Positions 1 to 64,000 of a DNA stretch of 64,000 nucleotides are shown here, piece by piece; within the stretch, counting starts at the first letter, position 1, and each line of letters starts with the position of its first letter. Source of the stretch: Natronorubrum tibetense GA33. Lineage in GTDB: Archaea; Halobacteriota; Halobacteria; Halobacteriales; Natrialbaceae. Where the stretch lies: contig NZ_KB913017.1 in NCBI RefSeq assembly GCF_000383975.1, positions 3,262,265-3,326,264 on the forward strand, given 5' to 3'. The notes beneath the pieces are model-generated. The model was not told the DNA's origin. It did not search any database and was given only the letters and a program-made list of their open reading frames with translations. A program made the translations under genes and the position numbers.

Positions 1-1203
1 GCTTGGAAGCCACCAGTTGTCGCGGCCTAGCCTGGCCTCGGTACTTGATTCTCTGGTTCGTTTGAACGACTCTCCGATAGACATGGCCCCCAACGCGTAG
101 AAACCGATGATTCCGAGGGTCCAAACGGTTATTCCCTCGGCGTCAAACTGGGAGAAGAAGGCAAGCAAACCGACCGTACCTCCTGACAAGACCACTGTCG
201 GTACAATCCAGAATCTGGGTAACGGTGTGACAGTAATTCTTTTTTTGCCGGTTACGAACCGCTCCTGTTCGTCTCGCCGATAACTGGTCAGGAATGCGGG
301 CATCCTATCTAAAACCCGAAGCCAGAACCAGAGGCCGTACACCGCATAGAGAATGACGGATAAGCTAACGATGATATGTGCATCGGTTGGTACTGTCCCT
401 TCTGACAGTACCTTCCCGAAAGCGAACATCGTCTCGCGCTCAAGTGAGAACGGTGTCACAGCCAACAAAAGCCCAACGAGAACCATGAAGACTGTCATCA
501 TCCCTTTCAGTGGTGTCGTAAGGACTGAGCCGAACGTGGTGAACAACGTGTCCAACAAATCGGTCTTAATCCGCGGTCCTTCGGGAAGTAATGCTACTCG
601 CCGGGCGATCATATCGTACGTGGCGACACCGACTACGAGGACCTCGAGTATTGGAAACTGTTGCTCGGCGACGCTTATTGCTAAAATTGTGAAACAGACA
701 AACAGCATTACCATTCCACCGATGAGCAGCGAAATAGCACCCGTATTCGCTCCTGCTGGTGGTTGATCCATAGTGCCGGTATTTGCTATCAGAATCTGGC
801 TGAACATCTGCTGAGGTTCACTCTGGTTGTCTATTGCCTTGGACCACGCGTAAACGATCCCAGTCAACAGTAACCATGTCGTGAGTGATAGAATAACAAG
901 TAATAACAGCGTGTTTGGCGTCGGATCGCGACTCCAAAATAAAAACCCGCTAATCACAATGCCCGTAACAAGAGCCCAGAACGGCGACCACTTTGAACTA
1001 TCATTTTTGGTAAAATAGTTCGGTGTTTGATATACGACATAGGCATACAGGACAAGTTGAAGAACTCCCATCAGTACGTCGGGTAGCCAGTCCAGCCAAA
1101 AGAGCGCCAGCACCACTGGGGCCGAATCCAACAATATCAGTATACCTGCGAGTATGCCGGCAATTGCTGAGGGCCTGACTCGTGTCAATTGTATCCTACT
1201 CAT
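1..1203 (-). CDS. Polytopic membrane protein, C-terminus cut by the window edge
   Basis: The reading frame is open from an ATG at 1203 to the left edge, giving 401 residues with no stop, so the C-terminus is missing. I count about nine hydrophobic segments, near residues 10-30, 35-55, 67-85, 90-115, 145-170, 215-240, 260-285, 320-345 and 350-370. They are separated by short charged loops, so this is an integral membrane protein. There is no signal peptide distinct from the first helix and I recognise no catalytic motif. A TATA-like TTTAAA lies near 1239-1244, about 36-41 bases before the ATG. The function is unknown; transporter-like or stress-associated roles are possible but unsupported. 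Confidence 0.8.
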   Translation of the reverse strand, partial: MSRIQLTRVRPSAIAGILAGILILLDSAPVVLALFWLDWLPDVLMGVLQLVLYAYVVYQTPNYFTKNDSSKWSPFWALVTGIVISGFLFWSRDPTPNTLLLLVILSLTTWLLLTGIVYAWSKAIDNQSEPQQMFSQILIANTGTMDQPPAGANTGAISLLIGGMVMLFVCFTILAISVAEQQFPILEVLVVGVATYDMIARRVALLPEGPRIKTDLLDTLFTTFGSVLTTPLKGMMTVFMVLVGLLLAVTPFSLERETMFAFGKVLSEGTVPTDAHIIVSLSVILYAVYGLWFWLRVLDRMPAFLTSYRRDEQERFVTGKKRITVTPLPRFWIVPTVVLSGGTVGLLAFFSQFDAEGITVWTLGIIGFYALGAMSIGESFKRTRESSTEARLGRDNWWLPS

Positions 1204-1396
1204 ATCATAACACGGCGCTTGACGTATGTCGATATCATAATTATCATTTAAATATCTTTTCAAGGTTATACTTACCCTCTTCGCGATTGCGCCCAGACAA
1301 TTCCCTCGAGGCCGAAACACGCGCTGAAACGCCGATAAAACCGCAATCCCGGGCCGATACGGGCATCAGGCAGGAATAGCGACAGAGACGTATTTC

Positions 1397-1636
1397 CTAG
1401 TCTGTACCTTCGGTTTCCGGGTGGTCGTATCGATTGAACCGGTACTTGCCTGTCCGAATCACCTAGTACCGGCCGTCAAACTCGAGAAGATCCTCGTTGG
1501 TGACCGCCTCCGAAAGGAGATCCGGGATCTCCGTATCGGTGATGCCGTGATCAGATGCCAAGTCCATGATTTCCTCGACGGTAGCTCCCGGGTTCTCCGC
1601 CACGACCTCCAGGATCTGGTCATATTCCTCCGTCAT
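1397..1636 (-). pseudogene. Small helical (winged-helix-like) protein gene with an in-frame TAG
   Basis: An ATG at 1636 opens 57 codons rich in Glu/Asp, with the helix pattern of a small DNA-binding or phage-type wHTH protein (starts MTEEYDQILEVVAEN). A TAG stop sits at 1463-1465. The same frame then continues without a gap for 21 coding-like codons (VIRTGKYRF, then RYDHPET) to a TAG at 1397-1399. Tyr-stop-Val-Ile-Arg is what a TGG (Trp) to TAG change would give, so I read this as a 79-residue gene with a nonsense mutation. The alternative is a real 57-residue protein followed by chance coding-like sequence. The next gene upstream ends 3 bases before this start, suggesting cotranscription. 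Confidence 0.55.
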
Positions 1637-1639
1637 AGG

Positions 1640-1780
1640 TTAAGAGATCCGGTATTGGACGATCGATTCTGTGTTACAGGCAGGACAGGTTTCGGTATCT
1701 TTGTCGACGGTGGTTCCGCAGCGCCGGCACTCGTACACGACCTCTTCCTGGTTGTCCGGGATAGCAGCCGTTCTACACAT
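1640..1780 (-). CDS. 46-residue zinc-ribbon protein
   Basis: The gene runs from an ATG at 1780 to a TAA at 1640-1642. The product has two CxxC knuckles (YECRRCG and TCPACN) separated by ten residues, the layout of a rubredoxin-like zinc ribbon, with little else. Such one-domain zinc ribbons are common in haloarchaea, and their partners are mostly unknown. It starts 3 bases upstream of the interrupted small helical gene and lies about 16 bases after the next zinc protein, so all three may form one transcript. Confidence 0.7.
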   Translation of the reverse strand: MCRTAAIPDNQEEVVYECRRCGTTVDKDTETCPACNTESIVQYRIS

Positions 1781-1796
1781 ATCAGGGATACAGAAA

Positions 1797-1949
1797 TCAC
1801 TCTGGGTTCACGACGTCACGGCACTCCGGGCACTCAGCGTATACTGCCGGTCCTGTCTCGCTTTCGTACTCGAGAATCACATCGGTCGTTGTGATCTCGG
1901 CCTGGCAGAACGGGCATGTACCGAGAGACGGTGGATTTGTCGTGGACAC
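1797..1949 (-). CDS. 50-residue zinc-binding protein
   Basis: I place the start at a GTG at 1949, because the longer frame upstream to 2072 has untypical composition. The 50-residue product has a CPFC pair near its N-terminus and a CPEC pair near its C-terminus, with an acidic stretch (YESETGP) between them: a split zinc ribbon. It probably binds one zinc ion. Its role is unknown. It is grouped with the two other short genes just downstream. Confidence 0.6.
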   Translation of the reverse strand: MSTTNPPSLGTCPFCQAEITTTDVILEYESETGPAVYAECPECRDVVNPE

Positions 1950-2234
1950 GAGTTGAGGAAGATGAAGTCTGATGAGGGAAGGGAGCACGTGTGACTGTGA
2001 CAGGGTGCCGTGAGCGCCTCCCTCTACAATCAGTAGCTTGTACACGGATCGGTATATAGGCGAGCCAATCAAAGTGAAACTGAAACGGGCGGAAGCAGGA
2101 GGTTATAGATCGGATTTGGAGGAATATCTATTCTGGCGGCCTCGTCAAGTGATCGGACGAGCATGATGATGGAAACTCAGCGACGATAGAAGTTAGTGGC
2201 TCTTTGCTGGAAAACGACGTCGTTCATGACGGTG

Positions 2235-2981
2235 TCACTCGCCGTCTCGACGGTGTTTCAGTTCCCACGGTGGCCGGCCCGGGTGGTTAAGCTGGTACCA
2301 CGAGCTATCCTTTGCGTCTCGAATATCGCCTGCAGGGACGTCAGCTGCATCGACAAACACGGCACTCAACTCGAGTGCTCGCCAAACCGGAGAACAGTAC
2401 GCCGTGAGCAACACCGGATGGTAGAAAAATTCGAGTAACACGCCAGCGATGAGCAAGTAATCCTGGCCAAAGGGACCGTGTTCAGGCTGACGAGCCGAAC
2501 TGGTATCGATTGAGTGTCGAAGAATTTGCGTTCCGCGAGCCCACTTGAGCCGGTCTTCGATTGACTCAGAACCGCTTGCGTTCGAAGGGTAGGTGAAAAA
2601 CCAGTATTCGTCTTTTCGTGGTGCGTATTGCTCTCGCCAGTCCCGCTCGAACAACGACATCGCATCCCCATCACAGAGAACTTTCGTCAGAGCCCACCTC
2701 GATAACGTCCCAGCCCGTGATTGGGCAGAACCGACCAGCCCGGCCAAATGTGGGTCGACCGTACTTCGATTGAGCAGTTCAGCGATGAGAAGCCAATCCT
2801 GCTCTGTCAGCTGTGTCAGATCCCCTGCACACCACTCCGGATCAACGTACCAGCGATACGCGCTCTCATCGACATGAGTCGACTCCTCTGTTACAGCTGG
2901 GTGGTTCAGCGTGTTCGCAACGTCTTGAAGGCGTGCTCGGAATTCGTCAACGGAGTCGATCTGGTGAAAGACGTTTGTCAT
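2235..2981 (-). CDS. Uncharacterised soluble protein, 248 residues
   Basis: ATG at 2981; no hydrophobic segments and no signal peptide. The protein is rich in Trp and aromatic residues (RWYVDPEW, DEYWFFTYPS, RPPWELKHR), with a helical middle around residues 70-110. I do not recognise the family. It is the last gene of a minus-strand run that starts with the two Cdc48-like ATPases: it follows the 173-residue protein by 59 bases and has the same codon character. It may be a substrate adaptor or effector working with those ATPases, but that rests on position only. Confidence 0.7.
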   Translation of the reverse strand: MTNVFHQIDSVDEFRARLQDVANTLNHPAVTEESTHVDESAYRWYVDPEWCAGDLTQLTEQDWLLIAELLNRSTVDPHLAGLVGSAQSRAGTLSRWALTKVLCDGDAMSLFERDWREQYAPRKDEYWFFTYPSNASGSESIEDRLKWARGTQILRHSIDTSSARQPEHGPFGQDYLLIAGVLLEFFYHPVLLTAYCSPVWRALELSAVFVDAADVPAGDIRDAKDSSWYQLNHPGRPPWELKHRRDGE

Positions 2982-3040
2982 GGGAATGGTATCGGATACG
3001 TTGGTTTCAGAAGCGATTCGAGGAGATTGTCTGGACGCTG

Positions 3041-3562
3041 CTAGATCGGATCAACCCCGGAGTTGACAGCGATATCGACTTCGATCTCCTCAGCAGATTT
3101 TTCGCCAGTCGCTTCGAGATCGTCCGGTTGGATCCGTAACTCCTCGTCGTCGAGGAAGTCGGTAATAATCGGCACGTGAGCAAGGGAGACAGGGGCGTGG
3201 TCGTAGAGCACCGAACTCAACGCCTCGACACACTGTCGCCGGTAGGTAGCCGCAGGTTCGACACTGTAGTACGAGAGTGAGTTGAGGACGGTCTGGGCTT
3301 CAGCAGCGGTGTTTATGGTCAGTGTCGCACCAGCACCAAGCGAGTGCGTTTCTCGAAGCCGATTGTGAAGTTGCCGCGCACGGCGGCTCTCATCGGTGTC
3401 CGGGTTCAACTCGATGATCTCGTCGCTACGATACTCAGAAAATGCCCTCTCTAAGACGACACTGGCGGAGTCATCGAGTAGTATTGCGAACGGTTCGTCG
3501 ATCGGTTCAAGGTCTCGAGTCGGTTCGTTCATTGCAGTGGGATCGTCTGGTGGGAGTGGCAT
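3041..3562 (-). CDS. Uncharacterised acidic protein, 173 residues
   Basis: An ATG at 3562 gives 173 residues; a second ATG at 3532 (residue 11, MNEPTRDLEP) is an equally possible start. The protein is soluble and predicted mostly helical, with an N-terminal segment rich in Asp/Glu and a C-terminal acidic tail. No catalytic motif is visible. It sits between the 784-residue AAA protein (121 bases upstream) and the 248-residue unknown protein (59 bases downstream) on the same strand, so it is probably part of the same operon. The family is not recognised. Confidence 0.7.
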   Translation of the reverse strand: MPLPPDDPTAMNEPTRDLEPIDEPFAILLDDSASVVLERAFSEYRSDEIIELNPDTDESRRARQLHNRLRETHSLGAGATLTINTAAEAQTVLNSLSYYSVEPAATYRRQCVEALSSVLYDHAPVSLAHVPIITDFLDDEELRIQPDDLEATGEKSAEEIEVDIAVNSGVDPI

Positions 3563-3683
3563 GTTCGTGGTCTAGGTGGTACGAGCGCTACTGTGCTGTG
3601 TCAGATGACTGGTGCCCATCTCGAATTCGGGAGTGACTGGTCGAGACAGATCCCAGTTCCTCGGGGAGCCGGACAAACGCGCT

Positions 3684-6038
3684 TCAGTCTGCCGATGCGA
3701 ATCCGCCGGTGCCAACTGACCCGCTTCCGCCGGTCAGTTCCACCAGCGCTTTTTCGAAGTGGCGCATCTCCACCACAGTCCGAATATCACTCTCGGATTC
3801 GAGCGAGTCGGTACTGATCGCCTCCTCGAGCGCGAGTGTGGCTGCGCGGTCACAGATCGCTGCTAACGTACTTCCCGAGGCACCATCTGTCTCTTTCGCA
3901 ATGGTATCCAGTTCGACATCGTCGGCGAGCGGTTTCTCGTCGGTGTGGATTTCGAGGATCCGCCAGCGGGCAGTGAGATCGGGAAGCCCAACGGTAACCC
4001 GCTCACCGAGCCGCTCCTCCCGAAGGATCGCTTCGTCGATCCGGTCAGGACGATTCGTCGCCGCGATGACGGTGATGTCACCGCGTTCAGTCACTCCGTC
4101 AAGTTCGGTGAGGAACTGACTCACGACGCGATCGCCAACTGGGCCAGTCGTCCCGCGTTCCGGGACGAGACTGTCGAACTCGTCGAAGAACAGTATCGTC
4201 GGTCCCGTTTCACGGGCCGTTTCGAACACCTCTCGGACCGCCGCTTCGGCGTCGCCGACGGCGCCGCCGATCAGCTCCGGCCCATTGACCAGCATGAAGT
4301 TCGCGTCGGTTTCGGTGGCGACGGCTTTTGCGAGCATCGTCTTCCCTGTTCCAGGCGGGCCAGCGAGGAGGACACCCGCTCGCGGCGTGATATCCATCGC
4401 GTCGAATGAGTCGGCGTACTCAATCGGGAGCACTGCCGCTTCGTGGAGGTGGTGTTTGACATCTTCGAGACCGCCGATATCGTCCCAATTTGTTTCCGGG
4501 ACGGTAACCCGGTGGTCGACGAGTCCACTCGGCTCGACGGCTTCGAGTGCTGCTTCCATATCTGTGTCCGTCACCTCGCAGTGTTCGAACCAGTCGATGA
4601 TCTGGTCGCGGTCTCGGTCAGACCACTCCGTATCGAGGAGGTAGTCGATGTCCAGATTTGCATCGGCGAGGTGACGGCTGAATGCTTCCTCTCGTGCTGC
4701 ATTGACAACGGCCGCAATGTCAGCGCCGGTGTACCCATGTGTGCGGGCAGCGATCGCATCGAGATCGACGTCGTCTGCCAGCGGGACGTCCCTGGTGTGG
4801 ACGGCGAAGATTTCCTCGCGGCCCTCCTTCGAGGGAGTTCCGACTTCGATGGTCGTGCCGAGTCGCCCCGGCCGGCGCAACGCCGGGTCGATCTGCTCGG
4901 CGTTGTTCGTCGATCCGATGACGATGATGTCGTCGTTCTCCTCGAGGCCGTCCATAACGGAGAGGAGCTGGCCGACGACCCGTCGTTCGGTTGTGTCAGT
5001 CGGTGAGTCGGTCCGAACTTGGCCGAGGCTGTCGAGTTCATCGAAATAGATGATACTCGGGGCGTTCGTCCGTGCGTCCTCGAATAGGTCCCGAACGCGG
5101 CGCTCGGCTTCGCCGTACCACTTGCTCATCACTTCGGGGCCGTTGACCCGGTAGAAGGCGGCATCCGTTTCGTTTGCCAGTGCCTTCGCTAACAGCGTTT
5201 TGCCAGTCCCGGGCGGGCCACGCAGAAGGATCCCCAACGACTGGTCGTCACCGAGGACCGACTTGAGTTCGGGGAACGCGAACGGAAGTTCAGTGACTTC
5301 CCGGAATTGGTCGATGATATCGTCGAGACCCCCGATGTCATCATATGAGACGTCAGCGATCTCGTCGTTGCTGACACGGAACTCGTTGGTGGCCGCGGTA
5401 TCCGCCCTGTCGTCGTTACCGGTCGGTTCGTCGCCGTCATCGGTGGTTACACTCGACTGTTCGTCCGAGTTCGAGTCAGATCCGGGTCGGTACTCGGAAA
5501 CGATCTCGTGGTCGCCACGATTTGTCGAGTACGGGGCTCCGGGACCGTCGTTATGGGTGACGAACTCAAGAGTCGTCGTCGCGGTGATGGAGACAACTGA
5601 TCCCGGGAAGGTGCCGACGATGTTGGCTACATCGGTGGACCGATCGATAGCGTCGATGTCGACCAAGACCGTTTTCGATGCGAAGACCGGCCGACCGAGC
5701 AACGCGTCACGAAGCTCCGTATAGGCGGCCGACGTGTCAGCGAGCGACGGCGGAACGCGGACAGTAACGCGACTGGCTGGCGATGCTGGGATCGGTGTGA
5801 CATGGACCGTTGCACCGCCCGTGATGCTGAGTGCGTTCCGGTCGGACCGATCGAGTGCGACGATTCCCTCCGGGTCTCCCTCGATTCGCGTCAGACGCAG
5901 GAGGAGGTCTCGGTCATCGACCCCGACCGAGACAGCGTCACCGACGGAGCAGCCGAGTTCGGTGTAAATGTCGTCGCTAACGGCGGCGATGCCTTCAGCG
6001 TGCAGTTCCGGGTTGAGTTTTGCGACGGTGGCTTGCAT
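3684..6038 (-). CDS. Cdc48/VAT-like tandem AAA ATPase, 784 residues
   Basis: This is a Cdc48/p97-type unfoldase: an N-domain followed by two AAA modules that use ATP to pull on protein substrates. Residues about 1-85 match the double-psi barrel N-domain of archaeal Cdc48, followed by a variable acidic linker around residues 165-215. The D1 module has GPPGTGKT near 274-281, IIYFDELDS near 326-334 and the sensor STNNAEQIDPALRRPGRLG. The D2 module has GPPGTGKT near 560 and ILFFDEFDS near 613. Both Walker A and B motifs are intact. The length is normal for the family, but the N-domain is divergent and the neighbours are unknown proteins, so it is more likely an accessory paralogue than the housekeeping copy. 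It follows the other AAA gene by 66 bases. Confidence 0.88.
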   Translation of the reverse strand: MQATVAKLNPELHAEGIAAVSDDIYTELGCSVGDAVSVGVDDRDLLLRLTRIEGDPEGIVALDRSDRNALSITGGATVHVTPIPASPASRVTVRVPPSLADTSAAYTELRDALLGRPVFASKTVLVDIDAIDRSTDVANIVGTFPGSVVSITATTTLEFVTHNDGPGAPYSTNRGDHEIVSEYRPGSDSNSDEQSSVTTDDGDEPTGNDDRADTAATNEFRVSNDEIADVSYDDIGGLDDIIDQFREVTELPFAFPELKSVLGDDQSLGILLRGPPGTGKTLLAKALANETDAAFYRVNGPEVMSKWYGEAERRVRDLFEDARTNAPSIIYFDELDSLGQVRTDSPTDTTERRVVGQLLSVMDGLEENDDIIVIGSTNNAEQIDPALRRPGRLGTTIEVGTPSKEGREEIFAVHTRDVPLADDVDLDAIAARTHGYTGADIAAVVNAAREEAFSRHLADANLDIDYLLDTEWSDRDRDQIIDWFEHCEVTDTDMEAALEAVEPSGLVDHRVTVPETNWDDIGGLEDVKHHLHEAAVLPIEYADSFDAMDITPRAGVLLAGPPGTGKTMLAKAVATETDANFMLVNGPELIGGAVGDAEAAVREVFETARETGPTILFFDEFDSLVPERGTTGPVGDRVVSQFLTELDGVTERGDITVIAATNRPDRIDEAILREERLGERVTVGLPDLTARWRILEIHTDEKPLADDVELDTIAKETDGASGSTLAAICDRAATLALEEAISTDSLESESDIRTVVEMRHFEKALVELTGGSGSVGTGGFASAD

Positions 6039-6104
6039 GGGTGGACAGTGGAGATCTCGAATTCCGTGGTTCGGACTCAGTACCCCGTCAGCGACTGCTA
6101 GCGG

Positions 6105-7775
6105 TTAGTAGAACCCGTCCCGACCCGAGTCTTCGGCGCTAACCGCGGTATCGTCCGTGTCAGTCGGGTAGTCTTCGAGTGCAGCCAGGATATCGTCGCG
6201 ACGGACCTCAAGGTCGCCGTCGCTGCCGCCATCGTCGGCGACCCGGCACATTGCGTACCAGCGGAGGGCATGGTCACAGACACCAGTCATGGTGGCTGCG
6301 GGGACGCCGTCGTCGAACTGGGCGGCGATCCATTCAGCGGTGACGTCATCGGCGAAGGGATAGTCACCGGCGTGGGAATCGATGATGGCCTGGGCGGTTT
6401 CGCTGTCGGGCACCGGGACGTGGATGTGGCGTTCGATCCGCCCTGGCCGCAGCACGGCGTCGTCGAGGACGTGCGGGCGGTTGGTCGCACCGATGACAAG
6501 TACGTCACCGGTGTCCTTGAACCCGTCCAGTTCCGCTAGCAACGTATTGATGAAGTCGACCTCGAAGGAGGCGTGAACGTTGTTGCGGTCGGGTGCGAGC
6601 GCGTCGATTTCGTCGAAGAAAACGACGCTGGGGGCGTTCTCACGGGCGGACTCGAAGACCTGCCGGATGTTCTTTTCCGTACTCCCGACCAGCGAGTCTT
6701 GGAGTTCTGGCCCTTCGACCGAGATGAACGCCCGGTCGTATTCGTTCGCGACAGCCTTCGCCAGCATGGTCTTGCCGTTGCCTGGCGGCCCGTAGAGGAG
6801 GACGCCAGCGGTGTCGAGGCCACACTCCTCGTAGGTGTCAGGGAATTGCTGAGGGTACTCGATAGCCGCCTGAAGCTCGGCTTTCACCTCCTCGAGGCCA
6901 CCGATATCGTCGAAGCTCACGTCGGTGTCCTCGACGAACCGGTCGTTCGACGGCTGTGACGGTTGCAGCCCGAACCTGGACTGGGGTTTGGACTCGGCGG
7001 TCACCGACAGGCTTTCGACGAGCGTCTCCGTCCGAACCGTCTCCACATCGGGTGTGACGGCCACGCTCTGGAACGCGTGTTTGGTACCGGTCCGCAGTTC
7101 CAGGGCGGACAGTCCGTCAGTGGCCCCACGGAGGGCTTCATCGGTGGTGTCGACGGTCGCGTCGATATCGCCCTTGGCAGCGAACTCCTGGAGATACGTC
7201 TCGAGGAGTGCACACGCCCGCTCCGTGTCGGGCTGGCCGACCTCGATAGCGGCTTCGAACGGCATCGAGGCCGAGCTGAACGAGTCAAAGGTCGTCGTCG
7301 CGATGACGAGGACCCGGGCATCGGTTTGCTCGATGCGTCCGAATTCGGCTCGGAGCGTACTGAGCAGGTCGTCTCTATGGTACTGGTTGAACTGGTCGAG
7401 GACGAGGACACTCGGGGCGGTCGCGATGGCGTCGCGAACGGCCTGGCCTACGATTTCAGTGGCATCCCCAGGTGTGTTCTGGAAATGTTGCAACCACCCG
7501 ATAGCGAACCCTTCTGCGGCCAGTTCACTACAGATGGCATCGACGAAGAGGGTCTTCCCGTTCCCACTGGGTCCGTGAACGAGCAAGCTGGTGGTCGTGA
7601 TCCCAGTATCGGCCGCAAGCGGTTCGATAATGTTCCGCGCGAAGGCTTTCGCATCATCGAGTCCGACGACATCCTCCAGCGAGGTTTCCGGGGTCGAATC
7701 GAACGTAAGGTCGAGGTCGACGTTAGCGGGCTCGTTATCCACCGTCGTGGGCTCAGGGGTGAAGTATTCGGACAT
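6105..7775 (-). CDS. Tandem AAA ATPase with one degenerate module, 556 residues
   Basis: This is a two-module AAA protein without a Cdc48 N-domain. The first module (residues about 30-230) has an intact-looking Walker A (GPSGNGKT, about 67-74) but a Walker B in which the catalytic Glu is replaced (VLVLDQFNQY), so it may bind but not hydrolyse ATP. The second module (about 285-520) is canonical, with GPPGNGKT near 329-336, FFDEIDAL near 383-390 and GATNRPHVLDDAVLRPGRIE. It is the first gene of the minus-strand cluster and precedes the 784-residue Cdc48-like ATPase. The two may form a hetero-oligomer or work in sequence; this is inferred from adjacency. A palindrome upstream may regulate it. 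Confidence 0.85.
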   Translation of the reverse strand: MSEYFTPEPTTVDNEPANVDLDLTFDSTPETSLEDVVGLDDAKAFARNIIEPLAADTGITTTSLLVHGPSGNGKTLFVDAICSELAAEGFAIGWLQHFQNTPGDATEIVGQAVRDAIATAPSVLVLDQFNQYHRDDLLSTLRAEFGRIEQTDARVLVIATTTFDSFSSASMPFEAAIEVGQPDTERACALLETYLQEFAAKGDIDATVDTTDEALRGATDGLSALELRTGTKHAFQSVAVTPDVETVRTETLVESLSVTAESKPQSRFGLQPSQPSNDRFVEDTDVSFDDIGGLEEVKAELQAAIEYPQQFPDTYEECGLDTAGVLLYGPPGNGKTMLAKAVANEYDRAFISVEGPELQDSLVGSTEKNIRQVFESARENAPSVVFFDEIDALAPDRNNVHASFEVDFINTLLAELDGFKDTGDVLVIGATNRPHVLDDAVLRPGRIERHIHVPVPDSETAQAIIDSHAGDYPFADDVTAEWIAAQFDDGVPAATMTGVCDHALRWYAMCRVADDGGSDGDLEVRRDDILAALEDYPTDTDDTAVSAEDSGRDGFY

Positions 7776-7829
7776 GTATTTGGGCGCTGGCCGCGGTATG
7801 GTTTGCGGGCGGTTCGTCGCAGTAGATAC

Positions 7830-7849
7830 TATGTGGGTATACCTACATA
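7830..7849. promoter_or_regulatory. Operator-like palindrome upstream of the AAA cluster
   Basis: A 20-bp inverted repeat with half-sites TATGTGGGTA and TACCTACATA is centred between 7839 and 7840. Nine of ten base pairs match; the exception is a G/T pair. It lies 55-75 bases upstream of the first AAA start codon, next to an AT-rich stretch (7844-7856) that could hold the minus-strand TATA box. This position suits a dimeric repressor or activator site. No regulator gene is adjacent, so the binding protein is unknown. Confidence 0.45.
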
Positions 7850-8102
7850 ATACTTTGGGAAAGCGGGTCTGCGAATACGGCTTTTTAGATTTTCTCTGAA
7901 CTGCTAGATCAGGACCTTTGTGCGGGCGGGTGAAGATGGTCGGTCAGGTGCGTATTCACTCAACGACATTCGCGCTATAAAAGTAGGGAAGCAGACACAA
8001 AAAACCAGTAACCGTTCGGTTAGCTATCAGTAGTAGGTAATACGGTTGCTTTATTCAGAGTTAGGTGTGAAACCCACGGCAAGTATAGGGCGAGCAAGTA
8101 AC
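7850..8102. other. Intergenic stretch with no gene seen
   Basis: Between the AAA cluster promoter and the end of the Nudix-like gene I find no credible reading frame, RNA gene or repeat. The region is AT-rich in parts and separates two minus-strand units, so it probably holds the transcription terminator of the Nudix gene on the minus strand. Confidence 0.4.
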
Positions 8103-9044
8103 TTATTTTTCCCTCTTGATTGTCCCCGTAGTTACCTCAAAGCCAGATTCTTCAACAATGGATTGGAACCATGCCGGTCCATATTTTTGTCTTCCGGTAA
8201 GAGCTAACAGCAATGGAGTCTTTGGTGCTAATGGTGTTGTGGTATATCTCGCCTCCTCTAGGTATGAAGAGACTTCAGATTGAACACTACCCTCAACGAT
8301 TATGGATTCGATAGCCCTCTTGTCTGAAAATGGGACAGAAAACAGTTCTTCGAACTCCCAGCTATCCTCTGCCCCTCTTGCCCGGCAAAGAATCTCGGAT
8401 GGGGGAGCCTCAACTCTTGCCACTGAGAGAACAGCAGGATTGATAGCGATTCCATCCGTTTCTTCGGAAAACACACCAAGGCAATTAATGTCCTCAACGA
8501 GGTCCAGAATAGCAAGTTCCTCTTTGACTTCGCGCCTGATAATCTGGTCAAACGGGCATATCCCATTTGAATGAGTCGTGTCGTGCGTTGTGTCTAGATA
8601 GCCACTCCCGGGGGAATCAATCCAATAGCCGCCTTCGATTGGCTTTCTTCCAAGAAGTACTTCATTTTCAGAGACAATCGCGAGATGGCTAGCGGTGGCA
8701 TGGAGATGGCGCTGTAAGAATGCCCGCTGTTCAGTTGTCAACTTAATCTCCCTTGCCACGGTTGCGTTACGGAGCGAAAGCCACAAAACGTAATATGTAC
8801 GGAAAGGTACATGCCCGAACTCCAAAGTGTAGCCACCATCAGCGATACCCGTTAGATTTAGTATGTCACTGTCGTGAAGCCTCGGACGCTTCTCAAGCAG
8901 TTGACTCCAGACAATTTTGATTTGTTCATCAAGAGTAGGGGGCACTTCACAGTTGTTTGTTGGGTCAAACTCTCCATGTAATGTCTTCGGATAGATCCCC
9001 TCCGGCCCGTAGTCAGCGTACTTTCGGTATCTCTTATCACTCAT
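8103..9044 (-). CDS. Nudix-like hydrolase or sensor protein, 313 residues
   Basis: ATG at 9044. The C-terminal half contains REVKEELAI (residues about 171-179), the core helix of the Nudix box that binds the divalent metals. An upstream glycine loop (GGYWIDSPGSGYL, about 138-150) is a plausible start of the box, but the spacing is longer than the classical 23-residue motif, so this is an atypical member. Nudix proteins cleave nucleoside diphosphates linked to another group, or sense such nucleotides. The N-terminal 120 residues are unrecognised and may hold a separate domain. It is the second gene of a pair, starting 24 bases after the two-helix membrane protein. A membrane effector beside a nucleotide-handling protein is an arrangement seen in nucleotide-signalling defence systems, but no synthase is visible here. 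Confidence 0.6.
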   Translation of the reverse strand: MSDKRYRKYADYGPEGIYPKTLHGEFDPTNNCEVPPTLDEQIKIVWSQLLEKRPRLHDSDILNLTGIADGGYTLEFGHVPFRTYYVLWLSLRNATVAREIKLTTEQRAFLQRHLHATASHLAIVSENEVLLGRKPIEGGYWIDSPGSGYLDTTHDTTHSNGICPFDQIIRREVKEELAILDLVEDINCLGVFSEETDGIAINPAVLSVARVEAPPSEILCRARGAEDSWEFEELFSVPFSDKRAIESIIVEGSVQSEVSSYLEEARYTTTPLAPKTPLLLALTGRQKYGPAWFQSIVEESGFEVTTGTIKREK

Positions 9045-9068
9045 CGGTGGTTACTTTTATTAAACCAA

Positions 9069-9875
9069 TCATATCTTCGAACCATCTTCGTACCACTCCT
9101 GAAAGTCTACCGTTCTCGGATCGTTCCAGACATCGTCGTAGATATCCTCAAGTGTGTCAATGACATTTGGATCTTCCGTCCAGAACTTTGCCGCCTTGGA
9201 CCCATCATACATTGACGGTAATATCAAAAACCCTGCCTTTGACCCGTCGATGATTGCTGCCCTCAGCCAAGGCGTCGTCTCATAGAGGCGAACCTCCACA
9301 TTGTTCCATTTCTCTTCACTTAACATCCGGTCGATATAGGCGAATCGCTGGATAAATTGATCCTTCGAAGGATTCGTGTCGATATTTGAGTCGTAAACGG
9401 TATCAAATCCGGTATGTCCACCAGTTTGTTGACTCACCGTCAGATCATCGGCGGATGCGGGTTTAACCAAAAGTATACGGTGGGAAACTGTATCGTCGGA
9501 AAAGTTATTCTCAGTCCTATTAACATAGTGCATATTAAAGTGTATTCGATCAATAGAATTCACTGCATTATCAGCTGCCGACTGAATTTTCTCCCCAAAT
9601 TCTTCGGTGTTCTCAATTTGTTCAACCTCCGTTTCCGGACCGAAGACATCATCAACGAGTTCCGGTGCGGACTTTTCGACAGTTTCAGATGTTGATGACT
9701 CAAATACGATATCGACGATACCGAACAAGATGGTAACAGCGACAGTAACAACCGTCGCTGCTGCTCCAACAGTCCATTGGAACTCCACGTGAATGAAATA
9801 TACGAGTAACACAGCGAACGGAACCGCAACTGCCCCCAAGACGACAACCCGTAATGCAGAATTCCTGTCGACCAT
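9069..9875 (-). CDS. Membrane protein: two N-terminal helices plus a soluble PLD-like domain
   Basis: ATG at 9875, 268 residues. Two adjacent hydrophobic helices (about residues 8-29 and 33-54) form a hairpin anchor, followed by a charged linker and a soluble domain of about 150 residues. Its C-terminal part (VEVRLYETTPWLRAAIIDGS, then FWTEDPNV) resembles the HKD-less phospholipase-D-like sensor domains found in some regulators and stress proteins. The catalytic HxK is absent, so it is probably a binding rather than a hydrolysing domain. Together with the Nudix-like gene 24 bases downstream it makes a two-gene unit. The family assignment is tentative. Confidence 0.6.
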   Translation of the reverse strand: MVDRNSALRVVVLGAVAVPFAVLLVYFIHVEFQWTVGAAATVVTVAVTILFGIVDIVFESSTSETVEKSAPELVDDVFGPETEVEQIENTEEFGEKIQSAADNAVNSIDRIHFNMHYVNRTENNFSDDTVSHRILLVKPASADDLTVSQQTGGHTGFDTVYDSNIDTNPSKDQFIQRFAYIDRMLSEEKWNNVEVRLYETTPWLRAAIIDGSKAGFLILPSMYDGSKAAKFWTEDPNVIDTLEDIYDDVWNDPRTVDFQEWYEDGSKI

Positions 9876-10165
9876 TCTCTATTCGTCTATCAATCTATAT
9901 CTAATCGATTCAATTTACATATTCTGGTTCGGCTATCGTCTGCTACTCCAGCCAGAGTGTGCTGTGAAGTTTGTTTTTCTAGTTCACTCGCCACTATGGA
10001 TTGCGGACTATGCGCCCCTGTATCTCGCACGAGTATCGAAACATCTCTTGCAACTGGCAGAGCCTCCGGTGGTCAGTTCGCACACGTAGTTATCGAACCA
10101 CTCGATTCGGTTTCAGGAAAGTTTCTGAATAAAGAAGTCGTGCTACGATATACTACTATCCAAAA
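9876..10165. other. Intergenic region, probably promoter of the membrane/Nudix pair
   Basis: This stretch separates two minus-strand genes. It contains AT-rich sequence around 9885-9925 suitable for the promoter of the two-helix protein. A plus-strand frame (ATG 9996 to 10202, 68 codons) crosses it and overlaps the end of the ATPase gene in antisense. It has no recognisable motif and I do not call it a gene. Confidence 0.35.
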
Positions 10166-11821
10166 TCATATCGCTAACAACAGTAGCCAGAACGGAATAT
10201 AGTAGAGTATACAGCCATCTTTTTCGACCCGAAGTGTACCGGTGTCTTGGCAGTCTCGCGGGACGATATCAGTCAGAACAATCCGATACGGAGACCGGAA
10301 CGCGCCTTCGTCGTGGGCGGGTTGCGCGTTAGTCGGGTCAAACGCTTCAACGGCGGCTGTAGCTTCGGCCGGAGTTTTCACACCCTGATATGCCAGTGAA
10401 ATCGGAATGGAAAGCGGTTCTGTATCCGACCGGACGACAAAGTCAACGAGACCACTCGAGGTTTCCGCGTACTCAACGTCAGACTTGTAGTTTTCAGAGA
10501 GATGGGTGAGTCGCTTGAGATGATCGAAACAGACCTGTTGTGCGACTGCACTCTCGAACTCACGATTCCACCCGGAATCAGACCCGCGCAGTTGTCGTTG
10601 AGAGAACATCGCCATATGAAGTGGATCGCGCAAATAGAGTCGCCCCTCTCGATGAGACTGGAGTGAGTAATCATGCGATCGCGAGAGGACGATCGCCTGT
10701 TCTAGGTAGTCGAAATAGTCGTCGAGCGTCCGACGATCGATACCCGTATTGTTGGCTAGGTCCGTGTAATTGATCGCGTCGTCGTCTGGGAGCGCCGCAG
10801 CGGCACAGAGCTTGAAGAGATTTTCCGGGTTCCGCAGCGAGTGTTGTTCTGCCAGCGATTTGTAGACCAACAGTTGAAGATTTGCACGCGCCTGTTGAGC
10901 GCCCTCTTCGTGTGTTTCGGTGACCGGTAACCCTCCTTCGTGGAGATACGCGTTCACGTATTGCTTCAGTTTCGACTTCAGTTCGGTGATGTCTGGCTCG
11001 AAGTAGATCTCGTCGAACGCGGTGAGGCTTTGCTGTACCGCTGTTTCAGTTCCACCTTTTAATTGCTTTCTCGCCGTTTGGAGGAGTTCACCGTCTGTTC
11101 CGCCGCCTTTGTGGCGCGTCTTGGCGAAGGATCGCACTTTCCCCGTCTTTGTCCGTTCGACCCAATCTGCGAACTTCTCCGGTATAAGTCGAAAGTGGTC
11201 GTGATCTCCTTCAAGGACAGTGTGATCGTCGGAGCTCGCCGAAACGATGAGATACGTATTATCGTACAGAACGCGAAGCAGCGGCTCTTTCCACGCCTCA
11301 GGGTTGTCGGAGGCAAGCACGTCGATATCGTCGACGATGATCAGGTGTGAGCCCTGTGTGACCTGGGTTTGCTGGTACCACTCGATGACTTCTATGAACT
11401 TCTGTATGCGCGCTTCCTGAGGGAGGAGTCGATACTGACTGTCTTCGAGAGGGAGATACAGTATCTGCTCGTTCGCGAGCGCGTTCTCGAGTTCGTAGTC
11501 CGTGTCTTGGTCGTCGATCTGGTCAGTGAGTTGTGCATCGGTCGTCGAGAGCGAGACATTGATGAACTTTCGGAGGAGCGTCGTCTTTCCGATCCCGTAA
11601 GGGCCAGTAATCGTTCGAGCAACGTTAGTTCGATCGTTTGACTCATCGATCAGTTTTGTCCCGTGAAACGCCTTCACGAGATTGTAGAGATCCGACCGCT
11701 CTTCAGCGTCGATCTCTGGAAGACTATCGGCGGCGTTCGACCGCCACCACGGATTTTGCGCCTCGGCTTCGCTGATGAAGTCCAGCGTATCGCTGAACGA
11801 CCTGGCCAGTTTCGTTGACAT
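10166..11821 (-). CDS. P-loop ATPase with C-terminal nuclease-like domain, 551 residues
   Basis: ATG at 11821. The Walker A motif is GPYGIGKT (residues 73-80) and the Walker B is LIIVDDIDVLA (about 178-188). A winged-helix segment (about 330-385, with NTGIDRRTLDDYFDYLE) follows, then a C-terminal domain. This is the order of archaeal ATPases with a DUF4143-like tail, whose C-terminal domain often has a restriction-endonuclease-like fold (here VDFVVRSDTEP). Such proteins are mobile, often single-gene accessory ATPases of uncertain function. The gene is alone between two intergenic regions. The gene at 36118-37341 resembles its second half (wHTH, LRDP motif, hydrophobic C-terminal end) but lacks the ATPase domain. 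Confidence 0.75.
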   Translation of the reverse strand: MSTKLARSFSDTLDFISEAEAQNPWWRSNAADSLPEIDAEERSDLYNLVKAFHGTKLIDESNDRTNVARTITGPYGIGKTTLLRKFINVSLSTTDAQLTDQIDDQDTDYELENALANEQILYLPLEDSQYRLLPQEARIQKFIEVIEWYQQTQVTQGSHLIIVDDIDVLASDNPEAWKEPLLRVLYDNTYLIVSASSDDHTVLEGDHDHFRLIPEKFADWVERTKTGKVRSFAKTRHKGGGTDGELLQTARKQLKGGTETAVQQSLTAFDEIYFEPDITELKSKLKQYVNAYLHEGGLPVTETHEEGAQQARANLQLLVYKSLAEQHSLRNPENLFKLCAAAALPDDDAINYTDLANNTGIDRRTLDDYFDYLEQAIVLSRSHDYSLQSHREGRLYLRDPLHMAMFSQRQLRGSDSGWNREFESAVAQQVCFDHLKRLTHLSENYKSDVEYAETSSGLVDFVVRSDTEPLSIPISLAYQGVKTPAEATAAVEAFDPTNAQPAHDEGAFRSPYRIVLTDIVPRDCQDTGTLRVEKDGCILYYIPFWLLLLAI

Positions 11822-12091
11822 TGATGTCTGTTCAAAACGAAACTACATAAATTCTGTGTTCGAGTAGACGGATTATCCTTCTAAAGTGCATCTCCAATTA
11901 CGGTGTTGTTAGTGATATGTGTTGTATGTCTTGGAGTTTCGATTTCAATTACGATGTATGACTAAGTTCGTTTCACGATGCAGTACCGTTTGGTCGTTGG
12001 ATCGCCAACGGACTGTTTAATAAGCTGTGGGCTCGGTGAACATCCTTATTATCGCTTGTGGTCACTGTCTTCTTTGCAGGTGCTTTCGCGA

Positions 12092-12268
12092 TCAACGCTG
12101 AATCTCGACTGGATCTTTCGCTAATAGATATGCGTCTGGATTTTCTTCTTCATGGACACAAAGCCCTGCTCGAGTAAATATCGCCACCAATCGTGGTGCA
12201 TGTCCAGCAGGGGCTGGAATGTGACCGTGTTCAAGGCCGTGAGCTGGAAGAACGAATTCACGTTTCAT
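12092..12268 (-). CDS. 58-residue uncharacterised protein
   Basis: ATG at 12268, TGA at 12092-12094. The product starts MKREFVLPAHGLEHGHIPAP, is rich in His and Pro in its first half, and ends with an acidic segment (HEEENPDAYLLAKDP). No known motif. I call it because its codon use and amino-acid composition are like the surrounding genes and because the 47-residue zinc protein precedes it by 55 bases on the same strand. It has no membrane segment. Confidence 0.5.
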   Translation of the reverse strand: MKREFVLPAHGLEHGHIPAPAGHAPRLVAIFTRAGLCVHEEENPDAYLLAKDPVEIQR

Positions 12269-12323
12269 TGGACCGTTTCTTAGGGAGACTACTCCTGGTC
12301 AGATGAGCCTGCGATGAGAATTG

Positions 12324-12467
12324 TCACGTCTCTTCTGCTGACTCGCCGTCTGAGATCTCGGCGTAGGTCATGCAGGTGGGACATCCGTGGACGTTATTCT
12401 CATCAACGGCAAAGACACGGACGAAGGCTGAGGTAGCGTGACTTCCACAGTTGGGACATTCAGGCAT
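12324..12467 (-). CDS. 47-residue zinc-finger protein (DUF7563-like)
   Basis: ATG at 12467, TGA at 12324-12326. The product begins MPECPNCGSHAT and has a second pair, CPTC, 20 residues later, giving a treble-clef or ribbon-type zinc site. The MPxCxxCG...FxRVF pattern is one I associate with a small haloarchaeal family often found near plasmid or virus genes. It probably assists regulation or protein contacts. It lies upstream of the 58-residue gene on the same strand. Confidence 0.6.
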   Translation of the reverse strand: MPECPNCGSHATSAFVRVFAVDENNVHGCPTCMTYAEISDGESAEET

Positions 12468-12537
12468 ACTGGTTGGTTACTTTCGATGTTTAGGATTTAG
12501 AACGCTTGAGTGTTACGTAGTTTCCCTGTAGTGATCA

Positions 12538-12895
12538 TTAGAGGGTTCGGTCGAGATTGTGGACGATACACGCAAGGGCGAGTTCACGAAACTGCTTCCA
12601 CCAGCATCGTGAACGGGCGAACGCACCGTATCTTCGCTTAAGCCGAGAGTTCACCGTTTTGCTCTGACTCCGTTGACCGTAGATTTCAGTATCCAACCGA
12701 GCATTCCACACTTTCTGAAGTGAGGAAAACTCACGGTGTTTGATGAGTGGACGAACCCCGTTCTTGCGGGCCATCGTCCGAATCTGCTGATCGTCGTACC
12801 CTTGTCTCCAAGCAAACTCTGGTTGGAGCTACGGTGCGGTTGATGAGCGATGGTGCGATCTGCGTATCGTGTTTTCGGGTTGTTGTGACGTGAGA
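12538..12895 (-). pseudogene. Degenerate IS5-family transposase remnant
   Basis: The last 78 codons (12538-12774) are open and closely match the C-terminus of the intact transposase at 61427-62248 (RPLIKHREF, YGQRSQS, WWKQFREL). Upstream the match continues in broken frames: GDKG then YDDQQIRTMARK after a one-base shift, and further up HVTTTRKHD followed by a short deletion. The N-terminal half and both terminal repeats are not found. It therefore cannot move by itself. It is a relative, not a recent copy, of the element at 61.4 kb. Confidence 0.8.
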
Positions 12896-13398
12896 GGGTA
12901 GATCTCGCCTAACTGATCATTCCCTGCTCACTTAATTACCCGTTCGCTGAGACCGTGATTTTCGACCGTGTGAGCGTTACTACGGTCCGGAGACTTAAAA
13001 GGGACCCAGTTAATTGCCTTAGTGGAACGCCGGGTCTATCCTAATGATTTTCGACCCGATTGAGCGTACCTAGATGAGTACTCGAAGTGGGCAAATAGAG
13101 GCACCAAACCAGGATCGGCGGATTCGGGATTCTTTATATTACCCCCGTTTCTATTCGTGGAACACGCTCATTCCAATAATGATTGCCTCGTTCTCTTTAT
13201 TAGTGAATTCAGAAATCACTAAACCGGTATTATTCCACTAGTCAACTAACGGTGAAATCAAGTCGCAGATCCACATTCTGAATACGGGGTACGTCCAAAG
13301 AAGGGTCTCGCGTTGAACTGCCCCACTAGCAAATCAATATAAACGAATACCCGTTCTACATATGAAGTTTAAGTAGATCACGTAACGAATAGTTCTCT
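12896..13398. other. Non-coding stretch with the promoter of the MNT gene
   Basis: About 500 bases with no credible gene on either strand. The left part borders the transposase remnant. The sequence TCTCGCCTAACTGATCA at 12903-12919 recurs at 56010-56026. A TATA-like GTTTAAG at 13367-13373 lies about 29 bases before the MNT start and fits a leaderless transcript. I see nothing else with structure. Confidence 0.45.
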
Positions 13399-14091
13399 AT
13401 GACAAGCAAGCCGAATACTGACACAGAGACTGGTGCAAGAGTTTCGCTTGATATTCCGGCTCAAGACACGAGCCTTTTCAAAAGCCAGGCAGTTCACGAT
13501 GTGCTCTCCTTTTCATCACGCTATCATGCTGACGAGTTCTCCATCACGGAACTGGCTGACGCGGTAAACTACTCTCGCCCAACGATTACGAAAGCAGTAG
13601 ACACGTTAGTCGCCAACGATCTCATCACCGATCGGCGGGATGGGAACACACGATTAGCCCAGGTCAACCGGGAACGACTATCTCGCCCCGACGACCCGTT
13701 GCTCCAAATCCCCCAGGCCGAGTTTCACACGCCAGTCCGCACTGCTGTCGAACAATTAGTCGAACAACTCGACACCGTCATCGGCATCATCCTATACGGA
13801 AGCGTCGCCCGGGGGACTGCTGACCGGCGAAGTGACATCGACCTCTGGGTGCTTGTCGAGGAAGACCGGATGACGAATGAGCGAACCACGAACACAATCC
13901 GGCAAGACCTCGAGGACCAAGAATTTGACACTGGTCGCTACGCATACGAAATCGATGTCGAAACCCTGCCAGCCGTCCCGAACTACACCATAGAACTACA
14001 GGAGATTCTCAGCGACGGCATCGTGATCCACGATACAGAGAAATTCGAAACAGTTCGAGAGATGGTGTTCCACGGTGATCTCGATGAGTAG
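13399..14091 (+). CDS. MNT-type nucleotidyltransferase antitoxin with N-terminal winged helix, 230 residues
   Basis: ATG at 13399. Residues about 30-95 form a winged helix (FSITELADAVNYSRPTITKA). Residues about 125-200 form a minimal nucleotidyltransferase fold with the active-site signature LYGSVARGT ... SDIDLWVL (Gly-Ser, then Asp-x-Asp). MNT proteins of HEPN/MNT toxin-antitoxin pairs neutralise the HEPN RNase, in known cases by adding AMP to it; the winged helix may let this one repress its own operon. The stop codon overlaps the start of the HEPN gene by 8 bases, the usual coupled arrangement. The catalytic residues look intact even though the toxin gene is broken. Confidence 0.85.
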   Translation: MTSKPNTDTETGARVSLDIPAQDTSLFKSQAVHDVLSFSSRYHADEFSITELADAVNYSRPTITKAVDTLVANDLITDRRDGNTRLAQVNRERLSRPDDPLLQIPQAEFHTPVRTAVEQLVEQLDTVIGIILYGSVARGTADRRSDIDLWVLVEEDRMTNERTTNTIRQDLEDQEFDTGRYAYEIDVETLPAVPNYTIELQEILSDGIVIHDTEKFETVREMVFHGDLDE

Positions 14092-14599
14092 CGACTCCGA
14101 CCCACAGGCTATCATAGACGCGCTTGCAGCGGCTATCGATGCGTTCAACGAAGAGGATACGGCATTCCCACGCGTGAAGACAAGATCGATTCGGATACTG
14201 ATTGGAAAACGCAGTTGACGAAGGCCTGCCGGTTGCTGGCCGCTATCGAACACATCTCAGGACAGGGATTTTATACAGCAACGATCGAATTGTGCTTCGG
14301 GGCAACTGAACGGTCCGTCGAAGCCTACGCGCTAGCCGAAGGCGGGGACGACCTTGATGACTTCCATGACCACACTACATGCTACGACCGCGCAACTGCA
14401 CTCGGCTTACTCACCGACCCAACAATACAGGAACTCCGGGAAGCTGTATGACACCAACCGCACCGATAGTTACTACGGCGGGAGACGACCCACAGAACGA
14501 CAAGCAGAAACGATGCAGCAACTCGCCCGAAGCGTCCACGAGTATGTTACCGATCAAATCAGAGAAGGCGGCGTGTGCGTCTGCAACTCGCTCGACTGA
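14084..14599 (+). pseudogene. HEPN-family toxin gene broken by two frameshifts
   Basis: The frame starts at an ATG at 14084, inside the end of the MNT gene, and encodes MSSDSDPQAIIDALAAAI, then loses frame near 14175. A second frame (to a stop at 14451) continues the protein with DKIDSDTDWKTQLTKA and a helical HEPN-like core. A third frame (from about 14445 to 14599) carries YDTNRTDSYYGG, which resembles the Arg/Tyr-rich end of haloarchaeal HEPN partners of MNT. Joined, the three give one helical protein of about 170 residues. Two indels mean that no full-length toxin can be made without frameshifting. A sequencing error is possible but would have to occur twice. Confidence 0.7.
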
Positions 14600-14802
14600 C
14601 AGCCTTGCAGCTCACTGGTTCTCAAGCGCGTCGTAGATTTCCCGATTCGCGTCCCGATCAGCTGTTCAACGGTGGGTAGCTGACAAGCCGCCGAGATCGA
14701 ACTCAAATATCGATTGTCCACGTCGTTACCGACAAAAAAGGATGATTCGGCGTAACAGATTTGCAAATGTTTTTTATATTGAAACAAGTTTCGGAGTGTG
14801 TT

Positions 14803-15135
14803 ATGCCATTCGATGGGTTTCAGGGATTCACAACGTGGGATTCAAAAGAAGATGATTTGTCTGATCCGTGTAACGGGAACAACCTGATAATGGAGTTCAG
14901 GCGTGACGATGATGTAGTATTAATATTTGATTCACCCGACCATGGGGTGTACGCAGTGTATCACGATCTCCACTATCTGCATAATGTTTATTACATGGAT
15001 TCGTTGCAAATCCTCCTCCCACTTGTTCCTTCACTGCTCAATACCGATTGGGAAGTAGCAGAGTATAATGCTGAATTGGTCACCGAACAGTTCGATACTC
15101 AATTACCATCCGCTGTAACTGCCTTAGGCGAATGA
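14803..15135 (+). CDS. Uncharacterised acidic protein, 110 residues
   Basis: The start is set at an ATG at 14803 (MPFDGFQGF) because TTTTTATATT at 14770-14779 is a good TATA box about 28 bases before it, fitting a leaderless mRNA; the frame is open further upstream without a start signal. The protein has many aromatic and Asp residues (DHGVYAVYHDLHYLHNVYY) and no membrane segment. No family recognised. It stands alone between the HEPN remnant and an intergenic region. Confidence 0.6.
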   Translation: MPFDGFQGFTTWDSKEDDLSDPCNGNNLIMEFRRDDDVVLIFDSPDHGVYAVYHDLHYLHNVYYMDSLQILLPLVPSLLNTDWEVAEYNAELVTEQFDTQLPSAVTALGE

Positions 15136-15481
15136 AAGCAGCCATATCTGTAAACTGCTGCTACAGGTATGACGGGGATCGTGTTTCGATTCTCAGTGGA
15201 TGAAACGATTCGCTAGAAATCACTGACCAACACAAATATTTCGTTGGCACATCGTTCCAATGACAGCATCCGTAACGGGAATGGGGTCTGGTCAGATTAC
15301 GGGTTTCGAACACCGTTCAGATAGTGACTATCTCGCCAGAATCAAGCCTGTTAGGCACCATACCTGCGAATATCTGTCCTGATCGGCAATCAGACAGGCG
15401 AGAGCAACGACGAGCTAACGCGTGCCAATTACTGAGCGGGCAGACGTTTAAACCGAACTGGGTCATGAACGGTGGTGCGAG
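15136..15481. other. Intergenic region with promoter of the methyltransferase
   Basis: No gene is seen. The box TTTAAA at 15447-15452 lies about 30 bases before the methyltransferase ATG and is the likely TATA element of a leaderless transcript. The rest contains no repeat or structured RNA that I can support. Confidence 0.5.
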
Positions 15482-17821
15482 ATGATCCCCTCATTAGATC
15501 ACGTCAATCTCGACCAGCCCAACGGAGACTGGTATGAGACGACGACCGCCGAATCAGTTGTACCGACTCACACAATTAACACGCCCGAAAGCGTGTCCGG
15601 GATAGAGCAACATCGCGTTCGTGACTCTCGAAGTGATGCGCTCCGATCAACATCAATCTCTGAAGCGCCAATCATTGAGCCGCTAACTGTTGCAGCTGAC
15701 AGTATCTCCGAGCGTCTCCAAGCGTCTCTGATCGAGGACGACAAAAACCGTATTGAAGCGTGGTGTGAGATGCACGGAATCGAGGATCGTGCTGCCGATA
15801 AGCGATTCGAGATTATCGCTCGACAAGCAGTGTTTAGTCTGCTGTTGAAAGCAGCGCTATACGAACAGCGTCACCGGCGCGGTGAATTCCCGACTCTCTC
15901 AACAAGGACGCGAGCGGAGCTCCGAACAGCGATCGATAGAATATCAATCCCAGCAGTAGATACATCACTCCTCAATGACGTTGTATGGTTAGCCGACGGA
16001 GACGACCTCGCGGCGGTTGTTCAAGAACGACAGCAACTGGTACGGAGCACACAGCCAGCCGAAGATATCGGGAGCCTACACGAGCAACTCGTGATGGACG
16101 AAGGTCGCCAAGCGCTTGGCCAGTATCGATCACCGCCTATTGCCGGGACGATCATGCGCCGCTGGGCGGCTGACAATGGTTCCTCCGTGCTCGATATCGG
16201 CGTTGGGGCTGGCTCGCTCGGAGCACCGTTCCATCCAGACTGGGAGGTCAATACCGACCCGGGGACGATAATTGGCATCGACCGAAGTCCGCTCGGCGTG
16301 GCAATGGCGACAACGGCATTGACACTCTACGGGCAATCACACGTCACCCACCAGACAGACGTATTCGAGCTCACGCCCGAGGATCTCCCAGATACAGTCG
16401 ATGGGATCGTCTGTAATCCACCATACACGAGCAGTGACCAACTCTCGACCGAATACAAAGAAACACTGTCGAGAGCACTCGCTGATCTCGACATCGAACT
16501 CTCCGCGAACGCCCCGTTGTACACGTACGTTCTCGCGTACGCAACTCAGTTCCTAGATGACGGTGACCGGATGGCAGTACTCGTTCCCCGGTCGTGGATG
16601 GACGCTACATACGGCAACGCTGTCAAAGAGTTCCTCCTTGATCGGTACCGGATTCATGGCATCCTCGGCACATCCACACAGCGGATCATCCCGCAAGCCG
16701 AAGTCGCCACAGTCGTTCTGTTTCTCGAACGGACGACCGACGCTGCATCCCGTGACCGAAATACGGTCACGTTCACACACATCACCGACAGTCTACAGTC
16801 GGTCGACGACGACGTCGGAATCCCCCGACTTTGCTCAATCATCAACGGCACGAAGACGCCGCGTGGGAATGCAGCCGAAATTGAGATGTTGAACAGACCA
16901 CAGCGTGAACTCGACGCGAGCAGTCACTGGGGACGGTATCTCCGCGCCCCTGACGTGTATTTCGACGTGATCGCTCCGAAGCTCTCACTAACACTCGCGG
17001 ATGTCGCCGCGGTGACCACGGGAATGACGTCGGGATATAACTCGTTCTTCTACCTCGATGCTGCCGACGCCGAAGCAACCGAAATCGAATCTGCCTACTT
17101 ACAACCGCTTGTGAAATCCCCGACTGACTGCCAGCGATACAGACTCACCCGTTCGGATGCCAGCCATCGAGTCCTCGCAGTCGAAGCTGACAAATCCGCA
17201 CTCGACGGAACCGGCATCGCAGCATACATCCAACACGGCGAATCCACAGGTATTCCCGAACGACCGTATTTCGAAGGCGACTCCGGGGATGAGTGGTACA
17301 AACAAGACTTGAAAACGGCAGCACTTCTTCAGCCATACACGGTCGGTAGCCGACACTTCTGTGCGTACAATTCGGACGGCCTGTGTGTCGATAAGCGACT
17401 TGTATGTATCGAACCGTGCACTGACTCACATCAAGAGTTGCTTTTCGCGTTTCTGAATTCGACGATTGGAGTACTTCTCAAGGAGCTGTTCGGTAAATCC
17501 GGGCATGGAGGTGGTGCGCTTGACACATCAGTCAGGGACATGCAGCAACTCCCTGTAATTGATCCGGAAGTACTCAGTTGCGAACAACAAGACGCGTTGC
17601 GAGCAGCTGCTGAGTCGCTCAAAACGCAGCCGATCAGAGATATCCAAGGCGAACTTGGAGCAAGCAAACCTGAAGACGTAACGATCGATCACGTGACGGG
17701 TCCTCGACGCAGAATCGATGAGATACTGATGGGGGATCTTCTTGGACTGTCACCCGCTGAGCAACGAGAAGTCTATCGGACCGTACTTCAACTTGTTACC
17801 GACAGGGCGAACAAACCATAA
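15482..17821 (+). CDS. N6-adenine DNA methyltransferase, Eco57I/TaqI type, 779 residues
   Basis: This is a class I SAM-dependent methyltransferase. Motif I is VLDIGVGAG (about residues 236-244) and motif IV is CNPPY (about 311-315), the NPPY tetrapeptide of N6-adenine (gamma-class) enzymes. The region before motif I (about 60-230) is helical, and the C-terminal 270 residues resemble TaqI-type target-recognition domains (SGYNSFFYL, FLNSTIGVLLKELFG). Methylase and specificity parts in one chain suggest a type IIG or BREX/PglX-like enzyme. No PD-(D/E)XK motif is obvious at its N-terminus, so cleavage, if any, would come from a partner; the CoiA-like nuclease 680 bases downstream is one candidate. 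Two small frames follow directly. Confidence 0.85.
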   Translation: MIPSLDHVNLDQPNGDWYETTTAESVVPTHTINTPESVSGIEQHRVRDSRSDALRSTSISEAPIIEPLTVAADSISERLQASLIEDDKNRIEAWCEMHGIEDRAADKRFEIIARQAVFSLLLKAALYEQRHRRGEFPTLSTRTRAELRTAIDRISIPAVDTSLLNDVVWLADGDDLAAVVQERQQLVRSTQPAEDIGSLHEQLVMDEGRQALGQYRSPPIAGTIMRRWAADNGSSVLDIGVGAGSLGAPFHPDWEVNTDPGTIIGIDRSPLGVAMATTALTLYGQSHVTHQTDVFELTPEDLPDTVDGIVCNPPYTSSDQLSTEYKETLSRALADLDIELSANAPLYTYVLAYATQFLDDGDRMAVLVPRSWMDATYGNAVKEFLLDRYRIHGILGTSTQRIIPQAEVATVVLFLERTTDAASRDRNTVTFTHITDSLQSVDDDVGIPRLCSIINGTKTPRGNAAEIEMLNRPQRELDASSHWGRYLRAPDVYFDVIAPKLSLTLADVAAVTTGMTSGYNSFFYLDAADAEATEIESAYLQPLVKSPTDCQRYRLTRSDASHRVLAVEADKSALDGTGIAAYIQHGESTGIPERPYFEGDSGDEWYKQDLKTAALLQPYTVGSRHFCAYNSDGLCVDKRLVCIEPCTDSHQELLFAFLNSTIGVLLKELFGKSGHGGGALDTSVRDMQQLPVIDPEVLSCEQQDALRAAAESLKTQPIRDIQGELGASKPEDVTIDHVTGPRRRIDEILMGDLLGLSPAEQREVYRTVLQLVTDRANKP

Positions 17822-17825
17822 ATGA

Positions 17826-18269
17826 TTTTGGCGTTCAAACGTCCGAGATCCCCTCGCAGAATCACAAACCAAAGAACTGATCGACGCCCTCATAACCGAG
17901 ATCGAGAACGAAGTAGATACCAACAAACCGTTCACACCCCATAACGATTCCTCACCACCTCCACATTCTCACGAAGAAACGCACGATGTAGAACCTGCTC
18001 CTGAGGGCAGGGACTCTACGCAGAATTCAACGCCAGGACCATGGGAGACATCAGACCAGTTCACCGTTAAGATCGAGGATTCGAAGAACAAAATAGCAGC
18101 AGTGAGCGGCACTGACCAAACGGAAGCAATGGTCAAAGCAACGAACTACCTCATGGAGAACCACGACTTGATAGACGAAGTCACGATCCCATGGATTCCA
18201 GGTCGGAAAAAAGCAATACTCAATGACGAACCACACTGGGACAACGCCGACCCGGAATTCAAACGGTGA
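17826..18269 (+). pseudogene. Coding-like frame without a start, directly after the methyltransferase
   Basis: From 17826 to a TGA at 18267-18269 the frame is open with normal haloarchaeal codon use (ELIDALITEIENEVD, then FTVKIEDSKNKIAAV and IPWIPGRKKAILNDEPHW). It has no ATG, GTG or TTG in its first 80 codons that would give a sensible N-terminus. The first in-frame ATG is at about 18129, deep inside. It is in a different frame from the methyltransferase and begins 4 bases after its stop. I read it as a small downstream gene whose 5' end was lost or frameshifted near 17840. Programmed frameshifting is the less likely alternative. Family unknown. Confidence 0.5.
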
Positions 18270-18379
18270 GTAACGGGTACTACGTCGACACAAAACTCAG
18301 CCGCTCTGCGAAACAGCGAGAATTGAGGCGCATGGCAGAGAAAGTTGGGTTGAGTGTACATTTCGACGGCAACTGGTAA
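18266..18379 (+). CDS. 37-residue basic peptide
   Basis: A GTG start at 18266 overlaps the stop of the preceding frame (GTGA), with TAA at 18377-18379. The peptide is basic (SNGYYVDTKLSRSAKQRELR, then RMAEKVGLSVHFDGNW), unlike most proteins here, which suggests binding to nucleic acid or to an acidic partner. It is called on the strength of the start/stop overlap and composition only. It could instead be the tail of the broken gene before it. Confidence 0.35.
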   Translation: MSNGYYVDTKLSRSAKQRELRRMAEKVGLSVHFDGNW

Positions 18380-18466
18380 GCACGACTTCACTGACCTAAA
18401 TTCGGAGGCTCTCAACGAGTTCCTGATTCGTTTTGAGTAGAATAGAGACATGTCTTCGAATGAAGA

Positions 18467-18474
18467 TATATAAT
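18467..18474 (+). promoter_or_regulatory. TATA box of the CoiA-like gene
   Basis: TATATAAT is centred about 28 bases before the ATG at 18498. This is the usual distance for a haloarchaeal leaderless transcript, and it favours the ATG at 18498 over an upstream TTG at 18486. Confidence 0.55.
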
Positions 18475-18497
18475 CTATCGCGCCCTTGATCGAATCA

Positions 18498-19760
18498 ATG
18501 CCCTTCATTGCGGTCGATCCCGCTGATAAGCGTCCTCGAATCCCGATCGGCGTCGGTGACGACGAAGAGGTTCAATGCCCAGTCTGTAACGATCCTCTCC
18601 GTGTTCGTGAAGGCTCTTCTACTGCTCGGCATTTCTACCACCCGCCAGACCACTCTTGTAGTGGTGAATCCGCTCTCCATCTCCGGATGAAATCGATCGC
18701 GGTTGAAAAACTCAAAGACGAGTATCCTAATGCATCGATAGACGTTGAGTTCATCACTGACGACATCCCGCGTCGTGCTGATGTCTTCGTTGAATTCGAG
18801 CAGCCACAATTCCCTTTCGGGAAAGGGATCGCTGTTGAGGTACAGTACCGAAACGAACAAAAGAACCTTACAGAAACGACTGCCAGCTACCTCACCGGCG
18901 ATATCAGTGTGATCTGGCTCTTCGAGGAAAACTATGTCGGTACTCGTCCTGAGTACGAGGATGTCGAACTCCCCGATCCGATCCCAGTCTGGCCGTACGG
19001 CATCCCTCACGGTGAGTTGTCGTCACCGGACCCGTCAGCCGGGGGCTATCTGGGTATCACTGAAGCCGATCTCATCGCTGCGCTCCCGAACCACATTGAC
19101 GACCAAGTTTCGCTGGCTGAATTCCCGAGTGAATCGGATGAGGGTGAAGAGTCCGATGATCTACCGGAGTGGACTCGTGAGAAAGAACTCCACCTCAACC
19201 TCTCTTTAGGGTCCCCAGGTGTCCGGGAAGTCTACAAATCATGGTTGGACGGCAAAATACAGAGCAAAGGCAGTGAACACCAAGACGAAATCGAGGAGCG
19301 CCGGGAAATATTGGAATTAGAAGACCGATTCACGTATTTCCCTGAACGCTTTAGCAAAGGGTCCGGAGAGACATTTGAATTCAGTATCGGTGTCCGCCAC
19401 GCTGGCAGTGGTCAGTTCACTGTCCGAAAGTTTGTGGACGGTATAGAACGGGAACTCGTGTTCCCTGTCAGCGACGATGAGATCGACTCGTTCACCGAAT
19501 TCGTGCTTGAGTTGTGTTATACGTTAGAGTGTACTCGCGGCTCAACGTCGAAAGAGAAAGAAGTGAACCAGCCAATTGAATCCAACCTCAGCACGCTCTC
19601 GTACGCAGTTTCCCAAACAGGAACTGAGACAGTTACCGTCAAGCTGAGCAGTACCACAGAAACCATGAATATAGAATTCTTCCCGCAACAGATCCAACCG
19701 CTCGTCGATCTCTGTGCTAAAGTCCGACTCTGGTACGACTACTCGGATACCGGTGCTTGA
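18498..19760 (+). CDS. CoiA-like PD-(D/E)XK nuclease with zinc finger, 420 residues
   Basis: The start is taken at an ATG at 18498. The N-terminus has CPVCNDPL (about residues 25-32), followed by RHFYHPPDHSCSGES (about 44-58), a zinc-binding C2HC-type site as in CoiA-family proteins. A helix with HLRMK and a nuclease core follow: RRADVFVEF, then IAVEVQYRN. Asp, then Glu-x-Gln, is the CoiA variant of the PD-(D/E)XK active site (Gln in place of Lys). Bacterial CoiA assists competence; in archaea such proteins are uncharacterised nucleases, some in defence loci. The C-terminal 200 residues are acidic and unrecognised. It may act with the methyltransferase upstream, though a 680-base gap with its own TATA box separates them. 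Confidence 0.7.
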   Translation: MPFIAVDPADKRPRIPIGVGDDEEVQCPVCNDPLRVREGSSTARHFYHPPDHSCSGESALHLRMKSIAVEKLKDEYPNASIDVEFITDDIPRRADVFVEFEQPQFPFGKGIAVEVQYRNEQKNLTETTASYLTGDISVIWLFEENYVGTRPEYEDVELPDPIPVWPYGIPHGELSSPDPSAGGYLGITEADLIAALPNHIDDQVSLAEFPSESDEGEESDDLPEWTREKELHLNLSLGSPGVREVYKSWLDGKIQSKGSEHQDEIEERREILELEDRFTYFPERFSKGSGETFEFSIGVRHAGSGQFTVRKFVDGIERELVFPVSDDEIDSFTEFVLELCYTLECTRGSTSKEKEVNQPIESNLSTLSYAVSQTGTETVTVKLSSTTETMNIEFFPQQIQPLVDLCAKVRLWYDYSDTGA

Positions 19761-19809
19761 AAAATGTTTCACGCAACCGTGTCGAACCGGTCGCTAATCT
19801 ACTAACCTC

Positions 19810-20727
19810 TCATTCTAGCGTGATAGATCGAAAACCGCACTGCGGAGACAGACACACCCAATTCCCGGTTGAGGAGTCCCGGTCAAGTGGACTCTCACAC
19901 TCCGGGCAGCGTCGCGTTACAGTAGCGGACTCGTCTTGCTGTCGAGAGTTACCGGACGAGGACTCCGGTACCGGAATCACATAACCGATTGCGGTCCAGT
20001 CATCACGGCGAAAGATCATTGCTCCCGTCTCGTCGTCACCCCAGGTGAAACACGGAGTTGACTCGACTGGGTAGAACTGATCGAACACGTCGAGAAACTC
20101 TTGCCCGCAATAGGTTGCTTTCCTAGAACCAGCGCTTTCGTTCCACGACCAGTGTGAATCTCCGGCCGGAGTTGTAATGGACGCTCCGTCCGGAGTGAGT
20201 GTGATCTCCGTCTCAGGATAGTCTGCTTCCCAGTTGAGGAAATCTTCAAACTGCCAGTCATCGATGTCGGCTTCAGCAGTATGTCGGTCGTGGATCGCAC
20301 GGAGATCAAACTCTGCGATCTCCTGCTGCCGACTCCCGTCACGCTCAGGAATCACAGTCGGTACAGTGCCGCCAAACCCGTTTGCTTCCAGAGTCAATCG
20401 GTCACCCTCAAGCGAAACCGACACGCGCTCGGAATCAGTCGAGAGAGTCGCAGACCGGAGCGTTGAGATGTACGATGGGTTCACCGTGACAGCACCGGCG
20501 GTCGAACACTCGAACTCCGGGAACGCCTCTGCAGGACAATGAGCGTGCGCTCCCTGGCGATACGTCCCCGACCGGATCCAGACACCATCGTCGTTCACGC
20601 CGAGAATCGCAGCCGAGTCCGACAACATCGCGTTCGCTAACACCTTGACATCGATCGGGCAACACTCGATCTCAGCGTCGATCGGCCCGAACCCAACCGG
20701 CCAGTCGATGATATCATCTACAGACAT
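19810..20727 (-). CDS. Possible PCNA-like sliding-clamp fold with C-terminal zinc ribbon, 305 residues
   Basis: ATG at 20727. The first 260 residues show two similar halves of alternating strands and a helix: LANAMLSDSAAILGVNDDGV, then TLRSATLSTDS, RVSVSLEGDRLTLEA, FDLRAI, EITLTPDGASITTP and FRRDDWTAIGYVIPVPE. That pattern is reminiscent of archaeal PCNA (strands ending in LTLEA and a final YVIPVPE). The match is by eye and weak. Residues about 275-300 are a zinc ribbon (CPECESPL, then CLSPQCG). If it is clamp-like it might tether replication or repair enzymes of a mobile element. It could equally be an unrelated beta-rich protein. It is convergent with the CoiA-like gene. Confidence 0.5.
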   Translation of the reverse strand: MSVDDIIDWPVGFGPIDAEIECCPIDVKVLANAMLSDSAAILGVNDDGVWIRSGTYRQGAHAHCPAEAFPEFECSTAGAVTVNPSYISTLRSATLSTDSERVSVSLEGDRLTLEANGFGGTVPTVIPERDGSRQQEIAEFDLRAIHDRHTAEADIDDWQFEDFLNWEADYPETEITLTPDGASITTPAGDSHWSWNESAGSRKATYCGQEFLDVFDQFYPVESTPCFTWGDDETGAMIFRRDDWTAIGYVIPVPESSSGNSRQQDESATVTRRCPECESPLDRDSSTGNWVCLSPQCGFRSITLE

Positions 20728-20890
20728 GATTCAGTCACGCCGGAGGGACCGATATGGTTCAGTCACGGGCGTAGCACGAACAACTGCAGCATAGCGCGGC
20801 CGCTGCGCGGGTGCATTGTACAACATAACATCGGTCCAGTTGAGACAAGCGTCATAAGCATCAGCGCTTTAGTACAGTAGACCACCTTAT

Positions 20891-20897
20891 TTTATAT
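20891..20897 (+). promoter_or_regulatory. TATA box of the HNH-repeat gene
   Basis: TTTATAT lies about 28 bases upstream of the ATG at 20922, consistent with a leaderless transcript and with that ATG rather than the TTG at 20919. Confidence 0.5.
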
Positions 20898-20921
20898 CGA
20901 TAAGATAACAATAAGTGTTTG

Positions 20922-21551
20922 ATGGGGATACGCGACGGCGAAGTAACTCATACCCGCGGCTACACGGAGGCAGCACTCATCGAGCATCTGCGAGCAGTGA
21001 ACGACGCGTACCAGCAACTCCCGACGATCACTAATCTCGAAGCATACAACGACGAGTATGACCCGGCAATCACGCCGCACCCCCAGACCTACATTTCACG
21101 CTTTGAGAGTTGGACCAGCGCGCTCAAAGCAGCGTTTCCCGATGCCGAGTTATGCCGCGAGCTGTGGCGGGTAGCGAACCACCTTGACCGGCGACCCTAC
21201 CAAGACGATCTCGACGATCACGGCCGATTCGGGTCACGAGCATACCAGCAACGATTTGAAGCGTGGGAAGCCGCGTTAGAAGCCGCTGAATTCGACCCCT
21301 CCGTTCGCATCCCCGAGGACTTCCTCATCGCCGATCTCTGGCGAGTTGCGCGACTCGACGAGACGTGTTCGGAAACCGAGTCCAAGACAGACAAACCAAT
21401 GTTCTCCGCGATCGACGATTGGTGGTCACTATCAGTAGAGAAACTCCAGCAGCACGGTACGTACTCGTATCAAACCTATATTCGGCGGTTAGGTGGGTGT
21501 CGAGGTGGTCTCATCGGAATCCAACAACAAGCCGGATTACGGAACCTGTGA
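20922..21551 (+). CDS. Protein with homing-endonuclease-associated repeats, 209 residues
   Basis: ATG at 20922. The chain contains three or four copies of a repeat of about 50 residues with the pattern Leu-x-x-Leu ... Tyr-x-x-Arg-Phe-x-Ser/Ala-Trp-x-x-Ala-Leu-x-Ala (YISRFESWTSALKAAF, YQQRFEAWEAALEAAEF), each preceded by a helix such as ELWRVANHLDRRP. This matches the HNH-associated repeat that binds DNA beside homing nucleases. No HNH or other catalytic motif is present, so it is a DNA-binding-only relative. The last repeat is degenerate (YIRRLGGCRGGLIGIQQQAG, where a Trp is expected for Cys), perhaps from decay. A hairpin follows. Confidence 0.65.
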   Translation: MGIRDGEVTHTRGYTEAALIEHLRAVNDAYQQLPTITNLEAYNDEYDPAITPHPQTYISRFESWTSALKAAFPDAELCRELWRVANHLDRRPYQDDLDDHGRFGSRAYQQRFEAWEAALEAAEFDPSVRIPEDFLIADLWRVARLDETCSETESKTDKPMFSAIDDWWSLSVEKLQQHGTYSYQTYIRRLGGCRGGLIGIQQQAGLRNL

Positions 21552-21604
21552 GAATTATCATGACTATGCAAATGAAAGGTGTACAAACGCTTGTTACTTA
21601 GGAC

Positions 21605-21628
21605 CTCAGAAAGCTGACTCTTTCTGAG
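21605..21628. terminator. Perfect 9-bp hairpin between two plus-strand genes
   Basis: CTCAGAAAG (21605-21613), a 6-base loop and CTTTCTGAG (21620-21628) form a perfect stem. It lies 54 bases after one stop codon and 70 before the next start. It may terminate the upstream transcript or sit upstream of the nuclease promoter. No T-run follows directly, so termination is only a suggestion. Confidence 0.4.
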
Positions 21629-21697
21629 AACGACAGATACTGACGTATTGTTACTCCTTTAACTAATCTTTTAAGATAGTAATTATGTGAAGGAGTT

Positions 21698-22867
21698 ATG
21701 GCTCGCGGACAAGATCTACTATTCGCACATCATGGAAGTTCGAACGAAGACAATGCAACCAAGAACCTCTGCTGGCTTCTAAACCACCTTCCATGGGAGA
21801 TCTCGGCAAGTCTTCTTCGTCCTATCATTGCGGCATTCGAACAAGAGCCATTACTTGATGAGCTCAGTTCGGAAGACATAGAGGTAGTTGCACAAGAGGG
21901 TGCAGAAGTTACAAAAACACGAACTGGAATGAAGGTGCTTCTCGGGTTGGGAGCAAGTGGTCACTCGTACTCTGATACTGCTATTAACGAATTTGCTCCC
22001 GAGAGCGATAACACTACTAGTGAAAGTATACCTGATCTAACCATTCAACTCGGGGATGAACTTGTTATCGCAATTGAGGCGAAAGATGGCGGATTCGACC
22101 ATACACAGTTACAAAACCATGCTCGGTGGTTGAACGCTGAGAGATTCCAGACAATCACATGGAGTGATATTGCTGACCGAATTAACTCTATACAGGAGTC
22201 CCGATCAGAATCCGACAGAGAACCGAATAGTATTGGTGGTACTTCTCTGCCCTCAAATAGCATCGAATTACTTCTAAACGAGTATAAAAACATACTACAT
22301 GATCAGTTGATCCCGCAAAGTAGGGTGATCGCAAGTTCAGAGTATACAAACGGGAAAAATTACGTTAAAGCACGTAGAGACGTTGGTTCGAATAAGTTCA
22401 CTGGTCGAGTCGCAGATGAACCAAAACAATCACTCCCGGTCCCGGTCGCAATATACTTCCGGGCATCAGGAGATGATACCAATGGGCAACGTTTGTTCTT
22501 CAGCCGTGAGGAGTGGATCTCTTTGCTGAAATCAATCAGCAATCCCGAGTATCATCGCGGGCTAGCCCAGGGAGACATCAGCAGTATCGTAGCTGATTAC
22601 GACCAAAGCACTGATGCCGACATATCGATAGCACATATTGAGGACTCAGACGGCAACGAGAAAACGCTATTCTACGGAACTGGGAAAGGTAATAGAACAA
22701 ATGACCTCCTCTTCATGAATCGGTCAACAGCAGCAGGCAGCAACCTTCAGCAACCCCCAATGTATGGTCCGGATGAATTTGATAAACTCTTCGCCGGTAA
22801 TGACCAGATGAAGCAGTTGTTCACGAATCCAAAAGCAGTATTCAATGAACTTGAAGAGGATCTCTGA
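21698..22867 (+). CDS. PD-(D/E)XK family nuclease, 389 residues
   Basis: ATG at 21698, with an AT-rich TATA-like stretch (TCTTTTAAGAT) about 30 bases upstream. The core IPDLTIQLGDELVIAIEAKD (residues 111-130) has Asp113 and Glu127-x-Lys129, the metal site of restriction-endonuclease-like folds. A following helix (HTQLQNHARWL) is typical of this fold. The remaining 250 residues are unrecognised and include strands with RLFFSREEW. It looks like a stand-alone defence or repair nuclease; no methyltransferase is adjacent on this strand. Base composition here is more AT-rich than in the CRISPR-like operon that follows, suggesting a separate origin. Confidence 0.7.
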   Translation: MARGQDLLFAHHGSSNEDNATKNLCWLLNHLPWEISASLLRPIIAAFEQEPLLDELSSEDIEVVAQEGAEVTKTRTGMKVLLGLGASGHSYSDTAINEFAPESDNTTSESIPDLTIQLGDELVIAIEAKDGGFDHTQLQNHARWLNAERFQTITWSDIADRINSIQESRSESDREPNSIGGTSLPSNSIELLLNEYKNILHDQLIPQSRVIASSEYTNGKNYVKARRDVGSNKFTGRVADEPKQSLPVPVAIYFRASGDDTNGQRLFFSREEWISLLKSISNPEYHRGLAQGDISSIVADYDQSTDADISIAHIEDSDGNEKTLFYGTGKGNRTNDLLFMNRSTAAGSNLQQPPMYGPDEFDKLFAGNDQMKQLFTNPKAVFNELEEDL

Positions 22868-22879
22868 CGGTTCTTTCGC

Positions 22880-22930
22880 CCCAATCAGCTAGGTGAACTT
22901 TTCGGTCATACTTTGCCACCACTGATTGGG
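22880..22930. terminator. Inverted repeat between convergent genes
   Basis: CCCAATCAG at 22880-22888 and its reverse complement CTGATTGGG at 22922-22930 flank a 33-base spacer, in the short gap between the convergent nuclease gene and the HNH gene. It could act as a two-way transcription stop. The long loop makes a stable hairpin doubtful. Confidence 0.3.
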
Positions 22931-22943
22931 ATCCACACTTCAC

Positions 22944-24005
22944 CTACAGCGCTTCATCCACCTCCAGTAACGCGTCGATTGCTTGCTGAAGATGCTCTCG
23001 TAACTCGTTGCTGCCACTGCCATCACTTGCTACCGGGTCTGTACGTTGCTCGTTGACATCAGTGGACTGCACCGTAGACTCTGACTCAGGTGTCCCCCAC
23101 GTTTCAGTCCGGCCCAGTGACTCGTCTTCTCCCTCAGCAACTGCATCGAGGCGTTGCTGGTCATCACTCTCGTCCGTCGCTACCTCCTCACTCACGTCCT
23201 GCTCCGATTGCGTGTCTTGCGATGGTCGGCCACCGCGACCGAACACGTCCAACGGAAAGTCGTACGCGTACGCCCGCTTGGCCTTGTTGAACGTCGTGCG
23301 ACGCGTGATGCCGAGCACACCCGTCACTGCACTCCGGTCACACCCTCGCTCCAACGCTCGCCGCACCTGCTCGTCTTCCATGCGTTGCAACAACAATTGC
23401 GGGTCGTCCGGGATGTGCCCGCGTGCCGATGTCTCGATTTGCTCAGTCAACCCCCACTCACCGGTCTCGACATCTTTATCGACGATTTGCCGGTCACGTG
23501 ACTCCACACGGTTATCGAGCCCCATCAGCACCCATAAGCGTTCTCGAACTGCGGAGACCGACAAGTCCGCCGTCAGTTCACCCGCGATGTCACCCGTCCG
23601 TCCCGGCCCGTCATCTGCGAGGACTTGCAAGATCTCGATGTCTTGCGGTAACAGGACAGTGAGATCCTCCTCAGTAATATCCACTGGGGCATCCTCCGGC
23701 TCCGATTGTTGATGGTGCCAACTGTGACACGCCCGGCAGATCAGCGTGAGGTTCTCCATGTCATGCTCGTCCACATCCTCGGGGTTTCGCTCGATGTGAT
23801 GCGCGTGCAATATCGCTAACCCGCCTTTCTTCGGCCCAACCCGCCCACACAGCTGGCACTTGTGACCGTACTCTGTCAGCACAGCCTCGCGTGTCTCCGG
23901 ATCAACCGTGTCATTACACGCGTCCGGCTCAAGCACTCTGGTATCCTCATTCGTTGTCGATTCGTCACTCGTTTCGTCGTGAGATCGTCGGTCAGTATCT
24001 GCCAT
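22944..24005 (-). CDS. HNH endonuclease with two winged-helix-like segments, 353 residues
   Basis: The start is taken at an ATG at 24005; a GTG at 24101 would add 32 residues. An HNH module occupies about residues 35-100: CQLCGRVGP, then LHAHHIERN, then NLTLICRACHSWHH, giving the His-Asn-His catalytic ββα-metal core and a CxxC...CxxC structural zinc site. Two helix-turn-helix segments follow (about 125-200 and 220-270, the latter with CDRSAVTGVLGITRRTTFNK), then an acidic, disordered tail and a short final helix. HNH enzymes nick or cut DNA; the helical domains may position it. It lies 113 bases after the exonuclease gene, last in the CRISPR-like operon, but a looser link is possible because such HNH genes also occur alone in haloarchaea. 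Confidence 0.75.
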   Translation of the reverse strand: MADTDRRSHDETSDESTTNEDTRVLEPDACNDTVDPETREAVLTEYGHKCQLCGRVGPKKGGLAILHAHHIERNPEDVDEHDMENLTLICRACHSWHHQQSEPEDAPVDITEEDLTVLLPQDIEILQVLADDGPGRTGDIAGELTADLSVSAVRERLWVLMGLDNRVESRDRQIVDKDVETGEWGLTEQIETSARGHIPDDPQLLLQRMEDEQVRRALERGCDRSAVTGVLGITRRTTFNKAKRAYAYDFPLDVFGRGGRPSQDTQSEQDVSEEVATDESDDQQRLDAVAEGEDESLGRTETWGTPESESTVQSTDVNEQRTDPVASDGSGSNELREHLQQAIDALLEVDEAL

Positions 24006-24118
24006 TCTTACGTCCTGCATCTGTCGATTATGCACGGTTCCACACCGCTCGATGGCTACCTGCTGGTGTATCGCTTCAATCCGCAGTTCACAACCCAACA
24101 CGGCTCAACGACCGTTCC

Positions 24119-24784
24119 TCACCCGTACCTCGTCGAGGTCAACGACTTCAGCTTGAAATCCGATTTCGAACAGTACCGCTCCGCGAGTAACCCTAACTCT
24201 CTCGTCCTGAGGACATCCGCCGCGTTATGCAACACGAGCGGCGTGAACTCACCAGCCTCGAACGCCGACACTGCTTCACTACTCTCCGCAAACGAATCCA
24301 ACTCACCAGCCGACCCACCACACAACGTGTCGTACACGCCGACGAGGTCCCGGCACTCATCCTCACCAACCGTCGTGTTGAACCGCTTTGTCAGGAGTGG
24401 GAGCAGATCCGTGTACGGTAACTCATCGAACGGCCACGCAACGTCGGTCCGCGTGAGTCGCGTCCGTAAGAACGGAAGGTCAAACCCGGATCGCCACGTC
24501 TCACCATTGAACGCCGCGAGCAACACGTCATCACCAGCCAATCGGTCACTTGAGAACTTCCCGACCGCTTCCAACAACGCCCGCTCAGACGCGTGCGTCG
24601 ACAGTTGCACGTGACACTCCGTCCGGTCCTGGACGACCTCCGAAACACCCTCGATGTCTCGACCATTAGTCTGAACGAAAATTCGAACACCTAGTGGGAG
24701 CGCGAACCCAGCGACCGTCACTTCATCATCTACCGTGAACCCAGTCGTCTCGATATCGAACGCAACCAACGTCAACTCCGACAT
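24119..24784 (-). CDS. DEDD (RNase H-fold) 3'-5' exonuclease-like protein, 221 residues
   Basis: The ATG at 24784 is chosen because a full GGAGGTGA Shine-Dalgarno match (24791-24798) sits 6 bases upstream and the ATG overlaps the stop of the RAMP gene. Motif I is FDIETTG (Asp-x-Glu, residues about 8-14). Motif II is FNGETWRSGFDLPFL (Asp about residue 100), and motif III is LHNAADVLRTREL (Asp, with His/Asn before it). Together these are the DEDD metal site of exonucleases that degrade DNA or RNA from the 3' end. The chain is one domain with no fusion. Strict translational coupling to the RAMP gene implies that it works with the ribonucleoprotein complex, perhaps as guide-processing or target-degrading nuclease. 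That role is inferred. Confidence 0.75.
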   Translation of the reverse strand: MSELTLVAFDIETTGFTVDDEVTVAGFALPLGVRIFVQTNGRDIEGVSEVVQDRTECHVQLSTHASERALLEAVGKFSSDRLAGDDVLLAAFNGETWRSGFDLPFLRTRLTRTDVAWPFDELPYTDLLPLLTKRFNTTVGEDECRDLVGVYDTLCGGSAGELDSFAESSEAVSAFEAGEFTPLVLHNAADVLRTRELGLLAERYCSKSDFKLKSLTSTRYG

Positions 24785-25782
24785 CACATCTCACCTCCAG
24801 CGACTCCCTCAACAGCGCCACGCCCAGGCACGCGATCCACACTCGCTGGCCGCAATCGGAACTCACCGAAGCCGTACTTCGCGTGCGTCCCAACGCGCAA
24901 CACTCCATTCCGCGCCGTCTCCACCGGCTCACTTCCCGCGTACCCGACCACCTGCCCATGATCGGCCGTCTCGACTCGATATGTCTCACCACCGTCAACG
25001 AGCCGTGTTTCCCGTCGCCGCAACCCGTCATCACGCCGCCCATCCGTCACAGGCGTTCCTGTCTCGATCGTCGGCGTTTCCGGACTCGCATCCCACCACC
25101 ACGGCACCGACTGGTCATCCGCACCGGGACACGCACTCGACAGGACGTACGGCGACACGAGTTCAAGCACGTACGCATCCGCCGCCGCGTCCGTGAGTCG
25201 CCCGTAGTCGAGCGCATCGAGATCAACGACCTGTGAGTCCGCCAGCGACAATCGCCCGAACCCGTAGTTGCGCGCCCCGCCAACCCGTATCTCGTCAAGC
25301 ACGTCTTCAGAGAGTGGCAGAACGTCGTCCGTACCACGATCCGTGTGCAGGTAGCAGTGCACGAACCACTGCACCGACCGCTTCGAATTCCGCTGCTCCG
25401 CCGGTCGCCCGAAGAAACACGCCGGCGCGAACGCGACCCGGTCACCATGACGCTCGAGGTCATGCGTGTTATGCGCATCTCGCGGCCGTGACTCCAACAG
25501 CCACCGGTGGGCCACGTCCCGGAACACGAACAAATCATCGTACGCATCGACGTCAGGCAGCGACTGCCCAAGCTTCCCGGCGTACCCAGATTGAGAGTGC
25601 GCCGCCGGGTACTCACCGTACTCACCCGGAACGAACACGCCGTGACTCACGTGCAACGCCCGTCGCGTCCGCTCGTCAACACGCCGCGCGATCGCGTTGA
25701 ACAACGCGTTCCCCGTCACGAAATACGGGTGCCCAAGGTACGACCCATCCAACTCGAACAACACCTGCTGAATACCAGTCAT
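24784..25782 (-). CDS. RAMP-superfamily CRISPR effector protein (Cas5/Cas6/Csf-like), 332 residues
   Basis: The ATG at 25782 has GGAGG at 25792-25796, nine bases upstream. Two glycine-rich RAMP loops are visible: IRVGGARNYGFGRLSL (about residues 166-181) and LRVGTHAKYGFGEFRL (near the C-terminus). Loops of the form G-x-x-(K/R)-x-(Y/x)-G-F-G-x-(L/F) mark Cas5, Cas6 and related proteins that bind CRISPR RNA. The N-terminus (FVTGNALFNAIARR, HVSHGVF) fits the first ferredoxin-like fold, and His residues there could serve as catalytic residues of a Cas6-type processor. Which of Csf3 (Cas5) or Csf5 (Cas6) it equals cannot be settled by eye. Confidence 0.65.
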   Translation of the reverse strand: MTGIQQVLFELDGSYLGHPYFVTGNALFNAIARRVDERTRRALHVSHGVFVPGEYGEYPAAHSQSGYAGKLGQSLPDVDAYDDLFVFRDVAHRWLLESRPRDAHNTHDLERHGDRVAFAPACFFGRPAEQRNSKRSVQWFVHCYLHTDRGTDDVLPLSEDVLDEIRVGGARNYGFGRLSLADSQVVDLDALDYGRLTDAAADAYVLELVSPYVLSSACPGADDQSVPWWWDASPETPTIETGTPVTDGRRDDGLRRRETRLVDGGETYRVETADHGQVVGYAGSEPVETARNGVLRVGTHAKYGFGEFRLRPASVDRVPGRGAVEGVAGGEM

Positions 25783-25834
25783 TCACACACCCCTCCGTTT
25801 CCACTCCACGTTCTGGGCAGCCGTGTTCCACCAC

Positions 25835-26218
25835 TTAGACGACACCCAACACACTCACTCTGCGTCCCACACCCCACTTCAAGTGCTCCTCGACCAGGAA
25901 CACACCCTGTTTCCAGTGGTCTCCGCACTCCAAACCCAGCACCGGAACGAGCACGCACCCGTCGCAATCGCCGAGTAGAACCACTCGCCGCCACGTAGCA
26001 AGGGTTCGAACGGGTTCGTCGGGACGCCACCACGCACCCCGACGATCGCCCTCGCCTACCACACCCAGGGACTCTCTCACTGGCACTCGCAGCGACACGC
26101 CCACCACAGCCTGCCACACGAGCAGCCACCGCCCGGCGTGACCGGTGCCCCACCACGAGCACCGCCCACAACCGACCACGCCCCGCATCCCGACCACGAC
26201 AGCCACACCACCCACCAC
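25835..26218 (-). CDS. Uncharacterised frame between two Csf-like genes, possibly the tail of the upstream gene
   Basis: The frame runs from a GTG at 26218 to a TAA at 25835-25837. The last 85 codons look truly coding (RTLATWRRVVLLGDCDGCVL, then GVFLVEEHLKWG), with strands typical of a RAMP or Cas8-like end. The first 40 codons are a Gly/Val/Trp-rich run of low complexity. The frame is the same as that of the upstream gene, separated only by a TGA at 26240-26242, so the two may once have been a single protein of 413 residues split by a nonsense mutation. No Shine-Dalgarno match precedes the GTG. Function unknown. Confidence 0.4.
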   Translation of the reverse strand: MVGGVAVVVGMRGVVGCGRCSWWGTGHAGRWLLVWQAVVGVSLRVPVRESLGVVGEGDRRGAWWRPDEPVRTLATWRRVVLLGDCDGCVLVPVLGLECGDHWKQGVFLVEEHLKWGVGRRVSVLGVV

Positions 26219-26239
26219 CGCACCCCCAACCCAACGGCA

Positions 26240-27076
26240 TCACCACCCACCCCCAAGACCATCGCCACGACCCGCACCACTCCGCGGGTCGAAGCGCCGA
26301 CAATACTCCTCAACGTACTGCAGCGCCGTCGACCACGACCGGATGCGCCGCAGTTGCGCATCCAACACCCGCCAGCGCCGCCCGCCATCCACATCGAACG
26401 GGTGCACCAGCAGGCGCGCCCACACGTCAGCAAAGCACCGCGCCGGCCCATCACCAAGCCGCGCCGCCGGGCGATCACCCGGCTCGCTAGTTATGCACAG
26501 TTGCATTTCGGGTGTCGAAAGCACCGTCCGGTGTGGCGTCACCGGCCCGTCCGGGTCCTCGACCGTCAGGAACAACTCTTCAAACCCGACGCCTGCACGA
26601 TAGTTGTCGAGCAGCGCCGCCGCCAGTAGCGTATGGTATTTCAGCGACGTATACGGGTAGTACAGCGACTCGTTGAACAGCGCCGCCACATCGAACGACA
26701 GCCACGCCTCGTGCATCGCCACCGGATCCTCAACGCTCACTACATCCCGAACGGCCGCGCCACGACCATCCGCACCCAGCGAGCCTGTCATCACCACGTC
26801 GCCGGTCAGCAGCGACACCCGAGACGGAGACGCGTGGGCATCTACCGTCTGCTCAGGCTCCCCGTGTGGACGGCTTAGCAACGCGGCATCTCGATCCGCA
26901 CCCAACGGCACCGTCTCGTTCACCCGCACGCCAGCAACCCGCTCACGAGCCGCCGCATGCGACCGGCCACGCAGCTTATGCACATCGTGGCGATACACCG
27001 CAAGCATCGGATCCACGTCCGTCACAGCCCCACTGTCAGCCGACTCACGACCAGCGCCTGTCGCCGACGAATCAGT
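26240..27076 (-). CDS. Uncharacterised protein of the Csf-like operon, 278 residues
   Basis: The ATG at 27076 overlaps the stop of the acidic gene (ATGA). The frame is open further upstream but there encodes an improbable Met/Arg-rich leader. The N-terminal 60 residues are disordered. A strand- and helix-rich core follows (VSLLTGDVVMTGSLG, AWLSFDVAALFNESLYYPYT, LKYHTLLAAALLDNY, TPEMQLCITSEPGD). The position between the Cas7-like and RAMP genes is that of a Cas5 or large-subunit gene in a CRISPR effector operon, but I cannot see a glycine-rich RAMP loop. The C-terminal end (SGAGRGDGLGGGW) looks unnatural and supports a premature stop before the next frame. Confidence 0.5.
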   Translation of the reverse strand, partial: TDSSATGAGRESADSGAVTDVDPMLAVYRHDVHKLRGRSHAAARERVAGVRVNETVPLGADRDAALLSRPHGEPEQTVDAHASPSRVSLLTGDVVMTGSLGADGRGAAVRDVVSVEDPVAMHEAWLSFDVAALFNESLYYPYTSLKYHTLLAAALLDNYRAGVGFEELFLTVEDPDGPVTPHRTVLSTPEMQLCITSEPGDRPAARLGDGPARCFADVWARLLVHPFDVDGGRRWRVLDAQLRRIRSWSTALQYVEEYCRRFDPRSGAGRGDGLGGGW

Positions 27077-27410
27077 CATCGCCACCACCACCACTCCCGT
27101 CGGCGTCCGACGCGTCCACATCGTCATCATCACCAGCATCAGCACCATCGCCCACACCAGCCCGGCTCTGTACCGACTGCAGCTCCGACGACACCGGCTG
27201 AACCTCATTCAACCCACCCAGATCCATCTCCGGGGCGTCACCGTGCGCTTGCTCCTCAGCAGCATCCGCAGACGCATCCGTCTCGCGCTCCTCGTGTTGT
27301 ACCGACCGGAGCGACGTCGAGACCGGGTGAACTGCATCAAGATCCTCGTCCTGTTCGCCGTCGTCATCCTCACCGTCAGGCCTGCCCGCCTCGTCATTCG
27401 AGTCCGTCAT
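27072..27410 (-). CDS. Small acidic protein with a duplicated motif, 112 residues
   Basis: ATG at 27410, preceded by a perfect GGAGGTGA (27417-27424) six bases upstream and overlapping the end of the Cas7-like gene by 4 bases. The protein is highly acidic and probably disordered, ending in Asp and Gly runs. Two copies of V-[HQ]-P-V-S-[ST]-x-L-[RQ]-S-V-Q stand out (VHPVSTSLRSVQ and VQPVSSELQSVQ, about 40 residues apart). The spacing between conserved copies in a disordered chain suggests two docking sites for a repeated partner such as Cas7 subunits. It might stand in for a small (Cas11-like) subunit by position. That is a guess. Confidence 0.6.
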   Translation of the reverse strand: MTDSNDEAGRPDGEDDDGEQDEDLDAVHPVSTSLRSVQHEERETDASADAAEEQAHGDAPEMDLGGLNEVQPVSSELQSVQSRAGVGDGADAGDDDDVDASDADGSGGGGDD

Positions 27411-28381
27411 GCCGACTCACCTCCCGACCCATCGCCAGGCATCGGCAAATCACCATCACGAGCAGCCGTCCGCGCTTGCAACGCCCGAACGAACTCTGCA
27501 CGACACTGCTCACGCCAGACATCGTCTTTCGTGTCCATCCCGCTCGTCGCATCCTGCGCACGATTGTAGACGCGTCGGAGTTCCGAATCAGTATACAGCG
27601 GGTTCACCACTTCAGCATCGACGATGCCAGCCCCGAAGTTCCGAGCGCCGCCGAGTTGCATGTCGTACTCAGCGCTGTGGGCATCCAGATAATCAACCGC
27701 TTCGACGAGCAGACCCACGTATTCAGGTTTCAACTCACGGAGCGTGAGCCGCCACGTTCCAACTAGGTTCCCGACGACGTCGCGTTCAGCTTTCCGTAGC
27801 GGTTGGCCTTCATCCTCAGCATTCCGCGAGCGCACCTGCGTATTCAACTGGCGATAGTGAGCTTCGGCCTCGCCCTTCGTCACATCCACTTGTCTACGGA
27901 TGGGTGAGAACCGGATTGGGTGGCGAATCACCCTGCCAGCGCGGTCGCCGAAGCCACCGAACAAGTCGTGAATGACACAGCCCGCGTCATCGTCTTCGAC
28001 GCACGAGCCTTTCTCGTGATAGCCATTATCCAGATCGCGCTCGTACACGTCCGCGAGCATGTAGTCGCCATCGGCGTTGCCCGGATGGCACGCCGTCACG
28101 CCCGCCGCCTGGACAACTCGTTCACAGCCATGGCGCAGCCAGCCCGACAACGTGAACGGGGAGATCTGACCGGCAATCTGGTTTTGTGGGTCGTCTGCTT
28201 CGTATCGGTCAGCTGAGGCATGGTGTCGATCCGTGACGATCCCATCGCCCGGTGCGAGTAAGTTGATGTCGAGGCCGACGTACAAATCCGGGAACGCCGT
28301 CTCGTCGACGGGACGTGGGAGGTCGAAATCGATCTCGAGGTGTGAGGTCTCGAAGGCCTGCGTGTCTTGCCCTCCGTGCAT
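27407..28381 (-). CDS. Csf2/Cas7-like RAMP backbone protein, 324 residues
   Basis: ATG at 28381, directly after the Csf1-like stop. The features are those of a Cas7-type backbone. An early strand GLDINLLAPGDGI is followed by a helix motif (PFTLSGWLRHGCERV, about residues 77-91), as in RAMP proteins that open with a G-x-LR-H helix. A Cys/His-containing loop (ACHPG) comes next, and then IHDLFGGFGDRAGRV. The glycine-rich segment LGGARNFGAGIVDAEVV (about 244-260) is the RAMP G-loop. Cas7 proteins coat the guide RNA. The combination with a zinc-finger Csf1-like gene points to type IV, where Csf2 fills this role. Alternatives are an unassigned class 1 variant. Confidence 0.65.
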   Translation of the reverse strand: MHGGQDTQAFETSHLEIDFDLPRPVDETAFPDLYVGLDINLLAPGDGIVTDRHHASADRYEADDPQNQIAGQISPFTLSGWLRHGCERVVQAAGVTACHPGNADGDYMLADVYERDLDNGYHEKGSCVEDDDAGCVIHDLFGGFGDRAGRVIRHPIRFSPIRRQVDVTKGEAEAHYRQLNTQVRSRNAEDEGQPLRKAERDVVGNLVGTWRLTLRELKPEYVGLLVEAVDYLDAHSAEYDMQLGGARNFGAGIVDAEVVNPLYTDSELRRVYNRAQDATSGMDTKDDVWREQCRAEFVRALQARTAARDGDLPMPGDGSGGESA

Positions 28382-28383
28382 CG

Positions 28384-28983
28384 TTACTGCACCTCTCCCC
28401 GACGGCCGCCGTCAAGAGCGTGTGGAGTAGTGGTTTCGGCCGTTTCGTTATCCTTCGAATCTGGTTCGGGTTTGGATGTGCTATCGAGGTTCGCGTTGTC
28501 GGCCCGCACCACCGGCCGCTGCCAGGGTTTGCGCGCCGATTCGCAGTCTGCAGCAACGTATGTGTCGCTACGCGCTATGGGTTTGCGAAACCACGTGCTT
28601 CCGGGCAGTGGGTGCACCGTAGTCGCATCTGGTGGGCTCACCGCGCGCGGCTGTGGCGCAAGTAGTACTGGCCACGAGGACTGGGTCACAGGGTCACTGC
28701 ACGTGCCAATGCGGCCATCCAACACGAGCTCGCGCACGCCGAGCGTAAAGAACTCCGATGGTTCGTGCCGGCAGTCAATGCATTTCACGTGCCCGATCTT
28801 GAAGGCCGGTTGTTCGGCCGGCCGGAAGGCGAACACGACGATCGGTGCGCCTTCCCGCAGTTTTTCGCCGCAGACTTCACAAACCGCGGCCCCTTCCCCG
28901 AGCGAAATATTATTTATTTGATGTATATCTTCAATTAGATTCTTGTCGCTACCTTCTTGTGCTTGCGTTTTTGATTCTTTCAT
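28384..28983 (-). CDS. Csf1-like zinc-finger protein, 199 residues
   Basis: The start is taken at an ATG at 28983 (MKESKTQAQEG). A zinc site is formed by CEVCG (about residues 36-40) and CIDC (about 69-72), with the intervening FKIGHVKC typical of Csf1, the zinc-binding Cas8-like subunit of type IV effectors. After it comes a strand/helix region (FTLGVRELVLDGRIGTC) and a long, probably disordered acidic tail. It is the first gene of the operon and is read away from the winged-helix gene on the other side of a palindrome. In type IV complexes Csf1 caps the 5' end of the guide RNA. The assignment rests on the zinc pattern, order and size, not on alignment. Confidence 0.6.
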   Translation of the reverse strand: MKESKTQAQEGSDKNLIEDIHQINNISLGEGAAVCEVCGEKLREGAPIVVFAFRPAEQPAFKIGHVKCIDCRHEPSEFFTLGVRELVLDGRIGTCSDPVTQSSWPVLLAPQPRAVSPPDATTVHPLPGSTWFRKPIARSDTYVAADCESARKPWQRPVVRADNANLDSTSKPEPDSKDNETAETTTPHALDGGRRGEVQ

Positions 28984-29010
28984 GGGTTCTTGACCGATGT
29001 TTGGAACCCG

Positions 29011-29034
29011 GCCTGGGTGGTGCAACACCCGGGC
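29011..29034. promoter_or_regulatory. 24-bp operator-like palindrome in the Csf1 leader
   Basis: An imperfect dyad is centred between 29022 and 29023 on TGCA. Of 12 pairs, 10 are Watson-Crick, one is G-T (29014/29031) and one is mismatched (29020/29025). The half-site is GCCTGGGTG and the other arm CACCCGGGC. A minus-strand TATA-like TAAAAT sits immediately upstream (29035-29040), so the dyad would cover the transcription start of the Csf1-like operon. A repressor bound here would block it; the adjacent winged-helix protein is the natural candidate. Confidence 0.55.
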
Positions 29035-29123
29035 ATTTTACTGATCAATGCCCAGTAGCCGAGTTCATACCCATTAGTCATACAGCCAATGGTATAAACC
29101 TTTGGACGCTCGACTAAAGGATA

Positions 29124-29396
29124 GTGTCCCAGCAGTCATTAGTGGAATGGACTAAATATCCAGATATGGGAGATCGGGATCGTGACGAAAACAGTGGAAA
29201 GTTTACAGAGGAATACCCTCGAGAAGAATTCCTTAAGGCACTTGAGGAACTCGGTGCAACAGGAACGACAGACGTTTCTAGTCACGTGGGATGTGATCGA
29301 AGGACAGCATACCTGAAGTTACAAACCCTTGAAAAGAAGGGCGAAGTCAAGAGTCAAAAGGTCGGGAATGCCTTACTATGGGAGTTAGTTGATTGA
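29124..29396 (+). CDS. Small winged-helix transcriptional regulator, 90 residues
   Basis: A GTG start at 29124 follows a TATA-like TATAAA at about 29092, roughly 32 bases upstream; an ATG at 29166 is an alternative start. Residues about 30-88 form a winged helix: EFLKALEELGATGTTDVSSH, DRRTAYLKLQTLEKKGEV and the wing SQKVGNALLWEL. It is read divergently from the Csf1-like operon, with the dyad in between, so it is likely an autoregulator and operon repressor. Beyond its TGA stop the same frame stays open for 81 coding-like codons, which may be a lost C-terminal domain. Confidence 0.75.
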   Translation: MSQQSLVEWTKYPDMGDRDRDENSGKFTEEYPREEFLKALEELGATGTTDVSSHVGCDRRTAYLKLQTLEKKGEVKSQKVGNALLWELVD

Positions 29397-29582
29397 TCTA
29401 TCGAAGTAATCATCAATCCAATTGAATCAGTAGAAAGATCGAACTCCATCAGTCGGCGTGGTGCCCGCTCTCGCGGCTATTGGGGTCCAGATGACGAACT
29501 TGGTGCACTAATACTGGAGAACTCATCTAAAGTCACTTTTGAGATCGCGCCGGCTACCGAGCGAACACATATCTCGCCGGAG
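29397..29582 (+). other. Coding-like extension in frame after the regulator stop
   Basis: After the TGA at 29394-29396 the regulator frame continues without stop to 29640-29642, encoding for example RGYWGPDDELGALILENSS then KVTFEIAPATERTHISPES. The codon use is gene-like. It could be a C-terminal domain cut off by a nonsense mutation, or an independent decayed gene. There is no start codon near its beginning. The last 60 bases overlap the end of the coiled-coil gene in antisense. Confidence 0.3.
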
Positions 29583-30776
29583 TCACTGACAACTCTGACA
29601 GCCAAACCTTCCTGCAACCATACTGATCGGATTCTCTTCTAAAAGTTGTGAGTTGCAGTTCCCACAGTAGACTTCGTCGGTTACACCAGCACCGATCGCG
29701 TACGGTGCACGGATAGTATCAGTCTGATCACCGTCACTTACAGTAAATTCAATTTCTCCACGCTCGTACGTCACGAGCGTGGACGCAGTGGGATTGGTAT
29801 TCACCTCTATCGCGTGGCGTCGATAGATTTCCTGCTGTTTCTGAGCGAACCCTCGTTCTTTCTCCTGTAGGTGTTCCTCCAGTTCAGCTTCGAGGTCTTC
29901 TTTCTCGGTTTTGAGTTCCTGGCGTTTTTCGAGCGCCTCTACACGTTGTTGCTGTGATTCTGCGCTATCCACGTCCGTAGACAAGGTTTGGAGACGGTTT
30001 GAAAGCGAAGTTATCTCATTGCGATGGTCGTTAATTCGCTGTTCCTGTAGCTGCCGGTACTCTTCAAATTCTGAATCAGCAGCACGAGAGGCCGAGTGAC
30101 GGATTTCGTTGATCTCGTCCTGAACCCCTTCTACAGCGGCTTTCTGTCCCGCAGCGATTGCGTTGGTCACCTTGTTGGAGGCAATCGAAACATCGCTCTC
30201 GTCACTCCCTTCAGTTATTTCGTGACGCCAGCCCGATTTTGGGTTGAAAAACTCGTCAACGAGTATCTCTGTAACTCCTGGGAGTTGATCCTTCGACTCG
30301 ACGTCGATCGTCACGGCTTCTAAGAACTGTGTCTGATACTTGCTAACTGTCTCGACGTCGATTCGGACGAACACGCAGATGGCTGTCCGGTCGTAGTACG
30401 GGCTGAACGTCGCGTCCACGACCTTGATGTCACTCTTTACAATCCACGGAGGATACTGATAGTCGCTATCGGTCATCGAGTCCGTCAGAGCAAGCTGCCC
30501 GACAGTGGCCATCGCTGCCGCTTCATCGAGCAGCTGTTGCGTGAATTCGCTCTCTGGCGTGAGCAGACAAACAGCGTCCTCTTCGTCCTCTTGTGTTTCG
30601 TCGTCTAGAACGATTTCGAACTCGTGGTGGTCGCTGAAATTGATGTCGACGTGGCTGGGCAATTGTACCTGCCATCGGTTTCCGTTTTCGCGGACGGCAG
30701 CACCGAGGTCGTTCAAATATTCTCGGGTAAACGCTTCCAATGCGGATTGCGTTACCGCGTGAGTCACGTCAGTCAT
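29583..30776 (-). CDS. Helicase partner: coiled coil with C-terminal zinc ribbon, 397 residues
   Basis: ATG at 30776, overlapping the stop of the SNF2 gene by 8 bases, so the two are translated together. Residues about 1-190 form a strand-rich region (WQVQLPSHVDINF, YQYPPWIVKSDIKVVDATFS). Residues about 215-320 are a long coiled coil (EFEEYRQLQEQRINDHRNE, then QQRVEALEKRQELKTEKEDL). The end has a zinc ribbon (CGNC, then CQSC). The layout resembles the region that follows the helicase core in RapA/HepA-type SNF2 proteins, here as a separate subunit. It probably mediates target or partner binding for the helicase. Confidence 0.65.
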   Translation of the reverse strand: MTDVTHAVTQSALEAFTREYLNDLGAAVRENGNRWQVQLPSHVDINFSDHHEFEIVLDDETQEDEEDAVCLLTPESEFTQQLLDEAAAMATVGQLALTDSMTDSDYQYPPWIVKSDIKVVDATFSPYYDRTAICVFVRIDVETVSKYQTQFLEAVTIDVESKDQLPGVTEILVDEFFNPKSGWRHEITEGSDESDVSIASNKVTNAIAAGQKAAVEGVQDEINEIRHSASRAADSEFEEYRQLQEQRINDHRNEITSLSNRLQTLSTDVDSAESQQQRVEALEKRQELKTEKEDLEAELEEHLQEKERGFAQKQQEIYRRHAIEVNTNPTASTLVTYERGEIEFTVSDGDQTDTIRAPYAIGAGVTDEVYCGNCNSQLLEENPISMVAGRFGCQSCQ

Positions 30777-32526
30777 CGTCTGCCCCCAGATCGAAGCTTT
30801 CGAAGACGCCGCTGTTGAATTCCTCTACCTTCTGTGAGAGATCCTGTTGCTCCTCGAGGTCGATAGCCATCGAGTCAAAGTCGTTCTCAAGGTCGATCTC
30901 GGAGTCAGCGTTGGTGAGACGTTCGAAGATCTCGTCTTCGAAGCTCTGCCCGGAATCCTCGAGACGAGTAAGAATCGTGCTCAGTTCCCCGACCGTCTGC
31001 TGGAAGAGATCGATCTTGTGGTAGAGCCGTTCCAATACGTATTCCTCGATAGTGCCTTTCAGTCCCATGTTGAAGACGTAGACCTTGCGCTTCTGGCCGA
31101 TCCGGTGAATCCGCCCGATTCGTTGTTCGACCTTCATCGGATTCCACGGTAGGTCGTAGTTCACCATGATATTGCAAAATTGGAGGTTACGACCCTCGTT
31201 CATCGCGTCTGTGGACACGAGGACGCCCCCCTCTTCCCGGAACTGGTTCACGATGTCCTCCTTCTCCTGGCTCGAGTGCCCGCCGTGGAACGCGTGAGTC
31301 GTGTATCCCTGCTCGTCCAGCACTTGGAGGACCTGTCTCTGGGTCGGCCGGAACTGAGTAAACACGATAACGCGTCCCATATCGACGTTCTCACGGACTT
31401 CTTCGACGATATCGAATAGTCGCTCCTGCTTCGTGACCGTGTCAATCGCGTCGATCTTGTCGAGGATGGTTTCGAGTTCGTTCCGGTGAGTCAGCTCGTT
31501 CTGTTCGTCGAGCATTTTGAGAATCGTTTGTTCGAGTGCGGCCGGGCTGCTGACGACCTCCTTCTGGAGTAGCATCAACACCAGCTTCTGGCCGCTGTCT
31601 TGACTATAGGCGCCACGGACATACTTCGTCACTTCGTCGTAGAGTTCCTGCTCCGCCTCGCTCGGCTCGAAGGTGCGCGTGTCGATGATACGGTCTGTAA
31701 AGTCGATGTCCGTGTCCTCACGGCGGTTCCGGATCATTACTTGTCCCAGCCGCTGCTGTAACTCGTTCCGGTTCACCAGTGTCTCCTGATTGCTGTTTAC
31801 GAAGTATTGATGGAACGTGTCCCGACTGCCGAACAATCCGGGCCGGAGCAAGGAGACGATGTTGTAGAGGTCGGTAAGCTCGTTCTGAATGGGAGTCGCT
31901 GTGAGGAAGAACGCGTAATCGTAGGTAAGTTTCTCGATAAGTTCGTAGCGATCGGTCTCCTCGTTTTTTACATAGTGGGCTTCGTCCATGACGAGGACGT
32001 CCCAGTCTCGAGCGAGGACCATGGCCCGGTGTCGGTCGCTCTTCGCGGTGTCGATGCTGGCAATGATGCGATTGTGTGCGTCGAATCCCTGGAACTCATC
32101 GTCGTAGTTGCAGACGAACTCGAGACCGAACTTCTCGAGGAGTTCCCCTTGCCACTGTTTGGCCAGCTGCGCGGGGGTGAGGATCAGCACCGAATCGTCG
32201 GTCTCGCGGTAGTGCATTTCCTTCAGGATCATTCCCACCTCAATCGTCTTTCCGAGGCCGACTTCGTCCGCGAGGAGCGCCTTTCCGTCCATCTCGAAGA
32301 GGGCTCGGTGGGCTGCATCGACTTGGTGTTCGAGGAGTTTGACCTCCTCTTCGTCGACGTGCGTGAGCGATCGAAGTTCTGTGTCCGGCTGCCCCGCAAG
32401 AAGGCGATTTGCCACGACGGTCTGCCGGTGAAAGGGAAAATCAGAGATTCCCGAGGAATAGGAGTCGACAAGATCGTCCGGGTCATCGTGTGTGACCTCG
32501 ATGTCGACGAGGTCATCCTTTTCCAT
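30769..32526 (-). CDS. SNF2-family (HepA-like) ATP-dependent helicase, 585 residues
   Basis: Motifs in order are ALLADEVGLGKTIEVGMIL (Walker A, about residues 82-100), VMDEAHYVKN (DEAH-type motif II), TATPIQN (motif III), VIVFTQFRPTQRQ (motif IV) and QRIGRIHRIGQ (motif VI, near residue 480). It is a double-stranded DNA translocase that could remodel DNA-bound proteins. The chain ends soon after motif VI; the usual C-terminal RapA-like part is in the overlapping next gene. Together with the DUF1156 methylases and the DUF499 ATPase it makes a helicase-methylase-ATPase set, a grouping known from defence islands. Confidence 0.88.
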   Translation of the reverse strand: MEKDDLVDIEVTHDDPDDLVDSYSSGISDFPFHRQTVVANRLLAGQPDTELRSLTHVDEEEVKLLEHQVDAAHRALFEMDGKALLADEVGLGKTIEVGMILKEMHYRETDDSVLILTPAQLAKQWQGELLEKFGLEFVCNYDDEFQGFDAHNRIIASIDTAKSDRHRAMVLARDWDVLVMDEAHYVKNEETDRYELIEKLTYDYAFFLTATPIQNELTDLYNIVSLLRPGLFGSRDTFHQYFVNSNQETLVNRNELQQRLGQVMIRNRREDTDIDFTDRIIDTRTFEPSEAEQELYDEVTKYVRGAYSQDSGQKLVLMLLQKEVVSSPAALEQTILKMLDEQNELTHRNELETILDKIDAIDTVTKQERLFDIVEEVRENVDMGRVIVFTQFRPTQRQVLQVLDEQGYTTHAFHGGHSSQEKEDIVNQFREEGGVLVSTDAMNEGRNLQFCNIMVNYDLPWNPMKVEQRIGRIHRIGQKRKVYVFNMGLKGTIEEYVLERLYHKIDLFQQTVGELSTILTRLEDSGQSFEDEIFERLTNADSEIDLENDFDSMAIDLEEQQDLSQKVEEFNSGVFESFDLGADDD

Positions 32527-32650
32527 AATTCATCGAAACAGGTAGGCCACCAAATAGGTTGTGTAGTGGGATGTGGGGTTCTCTGGGTCTGCTGGTGGGC
32601 CTATTAACATTAGTGCTATACCCCTCCTACCTAAATCGGATACTATCACG

Positions 32651-33175
32651 ATGATGTCGACGATATGGACGACCGCGTCTGGAACCACGGGGACCGTTGA
32701 CGAAACCGTCCCTGTAAAAGAATATTATCAGGGAGCTACCTTCCGTCCTGCCGCAGTTTTGGAAAGCAATCTCAGTGATTACTGTGAGACTAGCCTCTAT
32801 GTCTTGCTTGATGATGGGGGCTATGCGAGAGGGAATGAACCAAGCACTAATCTCCCGAATCAAACTAACGACCAGAATGAAGTCAAAGCTATGTTTCTTG
32901 ATTCCCTCGTAGGGTCGGATATCACGGTGATTTTACTACCATCAAGTAAGTTTGATGCGTACGTTACTCCGAACTGGGATCAACTGGTTAACCGTGCTAA
33001 ACCGGACACAATCTGGTGTATAGGAACGGCGAAGAGTTCTTTGGAGAACATCAACATACAAAAGTTGGAAAATAAAGGGTGCAAAGTCCTTCTCTATGAA
33101 CGAAGTGGAGTTGCTCCTATTGGTACCGAAATTCGAGATCAATTAATAGAGGAAGTCCGGGTCCGAGTTAGTTAG
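32651..33175 (+). CDS. Uncharacterised protein, 174 residues
   Basis: The ATG at 32651 (MMSTIWTTASGTTG) is preferred over upstream starts of unnatural composition. Residues about 95-150 have a Rossmann-like strand/helix pattern (DTIWCIGTAKSSLENINIQK, GCKVLLYERSGVAPIG), which may be a nucleotide- or sugar-binding fold such as TIR/SLOG-like proteins. That is a weak impression. It is plus-strand and stands between the SNF2 and the first DUF1156 gene, both on the other strand; its 3' end overlaps the methylase stop by 4 bases. Function unknown. Confidence 0.5.
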   Translation: MMSTIWTTASGTTGTVDETVPVKEYYQGATFRPAAVLESNLSDYCETSLYVLLDDGGYARGNEPSTNLPNQTNDQNEVKAMFLDSLVGSDITVILLPSSKFDAYVTPNWDQLVNRAKPDTIWCIGTAKSSLENINIQKLENKGCKVLLYERSGVAPIGTEIRDQLIEEVRVRVS

Positions 33176-35847
33176 ACGTCATCGAAGGAGGTATTCTCTC
33201 CAAGCAGCTTCCGATACGTATCATCTCCCGTTGCTTCGGCGAGGTCCCCACATACTTTTCGTAGCTCGTCATTGATCCCCCACTGTTCAACGTATTCCCT
33301 TGACGACCTTCCCTCTTCGAATAGAGAACGTAGGAACTGTGCTTTATCGAGTTCGTTTAAATCACGATCAGGGTTATCCATCTTGCTTCGGATGTATGCC
33401 TGTCGCTTTTCATTCTCCCAGGTTCCGAGAGTGAGTTCATTCCCTTCCATTTGGAAGAGCTGCATATCCTTCATCTCGTCAGAAGTCGCATTAGTCCCGC
33501 GAGATAGTTTATTGAGATCTGTGTACGTTGGGTTAGGCAATTCTAGTAGATCCAGAAAGACCTCGATTTCGCCATACTCAGTATCTTCTTGAATGATTCC
33601 ATAAATCTCATCGACTATCTCCTTTGCGGACATTATCTCGCCATCTTGGTGAACCTTCCCATGATGTTTTGAATACTCTGCAAAACATTTCCCCATCTCA
33701 ATAACACCGATATCGCCAGCAGCGAGCTCTCTGTTCTCCTCTAAACTTTTACGGGCTATGTTTGCTGTCCGTCGGATATTCCGACGTAAGGATCGCCAGG
33801 AGGTTGGAGTTCTTTCATCAGTTGGCCTGGCAACGATAACGATATCGAAGGAAACTGTTTCTCCTTTTGTGAATTTATGAAGATCAGAGTTTATCGGGTA
33901 TGTCGCAGTAACCTCGAAGCCGGTTTCGCAAAGCGCCTCTAGGAGTTCCCCCCATGACTCTGAACTGCTGTGATGATAGGTGAAAGCGACTACTCCCTCG
34001 TCTTTCAACGCAGTATTGATCCGAGAGAATGCTTGTTTGAGTTCGGATTCAAAGTCCTCATCTCCCTTTCCTGAGGCAGGGTTAACTACCATACTCTCCG
34101 CACGTGGCGTATGTTCAGTTTCAAAACAATCGTATTCATTCTCTAATACTGGCTTTAGCCATACATAGTGAAAGTCGGAGAGTTCGGAGTAGAGGATATT
34201 GTTATAGTACGGTGGATCCGTTATTACTGCATCATATTCATCCTCGGCATCGATGAGACGCATATCGCCTTGTTTGACGACCGAGTTTTGGCCAATCGGT
34301 TGTCTGAACTCATCGGTCTCATGCGTATCTTCGTTTTCCACATAGCGTTCAGTAGGAGAGTTAGCATATTCTACGCCTCGTAGGACCATCTCCCAGGTTT
34401 TTCGAAAGGTAATCATTCCATATTCGGTACCCCATGGATTGTTCTCGGCAGGACTTGTTGGCGGTTCATATGAATTTGTTCGCCACAAGTCCGCTATTTT
34501 TGATGCACTAGCCTGATACCCGACCATCATCGAGTTGCAGCGTAGAGTTTCGCTGAACGCCAGTAACAGGAACTCCTTCGCATTATCATTGTCTATATAA
34601 TCAATGGATTTTGATATTTTTGAGAGTGATAAAAGTTGACGAGAGTTGAACATATCTGACCAGTTTTCCACCCCATGACGTGGAAGATTCCCATTACCTG
34701 GCATCGTTCCTTCAAAGTGATTTGCGTCTGTTTTCCAGCCTGGTCGAATTGGCTTATCAGGGATATATTCCCGCAGTTCACTAGATGAATTCCATTCTTG
34801 TTCTGCTTTCTCGTAGAGCTGCTTGTCCGCAGGTGTAGCAGGTTTGTAGCCCTTTGTTTGACTCCGTTGTGCCCCATTTTCGTCGCAATGAGTGCAGTAA
34901 TACTCTACTGCAAATAGTCGACTATCAAATCCATCTCTTTCTTGTATTCGTTCAGTGACGGAGTAGCGTTGGCCACAGTCTGAGCAGATGTAGTCACCAT
35001 AGTCCACAGTCCCTTCTTGGGGGATGAACTCATGGTCACATTCACTACAGCTGCATTCCTCACGCCAATCGTCAACCAAGATCACTGATTCGCAATTGGG
35101 GCAAAGAACGTTGTCCTTGTCGTCATTCTCATATCTTCCCTTCGCTATCCGGTAGTCCTTGAATAGTGGAACCGTGTTTCCGCAAGAGGTGCAGTCAAGT
35201 TCCTTCACCCAGAAGTTGTACATCACATCGGCTTTGTGATCTCCGTGAGGACACTGGGTCTGATAGTACTGGAATATCTCATCCTTGACGTCAGACTTCA
35301 CCTGCTCGAATGCTTCTTCAAGCTCTTCAATTTCAGTACTGCCTGCTTCCATCTGCTTCTTTGTAACGAACCATGCCACCGGATTGAGGTCCCAACCTTC
35401 TGATTCCACACCAAATCGTGAAGCTTCAACAAGTGATGTACCTCCACCCATGAACGGATCAAGGACTTTCAGATCATTCACCCGGATATCCTTCGGATAT
35501 AAGTCCCAAAGCGATTCTGGGTCATCCATATCGACCTCTTGAATTTTCTGTACGAGGTCCTCACGACTGTTTCCACTCCCTCCAAGAGTTTGGTTCTGTC
35601 CGGGTTCGTAAATCTCGAAATCCTCTATATCCATATTTTCATTAAGGAGTGTATAGAGCGAAATAGCACGGAAGAGACAGCCCGGTCTTCTTGCCCACCA
35701 CTTGTGCATCGTGTAGATAGGGCGATACCATTGTTTCGCGCGGCTCTCCTTTGCAGCAATCTCGTTAACCCGTTCTATGGGAAATCCCCGTTCAATTGGA
35801 AGTTCTGACCGGTCACCGGATTGGCGATTTTCCTGCTCCTGAGACAT
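33172..35847 (-). CDS. Zn-ribbon DNA methylase, DUF1156/COG1743 family, copy A, 891 residues
   Basis: The start is at an ATG at 35847 (MSQEQENRQSGD), with a TATA-like box at 35878-35884. The DUF1156 head (IERVNEIAAKESRAKQWYRP, then MHKWWARRPG) is followed by motif I, LDPFMGGGTSLVEASRFG (near 125). Zinc-binding pairs (CPNC, CSCSEC, CSDCG, CTHC) occur in the middle. Motif IV is ITDPPYYNN (near 541) and the tail is helical. The DPPY order marks a beta-class amino-methyltransferase acting on adenine or cytosine. It closely resembles copy C (48117-50789) and less so copy B. It probably modifies host DNA for a restriction-like system using the SNF2 and DUF499 ATPases. Confidence 0.88.
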   Translation of the reverse strand: MSQEQENRQSGDRSELPIERGFPIERVNEIAAKESRAKQWYRPIYTMHKWWARRPGCLFRAISLYTLLNENMDIEDFEIYEPGQNQTLGGSGNSREDLVQKIQEVDMDDPESLWDLYPKDIRVNDLKVLDPFMGGGTSLVEASRFGVESEGWDLNPVAWFVTKKQMEAGSTEIEELEEAFEQVKSDVKDEIFQYYQTQCPHGDHKADVMYNFWVKELDCTSCGNTVPLFKDYRIAKGRYENDDKDNVLCPNCESVILVDDWREECSCSECDHEFIPQEGTVDYGDYICSDCGQRYSVTERIQERDGFDSRLFAVEYYCTHCDENGAQRSQTKGYKPATPADKQLYEKAEQEWNSSSELREYIPDKPIRPGWKTDANHFEGTMPGNGNLPRHGVENWSDMFNSRQLLSLSKISKSIDYIDNDNAKEFLLLAFSETLRCNSMMVGYQASASKIADLWRTNSYEPPTSPAENNPWGTEYGMITFRKTWEMVLRGVEYANSPTERYVENEDTHETDEFRQPIGQNSVVKQGDMRLIDAEDEYDAVITDPPYYNNILYSELSDFHYVWLKPVLENEYDCFETEHTPRAESMVVNPASGKGDEDFESELKQAFSRINTALKDEGVVAFTYHHSSSESWGELLEALCETGFEVTATYPINSDLHKFTKGETVSFDIVIVARPTDERTPTSWRSLRRNIRRTANIARKSLEENRELAAGDIGVIEMGKCFAEYSKHHGKVHQDGEIMSAKEIVDEIYGIIQEDTEYGEIEVFLDLLELPNPTYTDLNKLSRGTNATSDEMKDMQLFQMEGNELTLGTWENEKRQAYIRSKMDNPDRDLNELDKAQFLRSLFEEGRSSREYVEQWGINDELRKVCGDLAEATGDDTYRKLLGENTSFDDV

Positions 35848-35877
35848 TGTAGATGTGTACCCGAAAACAAGTGAGGG

Positions 35878-35884
35878 ATATAAA
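35878..35884 (-). promoter_or_regulatory. TATA-like box of DUF1156 copy A
   Basis: The minus-strand reading TTTATAT lies 31-37 bases before the ATG at 35847. It supports that ATG over the longer frame reaching 35976, whose extra residues are not conserved in copy C. Confidence 0.45.
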
Positions 35885-36117
35885 TGTACTCGACATCGGC
35901 GGGGCAGACTCGAGGTGCGAACGAAGTATTTGCTTTGTAGAAGAAAGTGATTTCCATCCGTAAACGCATGGCTCACTCGAACTCGAGAAAAACTACATTC
36001 TATCGACTATCCAGAAGTTCTCCAAAAATCTAGTAAGGAGCTGGTCGAGGCGGAGTTCAAAGAGAGGCAAACATCCGATTAGCTACGTGTCTTCTTGATC
36101 GCCTCTAGTTATCTCTG

Positions 36118-37341
36118 CTACGATAGCCGGAGATACGTCCAGAGTGGGACCTGGATGATCGGCTTTGGGCCGTCGGTATTGACGGTGATTCCATCGTCCA
36201 GTGCTGACCTTGCAGTTGTGAGCACCACCCCGAATGCTGGTTCCGCGTCAAACGTAGCCTTCTGGTCATCACTGAGCTCACCTCCGTACTTGCCTTGCTC
36301 TACGTATGCCTGTCTCTGCTTGGTGAAGGTGCCCGTCACAGGGCTGTACATCTGCTCATCGACTCTGTCTCGATCGCTCTCGCAAGCATCGCTCTCGAGT
36401 AACTCCTGTAACGCATCGAAATCAGGCGTATCTCGACTCATCTGGAGTTCTTCCAGGGGCCGATTGTAAGACCACAGTATCGGAACGGGAGTACCGTTTA
36501 TCTTGGGTACGAAGTCGACTGTGCCCTTTGATCCCACCCAGAACTTGACTACACCGCGCTTCGGATCGTGTGGATGATTGAGTTCGTTCGACAGCCGGAT
36601 CGTGTGATCGAACGCGACCGCCTTCGCCAGTGCCTCGTCTAGTCCGGGCTTACGCCGGAGCAAGTCATTGAGATCGTTCCGACAGAACGCGTTCGTGATT
36701 CCTGGATCCCGCAGGTAAAATCGGATTTTCCGCGGTCGCTGATTGTCGTACTCTTGTGCTGCAGATAGCAGGTGGAGTCGTGAAAGGGCGCTGAGATACT
36801 TATCTCGGAGGGTTCGGCGATCGACATCGAGAACGTCGGTTAGCTCGTTGAAGCGAATATCCCTGGTCGGGTGTTCGTGAGCGGTAAGGGCACAAAACCG
36901 CTCCAAGTCGAGCGTGTCCTTTACCCCTCCAAGATCCGTCGTAGCATGAAGGGGGTCGTTTCTGAAGTCCGTGAGTAGCTCTCGCGGATGGGATTCGAAA
37001 TCGACATCGTCTCGTCCACGGATTATGTCGACAAACTGCTCCGCGTCAATCGAGATGTCGTCTCCGGCGATCCGGAGCGTCAGCATTCCCCCGCTCGTGC
37101 AGTAATTCGCGATCTCTCGTCGGACCGTCGATGGTTCAGTAATTGCGTCGCCACTCTGTGCTTCAATCCCGGATACGAATCGGTCAGCGTCTCTCTTCTC
37201 GACAGCCTCATGTAACGCCTCTCGAAATTTGCTTTCATCGAACCGCTCGGTCGGTGGCGTGACTTTGATATTCCGGTATTGCACCTCGAGGAAATCCGAG
37301 AAGCCAATGCGGTAGACACACGTTGTTTTATAACAGCTCAC
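36118..37341 (-). CDS. Truncated relative of the archaeal ATPase family, lacking the P-loop domain
   Basis: The frame is open from a GTG at 37341; a GTG at 37284 (MQYRNIKVTPP) is a likelier start because the promoter of the divergent McrB gene lies at 37327-37333. The protein has a wHTH (TRDIRFNELTDVLDVDRRTL), a LRDPGITNAF segment and a C-terminal domain ending in PIIQVPLWTYLRLS. These resemble the second half of the ATPase at 10166-11821 (GIDRRTLDDYFDYLE, LRDPLHMAMFS, YYIPFWLLLLAI). No Walker motif is present. Either this is a natural nuclease-like-only version, or the 5' half was lost when the McrBC genes were placed beside it. Confidence 0.6.
   Translation of the reverse strand: MSCYKTTCVYRIGFSDFLEVQYRNIKVTPPTERFDESKFREALHEAVEKRDADRFVSGIEAQSGDAITEPSTVRREIANYCTSGGMLTLRIAGDDISIDAEQFVDIIRGRDDVDFESHPRELLTDFRNDPLHATTDLGGVKDTLDLERFCALTAHEHPTRDIRFNELTDVLDVDRRTLRDKYLSALSRLHLLSAAQEYDNQRPRKIRFYLRDPGITNAFCRNDLNDLLRRKPGLDEALAKAVAFDHTIRLSNELNHPHDPKRGVVKFWVGSKGTVDFVPKINGTPVPILWSYNRPLEELQMSRDTPDFDALQELLESDACESDRDRVDEQMYSPVTGTFTKQRQAYVEQGKYGGELSDDQKATFDAEPAFGVVLTTARSALDDGITVNTDGPKPIIQVPLWTYLRLS
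37327..37333 (+). promoter_or_regulatory. TATA box of the McrBC-like operon
   Basis: TTTATAA is centred 28 bases before the McrB ATG at 37358, the spacing of a leaderless haloarchaeal promoter. It lies inside the longest possible reading frame of the divergent gene. Confidence 0.55.
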
Positions 37342-37357
37342 CGATATTCTCCAATCA

Positions 37358-38593
37358 ATGAGTAGCCGGAAGCCGAGTTTCCAGAACTACGACCGAGACG
37401 AGGCCGAGGAGTACAGTGGCTTCCTCCTCAGCAACGCCGCCACCGCGAAGGACTTCATCACCCGGACGACCGATCCGGACGCGATCCGCTACTTGGTCGA
37501 GGAACACACCATCGACCTCGACGTTCCCGGAGCCGGTATCCAGCTCAAGGAGGCCGTCCTCACCTCGGAGACAGCACCGCTCGATGTGAAACAGACGGTT
37601 GCACAGCGCAACGCAGATCTCGGTGACATGCTCGTGCCGGAGACCGTCGAGCGAAATGCCCGCACCGCGCTTGCGGTTGGCAAGCCTATCGTGCTCTACG
37701 GTCCGACCGGGACAGGCAAGACCTACTTTGCGAAGCAGCTCGCGTTGGCGACCTGCGTCGACTACGAGGTCTACACCGCGACGCCGACGTGGACCCCAGC
37801 AGACATCACCGGCAGCATTCAGCCCGAGACTCACGACGGCGATATTACCTACCATCGTCGCGCTGGCTGCGTCTCACAGGGCATTCAGCAGGCCGAGCGA
37901 TACGGCGACAATTACGCCGTTATCATCGATGAAATCACCCGTGCGGACATCTCACAGGTGTTCGGTCCGCTGTACACCGCTATAGAAGATCAAGACCAGG
38001 TGATCTTCCGCGATGATGAGGGCAATGGGCTGACGCTGAACGACAATCTGAAGCTGATCTGCACGATGAACATGTCCGACCGGACGGTAAACGAACTGGA
38101 CAATGCCATCACTCGTCGATTCGCCATGATCGAGTTGAGCCGCTACGACAGGGACGCCAGAGCGGAGCTGTTCGACGATTGGATCGGCGAACTGGATCCT
38201 GGTCCAGACCGCAACATCGACACCGACGAGCTGAAAGACTTGTTTGAGAACCATCACCGCGGCATCAACAACGGGACGACAACGAACAGCGAGGGTGGTA
38301 TCATGGAGTTCGGTCCGATGCACTACGTCGACGTGACGAAGTTCCTGAAACACGCCTGTAAACCGAGCGGGCCGTATGCAGGGGAGGCGGTCATGGCGGT
38401 CGGGCAGGCCTTTGCGACCTACGTTGCACCACGACTCCTGAATACGGCATCACTCCCGCAAATAAACCGTATCGCAAGTCATTACGAGACTCTGGACGAT
38501 CAGTATCGGTTTGATATGAGCGCCCCCGCCGATTTAGCGCGCCGACAGGCTGCCGCCGAGGAACGCGAGATGGGCGTCAGCGCATATGAGTAG
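37358..38593 (+). CDS. mcrB-like: McrB-like AAA+ ATPase of a modification-dependent restriction system, 411 residues
   Basis: ATG at 37358. Walker A is LYGPTGTGKTYF (about residues 113-124). Walker B is VIIDEITRAD (about 189-198), with an arginine where McrB/MoxR-type proteins have one. TMNMSDRTV (about 240) is the McrB-type sensor/Asn motif, followed by NAITRRFAMI. McrB forms a hexameric motor, in Escherichia coli driven by GTP, that activates the McrC nuclease at modified cytosine. There is no N-terminal DSA-type DNA reader; the first 100 residues are helical and divergent, so target choice may differ. It overlaps mcrC by 8 bases. Confidence 0.8.
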   Translation: MSSRKPSFQNYDRDEAEEYSGFLLSNAATAKDFITRTTDPDAIRYLVEEHTIDLDVPGAGIQLKEAVLTSETAPLDVKQTVAQRNADLGDMLVPETVERNARTALAVGKPIVLYGPTGTGKTYFAKQLALATCVDYEVYTATPTWTPADITGSIQPETHDGDITYHRRAGCVSQGIQQAERYGDNYAVIIDEITRADISQVFGPLYTAIEDQDQVIFRDDEGNGLTLNDNLKLICTMNMSDRTVNELDNAITRRFAMIELSRYDRDARAELFDDWIGELDPGPDRNIDTDELKDLFENHHRGINNGTTTNSEGGIMEFGPMHYVDVTKFLKHACKPSGPYAGEAVMAVGQAFATYVAPRLLNTASLPQINRIASHYETLDDQYRFDMSAPADLARRQAAAEEREMGVSAYE

Positions 38594-40388
38594 GTCAGTA
38601 CGGTGCGAGTACGGCACCTCCCTGTGCAGCGTCCAAGAGAATGGAAAGCTGGTTGTCGAAGGCTGTGACCCACAACAGGTCACGGAAGAACTCCGTGCGG
38701 CAAACTTCGTACGGGAAGGAAGTCAGTTCGTCAAGCGACGCACGCGACTGCGCCGTGGACGGTCCAATGCTGACGAGGAGGGGAATGGACTCCAAGTCCT
38801 CACCGCTCGAATCGTTGAGGACACGATCCACGTAGAGCCCTCGGATGTCGTCGGTGTGGTTCGTCTACTGCCGGGAATGAGCGTTCAGATAGAACCGAAG
38901 GTCGACTGGGACGATGTCGTTCGAATGCTGTTGACCGTCTACGAAATCGAGCGAACCCAATCCCCCTACGGAATCCCGCTCGATGAGATGACGGCTGGGG
39001 GCATTGACGCGTCTAGAATCATCGCGATCTTCGCGATCAACTATGTTCAGGGCCTGCGAACGATCAACAGGAAGGGGTTTATCCGGAACCTCGAAATCCA
39101 TCGGCGGACCGGGTTCGATGGAATCGGTTCGATCGACATGTCACAGACGCTGCTGAACCAGGCCAGCGGAAACCCGGAGCCGACCTGGGTTGAAACGCAG
39201 GCCGAGTACAGCAATCTCGTTAACGAGACGATTCATATGGCTGGAAAGCTACTGCTCCGGTTGCTCCAACAGACTCCTCACGAGCAAGCACATCCCCAAC
39301 AGAACGCACTATTCTCGATAGTGTATGCAGAGGTCCAGCAAATGGAGGAACTCGGAGTCCAGAGTTCGCAAAAGCGGCTCGGTGCGTATCGGCAGGTATT
39401 GTTATCCAATCTCCCGCGACAGCGTCACTACTATCGACGAGCACTTCATACTTCCCGGTCGGTTCTCGCCTCGACACTCCTCGGACAGGCCGGGAGCGGC
39501 CCGGAGGAGCTGCTCGTGGACTACGCGCTCAGCATGAACTCGTTGTTCGAGGACTATACACAACGGGTGCTGTCTCGAACGCTCGGATCACTCGAGAATA
39601 TCGACCACCTCAACGAACTTGAGACGGTCGAATGTGAGGCGGAGCCTCCCATCTATCCGTTCGATGGGAACACCGATGCGACATACTATCCGGACCATCT
39701 GCTCACGGACGATGAGGAGACACTCGCCGTCTTGGACTCGAAATACTATCGTGAAGGAAAGAATCCAGCCCACGAGTCCGGGTCCCGATCTCGGATGTTC
39801 TCCTATGCGTACCTGACTGCTACAGAACGAATGGCGTTTCTCTGTCCGCTCTACCATCGTACGTCACTCGACGTGAACCGCGCCGGTGCCACGGTGGATA
39901 TCGTCTCTCCTGACGGGGAATTTACCTGTGAGTCGTACGAGTCGATCATCCGGGAGTATCTTCTTGACGTGTTAACCGAGTCATATCCGGAGCTAAAGGC
40001 ATTCAACGCCGTCAACGGGGGAATGCTCTGCCTTGATAATGTTACGACCGAAGATCTTCCACTGATCGAGGACGTGAATGGACCGTTCAGTATTGCGAAC
40101 CCGTCGTCCTTCGCAAACAAGATCATCTCCGCGATCACCTTCTCGACAAGGGGGCCCAACAAACTCGATCTCGAGAACGGGGGGCAATGGACGAAGTCCC
40201 GAATCAAGGAAATCTGTGCCAAACAGAACGACGAGGGTCGTCCTAAATACCCCCCAGACCGGACGACGTGTATTCCGGTCTACGATCCCGATGAGAATGA
40301 AGCCCATGGGACGATCACGCTCTTTTTCATCCGACAGGAGGAGGACAGTACTAGAACCATGGAAACAGAAACACGCCCGCTGCTGTGA
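38586..40388 (+). CDS. mcrC-like: McrC-like nuclease subunit, 600 residues
   Basis: ATG at 38586, inside the end of the McrB-like gene. The N-terminal half has the McrC pattern (LPGMSVQIEPKVDWDDVVRM, about residues 97-116). The nuclease motif is YPDHLLTDDEETLAVLDSKY (about 368-387), i.e. Asp ... Asp-x-Lys, the PD-(D/E)XK site that cuts DNA. It is longer than Escherichia coli McrC (about 350), with an added C-terminal region of about 150 residues (RGPNKLDLENGGQW, then TITLFFIRQEE) that I do not recognise. With McrB it should restrict modified foreign DNA. Its relation to the host's own DUF1156 methylases would need the modification types to differ. Confidence 0.8.
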   Translation: MSRSVRCEYGTSLCSVQENGKLVVEGCDPQQVTEELRAANFVREGSQFVKRRTRLRRGRSNADEEGNGLQVLTARIVEDTIHVEPSDVVGVVRLLPGMSVQIEPKVDWDDVVRMLLTVYEIERTQSPYGIPLDEMTAGGIDASRIIAIFAINYVQGLRTINRKGFIRNLEIHRRTGFDGIGSIDMSQTLLNQASGNPEPTWVETQAEYSNLVNETIHMAGKLLLRLLQQTPHEQAHPQQNALFSIVYAEVQQMEELGVQSSQKRLGAYRQVLLSNLPRQRHYYRRALHTSRSVLASTLLGQAGSGPEELLVDYALSMNSLFEDYTQRVLSRTLGSLENIDHLNELETVECEAEPPIYPFDGNTDATYYPDHLLTDDEETLAVLDSKYYREGKNPAHESGSRSRMFSYAYLTATERMAFLCPLYHRTSLDVNRAGATVDIVSPDGEFTCESYESIIREYLLDVLTESYPELKAFNAVNGGMLCLDNVTTEDLPLIEDVNGPFSIANPSSFANKIISAITFSTRGPNKLDLENGGQWTKSRIKEICAKQNDEGRPKYPPDRTTCIPVYDPDENEAHGTITLFFIRQEEDSTRTMETETRPLL

Positions 40389-40393
40389 CCTCA

Positions 40394-40789
40394 CTAGACC
40401 CTGAACGGTGTGGCCAACCATCCATCTCGCCGTTGTTTGATTTGGCGACCGAAGATCGGTTCAAGCGCATGGAACTCGTCATCAACCTGTAGCTCAAAAC
40501 TATCACCAACGCTCTGGAACCTCCCCCCAACAGCGAACTGAATCGATGGGAGAGGGTGCTGGTTATTCAGATAGTCCATTTCGGAGCGCATGACCGAGAC
40601 AAGCCGTTCGCAAAGTTCGTCGTCTTCCGAGAGCGCCTCTTCGAGTCCGACGACACAAACTTCCTTCGGGAGCGTACGCCCCTCCAACTGACGGATGAAC
40701 TCGTCAAGCGGAAGTTGATAATCGGCGGTGGCACGGCTCTCCCGGTTCACGATATTATACATCCCCGCCACTGCGTCGATATCGCTCAT
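40394..40789 (-). CDS. Uncharacterised small protein, 131 residues
   Basis: ATG at 40789. The protein is soluble, acidic and mainly helical at the N-terminus (QLPLDEFIRQLEGRTL, LEEALSEDDELCERLVSVMR), with a strand-rich C-terminal third (SIQFAVGGRFQSV, SFELQVDD). No catalytic motif is recognised. It starts 36 bases after the stop of DUF1156 copy B on the same strand, so it is probably cotranscribed with the ATPase-methylase pair and may be a small subunit of that system. It ends 5 bases from the convergent McrC-like gene. Confidence 0.6.
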   Translation of the reverse strand: MSDIDAVAGMYNIVNRESRATADYQLPLDEFIRQLEGRTLPKEVCVVGLEEALSEDDELCERLVSVMRSEMDYLNNQHPLPSIQFAVGGRFQSVGDSFELQVDDEFHALEPIFGRQIKQRRDGWLATPFRV

Positions 40790-40825
40790 TGTTCCCTCCG
40801 AATGAGCTTAATGTCGTGAATCGTC

Positions 40826-43456
40826 TTAATCATGAAAGAGCCCTCGATAGCCGTCATCGTTAGTAAGCCTTGCCAGCTCTGCCGCTAATTCGACAAGCTC
40901 GCTGGTTGTTTCCGTTTCCCGTTGATCGCGGAGTTCTCCGGGAGATTCCGATTTCTGACGGAGCAGATGTACCCGGTCGAGTGGCGTCAACTCTGACTCC
41001 GCCGTTGATGTGAGATATGTCCGTCGGGACTCGTCGGCCCAGCTAGCGATTCCAAACGTGTCACCGGCCGTAACGAGCCCTTTCCGGCGTAGGTCATCGG
41101 GAGAAACGTTGGTGCTATAACAGAGTCGTTGGAGATCACGATGTGATGGCGCTTCCATCTCGAGGAGGCTGAGATAGATTTCATCAGGCGTGACCTCTCC
41201 CGAGACAAGTTTCTGGAATTTAGCTACCACTTCGACTGGGTCCATTGTATCTCCCCCGCGGTGGACTTGACCGTGGTGCTGAGAGTACACCCGGAGACAT
41301 CGTCCCAGTTCAATGATAGAGATCTCCCCCTCGGAGGGGGACTGGTCACTGTCCTCAATCTGGTCTCGTGCACGCCCGGCGGAGCGATGTGCTTTCCGGC
41401 GGAGTGCTGACCAACTGATCGGTTCTCTTCCCTGAGAATTTGTGGGGCGTGCAACGACGATAACGGTAACATTCGGTTTATTATCACCGAAGAGCTCACT
41501 CGCGTTGGCAGCGATTGGGTACATCGCTGTCAGTTCGAAATCCTCCGAGCAAAGCGCGTCGACGAGGCCACCCCACGCATCAGCGTCGCCATTGCGATAG
41601 GTGAACACCAGAATCCCGTCGTCCGCAAGTACTTCTTGTATTCTCCCGAACGCGGTTCCGAGTTCATACTCGAATGTTGCCTCATCCTTTTCTGTCGCGG
41701 GATTAGAAATGATACTGTTCGAACGCGGCGTCGTTTCCGGCTCGAAACAATCGTATGAATCGGACAGGAGGATCCGCTGCCAGACGTAGAAAAAGTCGGA
41801 TACTTCTGAGTATACGACGTTGTCATAGTACGGCGGATCAGTGATGACGGCGTCGTATTCTTCCTCCAGTGAAACCTCACGCATATCTCCCTGGTGGAGT
41901 GTGTACTCACCACCGATCAGCTCCTCAAACGATTCCGTTTCGTGGAGTTCCTCGTTCTCGAGATATCGCTCAGTCGGATCGTGGGCGAAATCGACTGCGT
42001 CCAGTATTTTCTGCCAAGTCGTGGTGAACGTTCCTCTCCCGGCTCTCGTGCCCCAGACGTTGTTTTCCGCGTAGCTCGTCCGTGGCGTGTAGGAGTTCCG
42101 ACCGAGTGCGCCCTCGATCTTGCTCCCAGCACTGTTGTACCGTGAGAAGTTGTTCTGGAATAGCAAGGAATCACTGAAAGCTAACAGCAGGAACTCTTGA
42201 ACATCGGGATCGTCGATTTTGTCGATCGACCGGAGGAGTGTCGATAGACTGTAAAGCTGTCTGCCATTGAACATGTCCTGCCACGTCTCGTACCCATGCT
42301 GGAAGATATCGTTCCCACTGATCGAGGAAGCCGCTGTGATTGCACCCTCCGGAATCTCTCCATCTGGTGCATAATCCGACAGATTATCGTTCTGCTCCCA
42401 CTGCTTAGCAGCGTCTTCGTAGCGTTTGATATCTCCCTCGCTTGGGGACTTGTATCCCTTGTACGTCGATCGTTCTTCCCCCTCGTCCTCACAATCCGTG
42501 CAGTAGTACTCTATCGCGTACAGCTCCTCCCCGTAGGACTGGCCCTCCGAAATCGCGTCAACAATTGGGTATTTGAGCCCGCACGAGGGGCATCCGTACA
42601 TTCCACCCTGGGAAACCGGTCCGTTCGCCGGAGCGAACTCATGTCCACAGTCTGAACAGACGGATTCTGTCGAGATATCGTCCGTCAAGAAAATCTCACT
42701 ACAGTCCGGACAGACTACATGATCGCGGTCGCTATCCTCGTATCGGCCTTTTGCGACACGGTAGTCTTTGAACAGCAGTATCGTCTCGTCACAAGAAACG
42801 CAATCAAGGGAACGAACCCATAGTGCGTACACGACGTCGGCTACGTGGTCACTGTCATGTGGACAGTCCGTCTGGTACAGTTCAGCAAGCTCGTCCGAAA
42901 TATCTGCTTCGACTTGCTCGAAGGCGTTCTCTAAGTCATCTCTTTCGACTTCAGCCGCCTCGAACTCTTTTTTTGTCACGAACCACGCAACCGGGTTCAG
43001 ATCAATTCCCGTCACCGATGCTCCGAAGCGGCTGGCTTCCAAGAGGCTTGTTCCCCCACCCATGAACGGATCGAGGACACTGATGTCCGCTACCTGTACA
43101 TCTTGTTGATATAGCTCCCAAAGCTCACTTGGGTTTCCCAGATCCACACTGTCAATTAACGCTCCGATATCAGGTTCGTCATCTTCGTTCCCGTTCGTAA
43201 ACTGCGACAGAGATGCATCGTCTCCGCTTCCCGGATGATCACGTACACTGACGCGAGCGGGATCGTCAAGCAGCGTGTAGAGAGAGATCGCTCTGAAAAC
43301 GCTTCCCAGTTGGCGAGCCCACCATTTGTGCATCGTCGTCAGGGGACGGTAGTGGAGTTTCGCTCTGCCCTCTCGCTCGGCCAAGGCACTTACCTCTGAA
43401 ATGGGGAACCCCCTCTCTATCGGTCGCCGGTCGGGCTCTTCGGCTGGGTCAGGCAT
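40826..43456 (-). CDS. Zn-ribbon DNA methylase, DUF1156/COG1743 family, copy B, 876 residues
   Basis: ATG at 43456. It has the same architecture as copy A: DUF1156 head (REGRAKLHYRPLTTMHKWWA), motif I LDPFMGGGTSLLEASRFG (near 125), Cys pairs (CVSC, CPDC, CSDC, CPSC, CTDC), and DPPYYDNVVYSEV (near 537). It is the most divergent of the three, for example MHKWWARQLGSVFRA in place of MHKWWARRPGCLFRA, and has shorter N- and C-terminal ends. It follows the DUF499 ATPase by 39 bases, the natural pair of a COG1483-COG1743 module. It is therefore likely the cognate methylase of that ATPase. Confidence 0.88.
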   Translation of the reverse strand: MPDPAEEPDRRPIERGFPISEVSALAEREGRAKLHYRPLTTMHKWWARQLGSVFRAISLYTLLDDPARVSVRDHPGSGDDASLSQFTNGNEDDEPDIGALIDSVDLGNPSELWELYQQDVQVADISVLDPFMGGGTSLLEASRFGASVTGIDLNPVAWFVTKKEFEAAEVERDDLENAFEQVEADISDELAELYQTDCPHDSDHVADVVYALWVRSLDCVSCDETILLFKDYRVAKGRYEDSDRDHVVCPDCSEIFLTDDISTESVCSDCGHEFAPANGPVSQGGMYGCPSCGLKYPIVDAISEGQSYGEELYAIEYYCTDCEDEGEERSTYKGYKSPSEGDIKRYEDAAKQWEQNDNLSDYAPDGEIPEGAITAASSISGNDIFQHGYETWQDMFNGRQLYSLSTLLRSIDKIDDPDVQEFLLLAFSDSLLFQNNFSRYNSAGSKIEGALGRNSYTPRTSYAENNVWGTRAGRGTFTTTWQKILDAVDFAHDPTERYLENEELHETESFEELIGGEYTLHQGDMREVSLEEEYDAVITDPPYYDNVVYSEVSDFFYVWQRILLSDSYDCFEPETTPRSNSIISNPATEKDEATFEYELGTAFGRIQEVLADDGILVFTYRNGDADAWGGLVDALCSEDFELTAMYPIAANASELFGDNKPNVTVIVVARPTNSQGREPISWSALRRKAHRSAGRARDQIEDSDQSPSEGEISIIELGRCLRVYSQHHGQVHRGGDTMDPVEVVAKFQKLVSGEVTPDEIYLSLLEMEAPSHRDLQRLCYSTNVSPDDLRRKGLVTAGDTFGIASWADESRRTYLTSTAESELTPLDRVHLLRQKSESPGELRDQRETETTSELVELAAELARLTNDDGYRGLFHD

Positions 43457-43495
43457 ATCGAATCGTATTTTCGAGATGGTATTTGAACCTTCGTC

Positions 43496-46400
43496 TCATT
43501 CGAACTCGAGAGTGATATCGATGGTCGTCGCACTTTCCGGGATCTGTTCCAGGATGTCGGCGACCGTATCGTGGGACTGGCCGACTTGCAGTTGCAGTTC
43601 TGCGTGGGTCTTCTCAAATGTCGCCGCGTCGCCGAAGCCAAGAGGTGCCGCACCCTCTCCTTGACAGGTGATCGAAATCACCCCGTAGCTAATCGTACCT
43701 GCCTCGTGGGACTGTTGCCAATCCGATCGGAGATCGGATGCACTGTCACCCTGATATTCGAACTTCCAAGTATCGTCCTTCGGAACACGGAAGCCTGCAC
43801 CGGGGAACCAGTCCGAAGGATCGGTCGATCCCATCGTCCCGAGTTCGTATTCCGGGTCGTCTCCACCGAGATGTGCCAACAAGAAGTGTCTTACTTCATC
43901 TTCAGTTGCCTCAGGGGCACAGTTCGTCTGAACGTCACCGATACTAAATGTGGCTTCGTCGTCGAGATCGCCGATGTATTCGAGTATCCGCTCGCCAGTG
44001 TTGTCGTCGACCATCGGAACGAGAGTAACTGAAAGGGGGTCCCGATTGCCCAGCGAATTGACGTAGTCGCCGCCGGTGTTGACCCGATGGCCATCCGAAA
44101 TCAGGCCACTCACCGCTCCTCGGAACGCTGACTCCGTCTCGTCATCGGATAAGAACACTTCGGAGTCGTTTCGGATCGCAGTCAGGACTTGACCAGTTTT
44201 CGCCTCGCCTGCTGCATCAATCGCAGCTTCGATACGAGAACGAACCTCAGTTACACCGATTCGATTAGTATCGGAAACATCTCGAAGTGTTGCATCCGAG
44301 CGAGCCTTGGTGATGATTTCGCTCCCACTAACCAGTACGTACTGGTCCTGAGCTGCCAGCCGTCCCACAGCCATCATAATATTGTCTTGCGGATCACTGC
44401 CCTCAATCCAGACGTCCGTTCGTTTCAGAACCTCGAGTTCGAACGCTCCCACCTCAACTTCTGCAGTGCCACCACTGAATTTCCGCCGCAGCTCGTTCTC
44501 GATATCGTCGACAGTCCATCGCTCAACATCGTCTTGTAACACCAGGACTGTATCAGGACTCAGGTTCTGCAACTCGTCGGTGAACCCGGTATTGTCATGT
44601 GCAAGGACAGGTTTGTCTTCAAGTCCATCCTCCACCGCGTTGACGACCGCTTGTTTGCTCCCGGGAATCGGGTACGTCGGATCCATCAGGAACTGTTCGT
44701 AGATATCGTCTATCGTCGCTTCACCGCGACGATCTAGTCGGTTTTGAACCAGGTCCCAGACATGCCGTTGAAGATCAAACGGGTCCGCCTCGGTGGCCGC
44801 GGCAATGTTGCTCGCACTCAGTTCGTCCTCCGCGGAGACGAAGTTCCCGAGCGTCATTTCCGCGGCGTAGTCGAACTCATTCAGCAGGTCGTCACCGTCG
44901 ATGACCTCGCCGTACGCACTGCTCAAGCGTTCTTCGAGGTCTTCGGTGTACTCCTCGTGGAGCTCCTCGATACCCTGGATAATCTCGTCGCTCAGATTCG
45001 GATCGTCTTTTCTGATCTCCGCACCGATTACTTCCTTCGCTTTGCCGAGGAACTTCTCCTGCTGGTCGGTTGTGGAAATGCGTTTGTCGTTTTTGGGTTG
45101 AACGAATACTAGGGTGTTTCGCCACTGTCTGCCGGCCGGCTGGTTTTTAATGATTTCAGCCACGTCCGACCCACTCCACGGACCGTTCTTCACGACGACC
45201 TTGATATTCTGGCTATCGGGAACACTCTCGAGTTCGCCTTCGGCATTGAATCCAACAGGGTACGATCCTGCGCCAAAGATAGAGTTGACCGTCTCCCCGA
45301 GAAGCTCCATTGCGTCGGAATCGTCCACATCTCTGGCCGCGTTCTTCACCAGCGATCGCGGGTTCTCGTCTTCTCGAATAACGAATTGGTCATCGTTACG
45401 CCAGAGGTGGTACACCTCCCCTTGGAGGCGCTCCAGATCGACAATAATATCGTTTACTCGGTCGCCGGCGTGGTAGGTCCCGAGAATGATGTCCGATGTC
45501 GTCGCCCCCTCGGCGAGCCCTGGCGTGAGCGAGTAGATGAGAACGGTACTGAGGATCGGGCGTCCGAATGGGATGTCCGTATCGGCCAGTCGGTCCACGA
45601 TGTCGTCGTAACACCGGTCTGGCCGCGCGTGTTCGACGTTGATACGGGTGAGTTCGTCGTTGTAGTCGACCGCGTCGACCGTCCCGTGAGTGACGAGGTC
45701 CGTCTCCTGGTAGCTGTCTACGAGGATCTTCGCGAACAGGTACAGCATCCCTCGGGTCGCACCGGATTCTGTCTCCGCGAAGTAACGCGTCTTCAGCGAG
45801 TCGATCAGCTCCGGGTGGAACGGATAGGTATCCTCCATATCTCCCCGAAGCCCGTCCGGTAGGTCAACGTAGTCTGTCCCGTCGTACGCTTGAATGTACT
45901 CGTCGACGAGCGATTCGACGGCAGCCATATCCACCGACCCCGGTTCGACGAGGCGGTGACGCAGCACGTCCCTGATGTCCACCTGATTGGACATGTTCAC
46001 CTCGACGCGGGTTTGCCGCGAGAGAATGTCGTGGACATCCGATCCCTCTCGTAGCACGGAGACGATGGCGAAGAGGTTCGTCCGTGAGGTGGTCTCTAAT
46101 AGTGCTTGGAGGAACCCCTTGTTGGCGCTTAGACGGCGGCCATCGAGCGTTCCAAACCAATCCTCGAGTTCGTCCATAAAGAAGGCGACTGTCCGATCGC
46201 CAACCGCGTCCTCGATTACGTCGATGGTCGGGTACCCACCCTCTTCGTCGTAATCCTCTTCGCTGATCTCGTAGTCGAGTGCATCGAACAGCGGTTCCCA
46301 GAGGTAGTCGTACTGCTCCTTCTGGAGCGAGACGACGACGGGGAGGCCATCTCGCGGGAGTGTCCCGTTGAAATCGTCGATTCGGCCGTTGGCCCACTCC

Positions 46401-46726
46401 TCGACGACTTCCGGAGAGTCGAAACAGTGGTACATCGCCACCATCTGATGGGACTTCCCCGTCCCGTATGGGCCGTACATTTCGTGGATGCGAGTGTTGT
46501 CCTCGCCAGAAAATGTGTCGCGGAGCCGTTTCAGGGAGTCTTCTAGCCCCCCAGTCAGCAATGTCCGCTGGAAGAATCGTTCGGGGTCCGCCTCCAGCGA
46601 GTCTTCGTTGTCCTCGACGTCGTACAGCCGGATCTGCCCTTTTATTAATCCGTCTCCCTCGGTGAGTTCCTTGCTGAGCGTGAGCACGTCGTCAATGCTC
46701 GTGTCCACCGATCGTTCCATACTCAT
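43496..46726 (-). CDS. DUF499 (COG1483) AAA+ ATPase, 1076 residues
   Basis: The start is at an ATG at 46726 (MSMERSVDTS), because the longer frame adds an unlikely basic leader and the decayed copy at 47 kb is alignable only from here. Walker A is MYGPYGTGKSH (about residues 83-93) and Walker B is VAFFMDELEDW (about 174-184), followed by a long helical arm. A strand-rich region near the C-terminus (TWKFEYQGD, SYGVISITCQGEGAAPLG) ends in TTIDITLEFE. DUF499 ATPases occur beside DUF1156 methylases and SNF2 helicases in defence islands. The energy-driven role in DNA recognition or cleavage is unproven, and no nuclease motif is obvious in this chain. Confidence 0.85.
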   Translation of the reverse strand: MSMERSVDTSIDDVLTLSKELTEGDGLIKGQIRLYDVEDNEDSLEADPERFFQRTLLTGGLEDSLKRLRDTFSGEDNTRIHEMYGPYGTGKSHQMVAMYHCFDSPEVVEEWANGRIDDFNGTLPRDGLPVVVSLQKEQYDYLWEPLFDALDYEISEEDYDEEGGYPTIDVIEDAVGDRTVAFFMDELEDWFGTLDGRRLSANKGFLQALLETTSRTNLFAIVSVLREGSDVHDILSRQTRVEVNMSNQVDIRDVLRHRLVEPGSVDMAAVESLVDEYIQAYDGTDYVDLPDGLRGDMEDTYPFHPELIDSLKTRYFAETESGATRGMLYLFAKILVDSYQETDLVTHGTVDAVDYNDELTRINVEHARPDRCYDDIVDRLADTDIPFGRPILSTVLIYSLTPGLAEGATTSDIILGTYHAGDRVNDIIVDLERLQGEVYHLWRNDDQFVIREDENPRSLVKNAARDVDDSDAMELLGETVNSIFGAGSYPVGFNAEGELESVPDSQNIKVVVKNGPWSGSDVAEIIKNQPAGRQWRNTLVFVQPKNDKRISTTDQQEKFLGKAKEVIGAEIRKDDPNLSDEIIQGIEELHEEYTEDLEERLSSAYGEVIDGDDLLNEFDYAAEMTLGNFVSAEDELSASNIAAATEADPFDLQRHVWDLVQNRLDRRGEATIDDIYEQFLMDPTYPIPGSKQAVVNAVEDGLEDKPVLAHDNTGFTDELQNLSPDTVLVLQDDVERWTVDDIENELRRKFSGGTAEVEVGAFELEVLKRTDVWIEGSDPQDNIMMAVGRLAAQDQYVLVSGSEIITKARSDATLRDVSDTNRIGVTEVRSRIEAAIDAAGEAKTGQVLTAIRNDSEVFLSDDETESAFRGAVSGLISDGHRVNTGGDYVNSLGNRDPLSVTLVPMVDDNTGERILEYIGDLDDEATFSIGDVQTNCAPEATEDEVRHFLLAHLGGDDPEYELGTMGSTDPSDWFPGAGFRVPKDDTWKFEYQGDSASDLRSDWQQSHEAGTISYGVISITCQGEGAAPLGFGDAATFEKTHAELQLQVGQSHDTVADILEQIPESATTIDITLEFE

Positions 46727-46887
46727 GTTATTTCGATTCGTTAGCAGGGACGATAATGAAGGTACGCATCTTGGATCCGTTCGCGTCACGTGGTTTTTTC
46801 GCGAGACGACCGAAAGCTGTGAAACAGGAGGATGCTGTAGACGCGGAAGGGCCCGGACAGACTACGCTATCAGAGAGGTCAGTCGTC

Positions 46888-47190
46888 TTAGAACTCGCTG
46901 ATATCGACGTTAACGTCGAGCAGTTTGAGGTAGGTCTCGTCGCCGCTGGCTTCGGCCAATCTCTCGCAGAGTTCACGCAGATCATCGTCTTCCCCTCGGA
47001 TCGGTACTCGCTCCGATCTTTACCCTCTTCGAACCGCTAGCGGAGGAAGTGGACCTTCTCCAAGGGCGTCGGATTCCAGTGTGTCGTCATCACTGTCGAT
47101 ATCATAGAGTTGAATCTGACCTTTGAGCAGGCTGCCGCACTCAGTAAGCTCTGAGCTGAGCGTCAGTACGCCATCGTTTTTGTGTTGAGA
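46888..47190 (-). pseudogene. Chimeric remnant: 5' end of a DUF499 gene joined to 3' end of a DUF1156 gene
   Basis: Read on the minus strand, about 47190 to 47071 encodes GVLTLSSELTECGSLLKGQI then LYDIDSDDDTLESD, matching residues 13-46 of the DUF499 ATPase next door (VLTLSKELTEGDGLIKGQIR). From about 47069 the match switches frame to the C-terminus of DUF1156: TPLEKVHFLR, a TAG stop, RFEEGKDRSEY, a frame slip, then LRELCERLAEASGDETYLKL and a final TAA at 46888-46890. All of the middle, about 5.5 kb in an intact pair, is missing. It is the scar of a second ATPase-methylase module lost by internal deletion. The antisense frame at 46756-47040 is a shadow. Confidence 0.8.
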
Positions 47191-47271
47191 ATCATTTCCT
47201 ATAGAATCTCTACTGGGTAGAAACTAAATTGGATAGTAAAAACTATTACTTAGTAGTGTGTGAGTGAGGGT

Positions 47272-47865
47272 ATGGGGAAAGAGAAACGATCGATCGTGTT
47301 CACGAGCGAGGGGATTACCGTCAAGGAAGAGCGCAAAGCACCGCTTTCGAACGATACGAAGTACGTCACTATCGACGAGCTCGAGTGGGACGATTTCCCG
47401 ATCGAGAACCTCACGATGGAGGTCACGAGTGTCTGGCCGAAAGTGAGTGACGAAGACGAGACCGCGCTAGAAGCCCTGGAATTCGAAGTAGAACGCCTGG
47501 AGCGAGCCGATGCCCAGACCGAAGCGTCGACGTCGGACGACTTCTGGGAGCAGGTGTACGAACAGACGGGAATCACGTACGAGGACGGAGAGATCACACT
47601 CAGTGGGAATAAAAACGCCAAGGATAACCTGGTCGCGTTCGTCAACTTCCTGCTCGTCAACGGATACCTCACGGAAGGCGATCTCCCGATCAAAAGCGGC
47701 TGGAAGCGGTACCTGATCAATACGGAGCCGCTTCATCAGAAGGGAGGATCGATGGCAGAGGATGTCGAGGTCACTGATGGGGTCTATCTCGAGACGAAGT
47801 ACAGTCGAAAAGACATCTGCAAGAAGATCAAGGAACTCGCAGAGCGGGTCGGTGAGCTGGAATAA
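47272..47865 (+). CDS. Uncharacterised protein, 197 residues
   Basis: ATG at 47272 (MGKEKRSIVF); a GTG at 47260 would add four residues. AT-rich sequence at 47225-47250 serves as promoter. The first 70 residues look strand-rich (SIVFTSEGITVKEERKAPL), the middle is helical and acidic, and the end is a helix (YSRKDICKKIKELAERVGEL). No known motif and no membrane segment. It stands alone on the plus strand between the chimeric remnant and DUF1156 copy C, so it may have been part of the lost module or be a separate passenger. Confidence 0.6.
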   Translation: MGKEKRSIVFTSEGITVKEERKAPLSNDTKYVTIDELEWDDFPIENLTMEVTSVWPKVSDEDETALEALEFEVERLERADAQTEASTSDDFWEQVYEQTGITYEDGEITLSGNKNAKDNLVAFVNFLLVNGYLTEGDLPIKSGWKRYLINTEPLHQKGGSMAEDVEVTDGVYLETKYSRKDICKKIKELAERVGELE

Positions 47866-48116
47866 CGATGTCATCGCAAATCGAGCACTGAATCACTACG
47901 TTTGAATGCCTGCCTAACAACCAGTCACACGAAAAGTTCCAGTGGAAACAAGGGGGTGTGATAAGATCAAACGTTGCGACGTACATGACTAGCTTGTTAT
48001 TTGCTGATTAATATATTCGTGAATCCGAATTGCTACTTTTGTCGAGTGAGGGAAAGTGATTCTGATAACAAAATTTATGCAAGTACGATCAACTATGAGA
48101 TCATCGAAAACCAGTC

Positions 48117-50789
48117 CTAGTCCTCAGCAAACTCGAGCAGCGACGTATCGACACCGAGCATCTTCAGGTATGTGTCGTCACCCGTAGCCTCGGCGAGACC
48201 CTCACAGACGTCCTGAAGTTCGTCGGTATCCCACTGCTCGAGATATTCACTCGTCGATTTGTCTTGTTCGAAGCGATACCGGAGGAAGTGTGCCTTATCG
48301 AGAGCGGTCAGATCACCGTTGTCCTCCTGGACCTTGCTCTGGACGTAGGCCTGGCGCTTTTCGTCGGCCCAGTCACACAGGACGAAATCATTGCCCTCGG
48401 TTCGGAAGAGGTGCATCTCTTTCATCGTCTCTTCGGCGGCATCGGAGTGTTTGAGATGCTTGTTTAGGTCGTCGTAGGACGGGTTGTACGCCTCGAGGAG
48501 ATCGAGGTAGACGGCCTGTTCGCCACGGGTGTTGTCCTGAATAATCCCGTAGATTTTCTGGACGACCTCCTTGGCGGTCATAATATCGCTCCCACGATGA
48601 ACCTCGCCATGATGTTTGGAGTACTCCTGGAAACACTTCCCCATCTCGATGACACCAATGTCCCCAGCTGCGAGATCACGACTCTCCTCGAGCGTTTCTC
48701 GAGTTTCGGCAGCCGTTCTGACGATACGTCGGCGGAGAGAGTTCCATGAGATCGGTCGATGGTCCTCGACAGGACGAGCGACGATGACGATGTCGAAGGA
48801 AACAGCTTCACCACCGATGAACTTGTTCAGATCAGAATTGATCGGATACGTCGCCGTGATCTCGAAGTCGTTCTCACAGAGCGACTCAAGTAACTCGCCC
48901 CAGGATTCCTCGTCGCTGTGGTGATAGGTGAACGCGAGGATGCCGTCGTCTTTCAGGGCTTGTCGGATAACGGCAAGTGCTTCGCCCATCTCGTGTTCGA
49001 AGTCCTCCGCGGTCTTGTCGAGATAGGGGTTCGTCACGATGGATTCCGCACGTGGGGTTTTGTCTTCATCAAAGCCAGGATATTCGTCCTTAAGAAGGAT
49101 TTTTTGCCAGACGTAGAAGTAGTCAGCAACTTCTGAGTAGATAATATTATCGTAGTATGGAGGGTCGGTGATCACCGCGTCGTATTCGTCCTCTGCGGTT
49201 ATGTTCCGCATGTCATCCTGATAAACCTCAGAATTTAAACCAATCGGTTGTGCGAACGCAGGTGTTTCATTGTTTTCGCCATTGTCGATATGACGTTCAG
49301 TCGGGGAATTAGCGTACTCAACTCCGCGAATGGTCATATCCCACATAGCGGCAAACGAACCGGACCCATGCTTGGTACCCCACAAATTGTTTTCAATAGG
49401 TCGTTGTGGCGCATCGAAAGAATTTGTGTTAAATATATTGGCAATAAGATTCTTCCCAGGGTTATAGGACGTCATCAACGTATTGTAATTCAAACTTTCT
49501 GTAAATGTTAGCAATAGATACTCTCTTATATCACGACTTTTCTCATCATCGATACGGTTGAGAAGTTTCGAAAGTGACAACAACTGCCTCGAATTAAACA
49601 TATCTGTCCAATCTTTGAGGTTATGCTGAAATACGTCGTTCCCGCTCACTGATGACGCCGCCGTGATAGCACCTTTAGCAATCTCTTCATCAGGCACATA
49701 TTCATGGAGATCCGTTCGCGTTTCCCACTCACGTTTCGCCTCTTCGAACAGTTGCTTGTCGGCGGCTTCTGCCTTTTTATAGCCTTTGTACGAGCTCTTC
49801 TCTAACTCCTGCTGGTCACACTCTTTACAGTAGTATTCGACCGCATAGAGGCGCAGGTCGTACCCACCCTGTTCGGCAATGCCGTCAGTGATCGACTCTT
49901 TCTGTCCACATTCGGGACAATTATAATAGCCTCCTCGAGATACGTTTCCTTCCTTGGGAACGAACTCATGGTCACACTTGTCGCACTCGCTTTCTTCTTG
50001 CCAGTCGTCGACGAGCGTCACTGCCCCACAGCCAGGACAGAGGACGTTGTGCTTGTCGTCGTTTTCGAACCGACCAGCAGCGACGCGGTAGTCTTTGAAT
50101 AGTGGAACGGTATGACCACAGGAGACACAATCCAGTTCCTTCACCCAGAAATTGTACATCACGTCCGCGTCGTGCTCACCGTCGCAGTTCGGACACGGAG
50201 TCCTATAGTATTGGGTGATTTCGTCAGCGACGTCTTCTTTGACTTGCTCGAACGCCTCCTCAAGTTCCTCGACGTCAGTCTGGCCGGCCTCGAGTTGCTT
50301 CTTCGTAACGAACCATGCCACAGGGTTCAGATCGACCCCGACAGAGTCGACGCCGAAGCGAGAAGCCTCTACAAGTGAAGTCCCACCACCCATAAACGGA
50401 TCGAGAATCTTCTTGTCTTTGATTCGGACGTCCTTCGGATAGAAGTCCCACAGTGATTCCGGATCGTCCATCGAAACCTCGCGAATAGCGTCGACGAGAT
50501 CGTCATTGCTCAATCCATTGCTGCCGAGCGTCTGATTTTCGCCCGGTTCGTACACGTCAACGTCGTCGATCGTCGTCTCGTCGTCGAGAAGTGAATAGAG
50601 CGTAATCGCGCGGAAAAGACACCCCGGCCTGCGTGCCCACCACTTGTGCATTGTGTAGATGGGGCGGTACCACTGCTTCGCCCGACCCTCCTTTTCGGCA
50701 ATCTCGTTCACTCGCTCGATCGGGAAGCCGCTTTCGATAGGGAGTTCAGAACGACCCTCCGACCGCTTAGATTGTTCCTGTTCAGACAT
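48117..50789 (-). CDS. Zn-ribbon DNA methylase, DUF1156/COG1743 family, copy C, 890 residues
   Basis: ATG at 50789. The domains are as in copy A, to which it is most similar over its full length (SELPIESGFPIERVNEIAEK, MHKWWARRPGCLFRA). Motif I is LDPFMGGGTSLVEASRFGVD near 126 and motif IV is DPPYYDNIIYSEV near 538. Zinc pairs (CPNC, CVSC, CPGC, CDKC, CPEC, CKEC) are intact. No ATPase or helicase gene is directly beside it on the same strand. Three intact paralogues in 18 kb would allow three different DNA sequences to be modified, or redundancy after module loss. Recombination between A and C is possible given their likeness. Confidence 0.88.
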   Translation of the reverse strand: MSEQEQSKRSEGRSELPIESGFPIERVNEIAEKEGRAKQWYRPIYTMHKWWARRPGCLFRAITLYSLLDDETTIDDVDVYEPGENQTLGSNGLSNDDLVDAIREVSMDDPESLWDFYPKDVRIKDKKILDPFMGGGTSLVEASRFGVDSVGVDLNPVAWFVTKKQLEAGQTDVEELEEAFEQVKEDVADEITQYYRTPCPNCDGEHDADVMYNFWVKELDCVSCGHTVPLFKDYRVAAGRFENDDKHNVLCPGCGAVTLVDDWQEESECDKCDHEFVPKEGNVSRGGYYNCPECGQKESITDGIAEQGGYDLRLYAVEYYCKECDQQELEKSSYKGYKKAEAADKQLFEEAKREWETRTDLHEYVPDEEIAKGAITAASSVSGNDVFQHNLKDWTDMFNSRQLLSLSKLLNRIDDEKSRDIREYLLLTFTESLNYNTLMTSYNPGKNLIANIFNTNSFDAPQRPIENNLWGTKHGSGSFAAMWDMTIRGVEYANSPTERHIDNGENNETPAFAQPIGLNSEVYQDDMRNITAEDEYDAVITDPPYYDNIIYSEVADYFYVWQKILLKDEYPGFDEDKTPRAESIVTNPYLDKTAEDFEHEMGEALAVIRQALKDDGILAFTYHHSDEESWGELLESLCENDFEITATYPINSDLNKFIGGEAVSFDIVIVARPVEDHRPISWNSLRRRIVRTAAETRETLEESRDLAAGDIGVIEMGKCFQEYSKHHGEVHRGSDIMTAKEVVQKIYGIIQDNTRGEQAVYLDLLEAYNPSYDDLNKHLKHSDAAEETMKEMHLFRTEGNDFVLCDWADEKRQAYVQSKVQEDNGDLTALDKAHFLRYRFEQDKSTSEYLEQWDTDELQDVCEGLAEATGDDTYLKMLGVDTSLLEFAED

Positions 50790-50931
50790 GAGTCAGCCTT
50801 ACCACACCTTTCCAGAGGACCCATATAAAAATACGCAACTGCGCGGTCTCTGTGGTGGTTCTTAGTACAGATGGCTATAAAAGGACAGAGCATCATAAAG
50901 GTTGTATATCAACAAATTCTGATTAGATAAT

Positions 50932-51408
50932 ATGAACTATCGAATCGTAGTGACCGTCGGACTTACCGCGATCATAGGAGCAGCAAAACTCATCTCCAAG
51001 CTCCGAAGCAAAGCTGACGACGAAGAAGAGACCCCACAGGACGATCAGGAGTCAGACGAGGCTAACGCTTCTGAGTCGGATACGCAGTCTTTCACCGACG
51101 AAACGGCAACCCACTCCAGATCTTCGGAATATAACTCCTCAGAACAGAAGGAATCCTGGGAGGCTCACAAGAGAGCAACGCGGCGTAGTCCTCCCGTCGA
51201 GCTCGGAGAGGTCCACGAACTGGGGGTCGAAGAAGTCCTGGATCACCACACTGGCAAGCAACAAGCGCGTGGAAAAATCGAAGGATTCCAAGTTTTCGTC
51301 GACGATGTACCCAGTGATATCCGTCCGTTAGATATGATCCGAGTCAAAATTTTGTCTTATGGAAGGGGGCGGACCTCTGCAGAGGCCAAGTTCTTAGAAC
51401 GAATGTAA
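50932..51408 (+). CDS. Membrane-anchored TRAM-domain protein, 158 residues
   Basis: ATG at 50932. One N-terminal hydrophobic segment (VTVGLTAIIGAAKLI) could be a membrane anchor. A long acidic Ser-rich linker (residues about 25-85) follows. The C-terminal 65 residues match a TRAM domain (GKIEGFQVFVDDVP, then MIRVKILSYGRGRTSAEA), a small OB-like fold that binds RNA, as in tRNA-modifying enzymes and archaeal RNA chaperones. Presence beside a DUF262 gene in the same direction (73 bases apart) suggests cotranscription. Its role in defence, if any, is unknown. Confidence 0.7.
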   Translation: MNYRIVVTVGLTAIIGAAKLISKLRSKADDEEETPQDDQESDEANASESDTQSFTDETATHSRSSEYNSSEQKESWEAHKRATRRSPPVELGEVHELGVEEVLDHHTGKQQARGKIEGFQVFVDDVPSDIRPLDMIRVKILSYGRGRTSAEAKFLERM

Positions 51409-51481
51409 ATCCTCACGTGGCATTTAGAAGGTCAGCCGGGAGACAGAAACCTTCACAACGGTTGACTCGAACGCTGTCTAT

Positions 51482-53377
51482 ATGTCCGAAACGATCGAGG
51501 ATCTCCTCGCAGACATCAACACTGATGTCTATCTCCCGGGACTCCAGCGTGAGTTCGTCTGGTCACCGAACCAGATCGAAACACTGTTTGATTCGCTCAT
51601 CCGCGGCTATCCGATTGGTGTTCTTCTTAAGTGGGACATCCGCCGTGCTCGAGACGACTACTACGCATACGAGTTCATCCCGGAATACATTGCTGACGAT
51701 GGACGCGTTCCCCGGTCAATCAAGAATCAGGGTTTCAGACGGAACAACAAAGGCGTCGATGATGCTGATGCGGACTCACTGATCATCGACGGGCAACAAC
51801 GCCTGAACTCGCTCTATATTGCCCTGTACGGGAGTATCGCCACATACACAGGCGGAAGCGGACGCACCAGAGACGAGTCCCGGTACTGGGACGAGAAGAA
51901 ACTCTGCGTGAACCTCTTCGGTCACCCACAGCACGATCGCGACGGCCTCGCCGGCGACTACGAGTTCAGCTTCCGTCGATCCGATCAGTTCGCCGATGAA
52001 GACGAATTCGGATACGAACACCGAGGCGGAACTCACCGGTACTGGTTCCCCCTTCCCGACGCCATCGCTGACGACGGACTTCTGCGAGAGCAATCTGACC
52101 TACGAACACTTGCGAAGGACCGAGTTCGATCAACGACTATCGAAGCCGATGAGGAGACCCGCGAAGCGCTATACGATTCGGCGTCGCTGGTCATGGACGA
52201 GCTTTATCATAACGTAATGAAGAGCGAACTCCCAGTGGAGACGATCAAGAAGGACAATCACCACATCAAGGAGATTTTCCAGCGGATCAATATCCAAGGA
52301 GAGGAGCCTCGTCCCTACCAGCTCATGCTGTCGAAGCTGATGAGCACGTGGCCGTACATGGAAGACCGGCCATTCAATCCTCGAGGGAAGGTAGAAGACT
52401 GGATTGAGGACTTCAAGAGCGACTTCCCTGGGTACGAGACGGAAATCGATCGGGACTTGTTCATGCGATACTCGTACATGCTCCTCGACGACGATCTCGC
52501 CGGAAAGACCTCGGTCAATAACCTTTCCGAGAAGGATATGGAAACGCTCCGAGCGAAGTGGATGGGTGGTCCAGAGGAGTATTCGTACGCTCCCTTCGAG
52601 TGGTTCCCTCGAGCGATGGGGATATCACTTGAGAGCCTCCTCGCGATCGGCTTCTCTGAGTACACAATGGGGTCGAAGAGCCATATCGCACTGCTGGCGA
52701 AGTTCTTCTACGAGAATCCATCGATAGACCATACTGATCCTGAGATTCGAAATGATATCTTCAAGTTCTTCGCAACGCTGCTGTTGTTGAACGAGAGCCA
52801 TGGACTCCTGCGGCGAACGAAAGCCCGGACGATCATGTCGGTCGTCTCAGAAAACAAAGGGGAATTCTCGTCATTCCCAGCACGTGAGCTATTCGACCAA
52901 CTTGGTGTCAGTCCTGCCAGAGAAGACATCGAACGAGTAGTTGACCATGCGAGTTACAATCCGAACGCCACGGGATCAGTGACGTTCACCAGTCGAAACG
53001 TTGCTGCAGTACTGGGGCTCCTCGATGGAATCTACGGCGACCGAAACATCAGTGACTACGAGGTCGATCACATCTTCCCTGCCAGCAGAGAAGACGAGGT
53101 GAGTGATGCAGTTGGTGAGGATGTCAACATCCATAGACTCGGGAACCTGCAGTTGTTGCACCACCGAGTGAACAACAGTGAGAAGGATACTCAATGGCCG
53201 CTCGACTGGTTCGAAGACATTTCTGAGAGTGAGCAGCGACGATATCGCAACGACAACGTGTATCCCGAAGATGTAGAAATGACGCCCGAAAACTACACCG
53301 AGTTCGTCGAGAAACGGGAGCAGCTGATCAAGAGACAGTTGATCGGTCGATACGTCAGCGGCATGGAAGCAGAGTAA
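51482..53377 (+). CDS. DUF262/DUF1524 GmrSD-like nuclease, 631 residues
   Basis: ATG at 51482. The N-terminal DUF262 domain has LPGLQREFVWSPNQIETLFD and SLIRGYPIG, then the hallmark IIDGQQRLNSLYIA (about residues 101-114), which resembles the ParB/Srx nucleotide-binding motif. The C-terminal DUF1524 domain holds the HNH-type site YEVDHIFPAS (about 522-531) and RLGNLQLLHHRVNNSEKD (about 546-563). In GmrSD and relatives this pair cuts modified (e.g. glucosylated) phage DNA or senses nucleotides. All key residues look intact. It sits in a plus-strand run of five genes, which may be accessory subunits or independent systems. Confidence 0.85.
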   Translation: MSETIEDLLADINTDVYLPGLQREFVWSPNQIETLFDSLIRGYPIGVLLKWDIRRARDDYYAYEFIPEYIADDGRVPRSIKNQGFRRNNKGVDDADADSLIIDGQQRLNSLYIALYGSIATYTGGSGRTRDESRYWDEKKLCVNLFGHPQHDRDGLAGDYEFSFRRSDQFADEDEFGYEHRGGTHRYWFPLPDAIADDGLLREQSDLRTLAKDRVRSTTIEADEETREALYDSASLVMDELYHNVMKSELPVETIKKDNHHIKEIFQRINIQGEEPRPYQLMLSKLMSTWPYMEDRPFNPRGKVEDWIEDFKSDFPGYETEIDRDLFMRYSYMLLDDDLAGKTSVNNLSEKDMETLRAKWMGGPEEYSYAPFEWFPRAMGISLESLLAIGFSEYTMGSKSHIALLAKFFYENPSIDHTDPEIRNDIFKFFATLLLLNESHGLLRRTKARTIMSVVSENKGEFSSFPARELFDQLGVSPAREDIERVVDHASYNPNATGSVTFTSRNVAAVLGLLDGIYGDRNISDYEVDHIFPASREDEVSDAVGEDVNIHRLGNLQLLHHRVNNSEKDTQWPLDWFEDISESEQRRYRNDNVYPEDVEMTPENYTEFVEKREQLIKRQLIGRYVSGMEAE

Positions 53378-53459
53378 CTGAAGAATGTGAATTGAGTAAC
53401 TACAACCGAATCAGTGATGTATTGGCGGCAAGCTACAGTTCTGCACTTATTAACGATCC

Positions 53460-54377
53460 ATGGACCTCCCAATTGACCCAACGCAAAACGACGCGTCACC
53501 ACAAGAACTCATTCGCAATCTCCCCTCGCAGGCCGCACGTCGTCGCGTCCTCCAAGCGGCCGATATCTCCATCGACGTCGACGATCGGAGCTTCGCCGAC
53601 ACGCTCGATGAACTCTCTCAGATCGAACTCCGGCGAGCAGCGTCACAGCTCCGCTTTGCGGGCGCCCGGACAGTCTACTACTACCGAGTCGATGGACTGC
53701 GCCAGGTCTCACCCGACGGTGCAACCGGCCGAGTCGGGGATGTGGGCTCCCCGGGCGCGTACGGGCCCGAAGTCCAGACCGCCGTCAGGGATCACGACCG
53801 CATCTACGTCGTCTGCAATGTCCCCGACACCGGATCCCAGACACAACTGACGATCTCGAAAGAAAACCGGCCGACGACCGTCGCGACGTTCAAACCGAGA
53901 ACACAGCTTCTCGCCGTTCGGGCATCCGACGACGGCACCGCAGACGCGACTGTACAGGCGGTGCTGAGTTATCTGGAACTGGATGATGCAACCCGTATTT
54001 CTTTCCTCGATACCGGGTTCCGGGGACGGCTCGAGGATGCCTGCGTAGATGGGTATTCGACGCTCCGACTGAGGAATACGAACCCTCGAGACAGCTCACG
54101 GGAGGTCGAGGTTCGGTCAAAAGAATCGGAGACTGAGAATGTAGCTGACGTTCGTACCGATGCGATCGTTGAGGACCTACTCCGGCGTGGTGACACGGAA
54201 CTCGACACGGCGACGGGACTCGTCGCCGTCCCGACTGACGTCCGATCGATGGAACACGGCGAACCCCTGCACCCGCGGGTGACAATTGGATTTCCGGATG
54301 GGTGGGTAACCTTCGAACAGTTTGTGCCCGAGCAGGTGTTGATTGCGTTCGACAATATAGTGCGGGAATCCCTTTGA
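53460..54377 (+). CDS. Uncharacterised acidic protein, 305 residues
   Basis: ATG at 53460, 82 bases after the DUF262 gene. The first 70 residues are helical (LIRNLPSQAARRRVLQAADI). Then come strand-rich stretches (ARTVYYYRVDGLRQVS, DRIYVVCNVPDTGSQTQLT) and an acidic C-terminal domain. No motif or membrane segment is recognised. Strong codon bias and the conserved direction mark it as a real gene and probable partner of the DUF262 protein. Confidence 0.65.
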   Translation: MDLPIDPTQNDASPQELIRNLPSQAARRRVLQAADISIDVDDRSFADTLDELSQIELRRAASQLRFAGARTVYYYRVDGLRQVSPDGATGRVGDVGSPGAYGPEVQTAVRDHDRIYVVCNVPDTGSQTQLTISKENRPTTVATFKPRTQLLAVRASDDGTADATVQAVLSYLELDDATRISFLDTGFRGRLEDACVDGYSTLRLRNTNPRDSSREVEVRSKESETENVADVRTDAIVEDLLRRGDTELDTATGLVAVPTDVRSMEHGEPLHPRVTIGFPDGWVTFEQFVPEQVLIAFDNIVRESL

Positions 54378-54610
54378 TATACGACCAAGTAATCTGAATG
54401 GCGTGATCGAATAGCGTACTGATAGCCGATAAACTCAGCTATAATTGTCAAGAGAGCAACTTACAATACGTTCCGGAACACGTTATACTTCTTCTCTATC
54501 GAGATATTCGATTGTGCTATTCGAAACGAGCCGATATTTCAAGAAGTGATCACGGATAAGGGTGTAGCTGCCCCGGTTTTATTATATTCAGGGTCGTTTC
54601 TCCGCAGTAT

Positions 54611-55252
54611 ATGCTGAGGAGAATTGTCGATTTTCTAAACCCTTGGAAGCGAAACGACCCGAATTTGTTGGAGTATCTGGAGCTAAATGAGTGGTACGAA
54701 TCGTTGTCTGAAGAAGAGCAGCGAAAGCTGGGGAAGTACAGTACGGTATTTGGCGAGAGCGATGTGGGTGCGTTATTGAACCAATCTATCTCGTCGACCT
54801 CGCAAACGCAGCAGTCGTATCTGAAGAGTGTCGGCTCGAGAGCGGCTAGAAACGAAGACTACGAATTTGCTGAGAAAGTTCTTCTCAGGGCGCTGGAGGC
54901 AGAAGATGATAATCCGAACGATCGCCATTTCGTGTACAATACGCTCATCAGAATGTACTACGACCAGCGGGATGAGCGAGCCGATGCGATCGAGAACTGT
55001 ATCAAATACTGTAAAGAGGACATCGATCACATCGACGAATTCCTGAGCGTGTTGGACCAGGACTCCAACATCGATCACCTTCCGTCAATTCCCTCGTTCA
55101 AGCGGTTAGCCATAATTTATGAAAGACAGGGAAAGTACCGAGATGCCGTCGAAATTTGTGAGATGGCTCTCGAGCGTGGGTTAACAGACGGGACGAAAGG
55201 TGGGTTCGAAGGACGAAAACAACGTCTTCAAAGTCAAATAGACGACTCATGA
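54611..55252 (+). CDS. TPR-like helical protein, 213 residues
   Basis: ATG at 54611. Two or three helix pairs of tetratricopeptide type are visible: EDYEFAEKVLLRALEAE, HFVYNTLIRMYYDQRDERAD and FKRLAIIYERQGKYRDAVEI, with the Leu-x-x-Ala and Tyr-x-x-Ala spacing of TPR. TPR proteins hold partners together. The last bases overlap the next gene's ATG by 4 bases, so the two are translated together. Confidence 0.65.
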   Translation: MLRRIVDFLNPWKRNDPNLLEYLELNEWYESLSEEEQRKLGKYSTVFGESDVGALLNQSISSTSQTQQSYLKSVGSRAARNEDYEFAEKVLLRALEAEDDNPNDRHFVYNTLIRMYYDQRDERADAIENCIKYCKEDIDHIDEFLSVLDQDSNIDHLPSIPSFKRLAIIYERQGKYRDAVEICEMALERGLTDGTKGGFEGRKQRLQSQIDDS

Positions 55253-55830
55253 CAAAAGGGATTGCACGAATTGTGGCTGGGATGTTAAAGAGTGAGAAAG
55301 GATTTTCTGTCAGAGGGGCGATGGTTTGGATACCTTTTCAACAGAACCCATTCCAGATCCAAGACCACATTGCTCATGCGCTACGGTTGCACGGGTACGA
55401 GGTTAAAGGTAGAAATCACAGATCCTACGCTGGCCTTGAATTGGGCGTACCAGGAGCGCGTGAACTATCCGATTACGAACTTCGTGACGTCCTCCAAGAG
55501 ACCTACGGATATAGTGGTCGAATCGCCGGCCTTTCGCACGAGAATCAGGCATTCGAGATCAAGGCAATTGAACCCGGAAACATATTGGAGATTCCCGCCA
55601 TAGGATGGCTCGGTGACGAGTCTCGAGTTGTTATTGGCGAATACAGCGGGATTTACGTTGCAAAAGTCCATACTGATACTCTCGAGGTTCACGACAGTAC
55701 GAGAACACTGAGAGTGGTTCATCCAGCATACGATCGGTCAGAGACGACGCCCGAAGAACTAATCAATAGAAACGAAGTGATCGTAAAGAGGCGGGAGTGG
55801 TCTGGATATCCGCAGCAGCAGATTACATAG
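55249..55830 (+). CDS. Uncharacterised protein coupled to the TPR gene, 193 residues
   Basis: ATG at 55249, overlapping the TPR stop. The chain is strand-rich in the second half (FEIKAIEPGNILEIPAIGWL, then VVIGEYSGIYVAKVHTD), perhaps a beta-barrel or small ligand-binding fold, and ends in a basic patch (VIVKRREWSGYPQQQ). No motif known. The coupled pair lies 220 bases downstream of the DUF262-associated gene, with AT-rich sequence in between, so it may have its own promoter. Confidence 0.6.
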   Translation: MTKGIARIVAGMLKSEKGFSVRGAMVWIPFQQNPFQIQDHIAHALRLHGYEVKGRNHRSYAGLELGVPGARELSDYELRDVLQETYGYSGRIAGLSHENQAFEIKAIEPGNILEIPAIGWLGDESRVVIGEYSGIYVAKVHTDTLEVHDSTRTLRVVHPAYDRSETTPEELINRNEVIVKRREWSGYPQQQIT

Positions 55831-55861
55831 GTTGATACGTGACGAGATGATCGCCTCCTAG

Positions 55862-55985
55862 CTATTCCTCGGTAAATTCGAACACCGAGGTGTCGACGCC
55901 GAACATTTTCAGGTGCGAATTATCGTTTGTCTCTTCGGCAAGTCCCTCATATACCCCTTGATTTCCTTGGTATCGTACTAGCTGT
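55862..55985 (-). pseudogene. 3' remnant of another DUF1156 methylase
   Basis: The minus strand from about 55985 encodes YDTKEIKG, then after a one-base slip VYEGLAEETNDNSHLKMFGV and DTSVFEFTEE, ending in a TAG at 55862-55864. This matches the last 35 residues of copy C (VCEGLAEATGDDTYLKMLGV, DTSLLEFAED). Only the end of the gene survives; upstream sequence no longer aligns. It shows that a further DUF1156 methylase once stood before the sacsin-like gene. Confidence 0.75.
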
Positions 55986-56048
55986 GTCTCGTCGAATTAG
56001 ATCCAATTGTCTCGCCTAACTGATCACACATACACTATTCACAGACGG

Positions 56049-59000
56049 TTAATTTCTGTAATGAATACGCACGCCGTCGGGCCGATACTCGATATCGTCG
56101 ATACGCTTAGTGAGTGTCGGAACTCTATCGAACACACGATAGACGTGCGGATTGTCCGACAACGCGTGATGTACGCGCACGACTCTGTAACTGTCGGGTC
56201 GATTTACTGCCGTTGCGTGTTCGTTACTCGTCAGCGTGAACGTGGATACCTCGTCACCCTTGCTAGCCTTGACCTCGACGAGCGACTGGTGCTTCTGTCC
56301 GAGACCAGCGATGGTGAGATCCGTCGCAGGACCTGCTATTTTCGCTCCCTCGAGTAAGATGTCGTACCCTCGATTTTCAGTACTGACGTCGAATACCTCG
56401 ACGAGTCGCTCTTCACCATCGCACTCACCACGGATGGTGGCTCTTCGATTCTCTTCGTCTTCAATCGATTCCTCGAATCGTCCGTTCGCCTGAAGATAGT
56501 TCTCCACGACTCTTCGAAGTTCGTCAAACACGAACTGCTCACCGCAGTCGCCAATCTCTTGTCTGTCGGCGTCGCTGTGACCGAATCCACCACTGCCACC
56601 ACTGTTGTTCTTGTAATTTGATTTTCGGTGGTGGCTTGTCGTAGACTCCGATTTATCGCCACGTTTTCGATCCGGTTTCGTCGTTCTCGTTCGCGACCGA
56701 TTCTGGTTTCCAGTTCTCGTTTGTGTTTTCTCCCGATTTGTCGTCGACGAGCTTGCCTTTTCCCGATCTATAGGCGTGCGATTAATGTCATTTGATCCGG
56801 CAGTTTGATTCGATCTCTCCGACTCGTCGGTTCGTTTCTCGACGCTCGGCTCTGTCTGTTCCTCGTGGGTGATTTCGTCTGATTCCTCAGTAACCGATGT
56901 ATTCTCCCCAGCTTCCGATTCGAGCGATGGAATCTGATCGTCTACGTATGGAGATGGTGTCGTAGATGTCGACTCTGGTTGTACAGGATCCTCCTCGATC
57001 GTGGGCTCTTCTGTCGTTGATGTATCCGATCGAGATTCCTCATCCTCTGCTTTCGCTTCGTCTACTTCCTCCGTTTCGACACTCGGTTTCGTTTCTTCTG
57101 TCGATGTCTCCTGCTGTGATTCCACTTCGATGGCCGGTAGAACGTGATACTTGTATTCGCTGTCTTCGAGAAACGCGCGGATCAACTCGTCGGATTTGCC
57201 AACCGCTCCCTTCATCAAGGAACTCAATCGAGAACGGTCCGTGGATTCCAGCTCGAGTTCTCTCGTGAGAGCGTCGATGAGAGCGAATCCTGCCTTATCG
57301 TCATCTCTGAGTACGATCGTTTTCTCTTCCACATCGATGAAGCACTGTCGATCGTTGGTCGTAACTACGTACTCTCCATTGAGGAAGTACGTGCACGAGA
57401 TCTCGTCAGTCCTGTAGACCGAGAACCCACCCATTTTTTGAAGGCGCTCTACTCCAGAACTTTCGGTACTCTGGACGTAGCTGTACGCAACGTCCAGTAC
57501 CTGCGAATAGTTCTCGGTGAGCCGCTCGGCGGGCATATCGTCCGGAACTGGGGTCGTAAGTTCCGTCCGCAACGCTGGCTCCAGTGGGTTGGTTCCGGTC
57601 AACGTCTCGAGTCGTTCCTCATAAACGGGATCCGTGTATCGCTGGTTACGCTCTAGATGAAGTATCCGTTCCTGGATTGGAGTTGGAAGAGTGGAGACTA
57701 GCGTCGAATTATCACTGTGATACTCAACGTCGCCGTAAGCACTGAGAGTGTTTGCTGCTGTCGGGACGGAGCCCTGCTTTTCGAGCATCGTCGTTGCTTT
57801 CTCAAGTGGATCTGCTGGACCACCGACCTGATCTCGAGGGAGGTACACCACTTCTTGAAGCACTTGCCACCATGCTTCTTTGCGATCGGTTCCCTCCAGT
57901 TGTTCTTCTTCCGAGTCGGATAGTTCCCGACCTAAAAAGGAAATATAGTCGTCTAATTCGGGTTCCTTCTTCGTGTCGAGTTCTTTCAAGAGCGGCCACG
58001 CGTCGGGATAGATGTCCGAAACCGGGACGAGATAATCACCGAGTGACTGACCTGACCACGTCACCTGTGATGACTTACGGAACGGCGTTTCAGCGTTCCG
58101 CACGAATACGAACGGGAGGTCCTTCAGTTGGTCGACCACGTCTTCGTTCACTGACCCTGCGTCCAACTCGGGTAGTTTTTCGGAGATAGCCCAGAGTTGT
58201 TGTCTGATAGTCCGCTCGATCTCGTCAGCGTGGAACTCATCAAGGTCGCGCCGATACGTATCGATCTGCTGGCTCAGTGTACTGATGGTAACCTGTACTC
58301 CCGGAGACTGACGTATCCCGAGGAATTCAATGAGTTCAAGAGATTTTGGTTCTGGCTCAATGAACGTTACAGGCTTATCCTCGGTCAGTTCGTTTCGAAC
58401 GAAGAGATTTTGTGCCCTGTGGACACTCTTATCAGACCCCGGGGCGCACATTGCTTCCTGAAGGAACGTGCCGAACGACGATGGACAGTAACAGTCTTCC
58501 TCGTGAACCTTGTATTTCGATTTGTTCGTCGAGTATCTATAGGAACGATACACCCGCGATTGATAGTATGAGTCCCACCACTCGTCTATCATCTTGAAGA
58601 ACTCGGTCCAATACCCGATCGGGTTCACGCCCGAGTTGTCACCTGTTACCGCTCTCAACGCCGCTTCCGTCTCGTCAGGGAGATACCGATCGATCACCGC
58701 ATACTTGTAGTTCACAATCCGGCCACGTCGATTTTCACGTTTCATCCACCGCCACTTGTTAGCGGTACCGTTGTATCCATCTAGGAGCTTTTCGTCGTGA
58801 ACTTCCGTCTTATCCTCGTCGCCGTGCTCCTCAAGAAATCTCCGGACCTCGTCCTCCGATTTGAAGCGATCGCTCTCCCACGGGTCTTGTTTTTCGACCC
58901 TAATTCGTCGCCGAACGCCCAATGTTGCGAGCGCCTCTATCCACTCCTCTTTCGAAAGCTCTCCGAGTTCTAAGTAGTGGCCAGAAATGGGGTCCACGTC

Positions 59001-61073
59001 GTCAAAAATGCGAAAGATCGTATCAGTATCGTAGTCGTCGATATACTCCGGTCCGAAGTAGAGGGTCTCGGGGGGTTGGAACTGAACCGTCGCGTCGTCG
59101 GTGTTCGTTTGCAACTCGAGTTGTGCGACGTCACTCAACGTACTCGGTCGTTTGGCCACGAAGCGAATGAATTCGTCTGCCCGTTCCGGTGTGAGATTAC
59201 CGTTCTCGAAAGCGGGATTAATTACGTTCTGAACGACGTCGGTCGACTTGAGCTCCGGTATCTCGAGTAGCTCATCGAACAATAGGTCTTGCGCAAGAGA
59301 TGCCTCCCGTTCCAAATCCTCACTCGGCTCCTCAATCGACGAGACGAAATCACTAGACAGAAGAATTAGGTTGTCCGACTCGGTGAAAATATCGAACTCC
59401 GTCGCTGTGTTCCCGCTGAGCCGATAGAGCGTTTTCTCGAGTCCAGCGTACGACGTGACTGAACCATCTTCGAGCGGGAGAAAGGAGACTTCCTCGAGAC
59501 TATCAGTGAATTCCTTCTGTGCTTGTTTCTCTTCGCTGCTGGTCCGGCCGAATCTCGACACTTCGTACTCAGAACTCCAGTGACGCATGATCCCTGCAAG
59601 AAACCTGATGAGCCAGTTATCGCTTTTTGATTCGAACAAAGAAGAGTCTGTACAGTGGTCTAGAAACGTCTCCAGTTGGAGTTGGCTATCCGGTACAACC
59701 GCTTGAAGACGTTCTCGAGCTGTGTCCGAAATCTGCTCAGATGGATACTTGACGGGGCGGTCGAGAACGTCGCTGACCTCCGCTTCAGTAAACAGGTCTC
59801 GGAAGGGATCCGCAAAAAATACCACTTCTGACGGTTGGAACAGATTATCTCGTCCGTCGGGAACACAGGATTCAGAACGTACGAACGAGACGATATCAGT
59901 TACTAACGGATCGATGTACGGGTCCATCTCTCGTTCGAGATTCGGATCAGGTACTAATTCGAGTATCTGAGACGGATCAACGAGCTCGCTGTGAAGTTGA
60001 ACGAACGCCGTTTCGAATACATCTACGGCGCAGTTGAGCAACTGTTCGTTGAATTCGTCCGGCCAGATAATGTGCTTGCGATCGGGTTTGAGAGAGAAAT
60101 CCGCCTGAATGTGGAACGGGAGGTTCGTATCCGGTTCCGTCGGAAAGTAACAGAAAAGGTGAGATTCGTCCAGTGCCATCGGTGCACCGTCTGTATCGAT
60201 CGGGATCGCGATTTCGATGTCGAGTTTGAGGGTTTGCTCACGGAGGGCGTCCGTGTTCAGGTTCCGTTTCTCGGCGAGGTAGTTCACAAGTTCCCGATCG
60301 GGTTCGAACGTTCCGGAGAACAACCGCATCCGTTCGGACCGAACCGGTTCACCGTTTTGCTCGCAAATTACTTCGAATCCACCGTCGTCAATGGGGCTCG
60401 CGCGGAATGTCTTTCGCTCACCGAATGCCGAAACGTGTACAGTATCGATATTGTTGAGGAACGGAAGAAGGGATCCGATTGAGTCTAACTGTTCCTCGAG
60501 AATCTCTCGGCGATTTTTCTTCGCATCGTCGGTCAAGGGAAGAGTGATCGTTGTGCCATCGTAGCATTCGTCATCTGTGGCCGGTTGATCGTTTTGACCA
60601 ACTGGCTGTGGAACGGTTCGTTCGTCCGTGGTGTATCGAAACGAGAAGAATCCAGAGTGAACGTAGACGACGTTGGCTAAGCTGAAAACCGTCTTGAAAC
60701 CGATGCCAAAGTGGCCAATCGAATCCAAGTCCCCCTGTTTCGTACTCCTTGTATATGCGCCGAGTGCTTCGACGTTCTTGACGGACATTGGTTCTTCGTG
60801 ATTCTGAAAGACGAGCGAGTCCTCAGTCAGTTGAATCGTCACCTCGGAACAATTCCCGCCGATATCGTCCGCGTTCTGTAACAACTCTGGAAGGACGTGT
60901 GTCGGGTTATCGAGCGTCTCGGATGTGACTTCGCGAAGCCCTTGTAACTCCTCTCGAGCGGCGGGATGCGTAGCTTCCCACTTTGTCCGTTCTTGTTTTT
61001 TGATTTGTGAGAGGATTTCTCGAGCTTGAGACGGAGATGTAGGACGCAACGACGTATCGTACCCATCGACCAT
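56049..61073 (-). CDS. Sacsin-type HSP90-like ATPase with C-terminal DUF3883 domain, 1674 residues
   Basis: ATG at 61073. An N-terminal GHKL (HSP90-like) ATPase occupies about residues 50-250, with VLPELLQNADD (Asn for Mg2+) and GHFGIGFKTVFSLAN (ATP lid), as in sacsin and related giant defence proteins. A very long helical and strand-rich middle (250-1320) is unrecognised. Residues about 1330-1520 are a disordered Ser/Thr/Glu/Arg-rich linker. The end (about 1545-1655) is DUF3883, a PD-(D/E)XK-like domain (YDILLEGAKI, LVEVKASKGDEVSTFTLTSN). Similar proteins occur next to restriction systems and are thought to act as large sensors or nucleases. The next gene upstream on this strand is absent, so it is likely autonomous. 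Confidence 0.82.
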   Translation of the reverse strand: MVDGYDTSLRPTSPSQAREILSQIKKQERTKWEATHPAAREELQGLREVTSETLDNPTHVLPELLQNADDIGGNCSEVTIQLTEDSLVFQNHEEPMSVKNVEALGAYTRSTKQGDLDSIGHFGIGFKTVFSLANVVYVHSGFFSFRYTTDERTVPQPVGQNDQPATDDECYDGTTITLPLTDDAKKNRREILEEQLDSIGSLLPFLNNIDTVHVSAFGERKTFRASPIDDGGFEVICEQNGEPVRSERMRLFSGTFEPDRELVNYLAEKRNLNTDALREQTLKLDIEIAIPIDTDGAPMALDESHLFCYFPTEPDTNLPFHIQADFSLKPDRKHIIWPDEFNEQLLNCAVDVFETAFVQLHSELVDPSQILELVPDPNLEREMDPYIDPLVTDIVSFVRSESCVPDGRDNLFQPSEVVFFADPFRDLFTEAEVSDVLDRPVKYPSEQISDTARERLQAVVPDSQLQLETFLDHCTDSSLFESKSDNWLIRFLAGIMRHWSSEYEVSRFGRTSSEEKQAQKEFTDSLEEVSFLPLEDGSVTSYAGLEKTLYRLSGNTATEFDIFTESDNLILLSSDFVSSIEEPSEDLEREASLAQDLLFDELLEIPELKSTDVVQNVINPAFENGNLTPERADEFIRFVAKRPSTLSDVAQLELQTNTDDATVQFQPPETLYFGPEYIDDYDTDTIFRIFDDVDPISGHYLELGELSKEEWIEALATLGVRRRIRVEKQDPWESDRFKSEDEVRRFLEEHGDEDKTEVHDEKLLDGYNGTANKWRWMKRENRRGRIVNYKYAVIDRYLPDETEAALRAVTGDNSGVNPIGYWTEFFKMIDEWWDSYYQSRVYRSYRYSTNKSKYKVHEEDCYCPSSFGTFLQEAMCAPGSDKSVHRAQNLFVRNELTEDKPVTFIEPEPKSLELIEFLGIRQSPGVQVTISTLSQQIDTYRRDLDEFHADEIERTIRQQLWAISEKLPELDAGSVNEDVVDQLKDLPFVFVRNAETPFRKSSQVTWSGQSLGDYLVPVSDIYPDAWPLLKELDTKKEPELDDYISFLGRELSDSEEEQLEGTDRKEAWWQVLQEVVYLPRDQVGGPADPLEKATTMLEKQGSVPTAANTLSAYGDVEYHSDNSTLVSTLPTPIQERILHLERNQRYTDPVYEERLETLTGTNPLEPALRTELTTPVPDDMPAERLTENYSQVLDVAYSYVQSTESSGVERLQKMGGFSVYRTDEISCTYFLNGEYVVTTNDRQCFIDVEEKTIVLRDDDKAGFALIDALTRELELESTDRSRLSSLMKGAVGKSDELIRAFLEDSEYKYHVLPAIEVESQQETSTEETKPSVETEEVDEAKAEDEESRSDTSTTEEPTIEEDPVQPESTSTTPSPYVDDQIPSLESEAGENTSVTEESDEITHEEQTEPSVEKRTDESERSNQTAGSNDINRTPIDREKASSSTTNREKTQTRTGNQNRSRTRTTKPDRKRGDKSESTTSHHRKSNYKNNSGGSGGFGHSDADRQEIGDCGEQFVFDELRRVVENYLQANGRFEESIEDEENRRATIRGECDGEERLVEVFDVSTENRGYDILLEGAKIAGPATDLTIAGLGQKHQSLVEVKASKGDEVSTFTLTSNEHATAVNRPDSYRVVRVHHALSDNPHVYRVFDRVPTLTKRIDDIEYRPDGVRIHYRN

Positions 61074-61366
61074 TGTCAACTGCCTTTACCAACTATCTTC
61101 TCTGAAAAAACGTTTTGGGCACTGAAAACGGCGCTATATTCCTTACACACGCCCATATTAGTTATTCTGGAGAGGTTCCAGTACTGGAACATCATGTACC
61201 CCACAGCATTTCGCCTTAGTGTCAACTATTTCTTCTTCGCTACGCCAAGTATCATCGAGCAGTTAATTACCCCGATATTTCAAGTAGTGAACAGTCTCAT
61301 ACTGTTCGCACTAGTTCTCTTTCTCGCATGGCTTCTCCACAGAAATCTATTATCAGCTAGAATCAC

Positions 61367-61374
61367 GATAGTTT
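61367..61374. repeat. Target-site duplication, left copy
   Basis: GATAGTTT directly before the left IS end is identical to the 8 bases at 62567-62574 directly after the right end. Eight-base duplications fit the IS5 family. Confidence 0.9.
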
Positions 61375-61426
61375 GGCTCTGTTGAAATCCTCAGAGAGTT
61401 ACATGTTCACCGTATAATTCGACGAG

Positions 61427-62248
61427 ATGAAGCCCCTCCCAAAGTCGCAGATTCTCCGGTTTACTGAGAAGGCGATCCATCTGGCACGTCGAGCTGTCTC
61501 TCAATACTCCTCAAAGTTCTCCAAACACCGTTACACACTTCCGCAGCACGTTGTTCTGCTGTGTCTCAAAGTTCGGAAGAACACGACCTATCGTGGTCTG
61601 CTTGATGAACTGATTGAGATGCCACGCATCCGTCGTGTTCTCGGGCTAACCGAGCTTCCTACTGCTTCAACGCTCTGTAAGGCGTTCAACCGGCTTGATA
61701 TGGCTGTGTGGCGTATCATTTTGACTCTCTCAGCGACGTTACTTCCGACAAGCGGAGTTGTTGGTGTTGATGCGTCAGGGTTCGACCGTAGTCACGCTTC
61801 GAAACACTACACGAAACGTGCTGAACTCACGATTCAGCAGCTCAAGGTGACGTTGCTGGTCGATGCGAAAGTGAACGCAATTCTCGATCTACACGTGACG
61901 ACGACTCGAAAACACGATAGCCAGATCGCTCCGTCGTTGATCAAGCGCAACCCCGAGTGTATCGATATTCTCCTCGGAGACAAAGGCTACGACGATCAGA
62001 AAATCAGACGGCTCGCCCGGCAACACGAGGTTCGGCCACTGATTAAGCATCGTGAGTTCACATCACTCCACAAGGCATGGAACGCACGCTTAGACGCTGA
62101 TCTCTACGGACAACGGAGTCAATCCGAGACTGTGAACTCAACGCTCAAGCGAAAGTACGGTGCGTTCGTCCGCTCACGACGATGGTGGAAACAGTTCCGT
62201 GAACTCACCATTGCTTGTCTCATTCATAATGTAGATCGATCACTCTGA
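61427..62248 (+). CDS. IS5-family transposase, 273 residues
   Basis: ATG at 61427. The chain has the DDE_Tnp_1 fold: an N-terminal helical region (RYTLPQHVVLLCLKVRKN), the first catalytic Asp in GVVGVDASGFDRSH (about residue 115), a second Asp in the loop LLGDKGYDD (about 184-192) and Glu in YGQRSQSETVNSTLKRKYGA (about residue 237). All three appear intact. The length is normal for ISH-type elements. It is related to the remnant at 12538-12895. Confidence 0.92.
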   Translation: MKPLPKSQILRFTEKAIHLARRAVSQYSSKFSKHRYTLPQHVVLLCLKVRKNTTYRGLLDELIEMPRIRRVLGLTELPTASTLCKAFNRLDMAVWRIILTLSATLLPTSGVVGVDASGFDRSHASKHYTKRAELTIQQLKVTLLVDAKVNAILDLHVTTTRKHDSQIAPSLIKRNPECIDILLGDKGYDDQKIRRLARQHEVRPLIKHREFTSLHKAWNARLDADLYGQRSQSETVNSTLKRKYGAFVRSRRWWKQFRELTIACLIHNVDRSL

Positions 62249-62266
62249 GCGGTCAATACAGGGGGC

Positions 62267-62437
62267 TCAAGCTGAAGTGGCATATCCATCGGCAAACATC
62301 AAGATGGTTAATATGACAATTGGAACGATGAGCATCATTATCCCGTCGTTAGGAAATTGCCAAACCGCAGCAGGAACGCCAATAAAAGCAGAAATAGCAC
62401 AGAATACGAGGAACCGCCGATCAGTAAGTGTACTCAT
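62267..62437 (-). CDS. 56-residue two-helix membrane passenger protein of the IS
   Basis: ATG at 62437, TGA at 62267-62269, inside the IS and read against the transposase. Two hydrophobic segments (LVFCAISAFIGVPAAVW and IMMLIVPIVILTILMFA) are linked by FPNDG. Passenger genes are unusual in such short elements. Small haloarchaeal double-helix proteins of this type are of unknown role. Codon use is like that of the host. Confidence 0.6.
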   Translation of the reverse strand: MSTLTDRRFLVFCAISAFIGVPAAVWQFPNDGIMMLIVPIVILTILMFADGYATSA

Positions 62438-62733
62438 ACTTACGGATGGAGAGTAGTAACAATAATAAAACTTATGATGGGATGGTTAATCCGGTCAGCA
62501 CGCAGCTCTCATTGACCGATTGGTTCAGGCGAAAATATATCTGAAGAATAGGATTTCAACAGAGCCGATAGTTTCTATATTCCGGTTGCTGAATCCGACT
62601 GGCAATAAGGTATTTGTACTGACAGCACTGAGTTAGCTAGTGAAACACAAACGCTGGGCGCAGATAGCACCCACCGCAGAATGAACCACCACGCTCGGTA
62701 GACTTCAGAATATACGCACGGTAACACAAGAAC

Positions 62734-64000
62734 ATGAGACGAATTGACAAGCTAGCTGATGAGAAGACGTCGACAGTAGATGATTCTGAGCAGTTCTACG
62801 ATGAGCGATTAATCGCCTATACTCGTGATGAGTGGCCGTCACGAATCGATAGAGCGGCGCTTGACGTGCTCATGCTGGAAGTTGCGATTGGGTCTGAAGA
62901 AACGAGTAATGACATCGGCGGAACGATCGGGAAACTGAATTTCGGCGATGCGACCGGGAAGTACTATGCGAAGGGGCTCACCGAGTTAGCAGACGACCAG
63001 TCCGACCTGCCGGGCCTAGTCAAGCAGTACAAGCGAGAGAACGGGGCTGATTCGGTGGGGGACCTCGCGTTTCGGTTGAATGAGCTTCGGTACGAGTTGG
63101 AGAAACACCTGGATTCGGAGAGTGAGATTCGGAATCTAAATCGGGCTGTTGAGGCGTTAATTGACAAGTTGGCTACGACGTCAATGTCGGAGAACGTGAC
63201 TCGGCAAGCACTGCGGGACCCGGAGTCCATCACGGATGCAATGATGCAGCTCTTTTCTGACCCTGCTATCGCCGAGTATGCGGACGTGTTGACGGAAACG
63301 ATGGATGTGGTCGCTCAGAATGAATCGTTCCTTGAGCGGCTTGACGCGCCGCACATGACGACGCCACTGTGGGAACACCAACGTGACGCGCTCGGCGAGT
63401 GGGTCAACCATGGCTGTAAAGGGTACGTCGATATGGCGACAGCGACGGGAAAGACTGTGCTCGGGTTAGCTGCTGTTGCGCTTCTCTACGGGGAACTCCA
63501 CCCAGATGATACAGCGCAGATATTTACGAGCGCCACTGCAGAGACCGCGCAGCAATCACTTATTGACGAGCTCTCGGTTGATTCAGATGATGAGCATGCT
63601 CGAGTGCTCGTCGTTGCTGGACAGGAACTGATTCTTGAGCAGTGGCAGAGTGAGTTCGACGAGCACCTAAATATTCCACGGGAACGTACGCAGACGAAGG
63701 GGCGGACGATGAAGTTTACGTGGGGGTCGATCGAGTTCCGGACAGCGCCTGACTTGCTTCAGATGGACACGTTAGGCGGGTATGATCTCGTCGTGCTGGA
63801 CGAAGCACATCAGTACTCTCATGGGGGGCGAAGTGGCGGGTGGCAGCCGGTCTTGGAAGAATTAGCACAAAAGAGCGATGCGATCCTCGCTATGTCCGGG
63901 TCGATCGACACTTCGTGGCAAGGCGACTCTGCGGTGAAACGCGTGTTAGAAGAGCACCTACACGAGTGTAAGCGCTTCTCCGTTGACGAAGCCAGAGACG
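62734..64000 (+). CDS. SF2 DEAD/DEAH helicase, N-terminal part, cut by the window edge
   Basis: ATG at 62734 and open to the right edge (422 codons). Residues about 1-205 are helical and unrecognised. The helicase begins near 210 with PLWEHQRDALGEWV (Q-motif-like), then DMATATGKTVLGLAA (Walker A, about 232-246) and DLVVLDEAHQYSHG (DEAH, about 351-364). MSGSIDTSW follows, where a TAT motif III would stand. The C-terminal RecA-like domain lies outside the window. Such helicases with a helical N-terminus are found in haloarchaeal accessory regions, and the enzyme may belong to another defence unit to the right. Confidence 0.8.
   Translation, partial: MRRIDKLADEKTSTVDDSEQFYDERLIAYTRDEWPSRIDRAALDVLMLEVAIGSEETSNDIGGTIGKLNFGDATGKYYAKGLTELADDQSDLPGLVKQYKRENGADSVGDLAFRLNELRYELEKHLDSESEIRNLNRAVEALIDKLATTSMSENVTRQALRDPESITDAMMQLFSDPAIAEYADVLTETMDVVAQNESFLERLDAPHMTTPLWEHQRDALGEWVNHGCKGYVDMATATGKTVLGLAAVALLYGELHPDDTAQIFTSATAETAQQSLIDELSVDSDDEHARVLVVAGQELILEQWQSEFDEHLNIPRERTQTKGRTMKFTWGSIEFRTAPDLLQMDTLGGYDLVVLDEAHQYSHGGRSGGWQPVLEELAQKSDAILAMSGSIDTSWQGDSAVKRVLEEHLHECKRFSVDEARD

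Follow-up and report, generated by a model that had tools for sequence, protein, structure and literature searches.

A DUF499-centred, BREX-related locus of Natronorubrum tibetense GA33 with three DUF1156 methylases and a McrBC pair as candidate nuclease

We analysed a stretch of 64,000 nucleotides from Natronorubrum tibetense GA33 (the window), in which three DUF1156 methylases, a DUF499 ATPase and a SNF2 helicase lie together with a McrB/McrC pair. From sequence comparison we judge it reasonably likely that this is a chromosomal haloarchaeal DUF499-centred (BREX-related) restriction-modification system with a McrBC nuclease: the methylases probably mark the cell's own DNA, and the co-inherited ATPase, helicase and McrBC-type nuclease would destroy DNA that lacks the mark. 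The McrB/McrC pair between the methylases probably belongs to the system, whose nuclease would then not be missing, and McrBC offers an answer to where that nuclease is.

Gene content of the locus

The open reading frames that a preliminary description had claimed at 29583-50789 are real and full length, with motifs intact. Its identification of three DUF1156 methylases, a DUF499 ATPase and a SNF2 helicase, the parts list of a helicase-methylase-ATPase (Hma / DUF499-centred) defence locus, was upheld by Pfam and PADLOC matches. The features are as follows.

29583..30776, minus strand: coil, a protein of 397 aa; the gene overlaps the SNF2 gene by 8 bases
30769..32526, minus strand: SNF2/RapA-like helicase, 585 aa (Pfam, PADLOC)
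33172..35976, minus strand: DUF1156 amino-methylase C (Pfam, PADLOC); likely start by homology at ORF residue 44 (35847)
36118..37341, minus strand: 5'-truncated DUF4143 gene; apparent left scar of a block exchange
37358..38593, plus strand: McrB-like AAA+ protein with GTPase-type NxxD motif (Pfam AAA_5, 2.7e-17)
38586..40388, plus strand: McrC-like PD-(D/E)XK nuclease (PF10117, 7.1e-8), the proposed effector
40394..40789, minus strand: s131, small core subunit, 131 aa
40826..43456, minus strand: DUF1156 amino-methylase B, the apparently fixed member of the core block
43496..46789, minus strand: DUF499 AAA+ ATPase; likely start by homology at ORF residue 22 (46726)
46913..47062, minus strand: methylase 3' end remnant, which appears to have come in with the exchanged block
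47066..47190, minus strand: 5' remnant of a former DUF499 gene; apparent right scar of the block exchange
47260..47865, plus strand: s201, accessory gene between methylase A and DUF499, 201 aa
48117..50789, minus strand: DUF1156 amino-methylase A, of the seemingly exchangeable kind (Pfam, PADLOC)

The host genome holds exactly three DUF1156 genes, all of them in the locus. Each scored above the Pfam cut-off for DUF1156 (E 2.5e-10, 1.3e-8 and 6.8e-11) and had HmaB as its best PADLOC model. The motifs DPFMGGGT and DPPYY and the Zn-finger cysteines are intact in A, B and C; over 81 aligned homologues these catalytic and Zn motifs are conserved, apart from a few variants in the B group. That A and C are alike and B divergent is correct, with 61.5% identity between A and C and ~45% between B and either of them. 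The variable part of the methylases runs from the last Zn finger to DPPY (residues ~315-530), where identity falls to a median of 59% even in pairs that reach 90% or more over the rest of the protein, and because of its position and behaviour we take it as the putative target recognition region. In this region C and A share 48% identity; elsewhere they share 66%. Conservation of the region is 0.58 versus 0.73 outside in group-A methylases, and 0.69 versus 0.65 outside in group-B methylases.

The ATPase matched Pfam DUF499 (E 4.2e-7) and, as its best PADLOC model, HmaC (9.1e-17), and its Walker motifs are conserved in 57 homologues. The small protein noted earlier after methylase B is a real conserved gene, with 59 sequences at related loci. 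Its predicted structure is confident (pLDDT 93); Foldseek returned only weak, non-significant P-loop-like matches (best E 0.26), and the topology is compatible with the published iSTAND description, so that s131 is possibly an inactive STAND (BrxF/BrxB-like) protein. The s201 protein, without a match in Pfam, belongs to a family of three members seen in close relatives only and is 97% identical in locus L047.

The helicase matched SNF2-rel_dom in Pfam (1.8e-35) and, in PADLOC, DrmD first (1.8e-80) and then BrxH and HmaA (1e-58), with RapA as its best solved relative. Its motifs are conserved in 58 homologues, and by Pfam it consists of SNF2 and helicase C domains only, with no nuclease domain. 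The coil protein has a beta-rich N-terminal part, a long antiparallel coiled coil and a C-terminal Zn ribbon (predicted structure, pLDDT 84), and Foldseek found no significant fold match for it. Its size, position and topology hint at the C-terminus of RapA/BrxHII; the idea that it is the split-off C-terminus of such a helicase was dropped (hhalign probability 21%, Foldseek not significant). We also rejected coil as a co-determinant of specificity, as its divergence shows no correlation (r 0.00, Mantel p 0.47) with divergence in the recognition region of the methylase.

The McrBC assignment combines an AAA+ protein carrying the NxxD motif with a McrC PD-(D/E)XK site. McrB matches were obtained in both NCBIfam and PDB searches, and Walker A, Walker B and MNMSDR are conserved in 59 homologues. 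The McrC active site P-D...D-S/T-K is kept in 58/58 homologues; no solved relative of McrC was found by sequence.

Recurrence, co-evolution and block exchange in haloarchaea

A methylase-based scan of a genome collection yielded 63 loci, mostly haloarchaeal, on which tblastn of the window proteins revealed a recurring layout. Because selection on the methylase was to be avoided, 194 near-complete genomes from this class were also searched with six proteins, one at a time, and the matches were clustered by position; the collection genomes (G numbers) and the public contigs partly overlap, so the 63-locus and 194-genome counts are not independent. With a complete locus defined as coil, SNF2, DUF499, a DUF1156 methylase and McrB within ~25 kb, we found 30 complete loci in 28/194 haloarchaeal genomes (~15%, a sample and not a census), of which 29 also have s131. 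Nearly every DUF499 gene of this type (at least 47% identity; 30/31) and every close SNF2 gene (at least 70%; 30/30) lies in a complete locus, as do 30/36 McrB genes, the other six being relatives outside. Coil adjoins SNF2 at 30/30 complete loci, and s131 lies next to McrB, on the other strand, in 29/29 of those having s131. The ATPase, helicase and methylases do travel together; the neighbourhood comparison that the preliminary description had set as a refuting test did not refute it. Virus-borne copies were considered and rejected, since in viral contigs the methylases had only remote relatives and DUF499 had none.

Two layouts occur, one with a single methylase and one of the window type, in which A precedes DUF499 and B follows it, often accompanied by a third methylase, which adjoins SNF2 in genomes G085, G110, G124 and G135 and lies beside A in G051. 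A Halorientalis litorea plasmid shows the same gene order as the window (RefSeq annotation).

Across 34 complete loci, pairwise identities of DUF499, McrB, McrC and s131 correlate with r 0.92-0.98, and those of SNF2 and coil correlate with these four at 0.79-0.87, bearing in mind that mirror-tree correlations are raised by physical linkage alone. Coil evolves fast but tracks SNF2 (r 0.84). McrBC, named in the preliminary description as a possible cutter, is more than a neighbour: it is a near-invariant member of the haloarchaeal system, being present at 30/30 complete loci and co-evolving with DUF499 and s131.

The methylases behave in two ways. Methylase A tracks DUF499 weakly (r 0.24 for the body, 0.37 for the recognition region), and in single-methylase loci the recognition region is almost uncoupled from every other component (r 0.14-0.18). 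Among 157 locus pairs with near-identical DUF499-McrBC, the median identity of the recognition region is 50%. In the cleanest pair, L102/L046, identities are 98 (DUF499), 99 (McrB), 98 (McrC), 100 (SNF2) and 99% (coil), and 50% in the recognition region. A/C-type methylases thus seem to be freely exchanged between loci. The recognition region of methylase B tracks DUF499 with r 0.97, and on these comparisons B is a fixed member of the DUF499-B-s131-McrC-McrB block. The three methylases noted earlier are all present, but they are not of equal status: A and C appear exchangeable in kind and B fixed in the core block.

Block exchange was assessed by DNA identity of the window to a Natronorubrum bangense plasmid and to related loci. 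Identity to the plasmid is 88% over SNF2/coil (29572-32566) and over the DUF4143 remnant (36124-37308; 407 aa, against 614-620 aa in relatives), breaks at 37308/37318, and drops to 67-70% from 37318 to 46704. Beyond the block, identity to the plasmid is again 88% over the old DUF499 5' end (47066-47190) and 97% over the s201 region (47205-47888). The old 5' end, which also gives a protein match, has 88% DNA identity to the DUF499 starts of L047 and L091, and the junction remnant at 46913-47062 is 69-74% identical in DNA to the 3' ends of methylase genes at related loci. The simplest account is a joint replacement of DUF499, methylase B, s131, McrC and McrB, with a scar left on either side. This exchange and the decoupling of the methylase suggest a tie beyond mere linkage, short of proving an effector role for McrBC.

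Proposed mechanism and alternative readings

In the mechanism we propose, the DUF1156 amino-methylases would use their central region to recognise a short DNA motif, which they would methylate in host DNA, and the same methylase would supply target recognition for restriction, like PglX in BREX. Where a site is unmethylated, DUF499 with s131 and the SNF2 + coil motor would engage the DNA and switch on the McrB ring and the McrC nuclease, with A and C providing different, exchangeable specificities and B remaining fixed in the block. From sequence we infer that the DNA is methylated, that the methylase selects the target for cutting, that events follow this order, and that McrBC cuts the DNA which the methylase/ATPase/helicase part rejects. 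If recognition for restriction were separate, methylase swaps would expose the host's own DNA. More tentatively, the system may be two-tiered, with a constant methylase B in the DUF499-s131-McrBC block and swappable A and C that redirect protection and cutting alike; acquiring a single methylase gene would then give a host a new immune specificity with no change in the McrBC cutter. Natural methylase swaps beside near-unchanged effectors, as in L102 and L046, are ready-made pairs for asking whether the methylase alone sets the restriction target. Escherichia coli McrBC cleaves modified DNA and spares unmodified DNA, and because it cuts modified DNA only, the trigger proposed here differs from that of the known enzyme.

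This difference lends weight to a reading that we consider unlikely but worth retaining, namely two linked, functionally separate systems, in which the BREX-related part would stop unmethylated DNA otherwise (for example by a replication block) and McrBC, as a Type IV enzyme, would attack modified DNA from outside or cause cell death when a foreign methylase is gained. Known McrBC is modification-dependent, the pair here forms its own transcription unit, convergent to s131 and outside the operon of s131, and haloarchaeal McrBC relatives are found without the other system genes too; McrBC can answer foreign methylation by host killing (PMC2614495). Such independence sits poorly with the near-invariant co-occurrence, order and co-evolution of McrBC with the rest and with its replacement as one block with DUF499, methylase B and s131. 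The McrB protein (411 aa) moreover has no modified-base-binding N-terminal domain among those described in Pfam, and McrBC stays 97-100% identical where the methylase recognition region changes completely.

The scars and truncated gene within the locus, together with broken methylase genes in some relatives, could also mean that the three methylases are redundant duplicates without separate roles in a decaying or passively growing defence island. We regard this as improbable given that A, B and C are neither truncated nor damaged in their catalytic and Zn motifs, sit in separate branches with differing recognition regions, and recur as a three-methylase layout in the five genomes named above. 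Of the cutter candidates raised in the preliminary description, McrBC stood and the DUF262/GmrSD enzyme did not. The latter sits immediately past methylase A and contains the two GmrSD domains, but its homologues occur at 2/63 related loci, against McrBC at essentially all complete loci; we rejected it as core nuclease, treat it as a passenger, and give almost no credence to its being the restriction effector of the methylase set.

Comparison with known systems

DUF499, a DUF1156 N6-type methylase and a Swi2/Snf2 helicase occur here in one locus, the combination by which BREX-related systems are recognised. DUF499-centred systems fall into three types, with a nuclease-fused helicase, HKD-fused or PglZ-associated, and in Type-1 BREX-related systems a PD-(D/E)XK nuclease is fused to the helicase in 79% (PMC12839542). 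The window shares the core of helicase, DUF1156 methylase and DUF499-type ATPase with Hma / Type-1 systems (PMC8565338, PMC12839542); most of these, however, carry the PD-(D/E)XK domain at the C-terminus of the helicase, whereas the nuclease proposed here, McrC, is a separate unit. Of the Type-2 marks, neither DUF3780 nor an N-terminal HKD nuclease was found among the locus proteins by Pfam or PADLOC.

Type I BREX, in which PglX is the specificity factor (PMC11341690), resembles the proposed system in that role of the methylase and in a BrxC-like ATPase; it differs in that PglZ, BrxL and BrxA were not found in the window, and the nuclease here would be McrBC. Among scanned proteins there was no DUF1998 (YprA-like DrmA/DrmB) of DISARM/ARMADA, and the match to the DrmA model falls on the SNF2 helicase, far below DrmD. 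Pbe-like haloarchaeal loci (L075-L082) share SNF2 (53-57%) followed by a coil-containing protein (22-26%), but have a Mrr-type nuclease and a PbeA-like helicase and no DUF499, DUF1156 or McrBC.

A McrBC census (CoCoNuT, PMC11090510) notes, but defers, branches of McrB that are associated with methyltransferases and with a DISARM-like cassette. These share with the window a genomic link of McrBC to DNA methyltransferases and SWI2/SNF2; unlike the window, they are linked with PglX-like methylases and YprA helicases, and DUF499 goes unmentioned. The combination of DUF499, DUF1156, SNF2 and McrBC is undescribed in the open-access literature searched, and we regard its novelty as provisional.

A close likeness is to Type-3 BREX-related systems (PMC12839542), which have DUF499, a DUF1156 methylase bearing at least two Zn fingers, SNF2 without a fused nuclease and a small extra subunit. 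Other haloarchaeal loci fit this PglZ type, with DUF499, PglZ, a methylase and an s131-like gene, and in related haloarchaeal loci the nuclease position is held by PglZ or a Mrr-type enzyme. The window differs in its separate coil protein after the helicase, in having up to three methylases, and in having McrB and McrC instead of PglZ; the genome's sole PglZ lies elsewhere, on contig C5, and PglZ was rejected as nuclease of the locus. The core is thus like that of a Type-3 BREX-related system in which McrBC stands where PglZ would be. If this is true, McrBC, otherwise known for cutting modified DNA, would join fused PD-(D/E)XK, fused HKD and PglZ as a nuclease of DUF499-centred systems.

Genes flanking the system

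Other genes around the methylase/DUF499/McrBC system are listed here by window coordinates and strand.

15482-19760, + (both genes): Eco57I-like N6 methylase (779 aa) and CoiA-nuclease-like protein (424 aa)
22944-29028, -: G+C-rich gene run with weak Csm3-like, Cmr3-like and HNH matches
51482-53377, +: GmrSD-type (DUF262) enzyme, PADLOC candidate HEC-05
56049-61079, -: protein of 1676 aa that carries sacsin-type and NO VEIN C-terminal domains and matches PADLOC TmtA strongly (3e-233)
61427-62248, +: DDE transposase, at the right edge of the island

The gene run at 22944-29028 is probably a haloarchaeal RAMP (HRAMP) cluster, HRAMP being an array-less system of CRISPR descent. Relatives of two of these genes (27407-28381 and 28384-29028) both adjoin the McrBC/DUF499 locus in three other contigs (L032, L034 and L037), and a relative of one of the pair neighbours that locus in a fourth (L031). 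The GmrSD-type enzyme is not among the genes conserved with the system.

Variation among related loci

On a Halorientalis litorea plasmid (L130), the same system lies next to a tandem pair of genes (23285-30471), one for a nuclease of the PD-(D/E)XK family and one for a UvrD-type helicase; this pair is absent from the window locus. The sole PglZ domain (a BREX component) in the Natronorubrum tibetense GA33 genome was located on a contig other than that of the window, inside a 721-aa frame (C5:153139-153612, locus L004). In L074 (7420-10436), McrBC was found without the rest of the system, and its McrC was placed within the system's own McrC branch; this orphan is apparently the remnant of a lost locus.

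SNF2 and coiled-coil genes away from the system

Relatives of the window SNF2 helicase (about 55%) were found in a recurrent haloarchaeal cluster (L075, L076, L077, L078, L079 and L082) in which the coiled-coil/Zn-ribbon protein is part of a fused ~1100-aa protein, and which also encodes an Mrr-type nuclease and a ~298-aa protein, accompanied by a divergent PbeA-like helicase pair. On two cyanobacterial plasmids (L131, 4074-6843; L139, 2854-5623), a SNF2 gene (37%) is followed by one for a 346-aa protein; this two-gene layout resembles that of SNF2 and the coiled-coil gene in the window and comes without the other parts of the system.
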